Positions 1 to 64,000 of a DNA stretch of 64,000 nucleotides are shown in pieces. The position numbers were made by a program, and so were the translations under genes. Location: positions 554,137 through 618,136 of the forward strand of contig FN649755.1 in the NCBI GenBank assembly GCA_000310025.1, written 5' to 3'. The notes under the pieces were generated by a model. It had not been told where the DNA came from, made no database searches, and was given only the letters and a program-made list of their open reading frames with translations. The DNA is from Ectocarpus siliculosus. Taxonomy: Eukaryota; Sar; Phaeophyceae; Ectocarpales; Ectocarpaceae. Numbering within the stretch: position 1 is the first letter of the stretch; each line of letters opens with the position of its first letter.

Positions 1-155
1 AGGGGGGGGTTTTTTTTAAAAAGTGGTGCCAAGGAGAGAAAAACCCAAACCCGAGGGGCAAACCCCGGGGGGGGGGGCTTGTTTTACAACGTCGTTCCCA
101 AGGGAGGAAAACCCAAACCCGGATGGCAAACAAGGGCCGGGGGGGGGGGGGGGGC
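1..155. repeat. G-run-rich repeat, two degenerate copies
   Basis: Two adjacent degenerate copies (about 8-77 and 78-150) each end in a long G run. The second copy matches the reverse complement of 17030-17105 over about 75 nt at roughly 80 percent by eye. Both places read as related peptide (FYNVV followed by Lys/Arg/Pro/Gly), so this may be a fragment of a mobile-element ORF. The homopolymer runs also suggest poor base quality at a contig edge. Confidence 0.4.
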
Positions 156-554
156 GTACTCATTTGTTGCTTGCCTTAGTCATTTGACCATTGACCACGC
201 GTCCCTTTCGAGACGGAGCACTCGCGACGCTCGGTCCGTCTATTGTGGCGGCTGTACTGGGGATGATACATATTTACGATAGTTATCATACGTGGGAAAT
301 ACGACGCTGAAGAAATCAAGTGTCGCCACTCAATTTAAGTACTTCGTTCGGATAAGCCCAGCTAAAAGCTGGGTTGTTGCGTGGCGAAGAAGACATGTCA
401 ATATGTCCAACAACTGCCACCCTAGTCCAGCCAAACGTTCCCCTTCAGCTCAGCTGATAGAATATTCCATATACATACTCCTGTAGCTCCTCAAGGACGC
501 CATACATTTCTGAAGGTAAACGTGAGCACGACGACAAAGAAAAACAAACTGCAC
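156..554. other. no recognised gene
   Basis: I see no coding signal and no structured repeat here. Any exon following the 555-806 exon on the minus strand could lie here but I cannot place it. Confidence 0.3.
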
Positions 555-806
555 CTGGTAGTGTGGCGGAACATGAACTAGTGCCCCATCCTGGGCAAAC
601 CCGCGCAGGAGCTTGATGATCAGCTCCCGGAGTCGTTTCGGGCACTGGACAGCCCACAGGATGGTCACCAGAAACCAACTGCTCTGGTAGCAATTCCCGC
701 AGTTGTCGATGGTGATGATGACCGATTTGTCGCTCCATGCCTGGACGCCCTCGACCAGTGGCTTGGTGTGGGTGGCCATCTTTTCGTAGCCGGCCAGTCG
801 GTGTTG
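555..806 (-). CDS. 84-codon internal exon, unknown protein
   Basis: An open phase-0 segment of 252 nt is flanked by a pyrimidine-rich stretch ending ATCAG (acceptor) and by CAG|GTGCAG (donor). It encodes a mixed hydrophobic/charged segment with motifs such as SVIITIDNCGNCYQSSW and RLRELIIKLLRGFA. Third codon positions are mostly G or C, unlike the flanks. I do not recognise the family. It lies 0.6 kb past the stop codon of the coiled-coil gene on the same strand. It may belong to a separate gene running off the left edge, or be a further exon of that gene if the last exon is spliced rather than ending at its TGA. No partner exon was found. Confidence 0.45.
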
Positions 807-1432
807 CTGATTTTTCCGACGTCGAATAGAACAGAAACGAAAAAGGAGTGCGAAATGAAACGAGTGCCCCAGCGGTAGAGACATAAGAAGAAGTAGGCAG
901 CAGGCGTCGAGGTTGGAAGTAATACACTTGGCGGTTGAGGCCAGCGGAAAAGACCTTTTGGTCACTACTATGTTTGCAACGTGAGCCACGTCTTGCATCC
1001 GCCGTTTCATATATTTCTGGATCATTGACACACATGGAAAACCCCATGCATGCTTCAACTAAACCAGGACTAAAATACGTCAATACATGACTCTGGCCCT
1101 ACCCACCTGGACTTTGCTCGAAGTCGCAGAAGTCTCGTTTACATCCGCGTTGAACGTCGGCGTTTCCCTCTGCCCTGTCTCTTCCGCTGTCCTCCTGCTG
1201 TGAAACAACGGGGGAACGACGGAAGGAACTGAACGAGGGCGTATTGACGATGGGGTGCCTACCTAGCGCACGAAAACGAGTACCAGGTACCTGGTATACC
1301 GGATTGAACTTGAGAGTGCATGAACGGGGCGAACAACAAGAGGGGTACGTGGAGGAACGAAAGCTTTGTAGACGCTAATAGCGGTAGTAGGTGACTGAGT
1401 GACATGCCCCCGGAGTGTAAGCGAACGAGTGG

Positions 1433-4400
1433 TCACCGATACCCAGCGTCAGTCCATCGATATTTGGCTCCTACAGTAACTCGATGTAGAGTCGTCGACA
1501 CGAGTGGCGGGGAGACGATTGAGACGCACATTTCGTCCAGCTCGGCTCGGAGGTGTCCCTCGCGAAGCGCTGATGCATCCAGATCTTTCTCCAGTCTCTC
1601 GATTTTGCTGACGGCAATCGCCCCCCTCTCCCCCTCGGTTCTATCAGGGCAAACGAAGGATGGGGGTGTTGAAAGGCCGCTGACGTGTGAGTTGGACTGT
1701 GGGTGCTGGCAGTCAAACCCGGGGGTCGAAAAATAGGGTGGACATCCGATTCGAATAGGTATTGAGGGATGGTTTGAAACCTATACGCAGGCCATTAGCA
1801 ACGCGAGGGGTTGATCTCGATTTCGCGTGCGTACGTTCAAGAAGATCACTATCGAAAGAATCGTGGAGATGAGCTTTCTGGAGACGACGATGCCGACAAA
1901 ATAGAGGAGCGCAGCCAAAAATACACCTCGACCGAGTGCTACTATCTACGTGTGAGCACTGATGATGAACAAACGACGGTGATCGGGACGCCAACACCCA
2001 CCTCTTGATCTCCTCAACCTGACGCTCGGCGACCGTAGCCCGCTGCGTCCACGCGGCCTTCTCTTCGTCGCTGGTAGCCAGCTCCTCGCGCACCGCAGCC
2101 AACCTGGCCTGGTTCTGCTCGCTCAGACGGACGGCAGCCAGTTGCTGTTCTTCCTGCAGCTGCGCTGCCGCTATCGCCGCCGCCTCTCGCTCTCTATTAT
2201 TGTGGTGGAGCACGAAAGCAATGTGAGGGCATTGCGGGGGGCTGTGGCACAGCATCAAACAATCTCGACCGAGTGCTATTGTCTACGCGTCTAGCTTAGA
2301 ATGCGAAATGAAGGAATGATCGGGACACCAACACCCACCTCTTGATCTCCTCAACCTGACGCTCGGCGACCGTAGCCCGCTGCGTCCACGCGGCCTTCTC
2401 GTCGTCGCTAGTAGCCAGCTCCTCGCGCACTGCAGCCAACCTGGCCTGGTTCTGCTCGCTCAGACGGACGGCAGCCAGTTGCTGTTCTTCTTGCAGCTGC
2501 GCTGCCGCTATCGCCGCCGCCTCTCGCTCTCTATTATTGTGGTGGAGCACGAAAGCAATGTGAGGGCATTGCGGGGGGCTGTGGCACAGCATCAAACAAT
2601 CTCGACCGAGTGCTATTGTCTACGCGTCTAGCTTAGAATGCGAAATGAATGAATGATCGGGACACCAACACCCACCTCTTGATCTCCTCAACCTGACGCT
2701 CGGCGACCGTAGCCCGCTGCGTCCACGCGGCCTTCTCGTCGTCGCTGGTAGCCAGCTCCTCGCGCACTGCAGCCAACCTGGCCAGGTTCTGCTCGCTCAG
2801 ACGGACGGCAGCCAGTTGCTGTTCTTCCTGCAGCTGCGCTGCCACTATCGCCGCCGCCTCTCGCTCCCTATTATTGCGGAGGAGCACGAAAGCAATGTGA
2901 GGGCAATTGCGGGGGGCTGTGACACAGCATCAAACAATCTCGACCGAGTGCTATTGTCTACGCGTCTAGCTTAGAATCGAAATGAATGAATGATCGGGAC
3001 ACCAACACCCACACCTGTTAATCTCCTCAACCTGACGCTCGGCCACCGTAGCCCGCTGCGACCACACGGCCTTCTCGTCGTCGCTGGTAGCCAGCTCCTC
3101 GCGCACTGCAGCCAACCTGGCCTGGTTCTGCTCGCTCAGACGGACAGCAGCCAGTTGGTGTTCTTCCTGCAGCTGCGTTGCCACTATCGCCGCCGCCTCT
3201 CGCTCCCTATTGTTGCGGTCGAGCACACAGAGGGCAGAGAAAGAGAGGTTACGGCACAGGAGCAAAGAGTCTCGAGTGCTGTTGCCTATGCGTGGCACTT
3301 TGCATGTGAGCGGCGAGCAGTTGAGGCACTACTATAGCACACGCACCTGCGCATTTCCTCGACAGTGCGCTCTGCGGCTGCAGCTTGTTCCACCAACACC
3401 TCATTGTCCCTGTTTCTGGTGGCGAGCAGCTCGTGCGCTCGATCCAGGTTCTCCTGATGCTGCTGATGCTCGGAAGCCAGTTCTGCCTGTAGCCTCCGCT
3501 GCATTGCCGCGACCTGGTTTCTGTGTTGTTCGGGTGCAGCACGAAGAAGGCACAAGAAGGGGAAATAGGAGAGGTTGGGGCACAGGGGCGAGAATCGCTA
3601 AATATTGTGTCTGGCCTTAAATCAAGTGCATGATGAACTCTTTGTCGATTATTGGCGGACCACCTTGCTTGCTGTGGTTTAACCATTGCCTCAGTTCCAA
3701 AGGTTGGCCATCGGTGCTCCTCATCTAACGTCCGCAATTACCCCGAATATGTGTGTGTTCTTCGTCAAGATCAGCTCTAGCAAAATTGAGGACGTCGTGC
3801 GCCTCAATCTCCCACCAGTACGGATTTTTGATGGTACTTAGCAGAGGGAGATCGGGACGGTTTTTCTTGTAAAGGCAAGAAAAAGAACAACACCAAGAAT
3901 AACCACAACAGCAATAAGAACAACTATATGCTACGCGCACCATTGGCTCTGTCACGATGCATAACCGCCATCGTGAGGTGACAAACTCCCCAACAATCAG
4001 ACGCTGCAACGCGCACACCTGTGCCCCTCCCGCTGAGCTTCCACGGCCCCTTCGAAAACGACGCGCTGTCGCTGCTCTTCGTCGAGTCGGTCCAAAACCT
4101 CTTGGTTGACACCCTCAAGCAGATGAACCTTCTGCTTAAGAAAATGAAAAGTTCGAGCAACGCCCAAGAGATGTCCCGACTTCAGAGCGTCTCGTGCAAG
4201 AAAAGTGTTGGAGTTATTCGCATCTGTCGGAACTACATATAGTAGCGGTCTTGGCAGTTAATCTTGGGGCGTGACTTCAAAAAGCGACGTATCTGTAGTT
4301 CCCCCACGGTGAAAGTGAAGCCAGCGATATCTACAATCCGCACCCGCGCAGACAGCTAAAACAAGTTCAATAACAACACAGCGAGCCGCATCATAAACAC

Positions 4401-6084
4401 GGCCACTCGCTGCGTTGAACCCGTCAACACTTAGCACTCAACGCAAACTAGAGACGAACCACAGTCCAACCATATATTGGGAGCTTGTTAAAGCAGGGGG
4501 ACCCGGAAGGGTAGACTGTGTTTATTCTCCGGGGTATGTACCCTCAGAGACCCTTCACCACCCTGACCTGGGCATGATCCCTCTGTTGGTCACGTGAGTG
4601 GTGGCTGGCCAGCGCCAGTGCGTCCTGGTTACGTCATTGTTCAACCCGAGGGTAAGGACGGAATGGCGGGAAGGGTGAGGTGTTGACCTTGATTACCCAA
4701 CAATTACAATTGGATCTTGCGTGAAAGGTTGGAGCTCCAGCAGACACTCTATTTCCTTACCCGCACCAACGCTCTCCAAGCCCAGGTCAAAATGGCAAAA
4801 TTTTCGCCACACCACCTCAGCTCTCTCTCAGAGCGGGAGAAAATCGTGACACGCACACACACACCTCTGCGAGCTTGCGCTGGTCCCGAAGCGTCGATAC
4901 CTCCCCATCAAGACGCTCGTTCAACAACCGCAGTGTCGAATTCTCTTCCTCCAACGTGACCATGCGCTCGTTCTAGAAACGCATTACAGCAGGACGGCGC
5001 ACACATGGATGAGAAACGAGCGTGAGAGGAAGTGGAAAACTGTCAACAGCATCGATCATGAACATCGGAAATCGATTTCGCTGGAGCAATGGAAAATTAC
5101 CAGATTCCGCACTCGTTGATAAACGTCACCGTCTGGTCTTGCCGCACCTCCTCTGCAGCCTCTTGCGCGGCGGCGGCGGCGGCGGCATCTTGTTCGCCTT
5201 CGGCGTCCTCATCAGCGCCGTCCTCGTCACAAACTTGGTCTTGAAGGAACCGGCCGCCGCGTCTCCAACTTGTGTGAGCAACGGATATCAAGCATCATTC
5301 ACATTGTTGAGGGAATGTCGTCATGATCATGGCGTACACGTTGCCTGGACATCAAAAGTGATTCACGCTCCAAGAAGGAAAAATGAAAATGCCTATCCAT
5401 AGGCTAGACTATATAGAATGACGTCATAGTTGTAGGAAAATCCAACGCTGTTGTCGTTCGGTTACAAAAAACTCAGTCTACAGCAGTAGTCTATGTTTCA
5501 AATACAAATTCTTCGGTTACAAAAGTCTTGTTTCGAGTACCACATCATGATGATTTTATCAACACACGTGTGCATCAGGGTTACCTGTAGTACTGAAAAA
5601 ATGGCCAAACGAGAGAACTACTGTAGTATGTACATACCGCTTCACCAAGACCATGGCGACCACGGTGACGATGAACACCGCCGCTTCGTCGGTTCCGAGC
5701 ATCTTCGAGGAAAGGAAAGACGACGAGCAGTCCTCCTCGAGCATCAAGCAGACAACGTCCCGATGGCGTTGGGCTCTGGGGCGGCGGGCGTGGTATGTTC
5801 AAGCGTGATAGCGGGGAGAGAAGACGCGTCGTTACCCACGATATGTACGCAATAAAGGCTCGCATATATACTGCCGCAGCACTGAACTGCCCAAGCATCG
5901 ACCTCCTCAAGACACAAATGCCTTGAGGAGCTTTTGGAAGTCAATATTTCGCATATTTTGCCATGCGTAGCTTTTCGGTACCGAATGGACCTACCAATGA
6001 CGGCACTCACATCTCAACCGGCGTGCGCAAGATGCTGGCGCCGGCAGTCTTGAGCCATCCCAGGGTACGACCGAATACACCCAT
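1433..6084 (-). CDS. coiled-coil protein with N-terminal hydrophobic segment and tandemly copied exons
   Basis: Eleven exons with fully matching phases: 6011-6084, 5638-5775, 5148-5268, 4865-4972, 4019-4134, 3347-3520, 3015-3206, 2676-2867, 2339-2530, 2002-2193, 1433-1640 (1,707 nt, 568 aa plus TGA). The start is the ATG at 6084, with donors GTGAGT after exon 1 and GTATGT after exon 2. Residues about 56-69 (AAVFIVTVVAMVLV) form a short hydrophobic, possibly membrane-anchoring, stretch. An acidic segment with a seven-Ala run follows at about 80-105. From residue 112 to 545 the protein is almost continuous heptad-type coiled coil rich in Glu, Gln, Arg and Ala. Exons 7-10 are near-identical 64-codon copies. 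Function is unknown; an anchored scaffold or tether is a guess. Weakest points are the donor of exon 3 and whether exon 11 ends at the TGA. Confidence 0.7.
2002..3206 (-). repeat. four tandem copies of a 337-bp exon-plus-intron unit
   Basis: Exons at 2002-2193, 2339-2530, 2676-2867 and 3015-3206 are each 192 nt and recur every 337, 337 and 339 bp with their introns. They begin after AATAG and end AG|GTGGGT (GTGTGG in the 5'-most copy). All are phase 2 at both ends, so copy number can change without a frameshift. Only scattered substitutions separate the copies. A diverged 174-nt relative of the same phase (3347-3520) lies just upstream. Confidence 0.85.
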
Positions 6085-7010
6085 GTTGTCAACAATAGTA
6101 GCGGTTTGGCTGCAGTTGCTGATGGAGCGGTGTGAAATGGTTGTGTGTAGGAGGTGATGTAGACTCGCAAAAAAAACTTTGATTGATTGATGGCTTTTTT
6201 TTTGTTCTTTTGGAGCAAAGTTTGTTGTCAGAGACGGAATCAAGTGCCGTTTCGTTGTAACCGATAGAGTTTGCAACGCATCATACTCTAATCAGCATTG
6301 GAAAACCAGAGAAGAAAAGTGGAAGGATTTCGCGTGCCCCCCAACACTTCTCTGGACGCCAGCAGAGAGAGCGCACGTGGTGCTGTATGCTGTACGGGGT
6401 CGTCACGCTTGCGAGCGTGAAAGAGGACCATGGAGTACGTGAGCACGCCAGAGAATGGAGGAGCTGGCCAATATATGGGTAGACATTTTACATGTAGAAA
6501 GAAATGTGTAGTACAGTAGCCTTCCCGCTCACCCATCCATCCATCCCGTTGCACGAGGTACTTCCGAAGTTGGGCGAACGGAAACTAAACTGGTTACCAT
6601 GTCCTACAGTAATGTACCAGTGGTGCTTTGGTTGTTTTTTTTCATTTACCATTGGGGTTTGTTGTGTGTGCCGTACAACTGCATGTAGTTGGATGGTCAA
6701 GTATCATTTGGGGACTTGGTCATTCTACGGTAGCAGTAGCCAGATAATATCCCCGGGCTGGATATATATATTGGCTTGTGAGCAGAGGGAGAGAGTTCTT
6801 GAGGGAGAATCATGCGCGAGGTTTGTGTGTTGCTTGCACTGGTTCCTTCTCTCTCAGACTTTGTGACTTAGGCGCCGACATGACGAAGCAACTCGAAATC
6901 AGAATACCAAACAAACCGGACACTTTGGGTTTGAAGTAGAACGCCTCAGCACCATTTGCCACGCATGTATCATCAAACGAAGGGGCCGAATCCAACTCTA
7001 TTTGAAAAAT
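6085..7010. other. upstream region of the coiled-coil gene
   Basis: This holds the presumed 5' UTR and promoter of the gene starting at 6084. The stretch is AT-richer than the exons, with a run of T at 6190-6201. I see no convincing coding signal. Plus-strand open frames around 6504-6866 have no splice or start context that persuades me. Confidence 0.3.
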
Positions 7011-7019
7011 GGAGTTTAA

Positions 7020-8010
7020 CCGTGCATGGAAGTCGAAATTGATTCCCATGGAAGTTGGTACCTGCTTCCATGGAGGAAGTGGGAAGTCACTCTGTCACTT
7101 CCTCCACGAAATTCGATATCGACTTCCATGGAAATTAGAGGTCCATGGAAGTCAATTATACATATTCCGTGGAATGAATCTGTTCGTTCGTCTGTTTCGG
7201 GTTCCGTCTTCCATGATGCTTCCACGGAAGCGGTAAGCAACTCCTATGGAAGTAAATCCGTTCTATACAAGTAGAATCACGCGATATCAACCAAGCGTTG
7301 CTTCCATGGAAGTCACATTTCGGACTTTCCACATAAGCACGACGAGATTCCATGGAAACGGAGGCTCTTTGCTTGACCGGGTTTCTGCTACTTCAATGGA
7401 AGAAGGAAAATTTCCTAGAAAAAATCCAACTTCTATGAAAGTGGGTGACAGAGGCAGGTGGAAACCACCTTCTGCGAAAGTACCGACATTTCCATGAAAG
7501 CACCTGCCACGAAGAAAGCGTCTGGACATTAACATGTGGTCATTCCAGCTTCCTTACCCTAACCCCAACGCTAGCCCACGCAACTTTCACCAAACTGTCT
7601 GCAGTCATTCCAGCTTCCCTACCTTAACCCTACCCTAACCTTAGTCCTAACCCTCACCCTACCTTTGAAATGACCATGGAACCTAACCCGGAGGCTTTGA
7701 AATTCCATGGAAGCAGACCTGTACCTGTTTTGAATATCTTCCATGGAAGTCTAAGCTTCGAATTTCATGAAAGAAAGCTATTCCACTTCCACGGGATTTC
7801 CTTGGGACTTTCGTGGAAGGTAACTTCTCCCATAGAAAGAAGAAGTGGCACATCGACTTGTATATGATCTCTTTTGTTTAATGGAGGAAGTGGATATCGC
7901 TTCCAAGGAATTGTCGTCCTTCCATGGAAATACAGAACGTTCGGTTAGCTTCTATGGAAGTGACATCAGCTTCCTCCATGAAAGCAGATCCGACTTCTTC
8001 CATGGAAGCG
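7020..8010. repeat. array of degenerate CTTCCATGGAAG palindromes
   Basis: About 25-30 copies of a self-complementary 12-mer with core TTCCATGGAA recur at irregular spacing of roughly 20-45 bp. Clear copies lie near 7045, 7072, 7124, 7300, 7349, 7738, 7918 and 7993. Variants often change both halves together (TTCCGTGGAA, TTCTATGGAA). The spacer sequences are unrelated, so this is not a simple tandem repeat. Short open frames on both strands here are by-products of the repeat. Confidence 0.8.
7539..7664. repeat. interstitial telomere-like repeat
   Basis: Degenerate CCCTAA-type units (TTACCCTAACCCC, CTTAACCCTACCCTAACC, CCTAACCCTCACCCTA) occur inside the palindrome array. A 64-bp spaced duplication of GTCATTCCAGCTTCC precedes each block. 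The units are too degenerate to be an active telomere. Confidence 0.55.
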
Positions 8011-8029
8011 ATACACAATGGTCGAATAT

Positions 8030-9270
8030 TATAGGAGATCGTGCAGAGGAAATGCGACCAAGCGCCGATACCGATTGTCTGCTGTACACCCGCTTTGATT
8101 GTTTCAGCTGGCAATGTGCTTCGAAGCACCACGCACGGTCGGTCGTCCTCGGCACACGTACATATGAGAGACCGTTAACCACAATAACGTTGCAAAGGCA
8201 AGAGGAATGTACAGTAGTAGTTGTTTTGTGGCCGTTGTCGCGTGCAGCCTGTTGGGCAGTCGGAGCCCCCCAGCAGACAGGCATCAAGAGATCAACTCAT
8301 TTTGTCACAACCTACACGCATCATGAACTCTCCAGACCTACCGAAGACATCAACGAACTGCAGCACCAGCACCAGCAATAACAGTAGTATGTTTGCAACA
8401 GTGAATTATATCCGATGTTTCTGTGAACACCCCCGCTTAGGGGGTGAGACCATCAATTACGAGACGAAGAACGGACAGCACCCCCCAAGCCCCTGCCAAG
8501 GTTGACAGGTGTGCGAGGGGCGGGGCGGAACCGCGAAAAGCTTCTCCGGCTGTACCGCTCTCCAGCGCATTTATTATTTCTCCTCCTGTGGTGCCCGCGA
8601 ATAAGAGTAAAACCTCGAGAAAAAGGCTCAGTCAGATGCTGGCGATAGACAGACAGGATAATTGACTCGTGAGAAAATCAGCCGTTGATCCAGTTCTGAA
8701 CTCAATCAAATGATCGATATGCTCGGCGGTGGTGGTGACGAAATTTGAAACGGAGGCCGGACCCCAAATATATATGTTCTACTTCAAGAGGTGTTGATTT
8801 ACTTACTGCGTAGGAGAGGGCGCTGTCGATAGCTACATACCCTCGACCACACCGTCAAACACCATACTTCCTCTGTATCGTAAGTCTGTGCCGTTATGGG
8901 CGCTCAGTCGTTGGGGTACTTAAACGTTGACGTCGAGCCTTTGACCGGGTGCGCTAGAAAGGCAAAGAGCATACGAAGATGCAAAAAAATCGAAGACCGT
9001 GCTACACACTAAAATTACGTCAAAATATGCCCATTTTGGCCGTATTTCGGTATAAATTATTTAGAATTTTACGACTTGCACAGCAGAACACACCGGGGTA
9101 AGAAAGCTACAGAAGGAAGGGAGGTTGGAGAGGGTGGTGAAATACGATAAGGATGCTATTGAGAAGGCTTGCGCCTGGATGGCATCGAGTCCCAGCGACA
9201 GCGAGGACGACTATATAATCGAGTTTTTCCTTTTCTTTTCCCCCGACAGCAACAGACACTTTTTTTACCC
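8030..9270. other. no recognised gene
   Basis: Mixed composition with no exon I can support. A TACAGTAGTAG motif, which recurs through the window, sits at about 8209. Confidence 0.3.
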
Positions 9271-9272
9271 CA

Positions 9273-9540
9273 CAGTGTCTTGGTTTTAGTGTGGGAACCC
9301 CAAGTGTCTTGATTTAAATGTGGAACCAAAATTGTCTTGGTTTTTGTGTGGGGTCACGATTACACTGGTTTGAGTATTGGCGACGCGGCACGTATCGTTG
9401 AGTAGGAGGGGTGGGTTGGGTTCGGGCACTACTACTGTTGCTTGTTGCCCCGCAAGTGTCTCGTTTCTTGTGTGGGGCCTCCAAGTGTCTTGGTCTTCGT
9501 GTGGAACTCCCAAGTGTCATGATTTGAGTGTGGGGGGTCA
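9273..9540. repeat. imperfect tandem repeat of about 30 bp
   Basis: Units resembling AAGTGTCTTGGTTTTTGTGT followed by GGG and a few variable bases recur near 9275, 9301, 9331, 9463, 9491 and 9520. The block is interrupted by about 90 bp of other sequence in the middle. Open frames on the minus strand are repeat artefacts. Confidence 0.65.
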
Positions 9541-11375
9541 CTATTATTATGGGGGGCGCGTTTGGCTGATGGAGTACAGAAGGGGGGTTATCTTTTGGGT
9601 GGGGATGATTCTTGAGTTTTTTTCGGGCGGGACAGACAGGCGTTTAGCCCCACCCACCCCCTACCTGGAAAAGGGCAAAATATGGCCGTTTTTAGGCCAT
9701 CTTAATGTTTTCCCGCCGTTCAGCCGCATGGTTCAAGCACCGACAAAAAAAAAAGGTTTTCTTGCTAAAAAAACGCCGGAGAATTTGGAGAAATCAACGA
9801 AAAAATCGGAAAACAGATCGGACACCGTTAAGGGGGCGCAAAAACATCACGGCATAGACTTATGACACAGAGGAAGAAGTACATAGAGAGTGGTGGTTTC
9901 GTGCCTGCTTTACGGAGTGCTTGCCTTCTACCTAGTATCTGCCGATGGTACATAGGTTCTATTTGGAACGGACGGTAGGACGGTCGAACCACATTATTAT
10001 TCCCGAACACGAACAATCAATCGTGATAATATTTGTGCACACTATAGATGCTGCAGAATGTACCCCAAAATACCACATGTTGTCGAGACGGGGTTTGTTC
10101 GGGTCAGCAGGTTCATCAACTGATTATATCACCCAAAGACCATACCCTCTCCGTGCCTTCGGTGTCTGAATCAAATCGCAGCCAGTCCTCTCAGTACCCT
10201 CTTCACAAACACGCCATTTTTTCGCACGATCTCCTTGGGTCGCACGTCGCGGAGTTATTGCCGTTGGTGCTATGAATGCTGTATCCTGCTGCTCTCTCAA
10301 CTACTCGGGCAGTTTTTTCATGGCTTCCTGAATAGCAATGGCTAAGGCTATAGCTACTACCGCTATTGACAACATATACTGCTCGCAGTTTGACATCGCC
10401 TCTTGTCTCACCTGCCCCGCGGCGCGCAAAGTGTGAGAGGTGAGTGAGACTCCATATGCACACACGTAGCGACACCAAAATAACACAGTAGACGCGTGGG
10501 CACGGCGAGGACCCGATCATCCTCCCGGGAGATGGATGGCCAGCCGTGACCCCGGATGATAACGGCGGTGCCGACCGCGGTGTGGCCTCTACAGAATGAG
10601 CTGGCCGTATGAAAACATGATGATCGTGACTGACTACAGTAGTAGTAGACATACACTAGAAAAGGTGCTGCTGCAGTGACTGCTGTTCGCCTGCTGCTGC
10701 TACTACAGTACAGCCCGTACACTACAGTAACCCGGGGACAGCAGTACTACGGTTACGAGCATTGGCATGTTGGAAGCCAGCAAGAGAAGGCACGCGTTCG
10801 TTGAGTCAAAGCAGCACGGGCGTGGTGGGAAAGCGAGAGTGGCACGACAGACTAGAGGTATTGCAGGAATGCTCATTTCGTGGGGGCTTTTTTATGCTGT
10901 GTCATTGGCTGCCTCGGAGTAGACAACCTCTGCTGTGTGCAGCAGGATTTTTGCAGCATTCAGAAAGTAGATGACAAAAATCAAGTTGCGCCCGTAGTTC
11001 CATGCTCTGCCATCCGTCTACGACCTAACAACGGCGGAATACTCATTATCTCCATTATCAAACACTAGTCTACTGCTGTAGCGAGATCCCCGCAGGGTCA
11101 GTGTTGTTCCCCTGATGTGAAATAGCAACTCAGCGCGAACAGCTCTATGCAGGCATGTGTCCCCTGTGCGATGCACTGCCGCGTGCAGGAGGTTCTTACC
11201 AACAAACGGCCGAACTGAAACATTCAGGGAGCAAGTAAGTTCGGTGGATGGCAAGTGAGGCGCCGCCGAAAAAAAAAATGAGTACAACCCGGGGAGGAAT
11301 CGGTTGAAATCCCTTAGTCAAGCTGCCATCCTGAACCTTGTGAACTCCCATGCGACGCCGCGTGGACATCAGCAG
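9541..11375. other. repeat-rich spacer
   Basis: No gene recognised. At 10630-10745 there are several TACAGTAGTAG-like and CTGCTGCTACTACAGTA words in both orientations, perhaps remains of a small inverted-repeat element. Confidence 0.3.
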
Positions 11376-11499
11376 GCGTGCCCACAGCCAGCTACGGCTA
11401 CACTACGCTCGCCGGCGGGGAGACGCTGCTCGTGGAGGGAGGCCCACCCGCCGCTGGTACATCCATCGTCATAATGGGGACGTCCGCGTCGAAGCCCGG
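11376..11499 (+). CDS. orphan GC-rich exon, unknown protein
   Basis: A 124-nt open segment lies between CATCAGCAG (acceptor) and CCCGG|GTGAGA (donor), phase 1 in and phase 2 out. It encodes a Gly/Ala/Pro/Thr-rich stretch containing PTASYGYTTLAGGETLL. Third positions are strongly GC-biased, unlike the flanks. No partner exon is visible. The minus strand has competing open frames, so the strand is not certain. Confidence 0.35.
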
Positions 11500-14400
11500 G
11501 TGAGATTCGCGTCACCTGAAATCGTGTTTTTCTCGTGCCAACTCTCTGCTCTCCGTTCTCTATGCCGCTCCCGCAAACCTGCCGCCGTGGGGTAGGAGCC
11601 AAGGCTCGGATACCGATCGAGTGTTCAGGGAGGGGGTGTGTACCCCTCACGACTGTTTGAGGGTCGGGACTGTGTCATGATTCTTGGCGTAGGGGAGCAA
11701 GATCGAGCAGGACCATAAGAGTTTTGGTGTGCGCGGCTCGGTTGTTTTACTTGCATCCTGCTGCTGGTTGCTGTGGTGTGATTGCTTCTGTTCAAACCAC
11801 CGCGGTCTTCTCTTGTGGCTCCTTCTGTGCAAACACCCCCCACAGCAACACCTCTCACACAGCTACTGGTCCACCATATGCTGGGTAGAAGACAGCCTCT
11901 GTGGCACAGTTATGCTATCCCAGGCGCTGCATCTCGTCAGCCGCCACACCTGAAAAGTTGCACCAGACCCACTTGAGTTTGTGGAGAAATTGGATGTGAC
12001 TGCACACAGAGGAATACGCCGCTTTCGTATCTCACAGCAGCGCTGTTTTCACTCGCTGACTGGTGGCTAAGTCATCCTTCTGTTCATAAAGTACCGCAAA
12101 GCACCACTTCTGGCTGCTGCCGTGGCGGCGTCGTGATACTGTGTGCGATGAGGCCTACACTTCTCTGAAACCTAGCTCCTGTCGTACGATTTATGGATGT
12201 AGATTTTGCTGCTCTACAGCAGTCTACATTTACATATGTAGATAAACATTTACAGTGTACTGTATCTATTTAGTTGTTGTGATGATTCTGGGTCCTTTTG
12301 CCTGTGACCACGGGAAAACGACCGCGTCAAGTGTTGGACTACTTTTACGCAGTGCCGACATATGGAGGTATACGTACTGGAGAGCGGGATCGGAATGGGT
12401 TTAATGTTAAGGCAACAACAACAAGTTAGCATTTCGAGGAGCAGTCACTGCTCGTTGTGTGTGCTGTTGCCAGTAGTGCACAATGCACAGGCTTCAGACA
12501 GCAGTGGTACGTTTTAGTGTGCGTTCGTAGGCGTACGTGTGTGTGTGTGTACGCGTACGTGCATCGTTATTTTTTTCTTCGGTGGCAGGACCCTTCTCGC
12601 GATAAGAATATACTTCGTAATTGAGCACGCACCGCAGGAGGAAGGTCGGGTACGAAAAATTAAATAAAAAGAAAAAGGCCGTGGTGCTTTCCTCCTCCTG
12701 TGTGACCCTGTTTGGTTGTAGCTGTACGATAAAGTACACTGAAAAGTGTACTGCTCTACATGCACTGAAACACGTGTAGTACACGTCTCACTGCGAAAAA
12801 TGGGGAACTGTCGCCATTATAAGTAGGACGAAAACACAACAAGAAAAACACACGCAGACGATGCCTTTGAATTTTTTTTTCATCATGCGAAAACAGAGCG
12901 ATCCATCCCTATCCACAGACTTTTTGCGTTTGGACGCACGTGCATTGTGGCGCACGATATTGGTGAGCAGATGTTTGGCCGGTTCGGGGAAATGAAAAAC
13001 AGACCAACGACAGACAGTAACAAGTTTCATCTCAAACGGGTAGTCTTCGTATGCGTTGTATGTCATGTCCTAGACAATATTGGGATTCAAATTATACGCA
13101 GCTGTCAGTTTTGATGGCCATGATAAATAGTGAGGGGAAAACGAGAACGCGTCCCAGCGAGGCATAAACCGATTTGCACGCACAGCAGGGAAGACTTCAC
13201 ATATACTTCCTGACTGGAGAATGACGCGTGGGAGCTCGGCAGCAAGGATATCGATTTGGTATGAATATGTGGTTGGAGGTATTTCAGCGTTTGTGAACGC
13301 AATACCAATGGATGAAATGGTCGTGTTCGTTTTTTTTTTTATACGTCGGGCACTAATATTTTATTTTGTTTGAAAGAATCGCCTCCCATACGGTGTGCGT
13401 GTGTCATGTGTTGGTTGTCTCACTAGACTTGGGGAGGTATCCCTTTTTTTGCTGTTGCCGAAAAATGGTTGTCCTGCGACAGGCTAGTATTTATCCGCGC
13501 GCGGGTAGCCAAAATATAGCCCGCTCGTCCGCTCGTGGTTCGAGCACGTGTTGTGTGGTCCGTGTTGTGTGGTCTACGGCGGAGCAGGCAAGAAACACGC
13601 CGCACGCTGGACACGCACACACAACATAGTTCGCACAATCGTAGAGAGGTGTACCGCAGCAGTAGAGCTGTACATCCATCGCAATCAGTATTGGTGTGAG
13701 GACAGCATGTGCTGTCGACCTCACTACCTCTGCTGCTACTCCACGCATACACACCGCACCAGGACACGGATACAGCGCCATGATTCAAGCACACCCACAC
13801 GCATCAACGTGCCATCAACATTTCTCATCTATCTTCTGCTTGAACTTTGCTACCCGAGTGTGCAGCGGGCCGGGGAGAGATCGACCGCCTCTCTTGTGTC
13901 TGTACCGAAACATGCGGAGAGAAAGCACCCCCGCTAGACCGACTTTCGCCGCTCGATAGCTCCACAACCAAGATTGTCCGTACCGTACCGTATACCTTAC
14001 CGTGGTTTAAGAGTCGAAGAGATGGCACCCCCGCTAGACCCACTTTAGCAGCTCGATTGCTCCACAACCATATGGGTACAGAAAGAGCCCGACAGGTCAA
14101 ACTATAATCCTCCACGAGATGTTTTCCAAACCACCACTTGACCGTGGAGCAATCGGGCCTTGATAATCGTTGTGAGGGGTACCATCTCTCTTGCCTCTTT
14201 TAGTTGTCAATCAACGCGTTTGTGCATGGTCTCCGCCTTTCCCGTGACACAAAGCCCGCCGAGCAAGCCACACACGTGGGCACGTGTGCCCAGGCACTGC
14301 TGTTCCTATCCTCGCCCCCGACAGTTAGCCAACAGCAGTACCATAAGCTACACTTCCCCGCGTCCTCTTTCCCTGACATGTACCTCCCCGTTCATCCGCC

Positions 14401-15250
14401 TCTCTCCCTCCCTGTAGACATACAAATATATCGCACAGCAGCTGATCGGGTGTGCATTTTCCCGACGAAAAACTCGTCAGGCCTGTGCTGCTATTTCGAC
14501 GCACTGAGCACGGATTGTTAGTGTATCAGCTGTGGCAGCTCAGCTCAGGGAAATATTTTTCTTTCGGGCACAAGAACTCGTATGCAATGTGGTGCCTAGT
14601 TGGCGAAATGAGGTCAAATCGTTTGTTTTTCATGTCGAGCAGCTCAGTCATGATCCTACTCACGAACTTACCGCCAGGCTCGACCGGTGTGGGCATTTTG
14701 TTATTTTTTTTTGGCGCACACAACAACGGCACAAACGCCCCGAACTACAGAACGTGGTGTTCGTATATTTTCTAGTATGTTTCTACAAGGCATGCCCCGA
14801 AGAAGGGTGTTCGGAAGGATTGCGCGAAGTTCACGCCATGAACACACGCTATCAAGCGGCGTGTGCCATCCTGGACATGGCACCCTCTATCCCAGCCCAA
14901 TATTTTTGCACCGACTTTTTGTCGCACCCTGATTGGGTGGGTTCCTGTGGGCACACATTTCTTCTATGGGTCATAGGTACTTCAATGGTAGACGACACCT
15001 CACCCTCTGCACAATACCATATCAGTGTGATCATGTTCCGAACTGTGGCCTGACAGGTGTGGTATGCTATGTTACATGCGATGTTTCCTACGGTCCCACC
15101 TTTTTGCACTGGAGATGTCACTTTTCAGAGCAGCGTGGGGGTGACGTGTGCTGCATACCCCCTCCCCTGTGGAGTTCATATTTATAAGGGTCGGGTTTAA
15201 AGACTTGACGCATGATGTCGAAATTTCACCACCAACCCAGGAACCCTGTA
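11500..15250. other. no recognised gene; short duplication at 13925-14070
   Basis: A 46-bp sequence (13925-13970) is repeated at 14025-14070 with four or five differences. The many short open frames overlap on both strands and show no consistent coding bias or splice partners. Confidence 0.3.
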
Positions 15251-15440
15251 CAGAACGCGCCACCACGTAAGAACCCGGAAGATAATAAATTGAGCCTACA
15301 AATTATTAATGTTTTGAATGAGCACCATTGGTTAGCTCGGTAAAAAAGCTACACCGGGGGCGACCGTTCGTAGCATAACCCTAGGTAAAAGAAAAACAGT
15401 CACAGCTAAACTAGAGGTTCTTAAGTGGTGGCACGTTCTG
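15251..15440. mobile_element. MITE-like inverted-repeat element, 190 bp
   Basis: The left end CAGAACGCGCCACCACGTAA and the reverse complement of the right end (CAGAACGTGCCACCACTTAA) match over about 26 bp, both continuing into GAACC. There is no coding capacity. I see no clear target-site duplication. The inner part of the terminal repeat (CTTAAGAACC) is shared with the element at 58339-58540. Confidence 0.6.
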
Positions 15441-18400
15441 CGCGAGGAAACGGATGTGTCGTCCTTCGCTTTGTTTTGTTTGCAGCCGTTGCGTTGTGAG
15501 GCTCAGCACGTTGTAGCTTCTGACAAGGTCCACGGTACAACGGGTGCGTTGGCGTGAAGGTACACCTTCCCTGACAAATGGAGGGCATCTCTACAAATGC
15601 AATCTTTGCACGTTGCGGTTGTGGAAAAAGGCAACGAACAGTGAAACCCTCGTTGCAATACCAACTAAGGCAAGCATATCAGAAGGTAGGGTACGGACGG
15701 TGTGGTTCTCGTGAGTGGTCTTCCTCCTGAGTGCCACGCCTGGTGCCTTCTAGAACGACTAGGACAATGTAACAATAATTGACGTCGAATATATGGCATT
15801 CTACACGCACGCCGCGATTAGCCGTGCAATCCGGGAGATACGGATCTGGGTCGGGCCGGACACTCGTCTGGGCCACTACTCGCATCCGCCGTGCTTGTTG
15901 TTGGAAAATCATGTCTGTTGCCGCCAATCGTGTTGGAAAATCGTCCACATATTTCCCAACGGTCGGCCGTCCAGAGCAGCTTTCAAGTGCTGCGCAGAAC
16001 GCTGCCGCCACTTGTCCATTTCATATTTTGTAAGAACAATCTCTCCTTGTTTTTTCCGCGGGGAAACAGGGGAGGATACATGGTGCATTTCATGCAAATC
16101 AGACCCTAGTTTCCTCGGCTACCCCTTGGGCGACTACAGGCCGATTCCGCTCCGTTCTCGGCTTCGATCACTTGGCATGCCGAACGATCGCCATTGTGCC
16201 TTACCTAAAAGAGACCAGCAGAGAGACACACAGGCAGCCCACCCCGAAAGCACACTTATTTGTAATGCGCACAAGACACACACAGTACAGCACTATTCAC
16301 CCATGCCTAATCTCTCTGATGTGGGACATGATGATATCCTTTGCAGATGTAATCTACTGCCTACCGATAGTGCTGTAAGATTCAAACGCAAAACACCACC
16401 GGAGGGTACATACTGCACTCTCAACATTTTAAACCCGGTGCCGCATCCGTGGGAGAGAGCAGAGAAAACGCACACCGGAGCCGATGCTAACGTACTAACT
16501 CGCTCGGTGCTTGATGCTGTTGTGATTGCGGTTCGTGTGGCTCCCAATATTGGGAGTGAAGGTGGTTGGTCTTTCTGTGTGCAATTTTTCGCTCAAAGAC
16601 GAGAGTTTTCACCACTACACCTCCGATCACACCTCCGATCACAGTTATCTATTTGTAGCACAGAATGGTAAAGTTGATCACAACCTTTCGGTAGTTTGTT
16701 CGATAGTGGATGATGGTCTCGATTCTCTGAGTGGGCCGTTTCTTTTGTCGTCGATCTGGTGCTTATGTGAGGCGGTTTCCCGTCAGGCCCTTGGTATCTC
16801 GCGCTGCCAACGTATGCGCTTTTTTGCCGTATGCTCTGTCCAAGATGAGGGGGAGAAGATGTGCCAATAGGTATTGCTTGCACAGGTACATCCTCTGTGC
16901 GGATAGTTGCTGTCTCGGAGACAGGCATGCACACCTGCTCAGAAAATACTGCTCCTATGATTTTCTCTCCGCACAACTACTGTACTCCTGTTCGTCACCC
17001 TTACATATACCGCCTCCCCATCCCTGTGGACCCCCCCTCGGTGTTTGCCATCGGGATTGGGTTTTCGTCGATTGGCAACGACGTTGTAAAACAAGTCAAT
17101 TCGCTTCGTGAACTCGGCAACCAGGTTACCGTCTTTTTTTTTTACCTCTGTTTTTTTTTTGGCGGTAACCATAATGGTGGTCGAGTAGATCATGTTGTGC
17201 GGGGTCGAGAAACCTCGCTCCGCGCAACGGGGGATGATCGCACCACGTTGTGTTAAAATGGTCAAGCTTCCTCGAGGCAGTTACACAGTGCTTACAACTG
17301 CCTCTGGAAGTGAAAGCACCAGAAAATAAATTAAGTCATACGTAGCTGTCATCCGTACGCAAGGAAGTAAGCACAAGATGCCGAACACCCTTAGCAGGAT
17401 GCAGCTCACCCTTCATGCGACTCGCCAAATACCTCACGGCGCTTCGCGCTTGGCGATGTGAGAGCCTGGTCCGGTGAGAACCCGGCGTGCTCCGTCCCGG
17501 CTTTGTAGGGATGCGAGGTCAATGGTCAAACGACTACGGCATGCACGACTATGAGTACACCCCCCCCCCATCCCTGTGAGCCTCACAACATGGACTCACT
17601 GCTGCCCCATCCTTGCCGCGGTGATTTGTGGGGCATGGAAGATTTTTGACCGCAGAGAGCCCGTTGTGGGGGAAAAAAAGGACAATCCAGTCACGTGAGG
17701 GTCAATTTGTGGACGGCTCTGCGCTTTGAACCGCCAAGCATGAAGAATGCCAGTGCAAAGAGTGTCACCGACAGCAGTTGCGATCTGGATGCTGGCGTGC
17801 TACATCCTCGGGAGCATGTTGCATGACGCACACGTACACCTCCTGAGCGAAACCCACGCGGAGAGATGTGTGCCTTCTTCCCAATTCGATACTAACCACC
17901 GCATCTCCAACAACCAATCCAAACATTAGATTGTGCCTGAAGAATTGAGCTCAGCAGACCGAACTTGGGGGGCTTGAACAATTGCACCCGAGAGAGAAGC
18001 TTGAGCCGCTAATAAAGGCAGAATTTTGGATACCCTGTTTGGATGCTACAAGAGGGACCGTTCATTCAAATTCATTCGGTATTGTACGTGACATCCGCGC
18101 ACACGTAATCGGGACTTGATGCGGAAAAACATGTCGCGAAGATATCTACACCGGAACGCAACGTCACTCCCATGTACCAAACAGACAGGCCAACAGTGGA
18201 AATATACCACAAGCGTCTGTCACCTGGGCCTGCAGCACCTAATAGCAAGAACGTTCTGGTTTCGAGCGCAGCGCACACGCCCGTCTCTCGCGCCCCGCCC
18301 AACAAACTGTATCGAACGTCAATATTATTCTCTTGCAAACTGCATTCCACGGTCACTTCTCTCAACATTCTCTTAGGGACGCTGTTGGCGCTGCAGCGAG

Positions 18401-20875
18401 TGGTGAGCTTCTCCGCGCTATTGTAGAGAGCATGTAGTAAGAGTGAAACATAACATGCCATACACACTATAGAGAAGCTCTTCGATGTGTTCCGTATGGG
18501 AGCTGGGACCAACTCATAGGGATGGCGAGGACACTACCTTATACATGTATATGGAATTATATTGTGACGTTTATTTTGTTGCGGTTGATAGTACTGTACG
18601 TTCGAGAGGAATTGTTCTGGCTTGGAACTACGCGCAACAAAGGAGGTGACTCATTTTGAATTCCATCGTTTTGTAGTGCAACGCCCTTACTTTAGCACCA
18701 ACGAACGCATTGGCACCAAAGAACCCTGTCCGTCGCATAAAGGGTGCTTACATCGCCTACATTTCGATTCACTCAGAGGACGCGAGTGTAAATTCTGCGC
18801 CCAGAAGACTGAATGCCGGCGGTGATTCACTCAATCGTACACGAACGGGTTTCAGCTACACAATGGGTGGATCAAGGGTATCACGGGAGTCAATCAGGCG
18901 GTGCCCTTGTTGTTGTTCGAAGTTTTACAGATTAGGTCGTGCAGTGGCCTTTCCTGTGATATCCACGGTTACGGTCAGTAATGACCTGCTTTGTGTCTCA
19001 CGTTTGAACAGCAACACACTGACCTGTTCTGTGGGAATGAATCACTGTGATGCTCGTTGTTGAACCGACGGAGTGTAACATTGTCGATCTATTGAATGAG
19101 CCATTACATTTGACATGGAAGGGTTACGCCGAACAGGCCTTCCATGACCTTCACGGCGCAGTTAGCACCAACCTCCGTGGTGCACGACCTTGCTGTTTGC
19201 ATTTTGTTTCTCTTTCGATTCTTTCATGTCCGATATTCTTGTCGAACGCGAAAGTGAATGCGTGACTCCAAAACCAGATATGGGACCAACATATTGATGA
19301 ATTTCCAGTACATTGCGCATTCTTCCCCTCCCGACATCCACGTGTTCATGTTGAGGGTAGTGGCGCGTTCTGACCTGGACGTGTTGTCTGTAGTGAAGCC
19401 GACGTTTCGGGTGCCGCGAACCTATGCCCGTTACTCATTAATAGACGTTTAAAAGTGGGAAAGTGAATTGCAGGACTCCGCAGTATGCACACATGCGCAC
19501 GCCGCACTTCGCCTACTCTTAAGCCAATCGACGCTGTCTTCTTGCCGTAGGGTTGTCATTTTTACACTATCGCTAAAATTGAGTAGTTTATATACATATT
19601 AATCCCATTTCGACCACCCCGGGAAGGCGGGGGTATGACGTATTTTTCTGTCGGAAGGAGTGAATTCTTTTGAGGTCAAGCTTTGAGGTAAGTTCGGAAG
19701 TCAAACAGTGGCATCGTTTCCCTACCCCAAGGACGAGCAAACCACTTCCCTCTCCGTTCAGGCTTGTTTTGTTGTCAATTTTCCGAACATGTCGTTGACA
19801 GCTGCTGGGAAAAAGACCTGTACCGTGATCCAGGGGATGCATCACTAACGCGTTCCTCCTGTTGTAAAGCTTAAACCCAATAACGTGTGTGCCGAATAAC
19901 GGGCGTGCCGGACAATGCACCGAAAGGGAACCATTTGGCATCGTGTTGAATTCGACTCACGACCAAGGCCGTTCTGGGCACGGAATTGTATGTTTTTTCG
20001 CCCCCCTGCGTTTGTTTGGTTAACACCCACCAGTTGGGCACTGTATTGCGTTGTCAGCGGGGTTGTTGCACAGCACTCACTGGTCCATCCTACTGTTTTT
20101 TTTCCTCCAAACGGATTGTATCTTTTCTTGCACGGTTCTGGTGAAATGACTGCGTTCACTTCATTTGCTGCCTCACTGTCGATGGTGGCATGTACTCCGC
20201 CATACGTGCCCAGAATGAACAAACAAACGTTGTCCGTATCTTGCGGAGCTATCTACTACAAGTACCTCGGTTTTCACTCAATCTGGTATTGGCGGAATTC
20301 AGGTCTTCTTTTGTCAAACCTACACATTCATACCCTTGCAACATAACCATGCGGCCGAATCTATTCTCACCCACTTCTAGAATCTGTGAACCGAGAATAG
20401 CGCATTCAACCAGCAGTCATCGACCAATCGGTAGGGAGGGGTTTCCCGTTTTTTTTTCTTCTCAACCCTACTGGATTCGTACCCTAGCGTCATACCCTTG
20501 CTGCCGAATCCAAGCCCGACCACTCGTAGAACCTGTGAACGGAGAAAACGTGTTCACCTGGCATTGAAATGCAGTACGCGAGAAATGTTGCCATAGGATT
20601 GCCAAGTTGACAAAGGCCAATGGCAGGGCTTGACGATCTTAGTCCAAGTTTCAGCAACAAGAGCCTCGGGGTCCACATCGAGAACGACGATGGGGTTTCG
20701 TTAGTTGGTGGTTTTGTCGGCGCTCGCTCACGCTACTCTCCGTTCCTCAAGACGTGCCACGTGAGGCGGCGAGGCGCGGCTCTTGTTTGTCATCATGTTA
20801 TGCTTGAGGTGAATTGAGCTTCTCTTTTGTCGTACAACACTTCTCTCTCATCCATCCCGAATTTTTCTCCAATGA
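15441..20875. other. gene-poor region with overlapping unassigned open frames
   Basis: Open frames of 100-290 codons overlap on both strands at 15793-16671, 16861-17265, 18072-18512 and 19845-20346. None shows a recognisable motif or clean splice sites. The minus frame at 17040-17110 (motif FYNVVANRRKPNPDGK) is related to the repeat at the start of the window, so part of this region is probably old mobile-element DNA. A 9-bp perfect stem GAGGCAGTT/AACTGCCTC lies at about 17274-17304. Confidence 0.35.
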
Positions 20876-23800
20876 ATGTTGTGTGCCCCTCCTTGCAGCA
20901 AACCTAAAAGCTCGCACGAGTCGGAAGTGATGGGTTGGCAAAGCCCCAAGGTTGGCCACGCCGCCGCTAACGACGGCACCATTGGTCACCCCACGGCAAG
21001 CTCCAATGCGGATCGTCAGCGATCTGTCGACAGACGCCAGTGCAAGAGAAAGAAGAAGAGCAAGAAGAGCGTCACGCGCACGCCACCTTCCGCCGTCGCT
21101 AAAGCAGAGCAAGATCACGACAGCGCTACTGCTGACACGCGCAGGTATGCTGGTCGGGGTGGTGGTGGCGAACGGCGAGAAAACGTTTTGGTCGAGCCGC
21201 CCGCGACCCGTGGGTGGAAACGCACTGCGTCCCGCAACGTGAACGGTACTGCGGAGGCTGGCGGACACCGGGTCGGCTACGGACGAAAAGATCCTACTCC
21301 TCGGGAGACAAAGCTGCCTTCGAGAACGAGCGCCGCTACCCGTGAAGCTGCGTCGGCCGCTGCGAAGTCCGCCAGCACCGGAGTGGATCCCGCAAGGTTG
21401 GAATACCCCGCCATGGTTTCCTTTCTCCGAAGCGAGGGTTGGAAATGCGCGGACGGGAAGGGCTTTCACACGTGGTTCTTCGTTGTTCCGGCTACAGAAA
21501 CCCATGACGGAAAAAAGAGGGTGGACTACCTGGTTTCCGAGGAAGAGGTGGTTCGGTACGTGCTCACGAACAAGATGATTTTCGCTCGCTACGCAGCCTA
21601 TGACGAAGAAACGCCAGCAGCAGCAGGGGGGGTCGTCGAGAGTGCGGCGGAAGGTACCCCACGCGTGCGAGGTGACGCTGAAGGCACAGACTGGCACCCT
21701 GGTAGCCATAGCAGTGGCGGTGGCAAGAGGATACGAGGTGTCCGTGGATCGCATGGAGGAGCAGCTGGGCTTGGCAAAAGGAAGACCAGAAGGGACTCGC
21801 TGGCTGTCGCCAGGGCCGTCACTAGCGCCGCTTCTTCCAAAGAGTTTCGCGCTCGTTTCGGTATCGATGCCGCAAGTCGCTCTGCAATTCCTCGCCGGCC
21901 AACAACACGTGCTGTGGGGCAGGATCCCTCCATCGACAACAAGTGGCAAGGGGTTCACGCAGACGGTAGGCATGACTCTCGTAAGAGTGTCACAAATGGC
22001 TCTCGTACGAAGATTGGGTTTTGGTCCAGTAATGCACCCAATGCTGCGTTGTCCGCCCCTTTTGGATTGAACAACACTGGCCGTGCCGCCTCTCTGCGGG
22101 ATTTCAGTCGCGGGGTAGGGCACCAACTTGCCCAAGCTGGCGGGCACCTAAATACGGGAAGCCGGGCTGGAACCTTCAGTACGGGAAGCCGGCCAGGAAC
22201 CTTCGCAGACGGTGCTCAGCGGCAAATGGGTTGGCAGGCGGACCGAGGTCGGCCCCAGGTAACCGTCGAAAAGGCCCCGAGTTGGCTGGAGATCTGGCCG
22301 AAACTCCGACGGGAAGGGTGGCACTGGGACTACGGCGAGCAGGCGGACTCATCCTGCGTCTACCTTAAACCTGGTGTTTCCAAGGACGGTGCGACTCTGG
22401 GCGTGGACATGTTCGACTCGAAGCACGCGGTCATCGCCCACGTGCTCAAGCACGCGACGAGCTCGGCAACCCCTCACGCTGCCGAGCATACCGTGGTTGG
22501 CGACAGCGATGGTGACGAGAATATCGACGTCGTCGACGGCGAGCTTTCGTCGAACGCATGGCTGGCGGCCGCCGCCACAGGACAAGGCGAAGGTCAGTCC
22601 GCCGGACCGGGCGCTGGACGTGCTGCTGAAGCGAGGGTACCAGAAAAGAAGCGCGGGGTCGCCGTCTTTCACAGGCATTGCCAAGGGGACCTCCCTTTCC
22701 CTGCTGTAAAGCGAGGGCGGGTCGAGCAGTCCCGAGGGGTGATAGGCGGGAAGGATGCAGCAGCCGAGAGCGGAGATGAAATAGAGGTAGCAGCGTCGTT
22801 GGTGATGGAGATGCTGAGGGGTGAAATGGAGGATTCTGTGGCGAGGCGATCCGTCGAGTCGGCCACGCAGCAGTTTGATGCCGAGGGTGGCTCACGGGGG
22901 GAGGATAATCTGACGGCACACTGCTGCGAACAGCTGCTGGCTCTCTCGGAGAGCGGAAGTGGTGCCGCTGCTTGCGGTTCGGATGGCGCTTCTGCTTCCG
23001 GTCATTGCGAAGGTGGTGACCTCGTCACTGGTAAGGCTTCCGTGGACCGCTGCGCGGAGAACGGAGGCAACGGAAGCAGTGACAGCGACGACGTCGACGT
23101 TGTCAAAAATGACGCTGTCCCGCTGAACCATCTGCTCCCGATTTCGCGTGCAAGTTCGGGGAGCGCGAACGCAGGCGATGACCTTGGAGCGACGCATTCA
23201 TCCAGCCCTCCGCGTGAAGGTCCTCTCGCCGGTGTTGGGGTCATTCTTGCGGGCCTTGGAGAACAGCCACGGCAGGAAATGGAGGCGAAGATCCGCAACC
23301 TTGGGGCAGAAGTGGTTGACATCCTCGGCGAAAGTGGCGGGTGGAAGAGCTGGCTCTTGGGTGAGAGTACGCGGACCGTAGCCAACAGCGGATCTACGGC
23401 GGAACCTTCTTCTGCCAGGCACACTAGCGGTAGCGGTGATTGCAACGGCGACCCTTGTGCGACAGCGAACTCAGATGCGCGCACGCCCGAATCGACGAAG
23501 CTCACCAAGCCACAGATGAGGATGATCGCGGTGGCAGCGCCTGGTGAGCTTCGTCTGTTCTCGTTGATTTTCATGTTTTTTTTTATCGAAAATGTCCCAC
23601 GCCTCTATCGTACGTCTAGAGTGGTCCTAACAATGCAACAGGATTTTCAGGCCGTGCTCGCACGCATACTCTTGTGCGTGGAGTTTTTCGCCTCAAATAC
23701 TTCGAACGTGTGGCCTAGAAGTAGGAGATGTCGTGGTCACCTCAAAAGTTTGACTTTGTGGCCTGTTTTTCATTTTCATGCGTACCAAAAGAGCAGAGGT

Positions 23801-25966
23801 TCACGGGACTCAGCTCAAAAGAGACTTTATTTTTTGTTTTTTGTGGAGTGTTGGGGTGTGACGTCATTCTGTATCGTGTGGCGACGTATGTCTTTGTACC
23901 ATTTCGCCTGTTTTTTGTGCTTTGGGCATCTTTCGCTGGCGGAGGAGAGTATTTTCTCACGCTTCCTTCTCACGGGCAAAATGGATTGGATCACCAGCCA
24001 CCCTTGGCACTTGTACTTGACGCCCAAAATTGAGAAATCTGTCTGTCTCCTTTCAACGAGAAGAAAGCCTTCGCAAGAGTATATACTTTGACAAAACTGG
24101 TTTGCCAACACACAGGAAGACTTTGGTTTTTGGTTCCTGAGCAACTTACACAAGTCCCACAGACCATGGACAACACGAATACACGAGAGCGAGTGCGCAA
24201 ACGCAACGGATTCCAGCAGTAGGACCTGTGGTAAAGACGCCGATAGCCTAGTAGCACACACACGCACAAGCGGGGAGTCACGGCGAGAAAAAAAAAAACC
24301 TCGCACACAGTGCAAACTCCAGGAAAATTCTGCAGGTTGTACGCAAAACCGGCACTCGCTACTGAACGCGATCACGTCAATATGCAACAATACGACCTCG
24401 ATGCTATACGCCATATGCTCGTCCCCCCGGGAGGCAAGCCACCCAACTCCCGAAGGAGAACAGTCTACCGAACGTATAAAGTTCATTCCACCGGAACACA
24501 CTGTCGGGTTATTTTTCCACCATTGAAGGTCGTCGGTGGTTGTGCGCTGAAAGGATAAAAACAATCCAGTTTCGTGCGATGCAAGCGTTTGGGCGGTATG
24601 TCCGGTCTTAATGCAGAGACCGCTGCTACTCCCAAGAAACGTGTATCGCTGCATCCTTACATAGAAATTGTTAGCTTAGTCGGATCAGACGTCAGGTTGA
24701 TGCTATGAACGGGGTGCATGACATTGGACCTACGATGCCAGATTTGGACGATTTTGTTTTTGTCACATGCAGTCATTGACCAGATATTCCTCTCTCCAAG
24801 TCGGGCGTTTGCCTATTAGCGGCTTCACACCACTCCCTCTCGTCTGTGCAACCTCTACTCACGATGCAGGCAGCGATCGCACCCCCGAGTTCCAGCTTGC
24901 TGTAGCAGCGGGAATGCCGATCGTCCATCCGTCATACGTGGCAGCCTGCTCCGGCATGGAGATCGAAGTCGAGACTGGCCGATATCTCCTGCCGTTAGGG
25001 CGCTCAGGGTTGGGTAACCGACCGCTGATTATGCCTTTCCGCTCCGGCAGAGGACGGCCGTTCCAAGACCAACTCGTGATTTTATGTGTTGACAATCCGG
25101 CGGCCGACCAGGCGGCGTTGGAGAACTGGCTGTTCATGCTGAAAGTCGCGGGCGCCACGGTGCGAGTTTTCGACGTGGGCGGCGAGGGCGGCTGCGCCGA
25201 GGGAGACGCAGACGGTGTCGAACATAGCCTATGCACCCACGATGCCGCCCTCCAGCTTCTGCAGGAGGGGCGAGTGTACTGCGTCATCGGTTCCGAGAGC
25301 ACCGCTGTTCGGGTCTCAACGGCGAGGTCCGCGATCGAGAAGGCCGCCGTAGAGGCAGGCACCCTCGCGGGCAGCCTCGAGTGGGCGCTGCAGTGCATGG
25401 CCCACGGTCGTCTTCTCCTCCCGAGCGCCGCGACGTGCCCCTGGTTCCCGTTGAGTGCCTCCGGCGTCTCGGTTCAGGATGGGCACGTACGGGGGAGCGG
25501 CGTCAACTTAGTCTTCCGAGTTGCCGACGAGCCCGTGTGTCTATTCCACGTGCATGTTTATGGCGGGAGGAGGTACGTCGCGGGTGACTATGTCATAATT
25601 AAAAGGGACGGAAGGGCCTCTGACGTCACGTACGGGACTGGGGCTGAGACGAGCGCTAGGACAACCGCAGTGGGTAAGACTGTCGATGCTACCGAATTCG
25701 GCCTTCCCATGGTGGCTCGCGTCATTTCCTTTCGGAGGGAGGGTAGTGAAAAGGTGAAGGTCGAAGTGGCCATGCTAGGCCAGGGTGAGGGACCCATGCT
25801 ACACCAGGGTGAGGGCTCTAATGCCTCAAGCGCTGCCGGTGCAGGGGAACAAGAGGTGGAGGAAGACAGGCTGGGTGCTCGAGTTCTCGTACTGACGAAG
25901 CGGGAAATGGAGGCCACGCAGCTCCACGCTTTGAACGACGGTGCCATATTTTGTCTTAAGGACTAA
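20876..25966 (+). CDS. nuclear protein with Trp-rich repeats, tandem BRCT and BAH-like domain
   Basis: Two exons, 20876-23543 and 24870-25966, joined in phase 1 (CCTG|GTGAGC to ATGCAG|GC), give 1,254 aa ending in TAA. The junction restores a BRCT signature (IAVAAPG then SDRTPEFQLAVAAG and HPSYV). A basic cluster at about residues 53-68 (CKRKKKSKK) suggests nuclear localisation. Two related domains of about 60 aa (about 172-235 and 465-525) share a GW, then Y/F...P, G.D and a final V..YV/HV pattern; I cannot name this family. BRCT 1 starts near residue 783 and spans the intron; BRCT 2 follows with LENWLFMLKVAGATV. The C terminus (RYVAGDYVIIKRDGR through LTKREMEATQLHALNDG) looks like a BAH domain. 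The family logic points to a chromatin-linked DNA-damage mediator of the 53BP1 type. The start is uncertain: CCTTGCAG at 20891-20898 could be an acceptor for an upstream first exon. Confidence 0.85.
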
Positions 25967-28605
25967 CGATGGGAGAAGTGATGGGAGTAATATCATCAAA
26001 TGTTTTTCAAATCGATGGCCGATGGTTTGTTGGGGCGAGAGGCGAGAGTAAGAGACAGTGAATCGGGTGAGAAGTTTGGGTCGAACCGGTTAAGCGTTAT
26101 GTGCATAGTTAATACCATCATCTGGTAGACGCGAGGGGGAGGTGCAGACTTGGTGGTGGCAGAAGGTAATCGCCATATTCGCCGTCAGCCATGTACTGAC
26201 ATCCTAGCCTCGGAGTAAGCCCGTAGGTCGGGAACGTAAACTTCGAACACAGGATGTTGATATTTGCACGAATAGGTGGACGCTTGCACGGATAGGCAGC
26301 ATTGACACAGGAACCTTTTGAGTGTGACCGTAGCCGCGTTTATTGTTACAGAGCCATCGCCAGTAGGTATTTCTCCCGCAATTCAAACTCACCCGGTCGT
26401 GGACGGCCTTGGCGAGGGATTCATTCCAGGGAATTTTGTCATTCGGGTCCAATTTCGCGCTTTTCTTTGGAAAAATTGAATCTGGACGTGCGAATCCATC
26501 ACAAATTGGCTGGCGGGGTCGTAGCAGTAGCGATGGTGTCTCGAAGTTCGCCAAACATGGGTTCTGTGCAACCCTTTCTGGCCTGTTGCTGGAGTCCAAT
26601 AGGTCGGACGTAAGCAAGGCTAACGTGGAATGAAGGGTGATGTATTGTCGATAAACCAGGTCCTCTTTTCGACTTTTTCAGCAACTGTTTGTGACTGCCG
26701 CCGTAGAAGACGCGTGATGTTTACGTTTTGCGTGGCGGAAGAACGGGTAGGGTGTCCCCGGCTGTCGAGAGCTCCAATGAACACTTCTTGCTGAGACTTG
26801 TATTGTGGGGCGACTTAATTTGATCGCTTCACCTGGGCAGGCTGCAAGGCGGGGTCTGCTCCTCGCACATCTGCTTCGGTTCCGAGTTCGTCGCTGCTGC
26901 AGCTGGTGGAACTAAATAAGTGTTGCCCGGCGGTGTTCACTGCGATAGGTTTTGATTAGTGAATGTCTTCCGTACCCACAGTTTCTTGGCTCTGCACCGT
27001 TCCTGAGCGCCACCGCCGCTTGATTTGCGCACTGCTGTTTTTTGGACGCATTAACGACACGGACTTCTCTTTGAGGCTTGGCATCAATCTTGAGAATATG
27101 GTTGGCTGGATGACTATTTGTAATGTATCTGACTGATGGAAGAGAAGAACAAGGGGCCTGTTTCGTAAATAAAGATTATATCCCCAGGCAAACATCCTCT
27201 CAAATCCTTTCGATGTCTGTTGGACCCTCCGGGCGAAAAGCCGCTGTAAAACGCCGTGCTAGATTCTGGTGGTCACGCAGTGATTGCAGCGGGTTCTGCA
27301 ACCATGGAAATGTCAAACTTTTCCGAGTTTTTCAACTGTGACTGCGTGAACAAATTGAAATGGTGTATCAGAGAATAGTTCCTTTCCGCTACTTCACGAC
27401 ACTGACGCGCAGTCACTCGCTGGCATTCCTGCACGGTTTCGAAACGCACTGTTCCTGCTTGCGTGGGGGGCGGAACCTCGCAAACTTTGTGACTGTGTGT
27501 ACCCTTGTGTCCATCAACGTTTTGGTACGCTTGACAGTTCCAAATGTTTGAAACGAATGGTGTCGCAGGTAGGTTGTTTCGTAACTTCGGGATCATCAAC
27601 TTCTGCTGATTCCAAGGAGTTCACCGGGGTTCAGAACTAGCGAACGGGACCGCCGTTAACCAAAACGCACGGTTGCAGATGGTTTGGTGCTCATACACCT
27701 GCTGGCATCCCTGTTTCATGCCATGGAAAAACATTGATAGGCTTGGGTTGCCTCAAAATAATGAGCCATTCACGTTTTCAAGACTTGAAACCCGTCGACT
27801 TCGCACCCTTTTGTCATAGCTCGAACGGCTAGTCTTCCACTTGCTTTATGTACATTCCTGGAAACGCCAGGAACATGCCTCTCGTGCTTGGAAGTCACGC
27901 CCCAGTCAAGCCTGCTCATTGTAGCAAAACAACCCGTCTACGTTGTGAAGAGAGAGAGCGGAACTCGTTTGGGTGTGGTGCAGAAAATTATTTCATGCCA
28001 TGCCATAGTATGCGGCCAACAGGTCGTCAAGGACTCCTCATATCAGAATACAACCCTGCCTATCTTATATTACGGGGGGTGTACACTCGTCAGCTGGAGC
28101 AGGACCACAGTTCGATTATCTTGACGCGCCTAAGAGGAAGCCGTCCCCTCCGCCGAACAGTGAAACCTGTGGGCTAGGCCCCTTTGTGTTGTCCTATACC
28201 GGCTCCTTCTTGTCACAATACCTACCGTGAGGTCCAAAACAGCGACGGTTGAGAAACATCATGGAGAATACAGGCGGAGTAGCGTGTTCAGGCTACAAAA
28301 GCGATAGTGTCTCTGGTCCGGCCGTTGCAAGACACAATGGGTCTACACACTAAAGCAGTCAACATATCCTGAAACCATCACAACTACCGTGCTGTGCCGT
28401 CGGGAGCCATTCCTGGCGTGTTCACTCGACTAGTCATCGTGCAAGAGTGTCAAAACATCCTCAAACCATCACAACCGTCCGGACACTGCGCAGTGACATC
28501 GAACTCGTTCCTATCGGTTTTTTCCCAATGGCTCAAAAAGAAGAGCAGCCCTCGCTCGTTGTACGAACCCCGGGCGCGTCTTCCCCCCGTACCAGAAGCC
28601 CACGC
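25967..28605. other. spacer; weak minus-strand exon candidate at 26400-26617
   Basis: No recognised gene. A minus-strand frame at 26400-26617 (motif PKKSAKLDPNDKIPWNESLA) ends at GTGAGT and could be an exon, but I find no partner. The rest shows no signal. Confidence 0.25.
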
Positions 28606-31600
28606 TCACCTGCGGAACGCCCGGAACAATTCCAGCTGCCGGTGCCTTCGACGCTCGGGCCGACACCTTGCGACACCAACAGGGGCCATCCCACGTCGCC
28701 GCCCGGCATTCGCCTTGCCCTCCCCACCCGACTTCCCCGCGCTCAAAACAAGGGGCCAGAGCCAAGAGGTGGCGGTGAAGGCGACCCGCCTGGCTATCAT
28801 TCGGCGCATGCAAGCCTTTAGGACGGGGTCTTTGGGAGGCAGACCGGCGTCGGCCGGGGTTACGAGCTCGATATACGCTGCGGCCCTCTCGTCTCCCCCC
28901 TCGTCCGCGAACGGATCGAGCGCTCCCATGCTGAGGAGCTTGGACAGGGACTTGAACTCGAGGCCGTACACAGCACCGTTGACGAGGGTCATAAACCTGA
29001 GTGACAGGTGTGCAAGAGCACAGATGGGCTCATTGAGGACGGGGTCTCTTGAGGAGTGTCATGCGGGCGGTGGTTGTTGCGACAAACTATTCAGCACGAA
29101 AAAAACAACTCTCTCTTGCGAAATCACATGCAGTGGTCGCCGAAGCCAACAAAGCAGCAACACGAAAAAAAATATATATATATGTCGACCTGCGACAGCG
29201 CTCTTGAACAGAGCCTCGCCCCGGCAACAACCACCGCAACCACCAGCTTGTTAAGAGCCTTGCCTATGCTAGACGCTTGGGAGGGAAACTGCAGCAAGTA
29301 AAGCAAACACCGGCGCGTTACCTGCGATCGCTCCTGAAGAGACCCTTGCCTACTCTAGACGCTCGAGAAGGATACACCGTCCCTTCCTCCTCATCCTTCC
29401 GCTCTAGCGTCTTGAGCATCTCCACAGCAATCGATGAGTTGCTCTCCACGACGGCGTTGTAGAGCGGGGACGCTCCTTTGCTGCAAACAGTCAGCGGGTC
29501 AGCGCCCGCTTTCATGAGCTCCCTGGCCGCCTCTAGCTGCCCCTCCTTGCCCGCGATGTTCAAGGGAGTGTTGTCCAGCATTCCTGTTTGGTTTGGGCGT
29601 TTGGGCTGCCGCAAATTAGGAGTGAGCTATGACCGTGTGAAACGAGAGTTTCGGCAGTATTCCTGACCGAAATACGAGCATCCAGAACAAAATGATGGTC
29701 CGTACCTTCTATTGAGTCAGATACACCGAGCCAATTTTCCCGAGCCTTCCAATCAACAGCAAACAACACTCTTCCTTGACGAGTGCGAGAAAGCGACTTA
29801 CCACGAACAATGTCGTCACCCCACACGGTTTGGAACACCTATCCCTGTTTGTCTCCCAATCATGTGTGTTATATCCGATCTACAGCTAGTCTGCACGTCG
29901 AACAAAATAGAAACCATTCGGTGCGTGTTGGCTCCCACTCCAATGTAGGTGCTAACCTTGACGCACATGTATCGGGAGGAGGGTTCCGCCGCGCCTTCCC
30001 TCCGTTGCCCGTGACGCCGCATGCTGCCAACCACACGCGAGCACTAATCTATCCACACTTTTTCATCGACAAACCGTGGCAAGATTCGAACGCCAACTCC
30101 CAAAACGTCACAAGGTTTCGAGATCACCAATGTTGCTACCTGGGGCCACCAGCCGAAAGACCTCAGCAAAAAAAGTCAAAACCACGAAAGGTTCGCTTGA
30201 GGAAAAAGAAACAGCAGAAGAGGCTCGAGAGAGGAAGGAACAGCACAAGAGGCTGGAGCCAAACCGAGGCTAACGCTCTGGCCCGTACCACATACTTCTT
30301 TATTACCTGGTGCATCGGGCTCGGCACCCGCTTGGATGAGAGCCCGGATCATGCGCACGTTTCCCAGCCGGGTGGCCGCGTGGAGAGGAGTCCAGCCGTC
30401 GATAGTGCGAGAACCGGGTTTGCCGCCAGCCTTGATGACGGTTTCAACCATGTCTGCCGAGGAGTAATCGGCGGCTATGAAGAGGGGGCTCATCCCGTTG
30501 GGGCAGGTGTCGTTAACATCGTTGCGACCCTGCCGCAGCAGCCACTGGAAGAGCCCTATGTGTCCCTGAGAACAGCCAGCCACATAGGAGAGGAAGAATT
30601 GGAGCATAAGGTTTTCAGGTGTGGCGGTCGACAAGGTACGTCGGTGCTTGCTTGCCAAAAAAAATACGAGAAAGGTGTCGTGGATACGTGACACGAGAGC
30701 CAGTGCGGAGGAGCAATCACACACAAACGGTTTGTCCCTCCACCGGTCCATGTGCTAACGTCACACGCGCTATAGGTTTATCTTCCACCACGTGCAAAAC
30801 GAATGATGCATGCGCCTAAAGCCGTGACTCCCATGTCAAACCTCTCATGACTCAAGCGTGTACAACTGGGTCAATTCAAACAAAACACAAAACCCGCACA
30901 AAATTGAATGTACAGCACCGTAGTATGGACCAGTGTTCATAGATAATAAATATGTAGGCAAAGCGTTGTGGACGTACGTTCTGCGTCGCGATCATCAGGG
31001 GCGTGTGCCCCTGCCCGTTCCTGCTCATCACGTCGCCCCCGGCCTCCAGCACTGCCTTCATCACCAGCCGGTTGCCTCCGAACGCGGCCCCGTGCACCGG
31101 CAAGTTGCCCATCGTGTCCTTCACGGTCACCGACGAGCCCGCCTTGAGAAGACGGCGAACGACCTTCGGGAGAAACGAAGCGATACAGTGGGGGATCCCG
31201 TGTAGCGAGACCCCTAGCGTCACACGACAACATGTGGCCGCTATTTAGGGCACGTCGTTCAACCGAACTACAAAGGATACTTCTATAAAGCAGCTATACT
31301 GTCGGGGTGCGGTGGTGCGACGTGGTTTGGGCTCGCTAATCAGGGCATGTCGCAAAACAGGGGGTTCCTAAGCCGTGTCCCCTACTGTAGAAACAAAAAT
31401 CGCCCCCAACGCGCGAAGACGAAAAGCAGAGCAGTGGGAGTCCCTGTCAAATGGCGGTATGTGCCCAAAACGTTCGCCGGCACAATACCGAACCGGCACT
31501 ATGCACTGACAAATGAAAGGACACTCAGTATGTGCCCGCCGACGACACCGTTACTCTTGGCACTATTCAACCGGCACTGAACAAGGACCCGTTCTGTGGG

Positions 31601-32504
31601 TGGTTTTGGTGGCATGATGCGGAACTTTAGGGGTTACGGCACGATAGACCTGCGACAGTGTGGCAAGAATGTTGGTTGGGCAGGAATACCGAAGTGGTGG
31701 TTGGACAGAAAAAAAAAACTCTACGAGCACGATACACAGGGCAGCAACAACAGGCAGCCATTAACTGTCTTCTGTTTAGCACATTCCCCCTATTTAACCA
31801 TTCTGCACGACGAAGGCAGCAGAACATTATCCGTTGGCGGAGTGAACGGTCCGGGATTTTCAATGACATACCCGCGGGGCTACAAGAGCAGCAGGCGAAA
31901 CGAAGAGACCTCGCTGCGAAATAAAAATAAAAAAAAGACACGGGAACGTCTCTCTAGAGGTTGTGGGATTTCCTGGCCTTTCGTTCTTAGGAAAGAGGTT
32001 GCGTTTTTATGACCAATAGGGGCGTTCTCAAAAATATCACGGTGCATCACGACCCATCGACAGGAGCGTCCGGTCCCAACCAGATTCCGCGGACGCGAGG
32101 TTGATTGGAAAGCTGGCAGGGAACTCAGCGGTCCCCCAAGGGTACACGGTTTGTACCGACACAAACGCCGGTTTAACGATCGGACACGGTAGCTTTCACC
32201 ATGCAGTAGTGCCTCACAGCGACCTTACCGTACCACAATAATACCGGCTCGTCGCCTGTACCACCCACATCGTTGCCAAAACGACCCGTATCGTCGCTCA
32301 CACGGCCCCACCCACCTCCAAGCACCCGGACCGCACGGGGCTGCTGACGGCGTTGAACAAGGGCGTGCGGCCGAGGCTGTCCGTGCAGATGATCGAAGCC
32401 CCTTGGTCTAGGAGAAGCTCGACGACGGCAAGATGGCCGGCGACGGCGGCGCACGTTAGGGCCGTCTCGCCGCCCGGCCCCGCGCCCTCGATGTCATCTC
32501 CGTT
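28606..32504 (-). CDS. ankyrin-repeat protein, 5' end not found
   Basis: Five exons with agreeing phases: 32316-32504 (0-0), 30978-31163 (0-0), 30307-30565 (0-1), 29376-29583 (1-2) and 28606-28996 (2-stop), 410 codons plus TGA. Each of the first four carries ankyrin signatures: GETALTCAAVAGHLAVVELL, GRTPLFNAV, GNLPVHGAAFGGN, GHTPLMIATQN, DGWTPLHAATRLGNVRMI and NTPLNIAGKEGQLEAARELM. About eight repeats are visible. The last exon (LSKLLSMGALDPFADEGG) looks like a capping segment, then a basic Arg-rich tail. Ankyrin repeats bind other proteins; the partner is unknown. No start codon exon was found upstream, where only decayed exon fragments occur. The donor of exon 29376-29583 was chosen (GTATCC) because it fits the next phase; GTGTAT two bases earlier is the alternative. 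Confidence 0.75.
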
Positions 32505-32674
32505 CTGCAGATACCTTTTTGCTGTATAGTTTTTGGGGGGATAATGCATCACGTGCGCGAGACAGATCAAGTGTCAGTCAACCCGCAGATGCCTCCTCTT
32601 CTTTGATTTTTTGCGATAGTGTGCCATGCGCGCGACACAGGTAAAAAAGAGGGAGCGATTTCATTTGTTCCGTC

Positions 32675-32888
32675 TAGCCGTGCCCTCCCTCGCCCTCGAT
32701 GTTGCCTCCGTTCCGTGGGTACCCATATACTTGTTGATATATACGTCGCACGGACGCACGAGAGATAGAATTAAGTCTACCCCTGTTGAACATGTCAGTG
32801 CTACAGATGCGTATTGTTGTTTGAATGAAGATGATAACTCACAATATGCAGGTGCCCGTTGGTTATTTTGACGATATCTCCGTTCTGC
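32675..32888 (-). pseudogene. decayed copies of the start of an ankyrin exon
   Basis: At 32675-32715 the minus strand reads GNIEGEGGHG followed by a stop, matching the start of the 32316-32504 exon (NGDDIEGAGPGGE). At about 32870-32888 another copy keeps only CTGCAG|AACGGAGAT. The sequence upstream of each (ending CTCGC...GACAGA on the plus strand) is also duplicated, so the exon and its acceptor were copied together. Confidence 0.5.
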
Positions 32889-34582
32889 AGGTATTGTTTG
32901 TTTTTGGTGATATGTAGTGCGTCACGTCGGCGAGACAAATACAATTCCACAATTTTTGTTGGACAATGCGCCCCGCGCGCGAGACAGATGAGGGAAAACT
33001 CAGCAGAGTAGTCCAGCCAACCCTAGCTGCGCAAGTTGTTCGAAACAATCACCTTCACGACTTTTTGTGGATGTCGTGTCAGGCGCGACGAGAAGTGAGA
33101 GAGTTCAGGCAGCCCCTGCTGCGCACGGTACAGGAACGAACCTGTGCACACCAGAAACAAACGTAGAGGCTTTGGGGGGCACGTTCCCAATCACCGTTGC
33201 CGTAGCCTGCAGGTGTGGATGCCTTACACCGATGGTTCAGATGGAAAAAAAAAAAAAAGTGCGAGATTCTAGTGGTCGGCCTGCTGCTCTCAACATCTTC
33301 AAAAAATTATGCGAGGAGCATGGTTTCCTTTCCTGACCTTCTCCAGAGTTGGGGGTATTCGTTGCGAAAGGTCTCCGAATCTCCCGATCGGGAGTTCAAA
33401 ACGTGCCAAATCTACCCGAAACGCCACTACCGGACCACAACACCTTCAAATGTGGTAGCCGAGCCGCTGCTAACACATCCTACTACATGGAACCTTCGCT
33501 CCCTTTTATGACTTCTGCGACGACGGTTTGTGGGTCGACATCAGAATGGTACGAAGATTGTTGCGGTACAGATCATACGCAACACCCCATCGCCAGACGA
33601 AGAGGAACCCAAGAAAGAAAAACAACATTGACACAAAGTCAGCCAATCCCAGTCACCCTTCTTCGGTCCCTCTTGTTGTATCCCGTTGCGGCCCGCGAAT
33701 AAAAAATGTCAGTTTCGGGGTCAAGGTTGAATTGCTGTACATGTATATTTCGTCACCACCACTGCCGTTGTTTTTTTTTTTCGCCTAGCATAGGTTCTTG
33801 TATTGAGCGCGGAGCGCGAAGCGTGGCCGTTTTTTTCCCTCCGTCCGAGGAGCGAAAAAACAAACAACAGGCTCTATCTTCCGGGGGCCCGAGTTTCAAT
33901 AAACAGCCGCCTGAAATTTCCATCCTTTTCGACCAGGTCTACATAGAGCACCGAATGGCAAATAGCGATCTGCTGGCCTTGTGAGGAAAAAGAAAAATAG
34001 GGCCCTCTTCACCACACCGGTTTTGGTCGTGCTCCGACAGCAGATGGCCGTGCTTCACCGGCATCTGTACCCAAAAACCATAGGGGATATTAACCCCGAT
34101 CCCCACGGAGATGTACAGGAATTGAAGGACAAAAATATCGGAGATCTCCCACACACGCCGGCAGTCATGCAGTTGGAACAGAGGAAGCACTCAGCCAAAC
34201 ACGCAACACCGCCGGGAGGGGAAAGACACCACCGGCGTGGGAAGGGAGCCATACACACAGCTCGTGGCGGATGCCATTGTGAATGCTGCTTGATCAGTGT
34301 GTGGGGAGGGGTCACCTGGAAACAAACCAGTGCCTGCCACGGGAAAAAGGCCCTTGTTTGGCGACGGGTGCTTTTTCTCGCATGCATGCATTTTGCCGAC
34401 TCTCGCCACCTCAGCTTCCGTGGGTCCCATGATCCCGTGTCCTCTACAACGTATTGGCCGCCACACAAGACGTTGCATACACACAGCTCGCGGGGAATAG
34501 CTCCACAGTTGCTGCTACCTCAGTCTGTGCAGAGGCACCACCGAAAACCAAAATCGGTGGGGGGACGTGTGTATGACGTCTA

Positions 34583-34800
34583 CCGTAGGTGACGCGAGAT
34601 ACCACACCCCCTGTACCGATTTGTAAAGCTCGAGGACTCCACATCGAAGAGGATGCGTACACCGAGAAAGACGTTGTCGGAGGAAGCGCTCGACGGGACG
34701 GCTCCCACATCAACATCAAAGGCACCGCCACTCTTTGTGGTGTGGAGCAACCGAGCTTTGAAACTGGTCCAGGGGATGTGGTATCTCGTGTCATCTACTG
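34583..34800. mobile_element. MITE-like element with TA flanks, 218 bp
   Basis: The left end CCGTAGGTGACGCGAGATAC and the reverse complement of the right end (CAGTAGATGACACGAGATAC) form a terminal inverted repeat of about 48 bp that continues through CCACA and on to AAAGCTCG. Both ends are flanked by TA, as expected for a Tc1/mariner-type insertion. There is no coding capacity. Confidence 0.7.
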
Positions 34801-36191
34801 TACTGCTGTATGCACACGCCACAACGGCCATTCGTTGCCGGAGGGGTCTTTTTTTTTTTTGATGATCGACTACCACCCGCCACCGCACAAAAGCATCGTG
34901 GATTTACAACTGCGAGGTACTGAGTCGGCTACCCTGCGGCTCATTACCCCGCCCTATCTAAATAGTATACCATACGACTGCCGTGTGTTTCGTAATATTG
35001 CTGTGGTCGATTCATACGTGCCTCTCCTCCGGGCAGGTGCGAGAGAATACAGCAATCACACACACCAATCCGACGAAACCCATTCCTGTGTCGCTACACG
35101 GAGAAATAAGTTTGTCCGAGAGAGCCTCTCCGCCATCCCTTCATGCCGGGATAACCAGGTCCACCCCCCCCCCGAGGTTTTCGGCGTGGGGGTTGACGTG
35201 CAACGAGGCTGACTACCATACTAACGTAGAACTAGAAATATGGAGAGAGTTTTGCGAAAAACCACCATGTGGAACAAATCACCGCCAAATACCTGGGGAA
35301 ACAAATATGACATACGAAGCACGTCGTAACCCACACTCACTCACTAGTCTACATGTGAGTGAGCCACGTCACCATCCGATATACGGTAACTGCCCACGAA
35401 CGAACCACGTCTGGTTGATGTCTCGCCCGATCCTGGGGCTGCCACAAGGAGCGGAAAAACACCAAAGATATGAGCCAATCTGCAGCGTCGGGAGTGGTGA
35501 TCATGGCTCAGGGCATTGTCCCGCTCTCGCGTGTTAATCCTCTCGCTCGCGAAAAGAAGGTCATCGACGTCCTGAGATGAAGCCCGATGGCCAATCAGCG
35601 GAAGAACGCCAGACAGAGCAGGCATGTCATAGTGGCGTCTTGTTGTGACGATACTCCGAAAACCCACGCGAGTCGTTTCGCCGTAAAGGACGGATCGTCC
35701 AGTAAATATCAGCCTCACTCGAAAAACCATTTCGAAGATACAGTCGTGGCTCCGATATACGAGGGTGGTGTGACGAAGGTCCTCGATGCTCTTCTATGGG
35801 AGCCCTCTCATCTTCCGGAATAAAAGAAAGCCCCTAGCTATGCTATTATAGCGAGTCCGTGACAACCGATTTCGACCCTCTGATATCGGAACCCCCTCGT
35901 ACAACTTGCCTTCTTTACGTCGGAGCCACGACTGTACACCGAACGTGGAATGATGTATTTCGATAGGAAGAGCGGGAGAACCGAACAACAAAAAATAATA
36001 ACGAACAAGCTACATGGCCAAACCACGGTCTACAAGTACGATGTAGAAGTCGGTATGCGCAGGCCGGCGGCTTTTGACAGGACGGCGTTTACGCGTGCGA
36101 CAGATGATGACCAAGTGTGAGATTGAACAGCGCTGGGCCAAACGCTTGAGGAAGACAATTCAATAATAGAAGCTCGGTCGCCTTGGCGACC

Positions 36192-39100
36192 TCAGCATTC
36201 ATATCGCCAAACCACAAGAGCAGTGTGCTCGCGCACAATTGCTACGAGACGGGAGGCAGCCACGGCAATGCCGCCGACTAGAAAGAAGAACGTCAACAGC
36301 CGGGCCGACCCACCTTTGGGTTTGTTCGCCTTGCCGATCACTCCCTCAAGCTCCCTGAGCTTTGATTCGTGTTCACGGTGCTTCTCTGTCTGGAGTGCCT
36401 CGAACTGTCGTAGTTCAGAGACAGTCACAGGATGGTGGTCAGCCGCTGCCGTCGCTGACAGACACCAATCGAGAAAACAAGCAACCGAGGGTATGATAAT
36501 TGGTGAGGTAGGGACGCGAGTCTTTCTGGCCTGAGCTGTGCTTCCATGGCAGTCGGAGAAAGCGCACGGTGAGATAGAGGAGTCGAGGGCTGCAGATTCT
36601 TGAGGTAAATGGGCAATAAGGATGTGTGCTTATGCAGGTATTTGTTTGGGCGACTTTGCGAACATGATCGAGGAATCGTCTGGAAAAGAACAAGCTCCAA
36701 AGCACACACTCCAGTCTCGCATACGGGTGCGATGGGAAAACCTCAAATACTGAGGATTGGTATTTCAATGCTTCCCGATTGGACCCAACGCCACCAGATT
36801 CTTGATATTGTCGCTTTAATGTAAAATTTTCATGGAAATGACTGAATGTCGCGACCCGAAGTCACAGCAAGTGTTTACATCGTCAACCACAGGGTCGCCC
36901 GTTCGATTCTTGTCCATTTCCAAGCTGAGTAAAACAACCCGTATTTCACCAGCACATGCGAAGATGTCGGGAAAACGCACCAAGGCCACAGCGCCAGCGC
37001 TAAAAATGGCCTGAACCGTTGTCTTACCTCTATCTCGAGCTCTGTCCAAGAATCCTTCCGCCGTCTCGGTTATAGCCACCCGTCGTCTGAGAGCCAGCCC
37101 AGCCCCTACCATTGGTCGTGGACAACACAGGCAGGGAGTAAGGTTGGCAATCTAGCGGGCCTCAGCTCTCCGGGGTGCTGCTCTAGGTTGTGCCCGTAGA
37201 TTCCTTGCGGTAGGTGGCGGTAACACAACACAGTCGGCCTCACCTACATCCACGCTGCCGCCGGGCTCGCTGTCAGGGACAGGGACATGTTTCTCCAGGT
37301 TTACCACCTGTGAAGTCGGGCGTGGGACACGGGGTGATATGTGATCGCGGTGTCGAAAAACGAGCAACAAGCCGTTCTCTTGTTTATACTTGACTCACAG
37401 AATATGTCGAACCTTGGCATTATTACGGCGATCGCGTTTCACCTTGCGCTGGAGCTTCTTGTTCTCTGATCTCATTGCTTTCAGCTCTTCTTGCTGCTTG
37501 TCCTTGGCGGCTTGCAACTCTTCCAGCTCTGCTTGCTGCGTTTCCCTGTTGAACTTCAAAGCTTCCAACGCTGCTTGCATGGCGGCAAACTCTTCCCTTG
37601 AGGGCAACCCGCTGTCGTGGGCGGCCGCTACAACACCAGGCGATCGGACGATCACTTCCTTCGGCGTGTTCGACGTTGCGACGGGTCTATTACTGGCCTC
37701 GGGAAGGATTTCCAGCAGCAGGACGTCGATCTGCTCGCAGCATGAACAAAACGGATAGGATGTCCAACGCGAAACAAGCGTGTCGACCATTCTCTTCTCA
37801 TGGCACTGCGCGAAGTTTTGTTCCCATCACAACACATATGTGCTATTAGTGTGTACCCTGCTTGAGTTGACAAGGCTACCGCCCTTCCGGAGCTTGGTGT
37901 CGATATTCCTATGCTGTGCAAACCCTCAATCCGCAATATACATCAGCCCAAAAGGTTACCGGATGGGCCAACAGCCCCAGAGGAAAATTCACTGATCTCT
38001 CGGAAACATTTCCTGGTACACACTCGAGTCAATACCTTTTGTCCAATGCTGCTTGAGTCGTCAAGGCAACCTCGCTGAATAGCGTTCAGTAGCTTGCGAA
38101 GGTGCTTCTTGCCCAGTCGCTTTCCGCCCTAAAGAAAGAGGAGAACATAGTCGATACGATAGCGTGGAATAGCTCTCATTTCTGGACAAAACATCCTCTT
38201 GAAAAAATCGCCTTCGGGTAGACGATGGTATGTCAACAGCGGCGAAAATCTCCGTGCCCATACAAAAGTGGGTTCCATGTTTTCGACTCACGTGATCGCC
38301 GCGTTCGTAGCTCGCCACCTCTTCCAGCACGTATTCAAAGACGTCGTCTTCGCTCATGATATCAGGCGAGATATTAGCGCCTCCGCCAGATCCAGATCCG
38401 CCTGAGATACACCAAGCCATTATCGTAGCCGCAAATGCGACGAATGCCACTTTATGATGGACACTTGGTCCGCGGACGGTTGGTACTTGTCGTTGCTCTA
38501 GGCAGTGCGCTTCGGCGATGGGTAGAATAGCCACGTACAACATGACCGAATAAATTTTCGCATTGGCCCTGGCTTACGTGCGCCGAGTATTCCAATGGCA
38601 AACACCGCCCTCGATGCCGTCGTGTGACCACTGCGTTTTGACACGTACGCGGCTAGTGTCCTCCGATTGCTACATGTCTCAGGCGGTCGTAGGTACGCAT
38701 TTCTTTCCAAAGATTTGAGGAAATCGGATCGCTAAGAGCAACGCGGACCCGGTCATTCTGTACGAGAAGAATCCTTGCAGTAGAGGCTCCAGGACCATGG
38801 AGCTCGACACACAACCAGGTAGTTACTGTTGTGCGCAATCCCACGAAAAACTCCAACCTAAGAACGTAGTGGGGTGTACACGACGATCATTTCGACGGTC
38901 GATTCCATTCCAGCATGCAGCCTTGTGTCTGTGTGCCGTTCAACCTTGGACAAAGTGCGTTGCACAATTCAACCGGAACTGCCATATACATTCCTCTTTC
39001 TCGACACACCGTTCATGCACGCCGTAACGTGCTCAGAAACTTGGTCGGCTTGGTCAGCTCCCGCGCCGCTGTCGTCCTTGAGGCCGTCGGTTAGTTGTAG

Positions 39101-42100
39101 CGCCAACTTCCTCGCCAGAGAGCAGCACTCCATCGCGTCAGGTGCCATAGCCGCGATCTGCCAAATATCGAATGTAGACAGCCGTGTCGGTGATACTCGC
39201 TGTGGCAGGCAGCATGGGAGTGGGAGGGGTGTCTAGCGCACCGCACACGTCAACGTCGGGACCAAGCACGATTCCCCATAGACTCACCTTTACCAGTCGC
39301 CGAGTTTGGAGATAGTGGTCTCCGGTCTCCAACGCTTTACCAGCTAGTTCGGGCAGTCCGCCGACCACGGGAACTGCGCTAGACAACAGCTTCAAGGCCG
39401 CTCCTGCCTGAAATATATGGAAGAAGCAAATAAAACATCAGAGCTTCGAGTGACTTGGCAGAGAGCGTTCCGTGTCCACTGCAATCACAGACAACGCAGG
39501 TCCCACAAACCGCAGACTCTGGCCCTAACGGCGACACCGACCTTGCCCATACCACCGGTCTTGCTCGTGGACACCCAGTCACTGTTGATGACGCTGGCAG
39601 CGAGGTACGCCTCGCATAGACCGGTTCTAACGGCCGTGTAATATGCTCTCCAAAACGCGGGCAAGGCCAACTCTTTCTGTTGTACATCCATGTCCTCCGT
39701 GTGCTTCAACTGCGTACGCGGGAACCGACACGGGCGGCAGGTTTTGCGATGAGGAGAAATGGCACGAACGATTTTCGACAACATATATTTCTTGCAGTGC
39801 GTTCGTCGCTGATGCTAAGGGGTACCCCCAGAACCGCATGATGCACAGCACTCACCACAACTTCGCCTAGCGCCGTTGACATGGAAGCCAACGTACCGAG
39901 CTCCCGGTGCCTCTCCATGTCGCTGCGCTCATCGTCAGGAGAAACGCTTCCGGGGACTTGACTTTCAATGACGCGTTGGATGTCCTCCAGAGCTTCAGGG
40001 TTCTCCCCGATGAGTGAATCCAACCATGCCGAGGACGAAAGCTGCACTCGGAACAATCGGCCCGGTTCTGCCTGTTCCAGGGACAGGGAATCATGTTCTC
40101 GAGACACGGTCCTTTCCAACGCTACCTCCTCTCCTTGAGTTGGGGAGCCAAGCGGCATGGGGGCGTTCTCCTCCTTTTCGTCGCTCTCGCCTGCCTCCTG
40201 CTGCTGCGGTAGCAGGCGGGGAGGAGTAGACGGCGGAGGTTCAGGAGCTCTCGCCTCCTTTTGCTGATCCTTGACTGCCTGCTGTTTGCGCAATATTCGA
40301 TCTTTCCACGCACCAAGTGCCTCGCCCTTCGCCGGTCCTCCTGCAGGGGAAAAGCACCAAGAAAAACAGACAGGTTGGAAGAAACGCTCCTTGAGGGTGT
40401 CCCCCCGGTCGCAGGGATGGATAGTACACGAGTCGTGTGTTGCGATAACAGATTTCCATCTCGTGGACAATCAGCACGATGGCCGGATGCTCTAGCCGCG
40501 CGATGTGTTCCTTTTGACGTGTCTACGAGCCGATCTCTGTTGTCTTTGACTTTCGTGCCCGCCGTCATCGTCACCGAAGCAGATCAAAACTGCGCGTCCC
40601 CGTTCGCTTCCTTACCGGTAAGCTTGTTGCCACGGCGCAAGATGGCCTTCGATCTGGTGTTGCCAACCTGAAGCGTCGAAAGAGTACTCAAGTTTGCCAG
40701 CTCCGTCGGAACGGCACCTGCACAAGGAGCGTTCGCGGCCAATAGCAAACAATCACCATCACAGCATGAGAGGTACTTCGATCGCGGGCGGACATCCTTA
40801 CCAGATGGCCAGACCCGTGCTCCTCGCACACGTACGGTTGCTGGAAGACCGGGTGATTTGTTCACCCAGGGTGCACAAGACCAACACCCCCCAGACCAGA
40901 GCTGAACTGCACTGGCCAGGCTTTCGCACACCCAGGCATTCCACTCATTTTTTGGGTGCCCGAAGGAGGAGGTCAAAGAGCGCTCGGGAAAGAACAAAAG
41001 TAGCGGTACCGTCGGAATCATTCGGGCCTAGCGGAGTTAGCTAGTAGGATTCCTATACCGTCGAACGTGGGCAACCGAGGGGCTCGATAACAATTTGTTT
41101 GGACGCGAACTACTATAGCCCAGGTGCGAGGTTCACCCATACGGGTATCGAAGTTGACAGGCGGCCAAATTCTTCAACATGTTCTTGAAAAAAAAAGACA
41201 GAAACAATTTCCCCGCACGAAACGGTTTGCCCGTTTCGAATCGTACCATCGTCACCTGTAAGATTATTGTCTTCAAGACGGAGCTGTCCAAGGCGTTCCA
41301 TGGAGCCTAGCTCCTTGGGCACACGTCCTGCGCAACACACAAGCAAGATCAAGAAAAAAACCCGTCACAGCACATCTATACATAGCATGTTGGGTCACGT
41401 GCAAATAGAGCGTGTGAGGCAGTGTAGGTAATGGCGTAGGTGTGACCGTTGCTCTAGAGGTACTGTAGACAGCACCCCGGTATGTGCCTGTCTATTGGTT
41501 TATTGCTTGGCACAAGACAAGTTGTATTTTCTCTGCTCGGTCTCTCGATCGATCATTGCCAAAGAGTTTCGGATTGTTGGACTACGACTCCTGTGCGAAG
41601 GAAGGTGGGCCTGGTGCCACATGTCCGCATTTGACCACACAGTTATCGGTATAACCCCAAATTTGGGACACACTGTGTGGCAATGACGCGCAATCTCCCA
41701 CGCTGGCAGTTTTGCTAAACCGCCCATGGGTACCCATGGGTCGCCAATGGGCACTTCATGGGACGCTCGTGGGCAGCCCACCATTGGTGGGCCCATGGGC
41801 GGCCCATGAAGTGCCCACCGTGGGCACAACCTACAACTTCGCCACCGGCATATCAATCTGGAACGTAGGCACCGGCACATCAATCTTGAAGTTTGCCACC
41901 AGCGCCAAACTAGCACGCATCGTGTGGGCTTGGGGTGATTAGGGTCTAGGGTTATTTGCCGCTACAATACCCGTTCCAAAGCAGATAATCTACTGTTTTA
42001 GGAGTACACTGGTTCCTGTTGAAGGGCACCAATCGGCCGCCCATGGGCTGCCCACGGGCTACCCATGGGCTTGCCCGTGGGCATTCCCCATGGGCTGCCC

Positions 42101-42417
42101 ACGGGCGGTTCAGCCAAACTGTAGAAAGGGTGAGAGACCCATCACGCGCACACATACCGCTAGTGAGAAATGTACCGGGTAGCGGCCCAAACGTGCGACA
42201 CCACAAATACGAACCCAACGGGATGATAACAACAACAACCCCGCAGCCGATTGCACACGCGAGAAACAATACGAAGTTCTGCTCCCAATAGGGGGGGTAC
42301 TCATGTTAAAACGCACGCCTAGTTGTTAGACCATTATTCTCGCATCCAGATACAACACCCGGACGAAGCGAAATGCCAGGTTTTCGCCGACTCACATTTC
42401 ATTGTCCATGCGTTTGA

Positions 42418-42463
<46 letters not shown>

Positions 42464-45400
42464 CTGTCGACACACACATCCACGGCGAAGCCTTCTGCAC
42501 AAACGGCTGCAGTCTGACCGTTCATACACAGTGCGTCCGTAATTGTTTACTTCTAGTTCTCTTAGCACCAAGAGTTGTGCTACAAATGGCCGCTAGATAG
42601 GATATAGCGTAGGGCCCTTACCCGGACTTGTACTGTAATCAGCCCTAAAGTTGGGCTTTCGAAAACAATATTTGGTAGGCGATCGTTAGACACGGCGACC
42701 AGGACAAGAGGAGATTCGCGCAACTCTATCGCCCCCTTACGCAAACGCGTTGCCAGCTTGCTTAGCTAGAGGTCCCCGAAACATAGGGACGAAACCCGCA
42801 CAACGTTTCACCTCATACACGACTAACAAACATTTGATATCGCACTCTTGAAGCCGCACGAATCAGTCTTCTTGACCTGTCGTGGGAGACGAATTTCTCT
42901 GGGTAAATCGAACCCTGCTCTGATGGACCTACTCTCTCCTCTCACCGGTGAGTTTGTTGCCGCTCAAATCAAGATACATCATGCCCTTGAGATCCCCAAG
43001 CGTTTCGGGGATAGGCCCTGCCCAGAAAAGGAGCAAAGGGGGTCAGACCGGTGAACCGAATATTCTCCGATATGTCAGCCTACCCCACGTAGGGAGCAGG
43101 CATACATGCTACCAGTCTCGACAGGTCTCACAACACTGAGCTTGTCCGCGTATCAGGCCCCAGCCTAGCCAGCCTGACTGACGTTCCGAGCGGCTGGCGG
43201 ACATGTTGGGTAAATCTCACAGCAGCCAGACACACCAGACAACAAGCGCCATGATACATGCAGCGAACAATCTACAGCACAAACGGTTGGGCCGTGTCCA
43301 AGTTGTTCCTCCGCGTGGTGGACATGGTTAACGACAAGGACTTCGGCGATGTGCCCTGCACAAGCATCACAGAGACACAATTTGAATGCAGCGAAGGAGT
43401 TCGCAGACGAGGGGTCGCAACGTGCTAACGTGCTAACATAGCCCGTCAGGTGATCGTTGTCATGAAAGGAAACTACTGTTGTACTCCCCAGTTGTGTGTC
43501 CATTATGATCTGAGCGTATTGAGTTTTATACCACGCCCCTTGACCTAAACAAGGTGGGTCCCGCCCTAAACAAGTAATCTCGAGGTCTCCTTTTATACAC
43601 CAGTTGTAGAGGAAAATGTCCACACCGTCGTTCAGAACAGTCCTGTTTTGTTAAGGGGTGCGGTAGACTGCCATGTCAGAGCCTATGTGAAGTTTGGGTG
43701 ATCACCGACGGCAGTGCAGCTCTTGCCTCAACACAACCTACTCATCGCCGTGGTCGATTCGCCGGCCCGGGTCTGCTAGCATAATGACCAAAGATACTTC
43801 AAACGTTTGGAAAACATTACCGCACGGTAGCACCAACCTTGCTTTCTTCTTTCACCGAAGTGGTTGAACAATGACTCTTTGGGAACGCTTGGACCGTACA
43901 TCTGTTGTTCCTCAAATGGGCGGCAATACTCCAATTGTTTGTGTGAAGTTGGACTTTGTTCACGCCAAAACTAGGGGGGCTTCTCTTGGTTCACCGAAGA
44001 AGAGATGCGGACGACCCTTCAGGAGAAGCGTTGCCAGCTTGCGTCGAGCTCCCAGACGTATAGGAGTCAAACCCGCACAAGGGTTCAGTTTTCACACGAT
44101 TGTGTGATCCCCACTCTCAAAACCGTACGAAACCGACGGCTTCCTATCGCATGGGATAGACACATCTCTCTAGACAACACGATACACACGATCCTGCTCC
44201 GCTCAGGCTACGTTTTCTCACCGGTGAGCTTGTTGCTGTGCAAGTCAAGAGCGCTCAAATTCTCGAGATACCCAAGCTCTTCGGGGATAGGTCCTGCACA
44301 GAAAAGCAGCAACGCAGGTCAGACCAGTGAACTAAGTTCAAGTGTTTTCCAAGATACCAGCCTCGCTTACGCTGGGAGGAGGGCCTAACATATTCGACTG
44401 TAGCATGTTCGACACGTCTCAAGCCGGAAAGGCCCCCCCTCAGGCCCCAGCCTAAGCAGGCTAACTGAATCTCCGAGGACATGAAACGCACACCTCACAG
44501 CTGCCAGGCGTTTGAGAGAGCGAGCGCCATCATTCATATCCTAACAGTAGGAAAAACAAATACCATCATTCGCGGTACTTCTAGCACAGTCGCTGATGAA
44601 AAACAAACTCAAGCCTATAATCGATTGGCCTCTCGGGCTCACCAGCGAGCTGGTTTTCGAAAAGTCTCAGCTGTTGCAACCTAGGCAGAGATCCCAGCCC
44701 CTTAGGGATGAAACCTGCACAAACATTCAGCACACGATGCAAGTTAGTTTCGCGCATATGAAGCATTGAATGCGTTGATACGCGTAGCCTGACGAGCGTA
44801 TGCTACGGTATGGGAGACAAACGTTTCAAACAACCCCTTCTATGCTCACGCTAACCTCTCTCACCCGTGAGTCTGTTGCCGCGCAAGTCCAGGGTCAACA
44901 GCTCCCTGAGATTTCCAAGCGCTTCAGGAAGAGGCCCTGCACAGGAAATGAACGAACAAGGCCAGAGAAGTACGCCCCATGACAAGTGCTGCGATCATAT
45001 AAAAATGGGTTGTTCTTGCAGTGTAGGTCACCATGATTCATTCTCAACCGATCGCGAGAAACATGGGTGGACACGCCATTGGCCTGGAAAGAGCAATGCT
45101 CCACTTGTGGTCAGGCGGCAGAGGCCTGGTCCACCGAAAAGCCAGCAGGACGCATCCTCAGAGCTCTGCGGGATAGACTCAAGATACCTTGGAGGTTGTT
45201 GTGGGACAGACCCAGTTGGATCACTCGGCCATCTCTGTTGAGTCGCACTCCGCGCCATCGCCGGAGCTCTGCGTTGGTGTCCCAGCTGTCATTTTGAGTC
45301 CAACGATCCCCGCCGGTAGAACGAAACAGGGCCACCAGTGCCGTACGATCCTCAGACGACATTGCAAACTGCTGCGGGGTGCACAGCGAGGACGAAAGCG

Positions 45401-45485
45401 AGGGATAGGGGCAAGACGAGCCAGGTGGGCATAGCCAACTCAGCACCAAGAACAGGGCAGTTGAAAGGCCGAGGTGTTGCGACAT
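36192..45485 (-). CDS. gene A: secreted/anchored LRR coiled-coil protein, 17 exons
   Basis: Exons: 45188-45485, 44865-44936, 44643-44714, 44222-44293, 42946-43017, 41256-41327, 40616-40717, 39856-40340, 39542-39709, 39288-39407, 39010-39157, 38292-38401, 38036-38128, 37443-37730, 37244-37307, 37028-37105, 36192-36454. All phases agree (2,577 nt, 858 aa). Exon 1 encodes a signal peptide (LGLSTALFLVLSWL) and an LRR cap (DRTALVALFRSTGGDRW, WRGVRL, LGLSHNNLQG). Exons 2-6 each encode one 24-aa LRR (G.IP..LG.L..L..L.L..N.L.G); exon 7 encodes a 34-aa LRR with a 10-residue insert. Then come an acidic/Pro/Gln linker (about 254-415), a conserved middle region (415-628), a coiled coil (about 628-724) and a likely membrane helix at about 822-844 (LLTFFFLVGGIAVAASRLVA) with a 14-residue tail. 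A surface recognition role is inferred from the LRRs; no kinase, GTPase or NB-ARC domain is seen. Confidence 0.82.
36840..36925 (+). other. possible tRNA-derived (SINE-like) fragment
   Basis: Inside the last intron of gene A, the plus strand carries a T-arm-like GCCCGTTCGATTCTTGTCC preceded by tRNA-sized DNA. It does not fold as a full tRNA by eye. On the minus strand the same stretch reads as a possible alternative terminal exon in gene A, with its acceptor mutated in gene B. Confidence 0.2.
37860..38000 (-). pseudogene. decayed conserved block in an intron of gene A
   Basis: This corresponds to gene B 53170-53320, where an open segment (LYLACELSARLVALFGLAG, then GDIDNKLLRG|GTGTAG) looks exon-like. 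In A the aligned stretch keeps NIDTKLRK but has TGA and TAA in the matching frame and GCGGTAG instead of a donor. In B its phase (0 in, 1 out) does not fit the neighbours, so it may be a lost ancestral exon in both. Confidence 0.4.
41707..42121. mobile_element. inverted-repeat element built of GCCCATGGGC palindromes, 415 bp
   Basis: The left end CAGTTTTGCTAAACCGCCCA and the reverse complement of the right end (CAGTTTGGCTGAACCGCCCG) match over about 34 bp. Inside each end are runs of the palindrome GCCCATGGGC and variants (about 8 left, 7 right). The element sits in the intron between exons 5 and 6 of gene A. It has no coding capacity and no obvious target-site duplication. Confidence 0.65.
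42421..42460. repeat. (CT)20 microsatellite
   Basis: An uninterrupted 40-bp CT repeat lies in the intron of gene A between exons 5 and 6. Confidence 0.95.
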
Positions 45486-46611
45486 ATTGACGGGATCATA
45501 ATGATAAGATACCCTCCACACGATGCTACCTGGAGATCCATACGATTCCTCCCTCGTTCTAAAGGTGGTCACTCTAGAGAATGAAAAATTCATTGTAGGC
45601 TGTTCCCGGGCGAGCACGGTTCGACAAAGCAGAACGCCGCGGGGCGAAAATTAAGGCCCACGGCGCAACCTACAATAACTCACCATCTCACGCCGGACGC
45701 AGCAATCGAGTGTGGAGAGCTTGCCCCCCCAACGATCAGGCGCGGACTGAACCCGGAAAGACAAGTGGGGTGAATAAAAGGGTCTGATCTATCCGCGCTG
45801 TGCCGGTTCGCAAACCAGAACTGGATAAGCCGAATACGAAGGCGTTGTGTCGGCCAGAAGCCCGCGTTCTCCCTCGTAACCACATTTACGGTGACAGCAA
45901 GAGGCGTAGAAGTCCTACTTACATAGTTCAGGTTGTATTTGCGGCAGTATCATATGTTTGGTTCGCAAACAGCGGAATATTCGTCATGAAGAGGTGCCAA
46001 CGGATGCGGTTGTCATAACCAACGTGAGACGGCACGACAACGGTGCCTGGCGTAGGAGCTCTCGCTTGGCTCTGACTGCACCACCCCGACGTGATGCAAG
46101 TGTGCCTGTCTGTGCAAGGCGACCATACCAGCTGAAAGAGAGTCGCAAGAGCGATCTGGCTACACCGCCATCTAGAGTTCCTTGGAAGTTGTTGAGGGGT
46201 CCTGCACGCCAGGTATCGACTTCCTCCAAGTCGTATCAACGCCAAAGCCTCTTGGGGACTTATGTACTATGTTGGACCACGACTTCTGGGGAAATACCAG
46301 GCACTAGTATCAATTTCTGTTTCTGTGAGTATAGAAAAGGGAATGAAAGGAAACAAGCGAAGGTACACGGAGTTTTTTATATTGCAATATGAACTGGATC
46401 CCTGAGGAAGTCCGAACTGGATCCCTGAGGAGGTCCGACTATCCACACCGTTGCGGCATCCGAAGATACAAAGTCTCGTGACGCATACGGCAAGGGCAGC
46501 AATTTAGCAACTTGTTCAGGCTCCAACCAATTAGTATCGATGACTTTCCCATACGACTAAGACTTATGTAGGAGCTGCTTTGATATCCCGCAGAGGGATC
46601 AAGAAACAAAC
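45486..46611. other. upstream region of gene A
   Basis: Presumed promoter and 5' UTR of gene A. At about 46175-46220 the minus strand has a weak resemblance to the end of the LRR-cap exon (LNNFQG versus NNLQG), without a donor; if real it is a decayed copy of exon 1. Confidence 0.3.
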
Positions 46612-46794
46612 CTCGGGCAAAACAAGAGGTTCATGCCAGGTGACTCACGAAGCATCTTCTCCGGGTGTTGCATGCATGATGTGGCATCAAAGTAGGGCTC
46701 ATAGGATGCATCGAAAACTTTACCCGACGCACGCCTGAGATCGTTTATAAGTTGTGTTATACCGGTATATCTATCGTAGGTCCCCCGCCAACAT
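46612..46794 (-). CDS. orphan exon, unknown protein
   Basis: A 183-nt open segment, phase 2 at both ends, lies between CCCTATTGCAG (acceptor) and CCCGAG|GTTTGT (donor). It encodes a soluble-looking stretch with motifs RGTYDRYTGITQLINDL, GKVFDASYEPYFDATSC and MLRESPGMNLLFCPR. I do not recognise the family and find no neighbouring exon. It may be a captured or relict exon between genes A and B. Confidence 0.4.
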
Positions 46795-49700
46795 CTGCAA
46801 TAGGGAGGGCACGATGGAGCGGGGTTCCAGATGTTTCTGCTCGAAACTGGCATGGGGGCGCTAGTATCCCGAGGGTGGGAGGGGGGATGCAAGAATTCTT
46901 TGATCAGGGGGGTAAATCATTTTTTTGTTCCGACGCCCGGGGGCACAGACGAATTCCCATACAACGCCAAAAACTGGGGTAACATACTGTAAAGGGCAAG
47001 GTGGGGGAGGGGGCCTGGAACAAGGCTTCCTAGGAATATCAAGAACGCGTCACGGTGTCGTATATGTGTGAGGTTTTCCACTGTTTTTTCGATTTGGAGA
47101 GTCAACAACATCCTCGCCCGAATACGGAGAGACACACGGTGCGTAGGAGTCATGGCGTCGCAGCCATAGTTCCTACTTTCCTCGCACCGTTTTGGTTTCA
47201 GTGAACACAACAAAATCATTTCGACCTGCGTGTGGACCTGCAGCATTCAGAATACAGCAGAGGAGCAACAGCCTGCTACAATTACATGGAAATGTTTCCC
47301 AGTATTTCACGTCATTTCAACAACACGTGGATTCCCTCTAATTTCGAATGGAAGAAGTGGACAAGTGTGGGTACATTCGCGGAATATTTTAGGTAAACGA
47401 GCTGGTGAAAATGAAGATGCTGTAGACTAGATCTCCGTCGGTTGCCCACTGGAATTTCCGGAAATTGGGCACAACTGTTGGCGCCTGGCATGCGTCGCCG
47501 CGGGGTATGGGCTGGAGACGCAGCCGAAAAATCGAAACTGCTCACGTTCACGCAGCGCCTAGGCCCTTTGACCATGTTGTCCATTACAATGTTACAATGA
47601 AATAATGAGGTGTTCGGCCCTCTCACGAACGGTCTCTGCGAAACAAGTTTCGAACATCCACTTTTTTTGTCGGAGAAACGGGTGGTGGGTACAACACACT
47701 TTTGTCTATCCCTCCCTTTTCTTTTTTTTGTGGTGTGTAGTTGTATTGTCCACGTTTCTTACGAAACACAACGAGAACTCATCTCTATTCTGAAACATGC
47801 ACATATATATTTTTTTTAATGTGAAGACAACAACAACAGATGACATGCAAAGGTGTACGGGAAAAAAAAACAATGGACTTCACAGCGCCAGCGGCCAGTA
47901 ATCTTGTACCTGCGGTTCGACGATTCCCCCAGGAGCGTAGAGACGGCGCTGGATATCCCCCCCCCCTGTGACCAACAGGCTCAAAACCATCCTTCACTCC
48001 GCCGTCTTTGCACACAACTTAACCCAAACCAGCACTCACAGCAGTGTAGATTAAAAACAACAACCACTATAATACATACCGCGTGTAACCCCTGGCGGCG
48101 GGATTTGTCATGTACGTATTTCGCCGCCAGCTCGGGTTGTTGTCATTTTCGCCGCTGCTCGTTGTATCGGGCATGTCTGTGAGTGTGTGCGATAGATCGT
48201 CCGCGGCATGATATTGCGCAGTATAGTACCGCACACGTCGTAGAGATCGCGCAACGAAGTCGATTTTCCGACAACCAGGGTCGGATGGGCGGCACGGGAA
48301 AGAGGAAATCACGACCCCTTCCCATTTTGTTTTTTTTTGTTCATCACTTTTTAGCACCCAGCTTTCTGCGGTGTATTCTATCTCCAATCCCCCAGCACAC
48401 AGACCCTGTGAGTACAAAAGGTAAGTTGGTTTACGTAGGTACCCCAGTATGTACAGGGTCGATCGAACGCCTGCGCCAACTTTCGCACCTTCGTCGCATC
48501 CTATTCGGTACATACCGGGCTGTTTGACCTCTGGGAAGCTTCTCATACAGGTACTGCTGTAGGTCCAGATATTTGTAGGGGTTGGTTCGATATACAGCAG
48601 TATGGATACTCTACTGACTGCTTACCCAAACAACGAGGTGGCGGGGCCGCGAAACCATCGAGTTTGCTTGAGCGAGGTCATACAAAACACTTCACGCGGC
48701 ATGCAACGTATGCCCAGACTTACAACGTCTCTACGACGCCCGTACATGCCAGGACGCACTGCGCACCACATTTCGGCCCAGTTCGCACGGCTTGTCCGCT
48801 TATCCGCTTATGGCTCACCTATGACGCCCTCCGCTGGGAACGTGAACACGCGTCCGGCCTGAAAAGGTGTGGAGCTCACGCTACTGCTGTACTCTAGTTC
48901 GGGGCGTTGTCGGTCTTAGGATTGCTTGCCCTGCCTTCTTTTGGTCCCTCTGCTGCTTGCTCACGAATAACAAGCAATGTTGCCGTTGCCGATTGCTTGA
49001 CGCGTACGCGGCGTTGTGTACGCCTCTTTGCATTTGCCTGGTGTAGGAGGACTCTTGTGGGCTCCTTTTTTCGTTTTTTGAAAGGTGTACCCGCAGATGG
49101 CTTGTGTGACCACGGAGGGCGTCCGCATCAGTTGGACCAGTACGACATGACAAGGTACTGAGGGGAGACCGCAACGGTTGAAGACTAAATAGAACAACAA
49201 CAAAAACCACAATTTCGCCTCACCCCTCCACCAATAATGAATCCTTTTTGTTACTTGTTTAGGTATTTCACTTCACATGCCCCTGCTGCCCCTGGGTCGC
49301 TCTGCAGTCGTCGGTCAGTGACTCACGACGGCAGTACTATTGTAGCCGACTCTACACTTGCGCCTGCATCACCCCGGTTGCTGGTGAATCATCTCTTCTG
49401 CCGCGCAGACTAATCGAAGTTGCATGTAATCATGAGGGAAAGTTTTCAATGCCTACGCAACTTTGACATGAATTTTCGACGCAAATTGAGTTCGTCCGAG
49501 GACCCTCTAAAGGGTGCAGTAACAGTCTGCTCCGCCGCGCTCCTCCCCCATGACGGGTTATAGACTAGATTCGCCATGACAATCACGACACGTTTTACGA
49601 TGAGATTTTTCCTTGTTCGTGTCAGCGGTGGGTACGCCGTATGCTGTCTGTGCTCAGTCACCGTTGGTGCATCACGAAAACCCGCGCGCGCGAATGACTG

Positions 49701-50629
49701 GCGGGATGCCCGCTTCACACGTCGTTCCACGCCTTGAAGAGGGTCTGCCATCGGACAAACGTATGCACATCATCGCCCTCCTCATACGGATGACGAACCG
49801 GTTGGACAAACCAAAGGGGCTCTCGAAACCCTGCTCTGTGACAAAAAGCGGGGGGCATTTCCGTCTGCGCACCCCCAATCTAGGAAGAATATTCTTAGCC
49901 GTAAACGCCTTGCAAGGCCATGTCATTCCAAAACCCGCAGTTAGGAGGCGTCGCCTTCTTTCTCTTCGTCGACCACGCGGGACGTTTCTAAGGTACTCAC
50001 CCCTTGCAGACCAAGGCATACGGGGGTTTTCCGCAAAAAAAATCAACGTAATCCTCCACGCACCTCGTGTGAGAAGGTTCGCTCCGCCCTGGACGTTAAG
50101 TACATCTCGCGGCTACCCTCCCATGTCGGGAAGGTCTCACGCGTTGTTTCTTACCAACGACATAAACACGCCCGTGTGCCCAGGTCAAAGGGCTTCGGGA
50201 TGCTCCTACTTTGCACAAGCCGATACCAACGACTCGGGGTTATCAGCCCAAGAAACGACCAGATCGAACACGGCAAGCGAACTTCCCTATGTACAATAGG
50301 CAGAGACAAACCGAGCAATAAGGAAACAAAATGCACACCAACCAGATCCCACTTGTCCTCTCCTCACTTCAGAGCTCACTGCTGCGACCGCGGCTTTCTC
50401 GCTACACCTCGTGACTCCTCTCGACACCCTTACACGCTGCCACCGTATGTGGAAACGAGAACATCTGGATGATGCCCCCCTCGGTGATGGCGATGGATGG
50501 CACCATGGCAACACGAGCCAGCCGTGACAACCACAGAACGAAGACAACCACCAACCACGTAGCTCCAATCTGCAGTCGGATCACGTCCAAAACGAGGGAC
50601 GTCGTCCGCTCTCGCAAGCGGCTGGAGGG
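46795..50629. other. spacer between genes A and B
   Basis: A minus-strand 159-codon frame at 48067-48546 (starting MRSFPEVKQPGMYRIG) is the best coding candidate, but it has no recognisable motif. Overlapping frames at 49446-50299 on both strands look spurious. A short GGGTTAGGGTAAGGG word lies at about 50668, just inside the end of gene B. Confidence 0.25.
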
Positions 50630-53600
50630 TCATCCGCGTCCTGCTGAGACAAAGCCCGATAGAACAACTGGGTTAGGGTAAGGGTTGTGAAGGCATCTCG
50701 TTGGCGGCACACAGAAGGCCCAACAAATTTGCTTGGCCGTCAACGAACAGATGCCCAGCATTGTGGACACCTTGCAAAAGCAAAAGGGTCCCCAGAGCAT
50801 GGAAGGCTGGAATGAATATAACAGCTCGTTGGGCTTGACCACCCCAGCTATTATCGAGAAGAAAATCCCGAGAGCAGTGGGTTCGTCTACAGTTACCGTG
50901 ATACTGGCGAAAAACCACAGTAAACAGCCGAATACCAAGAAGAAAGCCCAGTGCTGAGCGGACTCACCCTTTTCTCGTTTGGTGGCCTTACTGATCTCTC
51001 CCTCGAGCTCTCTCAATCTCGCTTCGTGTCCACAGTGCTTTTCGTTCTGCAGTGCCTCGAACTCCCTTTGTTCGGCGACCGTCACCGGATGGTGGTCAGC
51101 CGCCGTCGTAGCTGGTACAAAGCAACAGAGAGAGCACAAACAAAGGAGTGGACGATGGTGGGTGAGGCACGAACATGAGTCTCTCGGACGAGAGCACATT
51201 TTGGAAATAACCCGAAGAACGCGCTAGGAGAGTTGCGGGGTCGGGTGGGGGAGGGGAACAACCACACGTGGTACATGGGCAAGGAGAATGCGGGCATATG
51301 AAGGTTGGGTTGTGTGATTCAGTACACGTGAAGCAGGGGCCGTGTGAGGGAGGACAGCTCCATTATTTCGTACACAGTCGTGATACCGGGTGCGGTTGGA
51401 ATCCCAGACCATCGCGCACGGATAAACGTAGCCTTGCGATTGGAACTAGCCTGGAGACAGATATTTGTTGCTGTTCCTTTCAGAAGGTTTCTTCACGAAG
51501 ATGGCTGAACAAGTCTTTCCCGAACACTTACATCCTTAGCTATAGGGTCGCTTACTCGGTCCTTGTCCCGTTCCAAGATGACCACGTGGAATAACCAGTA
51601 CCATAACCAGCAAACACGACCATGTCGGAATATCCAAAACAAAAACCACGGTTCTCGACCGTTGGCTCACCTCTATCTCGAGCTCTGTCGAAAAACCCTT
51701 GCGCGGTCTCTGTTACAGCCACCCGTTGTCTGACAGCCAGCCCACCCCCTGTCATTGGTCATGAACACACAATGCCATGGAACAATGTGGGATGGTAACC
51801 TAGCGGCTCAGGACTGGGAATGCCAGAGGTGCAGCTCTCGGTCGTGCCCGTAGATTTCTTGCACTACTGCTGTAGGTGATGGCAACAGAACAGCAAGTTG
51901 ACTCACCGTAGTCCACATCGTCGTCCGGCTCACTGTCAAGCTCTGAAGCATGTTTCTCCAGTTTCTTCACCTATGTAGTCGAAAATACACGACAAGAGTG
52001 CTTCGTGATCGGGACGGAGAAACATTTGCAACTCGTACGCCAACGCTTTGTTGTGTTGGCACTGGGCTCAGAGTACGTCGGAAAGCCAATAAATTCACAT
52101 GTCAACATGCAGATACACTGTTGCCGTTCAATCTGAGCTCGGTCGCTTTTCACCTTGCGCTCGAGCTCATCTTTGGCGGCCGTCAACCCTTCCAGCTCTT
52201 CTTGCTGCTTTTCCTTGGCGGACTCCACTGCTTCAATTTTCGATTGCTGCTTCTCCTTGGCGGATTTCAACGCTTCCAGCGCCGCTTGCTGCTTCTCCTT
52301 GTCGAAATGCAACGCTGCCAGCTCTGCGTGCTGCTTTTCCTTGGCGGACTCTACTGCTTCAATTTTCGACTGCTGCTGTTCCTTGGCGGATTTCAGCGCT
52401 TCCAGCTCATTTTGCTGCTTCACCTTGGCAGATTGCAGCGCTTCCAGCTCTGCTTGCTGCTTCTCCTTGGCAGACTGCAGAGCCTCCAGCTCTGCTTGCT
52501 GCTTTTCCCTGGCGGACTCTGCTGCTTCAATTTTCGACTGCTGCTTCTCCTGGGTGGATTTCAGCGCTTCCAGCTCATTTTGCTGCTTCTCCTTGGCAGA
52601 CTGCAGCACTTCCAGCTCTGCTTGCTGCTTTTCCTTGGCGGACTCCACTTCTTCAATTTTCGATTGCTTCTTCTCCTTTTCGGACTCCACCGCTTCAATT
52701 CTTGATTTCTGCTTCTCCATGGCAGATTTCAGCGCTGCTAGCTCCGCTTGCTGCTCTTCCTTGTCAGACTTCAGTGCTTCAAGCTCTGCTTGGTGCGTTG
52801 CCTTGTCCGACCTCATTACTTCGAGTTCTGCTCGCTGCATATCCTTCGCTGATGTCAGCGCTTCCACCGCTGCTTGCAAGGCGGCAATATCTGCCATTGA
52901 GGGCAATGTGCCGTTGTGGGTGGGCGCCAAAGCAGGAGGAGATTGGACGATCACTTCCTTGGGCGAGATCGACGTTTCCGAGGTTCTAATGTCTGCCTCG
53001 GGAAGAATCTCCAGTAGAAGGAGCTCCATCTGCTGGCAGCATGAACAAAACGGATAGCATGTCCAAGACGAGACAAGAGTGTCGACCTGTCTCATGGAGG
53101 TGCTTGAATTTTCCTTCCCATCACAACCACATCTGTGCTAATACCGTGTACCCTGCCTGCTCGAGAAAAGAAAACCTACACCTCTAAGGAGCTTGTTGTC
53201 AATATCCCCTTCCCGTGCATACCCTCGCTCGGCGGTGCCCGCCAGCCCGAAAAGCGCTACTAGACGGGCCGAGAGCTCGCAGGCTAAATACAACTCGCAC
53301 TCTGTAAAATCATGCCTGGTGCACACGCGATACCTTTTGTTTAATGCCGCTTGAGCCGTCAAGGCAACCTCGTTGAATCGCCTTCAACAGTTTTCGAAGG
53401 TGCTTCTTGCCTAGCCGTTTTCCACCCTGAAGAAAAGAAGGCAGAATCGTCGACAAGGTTAGCGTCGTGTTGTTCTCATTTCAAGAAACATCCCCTTCTT
53501 CAAAATTGTCTTAGGATACACCACCGCATGCCCACAGCTGCGAAAATTTCCATACCTTTGAGGTTTCGTTTGTAGACTTACGTGATCGCTGCGTTCATAG

Positions 53601-56600
53601 CGGGCCACCTCTTCCAGCAAGTGTTCAAAGACGTCGTCTTCGATAATGATATCAGGCAAAATATCAGCGTCCCGGCCAGATCCAGAGCCGCCTGAGACAT
53701 GAGGTACGAAAACACGATCATGGCCACAAGTACGCGAGAACTCTACGTGAGAGTAGACACCTGGTCCGCTGGCGGATGACCGTCGTCTTCGTTCGGGGCG
53801 GTGCGCTTGTATTAGCGCTGGCAATTGGAACAACCACACGGCATGACGAAGCAAAGCAACACGTTGACCCTGCCTACTGCGTGCGGCAGTGGTGCGGTCT
53901 ACTGGTGAACTAAACCCTCAATGCGGTCATGTGAACCTTGCCTTGGCCATGTACGTCTATTGTCCTCCACTTTCTCGATGATCCAGAAAATCCTTAAGCC
54001 AGTGTAGGCAGGCATCCTTCTGCCACGACTGGCAGCAAATGGTATTGCCAAGTAACGTGGACCCGATCACTGTACCAGCATAACGCTTGCCATAGGGGCT
54101 CCAGTTGCAACGGCGCTCGATGCACGCACACGGATGGGAACGGCATTGTGCGCGACCCCACCCAAGGGTTTGTGAGGTCTACACAATTGAGATGTTCGGC
54201 GGAATTTGCCAACTCAATCAACACGCAAACCATGCGTCTGCGCCATATTAGCCAAATGCCGCCGTCAGATACTGCCCTTGTGTATGCCGCACCGTTCATG
54301 CCCGCCGTGGTGTGCGTACAGACTTGGTCGGTCTCATCGTCCATCATGCCGGTATCGTCTTTGAGGCCGTCGGTTAGTTGTAGGGCCAACCTCCTCGCCA
54401 ACGAACAACACTCCATTGTGTCAGCTGCCATAGCCGTGATCTGGCAGACATCGACAGTGGACGTCGGTTCATTTATACGAAGGCTGGATGTGCGAGGTGT
54501 AGCTAGCGCAGCGTACTAGGCAACGCCGGTAGCAAGCACGCCTAGCGACAGACTCACCTTTGCTAATCGTCGGGTTTGGAGATAGTGGTCTCCGGTCCGC
54601 AGCGCTTTGCCTGCTAGTCCGGCCAGTCCACTGATCACGGGAACTGCACTAGACAGCAGCACCAAGGCCGTTCCTCCCTGAAAGAGAGTAAAGCAAGCAC
54701 CAGGGCTTCGACTGGTTGGCAGAGAGGATATTCATTTTGACTGCACGTACAGAATGTGTAGGAAATGTGAGGCCACAGACTCTGGTCCCAACGCGGCACC
54801 CACCTTGCCCATACCACCGGTCTTGCTCGTGGACACCCAGTCACTGTCGATGACGCTGGCAGCGAGGTAGGCGTTGCATAGCCCGCTTCTGACGGCGGTG
54901 TAGTAGGCTTTGGAAAACGGAGCCAACGCTAGCTCCTTCCGCTGGACGTCCTTATCCTCGGTGTGGCTCAACTGCGCACGCAGGCGACGTTGCATGATTG
55001 GCCATTAGTCGAACTACCAAGTACCATTTTCGACAAAACGTTGTGATCACAGATCACTGCCCAACTCCCGACGGAATCGCATCATCCACAGGACTCACCG
55101 CAACCTCGCCTAGAGCCTTTGCCATGTTCATCAGCGCACCGAGCTTCCGGCGCCTCTCCATGTCGCTAAGCTCATCGTCGAAATAAAAGCCTCCAGCCGC
55201 CGGTGCTTTGATGACCCGTTGGATATCCTCCAGAGCTTCAGGGTTTTCTTTGATGAGTGAATCTAACCCTGCTGAGGACGAAAGCTGCACTCTGAACAAT
55301 CGGTCCACTTCTGCTGCCTTCCCTGGGGACAAGGAAGCATTTTCCGGAGAACGGACCCGTCCCCCCACCGCCGCCTGTCTGTGGGTGGGGGAGACAAGCG
55401 GCAGGGGAACATCCTCCTCGTTTTCGTCCCCCCCGCCTGTCTCCTGCTGCCGTGGTAGCATCACGAGAGGGATAGAAGGGAAAGGTACGGGAGCGTCCTC
55501 CTCCTTTTTCTCGTCGTCGCCTGTCTCCTGCTGCTGTGATAGCAATACCGGAGGGGCAGAAGGGGAAGGTGCGGGAGTGTCCTTCTCCTTTTTCTCGTCC
55601 TCGCTTGTCTCCTGCTGCTGCGGTAGCAATACCGGAGGGGCAGGAGGGGAAGGTAAGAGAACGTCCTCCTCCTTTTTCTCGCCCTCGTTTATCTCCTTCG
55701 GCTGCGGTAGCAAGAAGGGAGGTGTAAGAGGAGGAGGAGGTACGGGAGCGTCCTCCGTTTGGACAACCTTGAGTGTCTGCGGTTTCGTCTCATGATTGCG
55801 CCACATTCGATCCCTCCACAAATCAAGCCTCTCGCCATGTGCCGGTCCTCCTGCAGGAGAATAGGGTCACAAGACTGTTAGCCGACTTTCTTGCGGGTGA
55901 AACTATGTTCACAGGGGTGGTGCACGAGCCTGGAATCGCCATAGCAGATCTCATCTGATGAAAGAGGTAATCACAAGCCAACGAGTTCCCCTTGTGATGT
56001 TGGTCTTGCTAGGAACAATTTGTCAGATCTCTGTTGGAGACAATTCCCCTTTCTGCAGCCAACAAGAGGGGGCAAGGTCGATACAAATGTATATCGTATC
56101 CCAGATGTATGATGGGGTGCATTATGGGGCAAAGAACGTGTCGTGCCAACAGCACCGAGCACTGTGTTGCGGCCAGGGTGTTCGAAACGTGAAACTCAAA
56201 TGGCGTTGCGAGCGCGCAGAGGGGCGAGTTCGTTGACGGAAAGTCACAGAATGTAACACAGAGGTTGTTCCTGAGGCCGGCGACAAAAGCATCCAGTTAG
56301 ACATCCCGGAGGGAAATTAGCCCCAATTTGGACTGAACATTGCAGTTGTCGGGTCAACTTGCTCTCGACAATTCGCCGATGTGGTCGACATGGCAATAGC
56401 TATAAAAGGAATTAGAAGGATTTGGCACGAACCTGAACGCTCTAGGGATTGGATACAACCAATGCCAAGGTACTCGGACACGGGCAAGGACCTGCGTACA
56501 CGCACTGTATACTTGCCCGTGGGAAACAGCCAATATCAGTATCCAATCTTGGCGGATTCCGTAGCAAAACTCGTCGGCGAAACCATACTCCAGTAGAAGG

Positions 56601-59600
56601 TGTTTGTACTTCTTCGTACGCTTAGTCCTGTCTCTATAATAGTATTATATTGGGCACTGTTTGTGCTGTCTAAGAACGGGAGCTGACGTGGCATCCCTGG
56701 CTACTGAGTTTGTTTCAAGCAAACTAGTCCGATTTCTAATTGTTCGACGTGTTCTCCACAACGCGTGCACAATGTGCCACACCGTTATGTGCCGGCCATC
56801 ACCTCGATCGTTCATGTGTATTCTGTCCTTGCTTTGTACTCACCGGCAAGCTTGTTGCCACGGCGCAAGAGGGCCTTCCATCCTGGGTTTCTAAACCAAA
56901 ATTTCGAAAGAGCACTCAAGTTTGCCAGCTCCGCCGGGATGACTCCTGCGTAAGCAGCGTATTGGTGGTCAGAAAGAGAAGCGATAAACGTTTCTTGTAG
57001 CAATCACCGCATAGACAGCTCTGCGATTGAAGACTGAAATCCGCACGTAGCCAACCTGGTGCATAAAGCGTGCGTGCACGAGAGCCTTGTGACGGTTGCA
57101 AGAGGTTCGTTGTTGGATCGCGTCAGCTATACACCTAAATCTATTATGTGGCTAGTGCATGCATGGTCAACATGTCCCAGACAGGGGATAATGCTGCACT
57201 GGCCTCGATTCTCCGCAGCATCAGCAGACTGGCAAAGGGCCAGGATCTACGCACACCTAGCTATGCTAAACCTGTTCCGGGTGTCCGTGGGAGGCCGGAG
57301 AGTGCTCGGGGAAGAATGCAAGTATCTGTATTTCGTATGGCATGGTTCGTGTCTGCGGCACAAGCAACTTGGAATTCACTACTGCTGTAGGATGGCACTC
57401 TCCGACGGAGCAAAGCATGTTAGAAAGGCTGAACATAAGGGTCGCCGGCATTCCGCGGGAGAAAATTATTCAACATGCGTAGGCATAGGCGGCGATACCT
57501 CCACATCCCATGGGAGCACGGGGAACCAAGCAACGTCAGGTGTGTGCTGGGTCTTTCCGGGAATCAGGTGGCTGCATCGAGACCGTTACCTACCAGCTTA
57601 TCATTTTTTTCGGTCTGTGTAGAGTACGGGTGACGCGACGCCATATTGCATCGCGTAGAGGCCGTAACTGTACCTCAGCACGCAAGTTCCTGACTCCATG
57701 TGTTGCTACCTGCTCAGGATTGATCACGGATTGACGGGGCGCTTCCAACCAACTTGTGGTGCTCGAGCTGGGTATCAACGAGCACACGGCAGTAGCAATG
57801 GACTACCATGCACAGTCCTGGGATAGCTCGAACCCTTCCCCTCCCGCGTGGGCACAACAGAAGGTTGACGTTCCACACGTTTCAAATGTAGCAAGCCGCT
57901 TACCCCACGGCAGTGGTATTTACCTTTAACTAGACTGTTCTCCCGAAGCTGAGCGACCGAGGAGCTCTAACACTACACTTCAATGCTGAGGTGAACGAGC
58001 TCAGACGTGATCATGTGTGTGTTCATTAACCTTGTCCAAAGCATGAGAACAACGCCCGCGTGTGTCGATACTACTCTCTCCAACAGTGAAGGAATGTACA
58101 ACCTGGACTAGGAGGCTTGCCGGTGTTGTAACACCCATACCTGTTAGGCGGTTGTTCTGAAGATGAAGCTCCCGAAGGTTCTCCAAGTCTCCTAGTGCCG
58201 TGGGAACGGGTCCTGAAATTTGCACCACCGAAGCAGCATCCAACAAGAAGCGGTCGCCCGGCACCGGAAGGCCAATACAGACCACGATTGGCGTAAGTGC
58301 AAACAGCCAAATATGGTCTGTCAACGCGCTACCGATAAGCGCCCGCGCTTAAAAACTTAGCACTTAAGAAACTGAGGCTCGAAAAATAACAGAAGCTAAG
58401 AAATTGAGAACCATTCGTGAGCCCAGTAAAGAACCACTACACTAAAACATATATAGCAGTCATTTGCAGCCCACAAGAGGAACTAAGAACCCCAGGCTCG
58501 GCCCAAAACGATTAAATAGAGGTTCTTAAGTGCGGGCGTCATCTGTAGTCTAAACGTCCAACCAGTTATATGGGCGTCGCCGACAACTCTGCTGCATGAA
58601 AAGTTAGCGTCACGAGAGAAGGCTGCAGACAACCGACGGATGAAATGCACCATGAAACCAATTGTTTTACAAGCGACTGTTGGTTAGGTAGCTTTTAACC
58701 TACTTGTCGCGAGGTTTCTGTAGAAATGCTTGATCGTAATATCTGCCTCAATGAAGTTACAGCGCTAAGCTGGAACCAGGCAAGCAAACGTTGAAACTCC
58801 GTCCAACAATTGTCTGTGGATTACCATTCATTTTCTTGAAACCCTGTGCACGCGGTTAGCACTCGATATATGAACAAATTTTTGCATGCATGGTTTTGGT
58901 CTTTCAACGGACGTACGATAGCTGATTCTTTTTCCCCGCATCGATGCTCGGAAACATTTCTAGACATGGAATGGAACGGTCTCCATTTGTCCATTTCTGC
59001 ATGCCCGGGGAATGCAACCATCATGGCCAATCATAGCCCCGGTGTTTGATTCGGAGGCACCAACTTACATCCTGATACACGACTCCTTGGCAAGAAAGTA
59101 ATTGTACAACTGCGGCAGACATGGAGTGACGACATTCCGTGATCGTAGCAAGTGTCCTCAAGGGGCGACATCGAACCAAGGGGATTCGAATATCCGTTGA
59201 CTACTTCTTCACCGAACAGCTGGCTGCCGTTAGCTCAGAATGTTGCAACTTGCCTAGTCTAGACATGTCAGCCACGTACGGATGGAACCGAAACCAGCAT
59301 TCACTGCATGACACTATGTAGGTGCCATGACGAAGCTTCAGTACTCATGGCGTCCACCCGCGCAGGTGCTGTCGGTGCCTGTTACAACGTGGGTGGGACA
59401 CACCGTCGAAAACAAGCGTGCGCTCCTTGTGTCGCTGTCTCTCACCCGTGAGGTTGTTGTCGTCCAAACAAAGATACCGTACCTCCTTGAGAGCTCCAAG
59501 CGCTTCAGGGATAGGCCCTGCAAAGAATAGGAACGAACGTAGTCAGACCGGTGGTACACCGTATTTTCCGAGACATGCGTCTCATCCGCCCGTGACCGCC

Positions 59601-62060
59601 GCACATGGTTGTAGCACGTTTAATGCCTCCCACATCAAACGCTGGCGCCTGTCACACCTCGGCCGAGCCAGGGTGACTGGGGCTACGAGTTATCAACTAA
59701 TCGATTGACGCAAATCTCACAACCGCCTGACACAACAGAGAGCAAGATCCACCATAGAGGTTGGTACGTCCAACACACTACACGAAACGGCCGTTTCGAC
59801 ACAGGAGATGGCCGCCTAGGGCATTGTCGATCGAACTGCGATCAATAAATCTTGTTCATGCTGAACGCCCCATATTTTGTACGGGTGCAACACAAATACC
59901 GAGCGCAGCAGTGACAATTCTGCACAAAGTCGCGATCCCACCGCCCTTGAGGGAAAAGGAATGGGGTGAAACCGCCATGTTTCAATGCCCCCGCGGTGGC
60001 GCTGTGTAGGGCTGAAATTTGCTCTTGGCCAATCACGGATCTGATGATAGACTCCAAACGTCGAAGTTCCAACGTCTAACGTGCTCAACCTGGTACGAAT
60101 ACGTTTCAGACAGCCCTCAATATTCCAGCACACACTATCGTGGTACATGGAACGCGACCGTTCTGTGGTCGCATCCCATGCCGTGCCAGGGCCGTTGTTC
60201 GATGATCATTTTGACTAATTTTCTCTCACCGACCAGCTGGTTGCTTTGCGGCCAAAGCTGCCGTAAATTGCCTACAGATACCAGCCGTGTAGGGATGGAA
60301 CCAGCACAATATTTCACCACATCAAACATGATGATAACACGCAGGTGGTACATCGTTCAGCCTAAACGTGTAGGTTGCCAAAGGCGTTTCCTAGGGCACT
60401 GGAGAGACACATCTGAAAAATGAATCACGCGTTTCTGGTGCCATCCTCTCTCACCCGTAAGCTTGTTATTGTACAAATACAGTTCCGTTAGCTCCTTGAG
60501 AGCCCCCAGCTCTTCAGAGATAGGCCCTGCACAGAAAAATAACGAACCAAGTCAGAACGGCGAGCAGTGTTGAAGTGTTCTCGAAGGCATGAGTCTCTCC
60601 GTCGTGTAAGCACGACCCATGATTTGATCGCGTTCGAAACTGCCCACACTAAAAGTTTGCGCCTGCTACGCCCTGGCCTAGCCAGCCCGACTGGGACTCC
60701 GAGTTTCAAATCGATAGGTGTACGTCAATCGCACATCCACCAGACACAAAAGCGAGCAAGCCCCATCCTACATGCCATAGCGTTCCAAACCATGGAAGCG
60801 ACCTTTTCATCATAGGGAGCGCCCTGTGGGCGGGGCTGTCGATCACACTGGAACCAAAAAAATATCGTCCAATCTGAACGCCGAACATCCCATCTCCCAC
60901 GATCACCAAGCGGAACAATCGAAATCATGGACGCCGCTGACCTCAGCTTGGGTAACGAGCACGAGAACAAAGGCGACAATGACTACGTTTCGTTTGGACG
61001 CCCAATGGGTGGCGATAGGGACGAAATCTGTTCTCGGCCAATCACAGACTTCGAGATGGACTGGAAAGGTCGAACTGCCCACGTGATTTATGCTCAACCC
61101 TGGCATGCATATGTCCAAGTACTACAGAAGACAAATGTACAGCCAGGGGCGCCGTCGACAAAACTGGACTCGACGATCGCTTTGACTCGTTCCCCTCTCA
61201 CCGGCCAGCTGGTTGCTGTGTAGCCCAAGTGTTTGCAAATTATGTAGAGATCCCAGCCATGCCGGGATGAAACCTGGGCAGGCATTCAGGACGTGAAACA
61301 AGCTGTCATGGTGAAGCTTGTTCATGAGATGGACTATGTCATCTTTCCCAAGGCTACTACTGTATCACCATGTGTGGTAGTTTGTTTGAGAAGTGAAAGC
61401 GACCCTTCCGCGGACGTACATGTTTCGGGGTATCTCCCAATATATATTTCAACAGTTGTAGACGACTGCGTTGCTATTCATGTGTGCATGGGCGCATTAG
61501 ATACTGTATACATAGTGTGGCATCGACAGGAACCGATATTACCCTGGGTCGGGTTGATGGTTGATCCACGGGGCTCGGCTACATGGGAGTGCTTGCTGGC
61601 GTTGTGCACTCTCTCTCCCGCCACCGTGCATCAAGAGTCTTGAGATTGCCCTTATTTCAAGTGATGAACATGCATCTTCACTATCCACAAGGGTATACGA
61701 AAAATTGCGAGTGTTGCGTGCATGTTTGTCAATAACCTGGTGGTTACTCTACTCTCTTGCTTGTGCCCAAAGGGCAACCGTGTAAACGACCATTGCACCT
61801 CTCCATCTCTTCACGCCTGTCATCTGGGTCAGCCTTGCCCGTCAAGCACCACTATATAGGCTTCGGGTCAATCAACTAACCCGACTCATTAATTGCGTCG
61901 TACCGTGCACGCTGCCGACAACCTTTCTACGGCGTGGGAAAGACAATTGTTCTAAACAATGATGGTCTGGTCAACCATGCTTTCTCACCGGTGAGCTTGT
62001 TGCAGCTCAAATTAAGAACCATTAGCTCCTTGAGACCTCGAAGCGTTTCAGGGATAGTCC
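50630..62060 (-). CDS. gene B: tandem paralogue of gene A, 5' end not found
   Basis: Exons seen: 61989-62060, 61202-61273, 60455-60526, 59446-59517, 58141-58212 (24-aa LRRs), 56844-56945 (34-aa LRR), 55099-55850, 54804-54971, 54558-54677, 54293-54440, 53582-53691, 53334-53426, 52154-53029, 51907-51970, 51671-51748, 50630-51111. Phases agree throughout and match gene A exon by exon. The linker exon is 752 nt (485 in A) and holds about four copies of a Pro/Glu-rich unit (VLLPQQQET and variants). The coiled-coil exon is 876 nt (288 in A), with two-heptad units such as SAKEKQQAELEALQ. The C-terminal exon reads through a hydrophobic stretch (FFLVFGCLLWFFASI), a second one, and a longer tail than in A. 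No signal-peptide exon lies within 62.1-64 kb, so the gene either starts outside the window or has lost its start. Role as for gene A, by homology. Confidence 0.75.
52154..53029 (-). repeat. 42-nt coding minisatellite in the coiled coil of gene B
   Basis: Within this exon a 14-codon (two-heptad) unit of the type SAKEKQQAELEAL repeats about 15 times with variants in the last residues. Because the unit is a multiple of 3 nt and of two heptads, gain or loss keeps both reading frame and heptad register. Open frames on the opposite strand (up to 300 codons) are shadows of the repeat. Confidence 0.85.
55958..56596 (+). pseudogene. broken coding-like insert in an intron of gene B
   Basis: One plus-strand frame of 213 codons starts with ATG and a signal-peptide-like segment (VPLVMLVLLGTICQISVG). 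It has in-frame stops at 56234-56236 (TGA) and 56318-56320 (TAG), and otherwise reads as soluble protein (TECNTEVVPEAGDKSIQLD, LNIAVVGSTCSRQFADVVD, TVYLPVGNSQYQYPILADS). The host intron is about 990 bp, against 275 bp at the same place in gene A, so this looks like an inserted, now broken gene copy. I do not recognise the family. Confidence 0.45.
57905..57945 (-). pseudogene. relic LRR exon in an intron of gene B
   Basis: The minus strand reads SVAQLRENSLVK followed by G|GTAAAT, the tail of an LRR with its donor, but a stop codon lies upstream in that frame. A similar stretch (GAGCCCCTCGGTTGCCCACG) lies at about 41070 in the equivalent intron of gene A. Confidence 0.35.
58339..58540. mobile_element. 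MITE-like inverted-repeat element, about 200 bp
   Basis: The left end GCGCCCGCGCTTAAAAACTT and the reverse complement of the right end (GACGCCCGCACTTAAGAACC) match over about 20 bp. There is no coding capacity. It lies in the gene B intron upstream of the 58141-58212 LRR exon. It shares CTTAAGAACC with the ends of the element at 15251-15440. Confidence 0.55.
60230..60301 (-). pseudogene. LRR exon with destroyed 3' splice site in gene B
   Basis: A 72-nt, phase-1 LRR segment (SIPTRLVSVGNLRQLWPQSN then QLVG) has a normal donor (GTCG|GTGAGA). The base pair before it is TG (TGTGCTG|GTTCC), where related exons at 44714 and 61273 have CAG. A consensus Leu is also replaced by Trp-Pro. It is probably skipped, and skipping keeps the frame. 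Confidence 0.6.
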
Positions 62061-64000
62061 CTGCACAGAATAGGAAACCAACGAGGTCAGACCGATGAAC
62101 CATGTTGAAGTGCTTTCCATGCTATGAGCCTCGCCCACGCGTCGGCGCAGCAAATGACAATGTTTCGCACGTTCGGCATCTCCCACACCACCAACCTGGC
62201 ACCTGTTACGCCCTGGCTAGACCACCCGGCTGGGGCTCCAAGTTGCTAATCGATGGGTTCGCGCAAATCTCGAAGCGGAGAGCAGGCGCCACCATACAGG
62301 TTATTACTTTCCAAACTACAGGAAATGGCCCTTTGTCAAGGTCTCAAGATTGTTCTACAAAGAATATGACCATGTCTGCGATGCGATGCCGAAAACGCCT
62401 GCAAACCAAATGCCCAGTTAGAACCTCGCTCTCACCAGCCAAACCAGTGTCGAGGAGCCGGAGCTCTTGAAACTCGAATCACAAACTAACATGGCGCAGT
62501 GTAAAACGCCTACGATTACAAGAACATACGAAAGCCTTCTTTCGGGATAGGGAGGCAACGCCTTTGCCGGTTCTTTCGAAATTTCGGATCAACCACGTGG
62601 TACCTCGGTGCTTGAGGAAGTCGAAGTCTGCACAAGCTTCTGGCGAATGGGACTATACATCGGTGTTTTTTGTCGTATGGAGAAACGAATATTTTCCCGG
62701 TAAGGCCCACCCTCATCGAAAGCGTTTTTTTCCCCACCGCGGAACGCGAAGACTGCCCGCGGAAAAGAAAGGAGCATCAAGCCCAGAAGGCCTCGATGCG
62801 TATTTCGTTATTCTTGAGGGAAACGTACTATGAGCGTTGCCCAAATATTTCAGGGCCCGCTCGTTTCACGTTTCACGGCAACTCAACTGCCACTTCACGG
62901 TGAAAATTCTTTTGATAAAAACGGGCCTATGTTTCAAATGCTATTGCCCCACCAAACAAAACACAGTGGCCCCGGTGGTTCGGTTGTTAATCTCGTCACT
63001 CTTGACTCTCTCGATTGCGCGTTGGAATCTCTCCGGAAGGAAAAATTACGCGATGTAGTCGGGGAAACAACATATTCGCGGCAAATCACAAAAGGAGGTA
63101 ATGGATTGCTGAACCCTCCCCGCTTTAAGAATGGAAGGCGGGGACCGCAGGAGGAAAGGTAGATAAAAACGAAAATGGTCAAGTGTTTACCTTCCTCCTG
63201 CGCAACCCCAGCTCGTGAGTCAAACACAGGCACATGACCGAAAGATCGATGTAAATTGGCGCCAAGAACAGATGAAATGTAGACACATACGCATACGCAT
63301 GAATTGAAAATAACAAAAAACACGCGAGATAGAATGCGGTCAGGTCTCGAACAACAACCTGCGCGTAGACACATGGTGCTCACACGCAACATATCCTGCA
63401 CCAATAATTGTTTGAATGTCGCGTCGATCTACGTTCCTTTTAAGGGGATATTTTGCCGTTAACTCTTCCCGTGATTACGCTATTGGCGTACCTTTGAGAA
63501 AGGCGTCTCTAGCTGACAGGCAGACTTTTCGAGTTCGTGTGGTCAAAGATCAAAATCACACCGTTTGCCACATATCTGCGTGCGAGGGTATGCACCTGGT
63601 ACACATATTGTTTGCACGGTGCGATTTGTCACGAACCCTTTATGCTATGCTTCAAGGTACCGGTGAGGGGAAACCTTCTGACGTTTCGAACCAACTGCGG
63701 GATATCTCGGGTGAGAAATTCGAGACATTTCGGGGCGTCCTAGCTATTCTCGGCTTGACCATGTTGCCATACCCCACTGTAAAAAAAAGCTGCGTCATTT
63801 CATGTCGTTCGAAGTAGCTATCATGATGTACCGTTGTGATACGAAGTACATAACTACGCTTCATTGTCAAGTTATTGGCCGACACATAGTTGGACACAAC
63901 CAATCTCCTGCGCATCAACCATAAGATTCTTAAAACCGGCACTTTTAATACAATAACCGCTCGTGGTGCGATGGGCTCTGGGCGCAGGCCAATCACACCG
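62061..64000. other. no recognised gene; possible ORF at 63416-63817
   Basis: No LRR or signal-peptide exon for gene B is visible here. A plus-strand 133-codon frame (63416-63817, motif RKASLADRQTFRVRVVKDQN) is a weak gene candidate. At about 62960-63030 the plus strand has tRNA-like boxes (GTGGTTCGGTTGTTAA, then GCGTTGGAATCTC) without a proper fold, suggesting a tRNA-derived SINE. Confidence 0.25.

What the first reader, a model, noticed from the sequence alone, without database searches (positions are those of the whole stretch)
36192..62060. Tandem pair of LRR genes with a novel-looking layout: LRR, linker, coiled coil, C-terminal anchor
Genes A and B align exon by exon with identical phases over at least 16 exons, yet differ in LRR number, linker and coiled-coil length. 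Seen: exon structure and motifs. Known: in brown algae, LRR-GTPase (ROCO) and NB-ARC-TPR genes carry one repeat per exon and have been proposed as exon-shuffled immune receptors. Inference: these are a further class of recognition protein, lacking GTPase, NB-ARC and kinase domains, perhaps signalling through coiled-coil assembly.
Basis: partly seen in the sequence, partly recalled or inferred. Interest (0 to 1): 0.85.

Follow-up and report, generated by a model that had tools for sequence, protein, structure and literature searches.

The report
Brown-algal LRR receptors with unknown tail
Two neighbouring genes in what looks like a brown-alga genome belong to a larger family that joins a fast-changing recognition part (one repeat per exon, as in known algal candidate immune receptors) to a conserved tail domain that matches no catalogued protein family searched here, so they may be a second, undescribed type of intracellular recognition protein.

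Summary
Genes A (36192-45362, 17 exons, 817 aa) and B (first exon 64060-64234, just outside the window; 18 candidate exons, 1199 aa) share every non-cassette exon, with equal phases. Corrections: not just a pair. A third copy follows on the contig, and 13 loci in the genome carry all five exons of a conserved core. B's fourth LRR exon has no AG acceptor. The C-terminal anchor is clear only in A and B. A signal peptide is not supported. Length differences in linker and coiled coil are in-frame minisatellites. The LRR exons match the 72-nt cassettes described for brown-algal ROCO genes, and the same first exon occurs at 66 places: 23 are nearest to ROC exons, 10 to this core, 33 to neither. Pfam finds only LRRs in A and B. 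The core has no Pfam, NCBIfam, PDB-sequence, viral or prokaryotic relative found here. Concave-face LRR sites vary most (pN/pS 1.62, against 0.61 at other sites), while the core is conserved (A/B dN/dS 0.26). Best reading: an intracellular LRR recognition family using the ROCO sensor with another signalling tail. Immunity and coiled-coil assembly are inference; no transcript was available.

The parts
45188..45362 (-). Gene A exon 1: start Met and LRR N-cap (MSSEDR...NNLQ)
   Evidence: exon family of 66 places in the genome
44865..44936 (-). Gene A LRR cassette 1 (72 nt, phase 1-1)
44643..44714 (-). Gene A LRR cassette 2
44222..44293 (-). Gene A LRR cassette 3
42946..43017 (-). Gene A LRR cassette 4
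41256..41327 (-). Gene A LRR cassette 5
40616..40717 (-). Gene A last LRR exon (102 nt, ends AILRRGNKLT)
39856..40340 (-). Gene A linker exon: GGPxxGE start, Pro/Glu-rich middle, conserved 3' part
39542..39709 (-). Gene A core exon H1
39288..39407 (-). Gene A core exon H2 (hydrophobic, AVPVVGG, GDHYLQTRR)
39010..39157 (-). Gene A core exon H3 (ECCSLARKLALQL)
38292..38401 (-). Gene A core exon H4
38036..38128 (-). Gene A core exon H5 (GGKRLGKKHLRKLL)
37443..37730 (-). Gene A coiled-coil exon (short)
37244..37307 (-). Gene A exon E15
37028..37105 (-). Gene A exon E16
36192..36454 (-). Gene A last exon with hydrophobic segment FFFLVGGIAVAASRLVAIV and stop
61989..62060 (-). Gene B LRR cassette 1 (B's N-cap exon lies at 64060-64234, beyond the window end)
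61202..61273 (-). Gene B LRR cassette 2
60455..60526 (-). Gene B LRR cassette 3
60230..60301 (-). Gene B LRR cassette 4, acceptor CTG instead of AG: probably skipped
59446..59517 (-). Gene B LRR cassette 5
58141..58212 (-). Gene B LRR cassette 6
56844..56945 (-). Gene B last LRR exon (102 nt)
55099..55850 (-). Gene B linker exon, with an 84-bp repeat x4.2
54804..54971 (-). Gene B core exon H1
54558..54677 (-). Gene B core exon H2
54293..54440 (-). Gene B core exon H3
53582..53691 (-). Gene B core exon H4
53334..53426 (-). Gene B core exon H5
52154..53029 (-). Gene B coiled-coil exon, with a 42-bp repeat x14.5 and heptad periodicity
51907..51970 (-). Gene B exon E15
51671..51748 (-). Gene B exon E16
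50630..51111 (-). Gene B last exon with hydrophobic segment FFLVFGCLLWFFASITVTV and stop

Best explanation
A and B are members of a multigene family of intracellular LRR recognition proteins. A short N-cap and a variable number of one-exon LRRs form a curved sensor whose concave face diversifies. The sensor is joined through a Pro/Glu-rich spacer to a conserved, probably helical five-exon core of about 213 aa that passes on the signal, followed by a coiled coil that probably oligomerises and, in A and B, a single C-terminal membrane segment that would tether the protein with the LRRs in the cytosol. The sensor is of the same cassette type as in the LRR-ROCO candidate immune receptors of brown algae; the GTPase tail is replaced by the new core. 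Shown: exon structure, family, no ROC or NB-ARC match, shared sensor exons, variable sensor versus conserved core. Inferred: joined transcripts, cytosolic topology, helical fold, oligomerisation, signalling, and a role in recognising microbes or non-self.
For: Twelve single exons pair in A and B with equal phases. LRRs, linker and core occur in the same order at other loci with largely conserved splice sites (one exception is a GC donor after H5 in E); linker homology starts at a phase-1 acceptor (GGPxxGE) with no conserved Met, matching the phase-1 donors of the LRR exons. Core conserved in 10 aligned loci; A/B dN/dS 0.26 for H1-H5. LRR sites 14, 16, 18, 19, reported as positively selected in brown-algal ROCOs (PMC11378527, section 11), have the highest mean pN of the 715 four-site sets of the 13 non-framework sites; pN/pS 1.62 (bootstrap 0.99-2.85) against 0.61 (0.42-0.88) at the other 19 sites. 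N-cap and 72-nt exons are shared with ROCO genes of this genome. Segments of 19 aa with mean hydropathy 2.26 (A) and 2.28 (B) near the C-terminus.
Against: No transcript or protein evidence. The concave pN/pS bootstrap interval just includes 1, exon pairs are not independent, and the other nine non-framework sites have pN/pS 1.10. The membrane tail is missing or changed in C, D, E, F and was not found in J; tails of G-I were not established. A coiled-coil match was not found at G or H. Locus I shows no LRR exon in the fetched upstream sequence (about 5.5 kb). A, H and G2-G4 allow or need other start codons. Structure prediction failed (pLDDT 36.3). ROCO genes of a kelp have also been linked to growth rate (PMC12913910, passages), so the sensor type does not prove immunity.
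Confidence: 0.55

Rival explanations
1. Developmental or housekeeping signalling: the LRRs bind endogenous partners and the family is a scaffold or adaptor unrelated to immunity.
For: LRR-ROCO genes, which share the sensor, are near growth-rate markers in a kelp (PMC12913910, passages) and respond to several stresses (PMC11378527 abstract). The core is conserved.
Against: Concave LRR sites are the most variable, and copy number and recovered cassette number differ between loci, which is unusual for fixed endogenous partners.
Confidence: 0.25
2. LRR reservoir: these loci are mainly stores of LRR exons for ROCO genes, as Teng et al. 2024 suggested for LRR-only sequences in Saccharina.
For: Same 72-nt phase-1 cassettes; dead cassettes occur (B LRR4; a stop-bearing cassette in E); 9 of 47 family LRR exons have a ROCO exon as nearest neighbour, against 29 with another family gene and 9 with the same gene (22 ROCO exons from two loci).
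Against: The non-LRR core is conserved at many loci and under purifying selection between A and B; a mere reservoir would not need it.
Confidence: 0.1
3. Two adjacent genes: an LRR-only gene and a separate core plus coiled-coil gene, merged by eye.
For: No RNA data; locus I has a core without LRRs in the fetched upstream stretch.
Against: The order LRR-linker-core recurs at A-H and J (9 of the 10 A-J loci) with a phase-1 donor and acceptor and no conserved start codon at the linker.
Confidence: 0.07

Closest known systems
LRR-ROCO genes of brown algae (Zambounis et al. 2012, paper not held, known here through later papers; Teng et al. 2024, PMC11378527: abstract, sections 3, 11, 15 and part 1 of 2 of section 9 read)
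   Same: Same N-cap exon family, same 72-nt one-LRR exons (2 nt + 23 codons + 1 nt), most variable sites 14, 16, 18, 19, and in two ROCO genes here the same start Met as in B, C, E, F, J
   Different: No ROC or COR match; instead a conserved core of unknown family, coiled coil and variable C-terminus
Non-ROCO shuffling-LRR sequences of Saccharina japonica (15 mentioned in Teng et al. 2024, section 15)
   Same: 72-bp shuffling LRR exons outside ROCO genes
   Different: Described there as mostly LRR-only; no core, coiled coil or anchor is described in the sections read
NB-ARC-TPR genes of brown algae
   Same: Candidate immune receptors with shuffled repeat exons (TPR; Teng et al. 2024, section 15)
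   Different: No NB-ARC or TPR match in A or B; none of the 27 NB-ARC matches in this genome is on C30, C13, C15 or C33, the contigs of the 13 full cores
HeLo / MLKL-N / RPW8 helical death domains
   Same: Only a recalled resemblance: Gly/Pro-rich hydrophobic helix followed by a Cys/Leu-rich helix
   Different: No such Pfam match for any of 10 core members up to E=10, within HMMER's filters; no usable structure

Membership tests
LRR-ROCO | ROC GTPase domain | tested here: not met
   No Roc match in A or B; no Roc or ROC-exon match on contigs C30 or C13. The Pfam Roc search alone misses ROC exons split by introns, as one search shows
LRR-ROCO | COR domain | tested here: not met
   No COR match in A or B. 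COR is hardly detectable exon by exon here: the only genome hit lies in an ORF that resembles a mitochondrial calcium uniporter (recalled; ORF)
LRR-ROCO | 72-nt LRR exons in equal phase, with the shared N-cap | tested here: met
NB-ARC-TPR | NB-ARC ATPase and TPR repeats | tested here: not met
   Pfam scans of A and B; NB-ARC genome search
LRR receptor kinase | Kinase domain | tested here: not met
   No kinase match in A or B
LRR receptor kinase | Signal peptide and extracellular LRRs | tested here: inconclusive
   In B, C, E, F and J the N-cap Met is the first in-frame ATG after a stop (5 of 10 family loci read); A has upstream ATGs, H none, G2-G4 others; a spliced upstream exon cannot be excluded
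HeLo/MLKL/RPW8-type death domain | Sequence match to a catalogued helical death domain | tested here: not met
   0 of 10 core members match such a family up to E=10
HeLo/MLKL/RPW8-type death domain | Four-helix bundle fold | tested here: inconclusive
   Only an unspliced single-sequence model was run; mean pLDDT 36.3
Recognition receptor under diversifying selection | Excess replacement change on the LRR concave face | tested here: inconclusive
   Point estimate 1.62 and first rank of 715 site sets, above 1 in 973 of 1000 bootstraps, but the interval is 0.99-2.85 and the method is approximate

The most novel reading that the evidence does not exclude
Brown algae run a modular intracellular receptor system: one shuffled-exon LRR sensor is plugged onto interchangeable signalling tails. 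ROC-COR is one; the core described here is a second, a new domain family that may act at membranes through its hydrophobic H2 segment and C-terminal anchor; the 33 N-cap loci assigned to neither tail may hold more.
Probability: 0.35. Interest if true: 0.82.

Novelty: new variant of a known kind. Interest (0 to 1): 0.6.

Why it matters
[quoted passage not shown] If these genes are expressed as modelled, the published ROCO sensor is not tied to one signalling tail. The conserved core then gives a concrete, testable handle on how recognition is turned into a response, and a profile with which the family can be counted in other brown algae and stramenopiles.

Tried and rejected
Catalogued relatives of the core: Pfam, NCBIfam, PDB sequences with one member and with the profile, viral contigs and prokaryote genomes gave no credible relative; the few weak hits match single members or score near chance. 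No eukaryotic proteome was available, so relatives in other algae are untested.

A structure of the core was tried on B's unspliced H1-H3 stretch, introns included, with the two stops read as residues. Result: pLDDT 36.3. It was discarded and no fold search was run.

The idea that A begins with a signal peptide (the 41 aa before MSSEDR) is not supported: B, C, E, F and J have a stop and no earlier in-frame ATG, and ROCO genes at C11 and C9 start at the same Met (which replaces, where my parser chose wrong frames for several loci). Against a uniform start: A and the N-cap at C30:839556 have earlier in-frame ATGs, H has none, G2-G4 use other positions, ROCO_C5 and ROCO_C20 have more than one candidate.

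A first classification of N-cap loci with one ROC query (6 ROC, 10 core, 50 neither) was replaced after a second ROC query by 23 ROC, 10 core, 33 neither. Of the 50 first unassigned, four were read: two (C4, C9) hold ROC exons, two (C476, C8) show LRR exons but no core match and no ROC noticed in the 10 kb read. Of 18 core places, 8 have no N-cap within 35 kb.

The claim that the family is undescribed rests on eight searches of an open-licence library only. Zambounis et al. 2012 was not held.

Full report
Observation. Both genes lie on the minus strand. Comparing all open frames of the two regions gave matching exons in the same order. Splice sites were then fixed by hand from sequence flanks and both models built. 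A has 17 exons and encodes 817 aa; B has 18 candidate exons and encodes 1199 aa. B's first exon (64060-64234) lies just past the window end and was read from the adjoining stretch. The 12 exons that are not LRR cassettes pair one to one with equal phases. Identity of the paired exons: N-cap 36/58, last LRR 19/33, linker 93/161, H1 46/56, H2 31/40, H3 35/49, H4 26/36, H5 27/31, coiled coil 55/96, E15 11/21, E16 19/25, last exon 46/86. All LRR cassettes of A and B are 72 nt, phase 1 at both ends. B's cassette at 60230-60301 has CTG where AG is required; because the cassettes are symmetrical it can be skipped without loss of frame. Pfam finds LRR families above cut-off in A and B; the other listed matches are below cut-off and mostly of coiled-coil type.

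What differs. The linker of B contains an 84-bp repeat (4.2 copies) and its coiled-coil exon a 42-bp repeat (14.5 copies); A has 2.4 copies of a 42-bp unit. So the length differences are in-frame minisatellite changes. B's coiled coil has a clear heptad signal (power 8.9 at 3.5, 0.0 at 3.6); A's short one does not (1.8 and 1.9). Both proteins have a strongly hydrophobic 19-residue segment in the last exon (mean hydropathy 2.26 in A, 2.28 in B); no dedicated membrane predictor was available.

Family. A query of B's core found 78 exon matches in the genome, a query of a distant member 70. Reading the loci gave 13 with all five core exons: A-F on contig C30, G, G2, G3, G4 and H on C13, I on C15, J on C33. 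Five further places are partial or only partly read: K (C16, core fused and shortened), two on C477 in inverted arrangement, one on C36 and one on C15. Upstream LRR exons were seen at A-H and J; none was found in the fetched upstream sequence of I; upstream sequence of G2-G4 was not fetched. Splice sites are largely conserved; E has GC instead of GT after H5. A coiled-coil match was found in A-F, I, J, G4 and the C36 place, not in G or H. A tree of 13 core sequences separates the C30 group from the rest with full support, with D and F grouped together. The core alignment of ten loci has 45-73% identity to A and many invariant residues. Between A and B, H1-H5 has dN 0.13 and dS 0.50, ratio 0.26.

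Tail. The anchor exon is not conserved: D and F keep the DHHPVTVSEQREFEALQ part but only a short hydrophobic stretch, and C and E share different C-terminal exons, one of them coiled-coil-like. No anchor match was found in J; the tails of G-I were not worked out.

Sensor shared with ROCO. The genome looks like a brown alga: 150 matches to the EsV-1-7 motif (150 of 880 candidates were scored), with none in 14 control genomes; that this motif is typical of brown algae is recalled. A ROCO gene on C5 has LRR exons of the same length, phase and splice context. A second LRR-ROC locus on C4 has 14 such exons and a third on C9 shows one in the stretch read. The N-cap exon occurs at 66 places. Two ROC-exon queries give 30 distinct loci (counted). 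Taking for each the nearest N-cap upstream on the same strand within 35 kb, 23 N-caps belong to ROC loci, 10 to core loci and 33 to neither; six ROC loci and eight core places found no N-cap. Teng et al. 2024 report 31 ROCO genes in Ectocarpus, 72-bp LRR exons whose nucleotides 3-71 code the LRR, and selected sites 14, 16, 18, 19; the exon layout here is the same.

Selection on the sensor. From nine family loci 49 cassette exons were recovered by an AG-72-GT scan; the antisense strand and one shuffle of each region gave none. Of these, 47 with a repeat score of at least 9 of 10 were compared; 90 pairs of at least 75% identity, from 29 exons, were counted. At sites 14, 16, 18, 19 pN is 0.518 and pS 0.320; at the other 19 sites 0.124 and 0.204. 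Since exons were chosen by framework residues, the fair comparison is with the other nine non-framework sites: pN 0.186, pS 0.169, ratio 1.10. The four sites rank first of 715 sets among the 13 non-framework sites. Bootstrap over exons puts the concave ratio at 0.99-2.85 and the rest at 0.42-0.88; the concave ratio exceeds the rest in 1000 of 1000 and exceeds 1 in 973 of 1000. The 22 ROCO exons show the same contrast. This is an approximate count on non-independent pairs, not a likelihood test.

Topology. In B, C, E, F and J, 5 of 10 family loci whose first exon was read, the Met four residues before the DR of the N-cap is the first in-frame ATG after a stop; two of four ROCO genes read start at the same place. 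A has two earlier in-frame ATGs, but that stretch has no counterpart in those five, so I read it as non-coding. H has no Met there, and G2-G4 have Mets elsewhere. Without a signal peptide, a single C-terminal membrane segment would leave the LRRs in the cytosol (inference).

The core. No credible Pfam, NCBIfam (weak single-member hits only), PDB, viral or prokaryotic relative. H2 carries a hydrophobic Gly/Pro-containing stretch of varying strength in all ten members (best 19-residue mean 0.93 to 2.03). A resemblance to HeLo or MLKL-type helical bundles is recalled, not shown. The only model run was unusable.

Literature. Searches of the open library led to ROCO and NB-ARC-TPR genes as brown-algal candidate receptors, but in what I saw to no description of an LRR, core and coiled-coil class. 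The nearest mention is 15 non-ROCO sequences with shuffling LRR exons in Saccharina, mostly LRR-only (PMC11378527 section 15). Of PMC3879662, PMC8307928, PMC4986451 and PMC12913910 I saw passages only. The original 2012 paper could not be read, so a prior description cannot be excluded.

Verdict. The stronger statement is about a family: a published sensor cassette joined to an uncatalogued conserved tail. Recognition is suggested by the pattern of variation; immunity and the signalling mechanism remain inference.

Noticed in passing
window 60230-60301; L005 3429-3497: Dead LRR cassettes inside otherwise open genes: B's has no AG acceptor, one in locus E has a stop codon. Symmetrical exons may let such cassettes decay and be skipped.
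   Followed up: partly
G000 C30:839556-839732, and N-caps on C9, C16, C476, C8 and other contigs: 33 of 66 N-cap exons have neither a ROC exon nor this core within 35 kb downstream; they may be ROCO genes missed by my queries, LRR-only genes, or carry other tails.
   Followed up: partly
L015 (C477:40000-49499): Fragments of the core in inverted arrangement, with N-cap exons on both sides (C477:30596 minus, 53593 plus); looks like a rearranged or degenerate copy.
   Followed up: no
L017 (C17:274385-274576): The only COR-A domain hit in the genome lies in an ORF that resembles a mitochondrial calcium uniporter (recalled), not a ROCO protein.
   Followed up: partly
window 30179-30754, minus strand: Ankyrin-repeat ORF (Pfam Ank, E 4.4e-15), not part of the LRR genes.
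   Followed up: no
window 20876-24088, plus strand: Open frame of 1071 aa without a Pfam match above cut-off.
   Followed up: no
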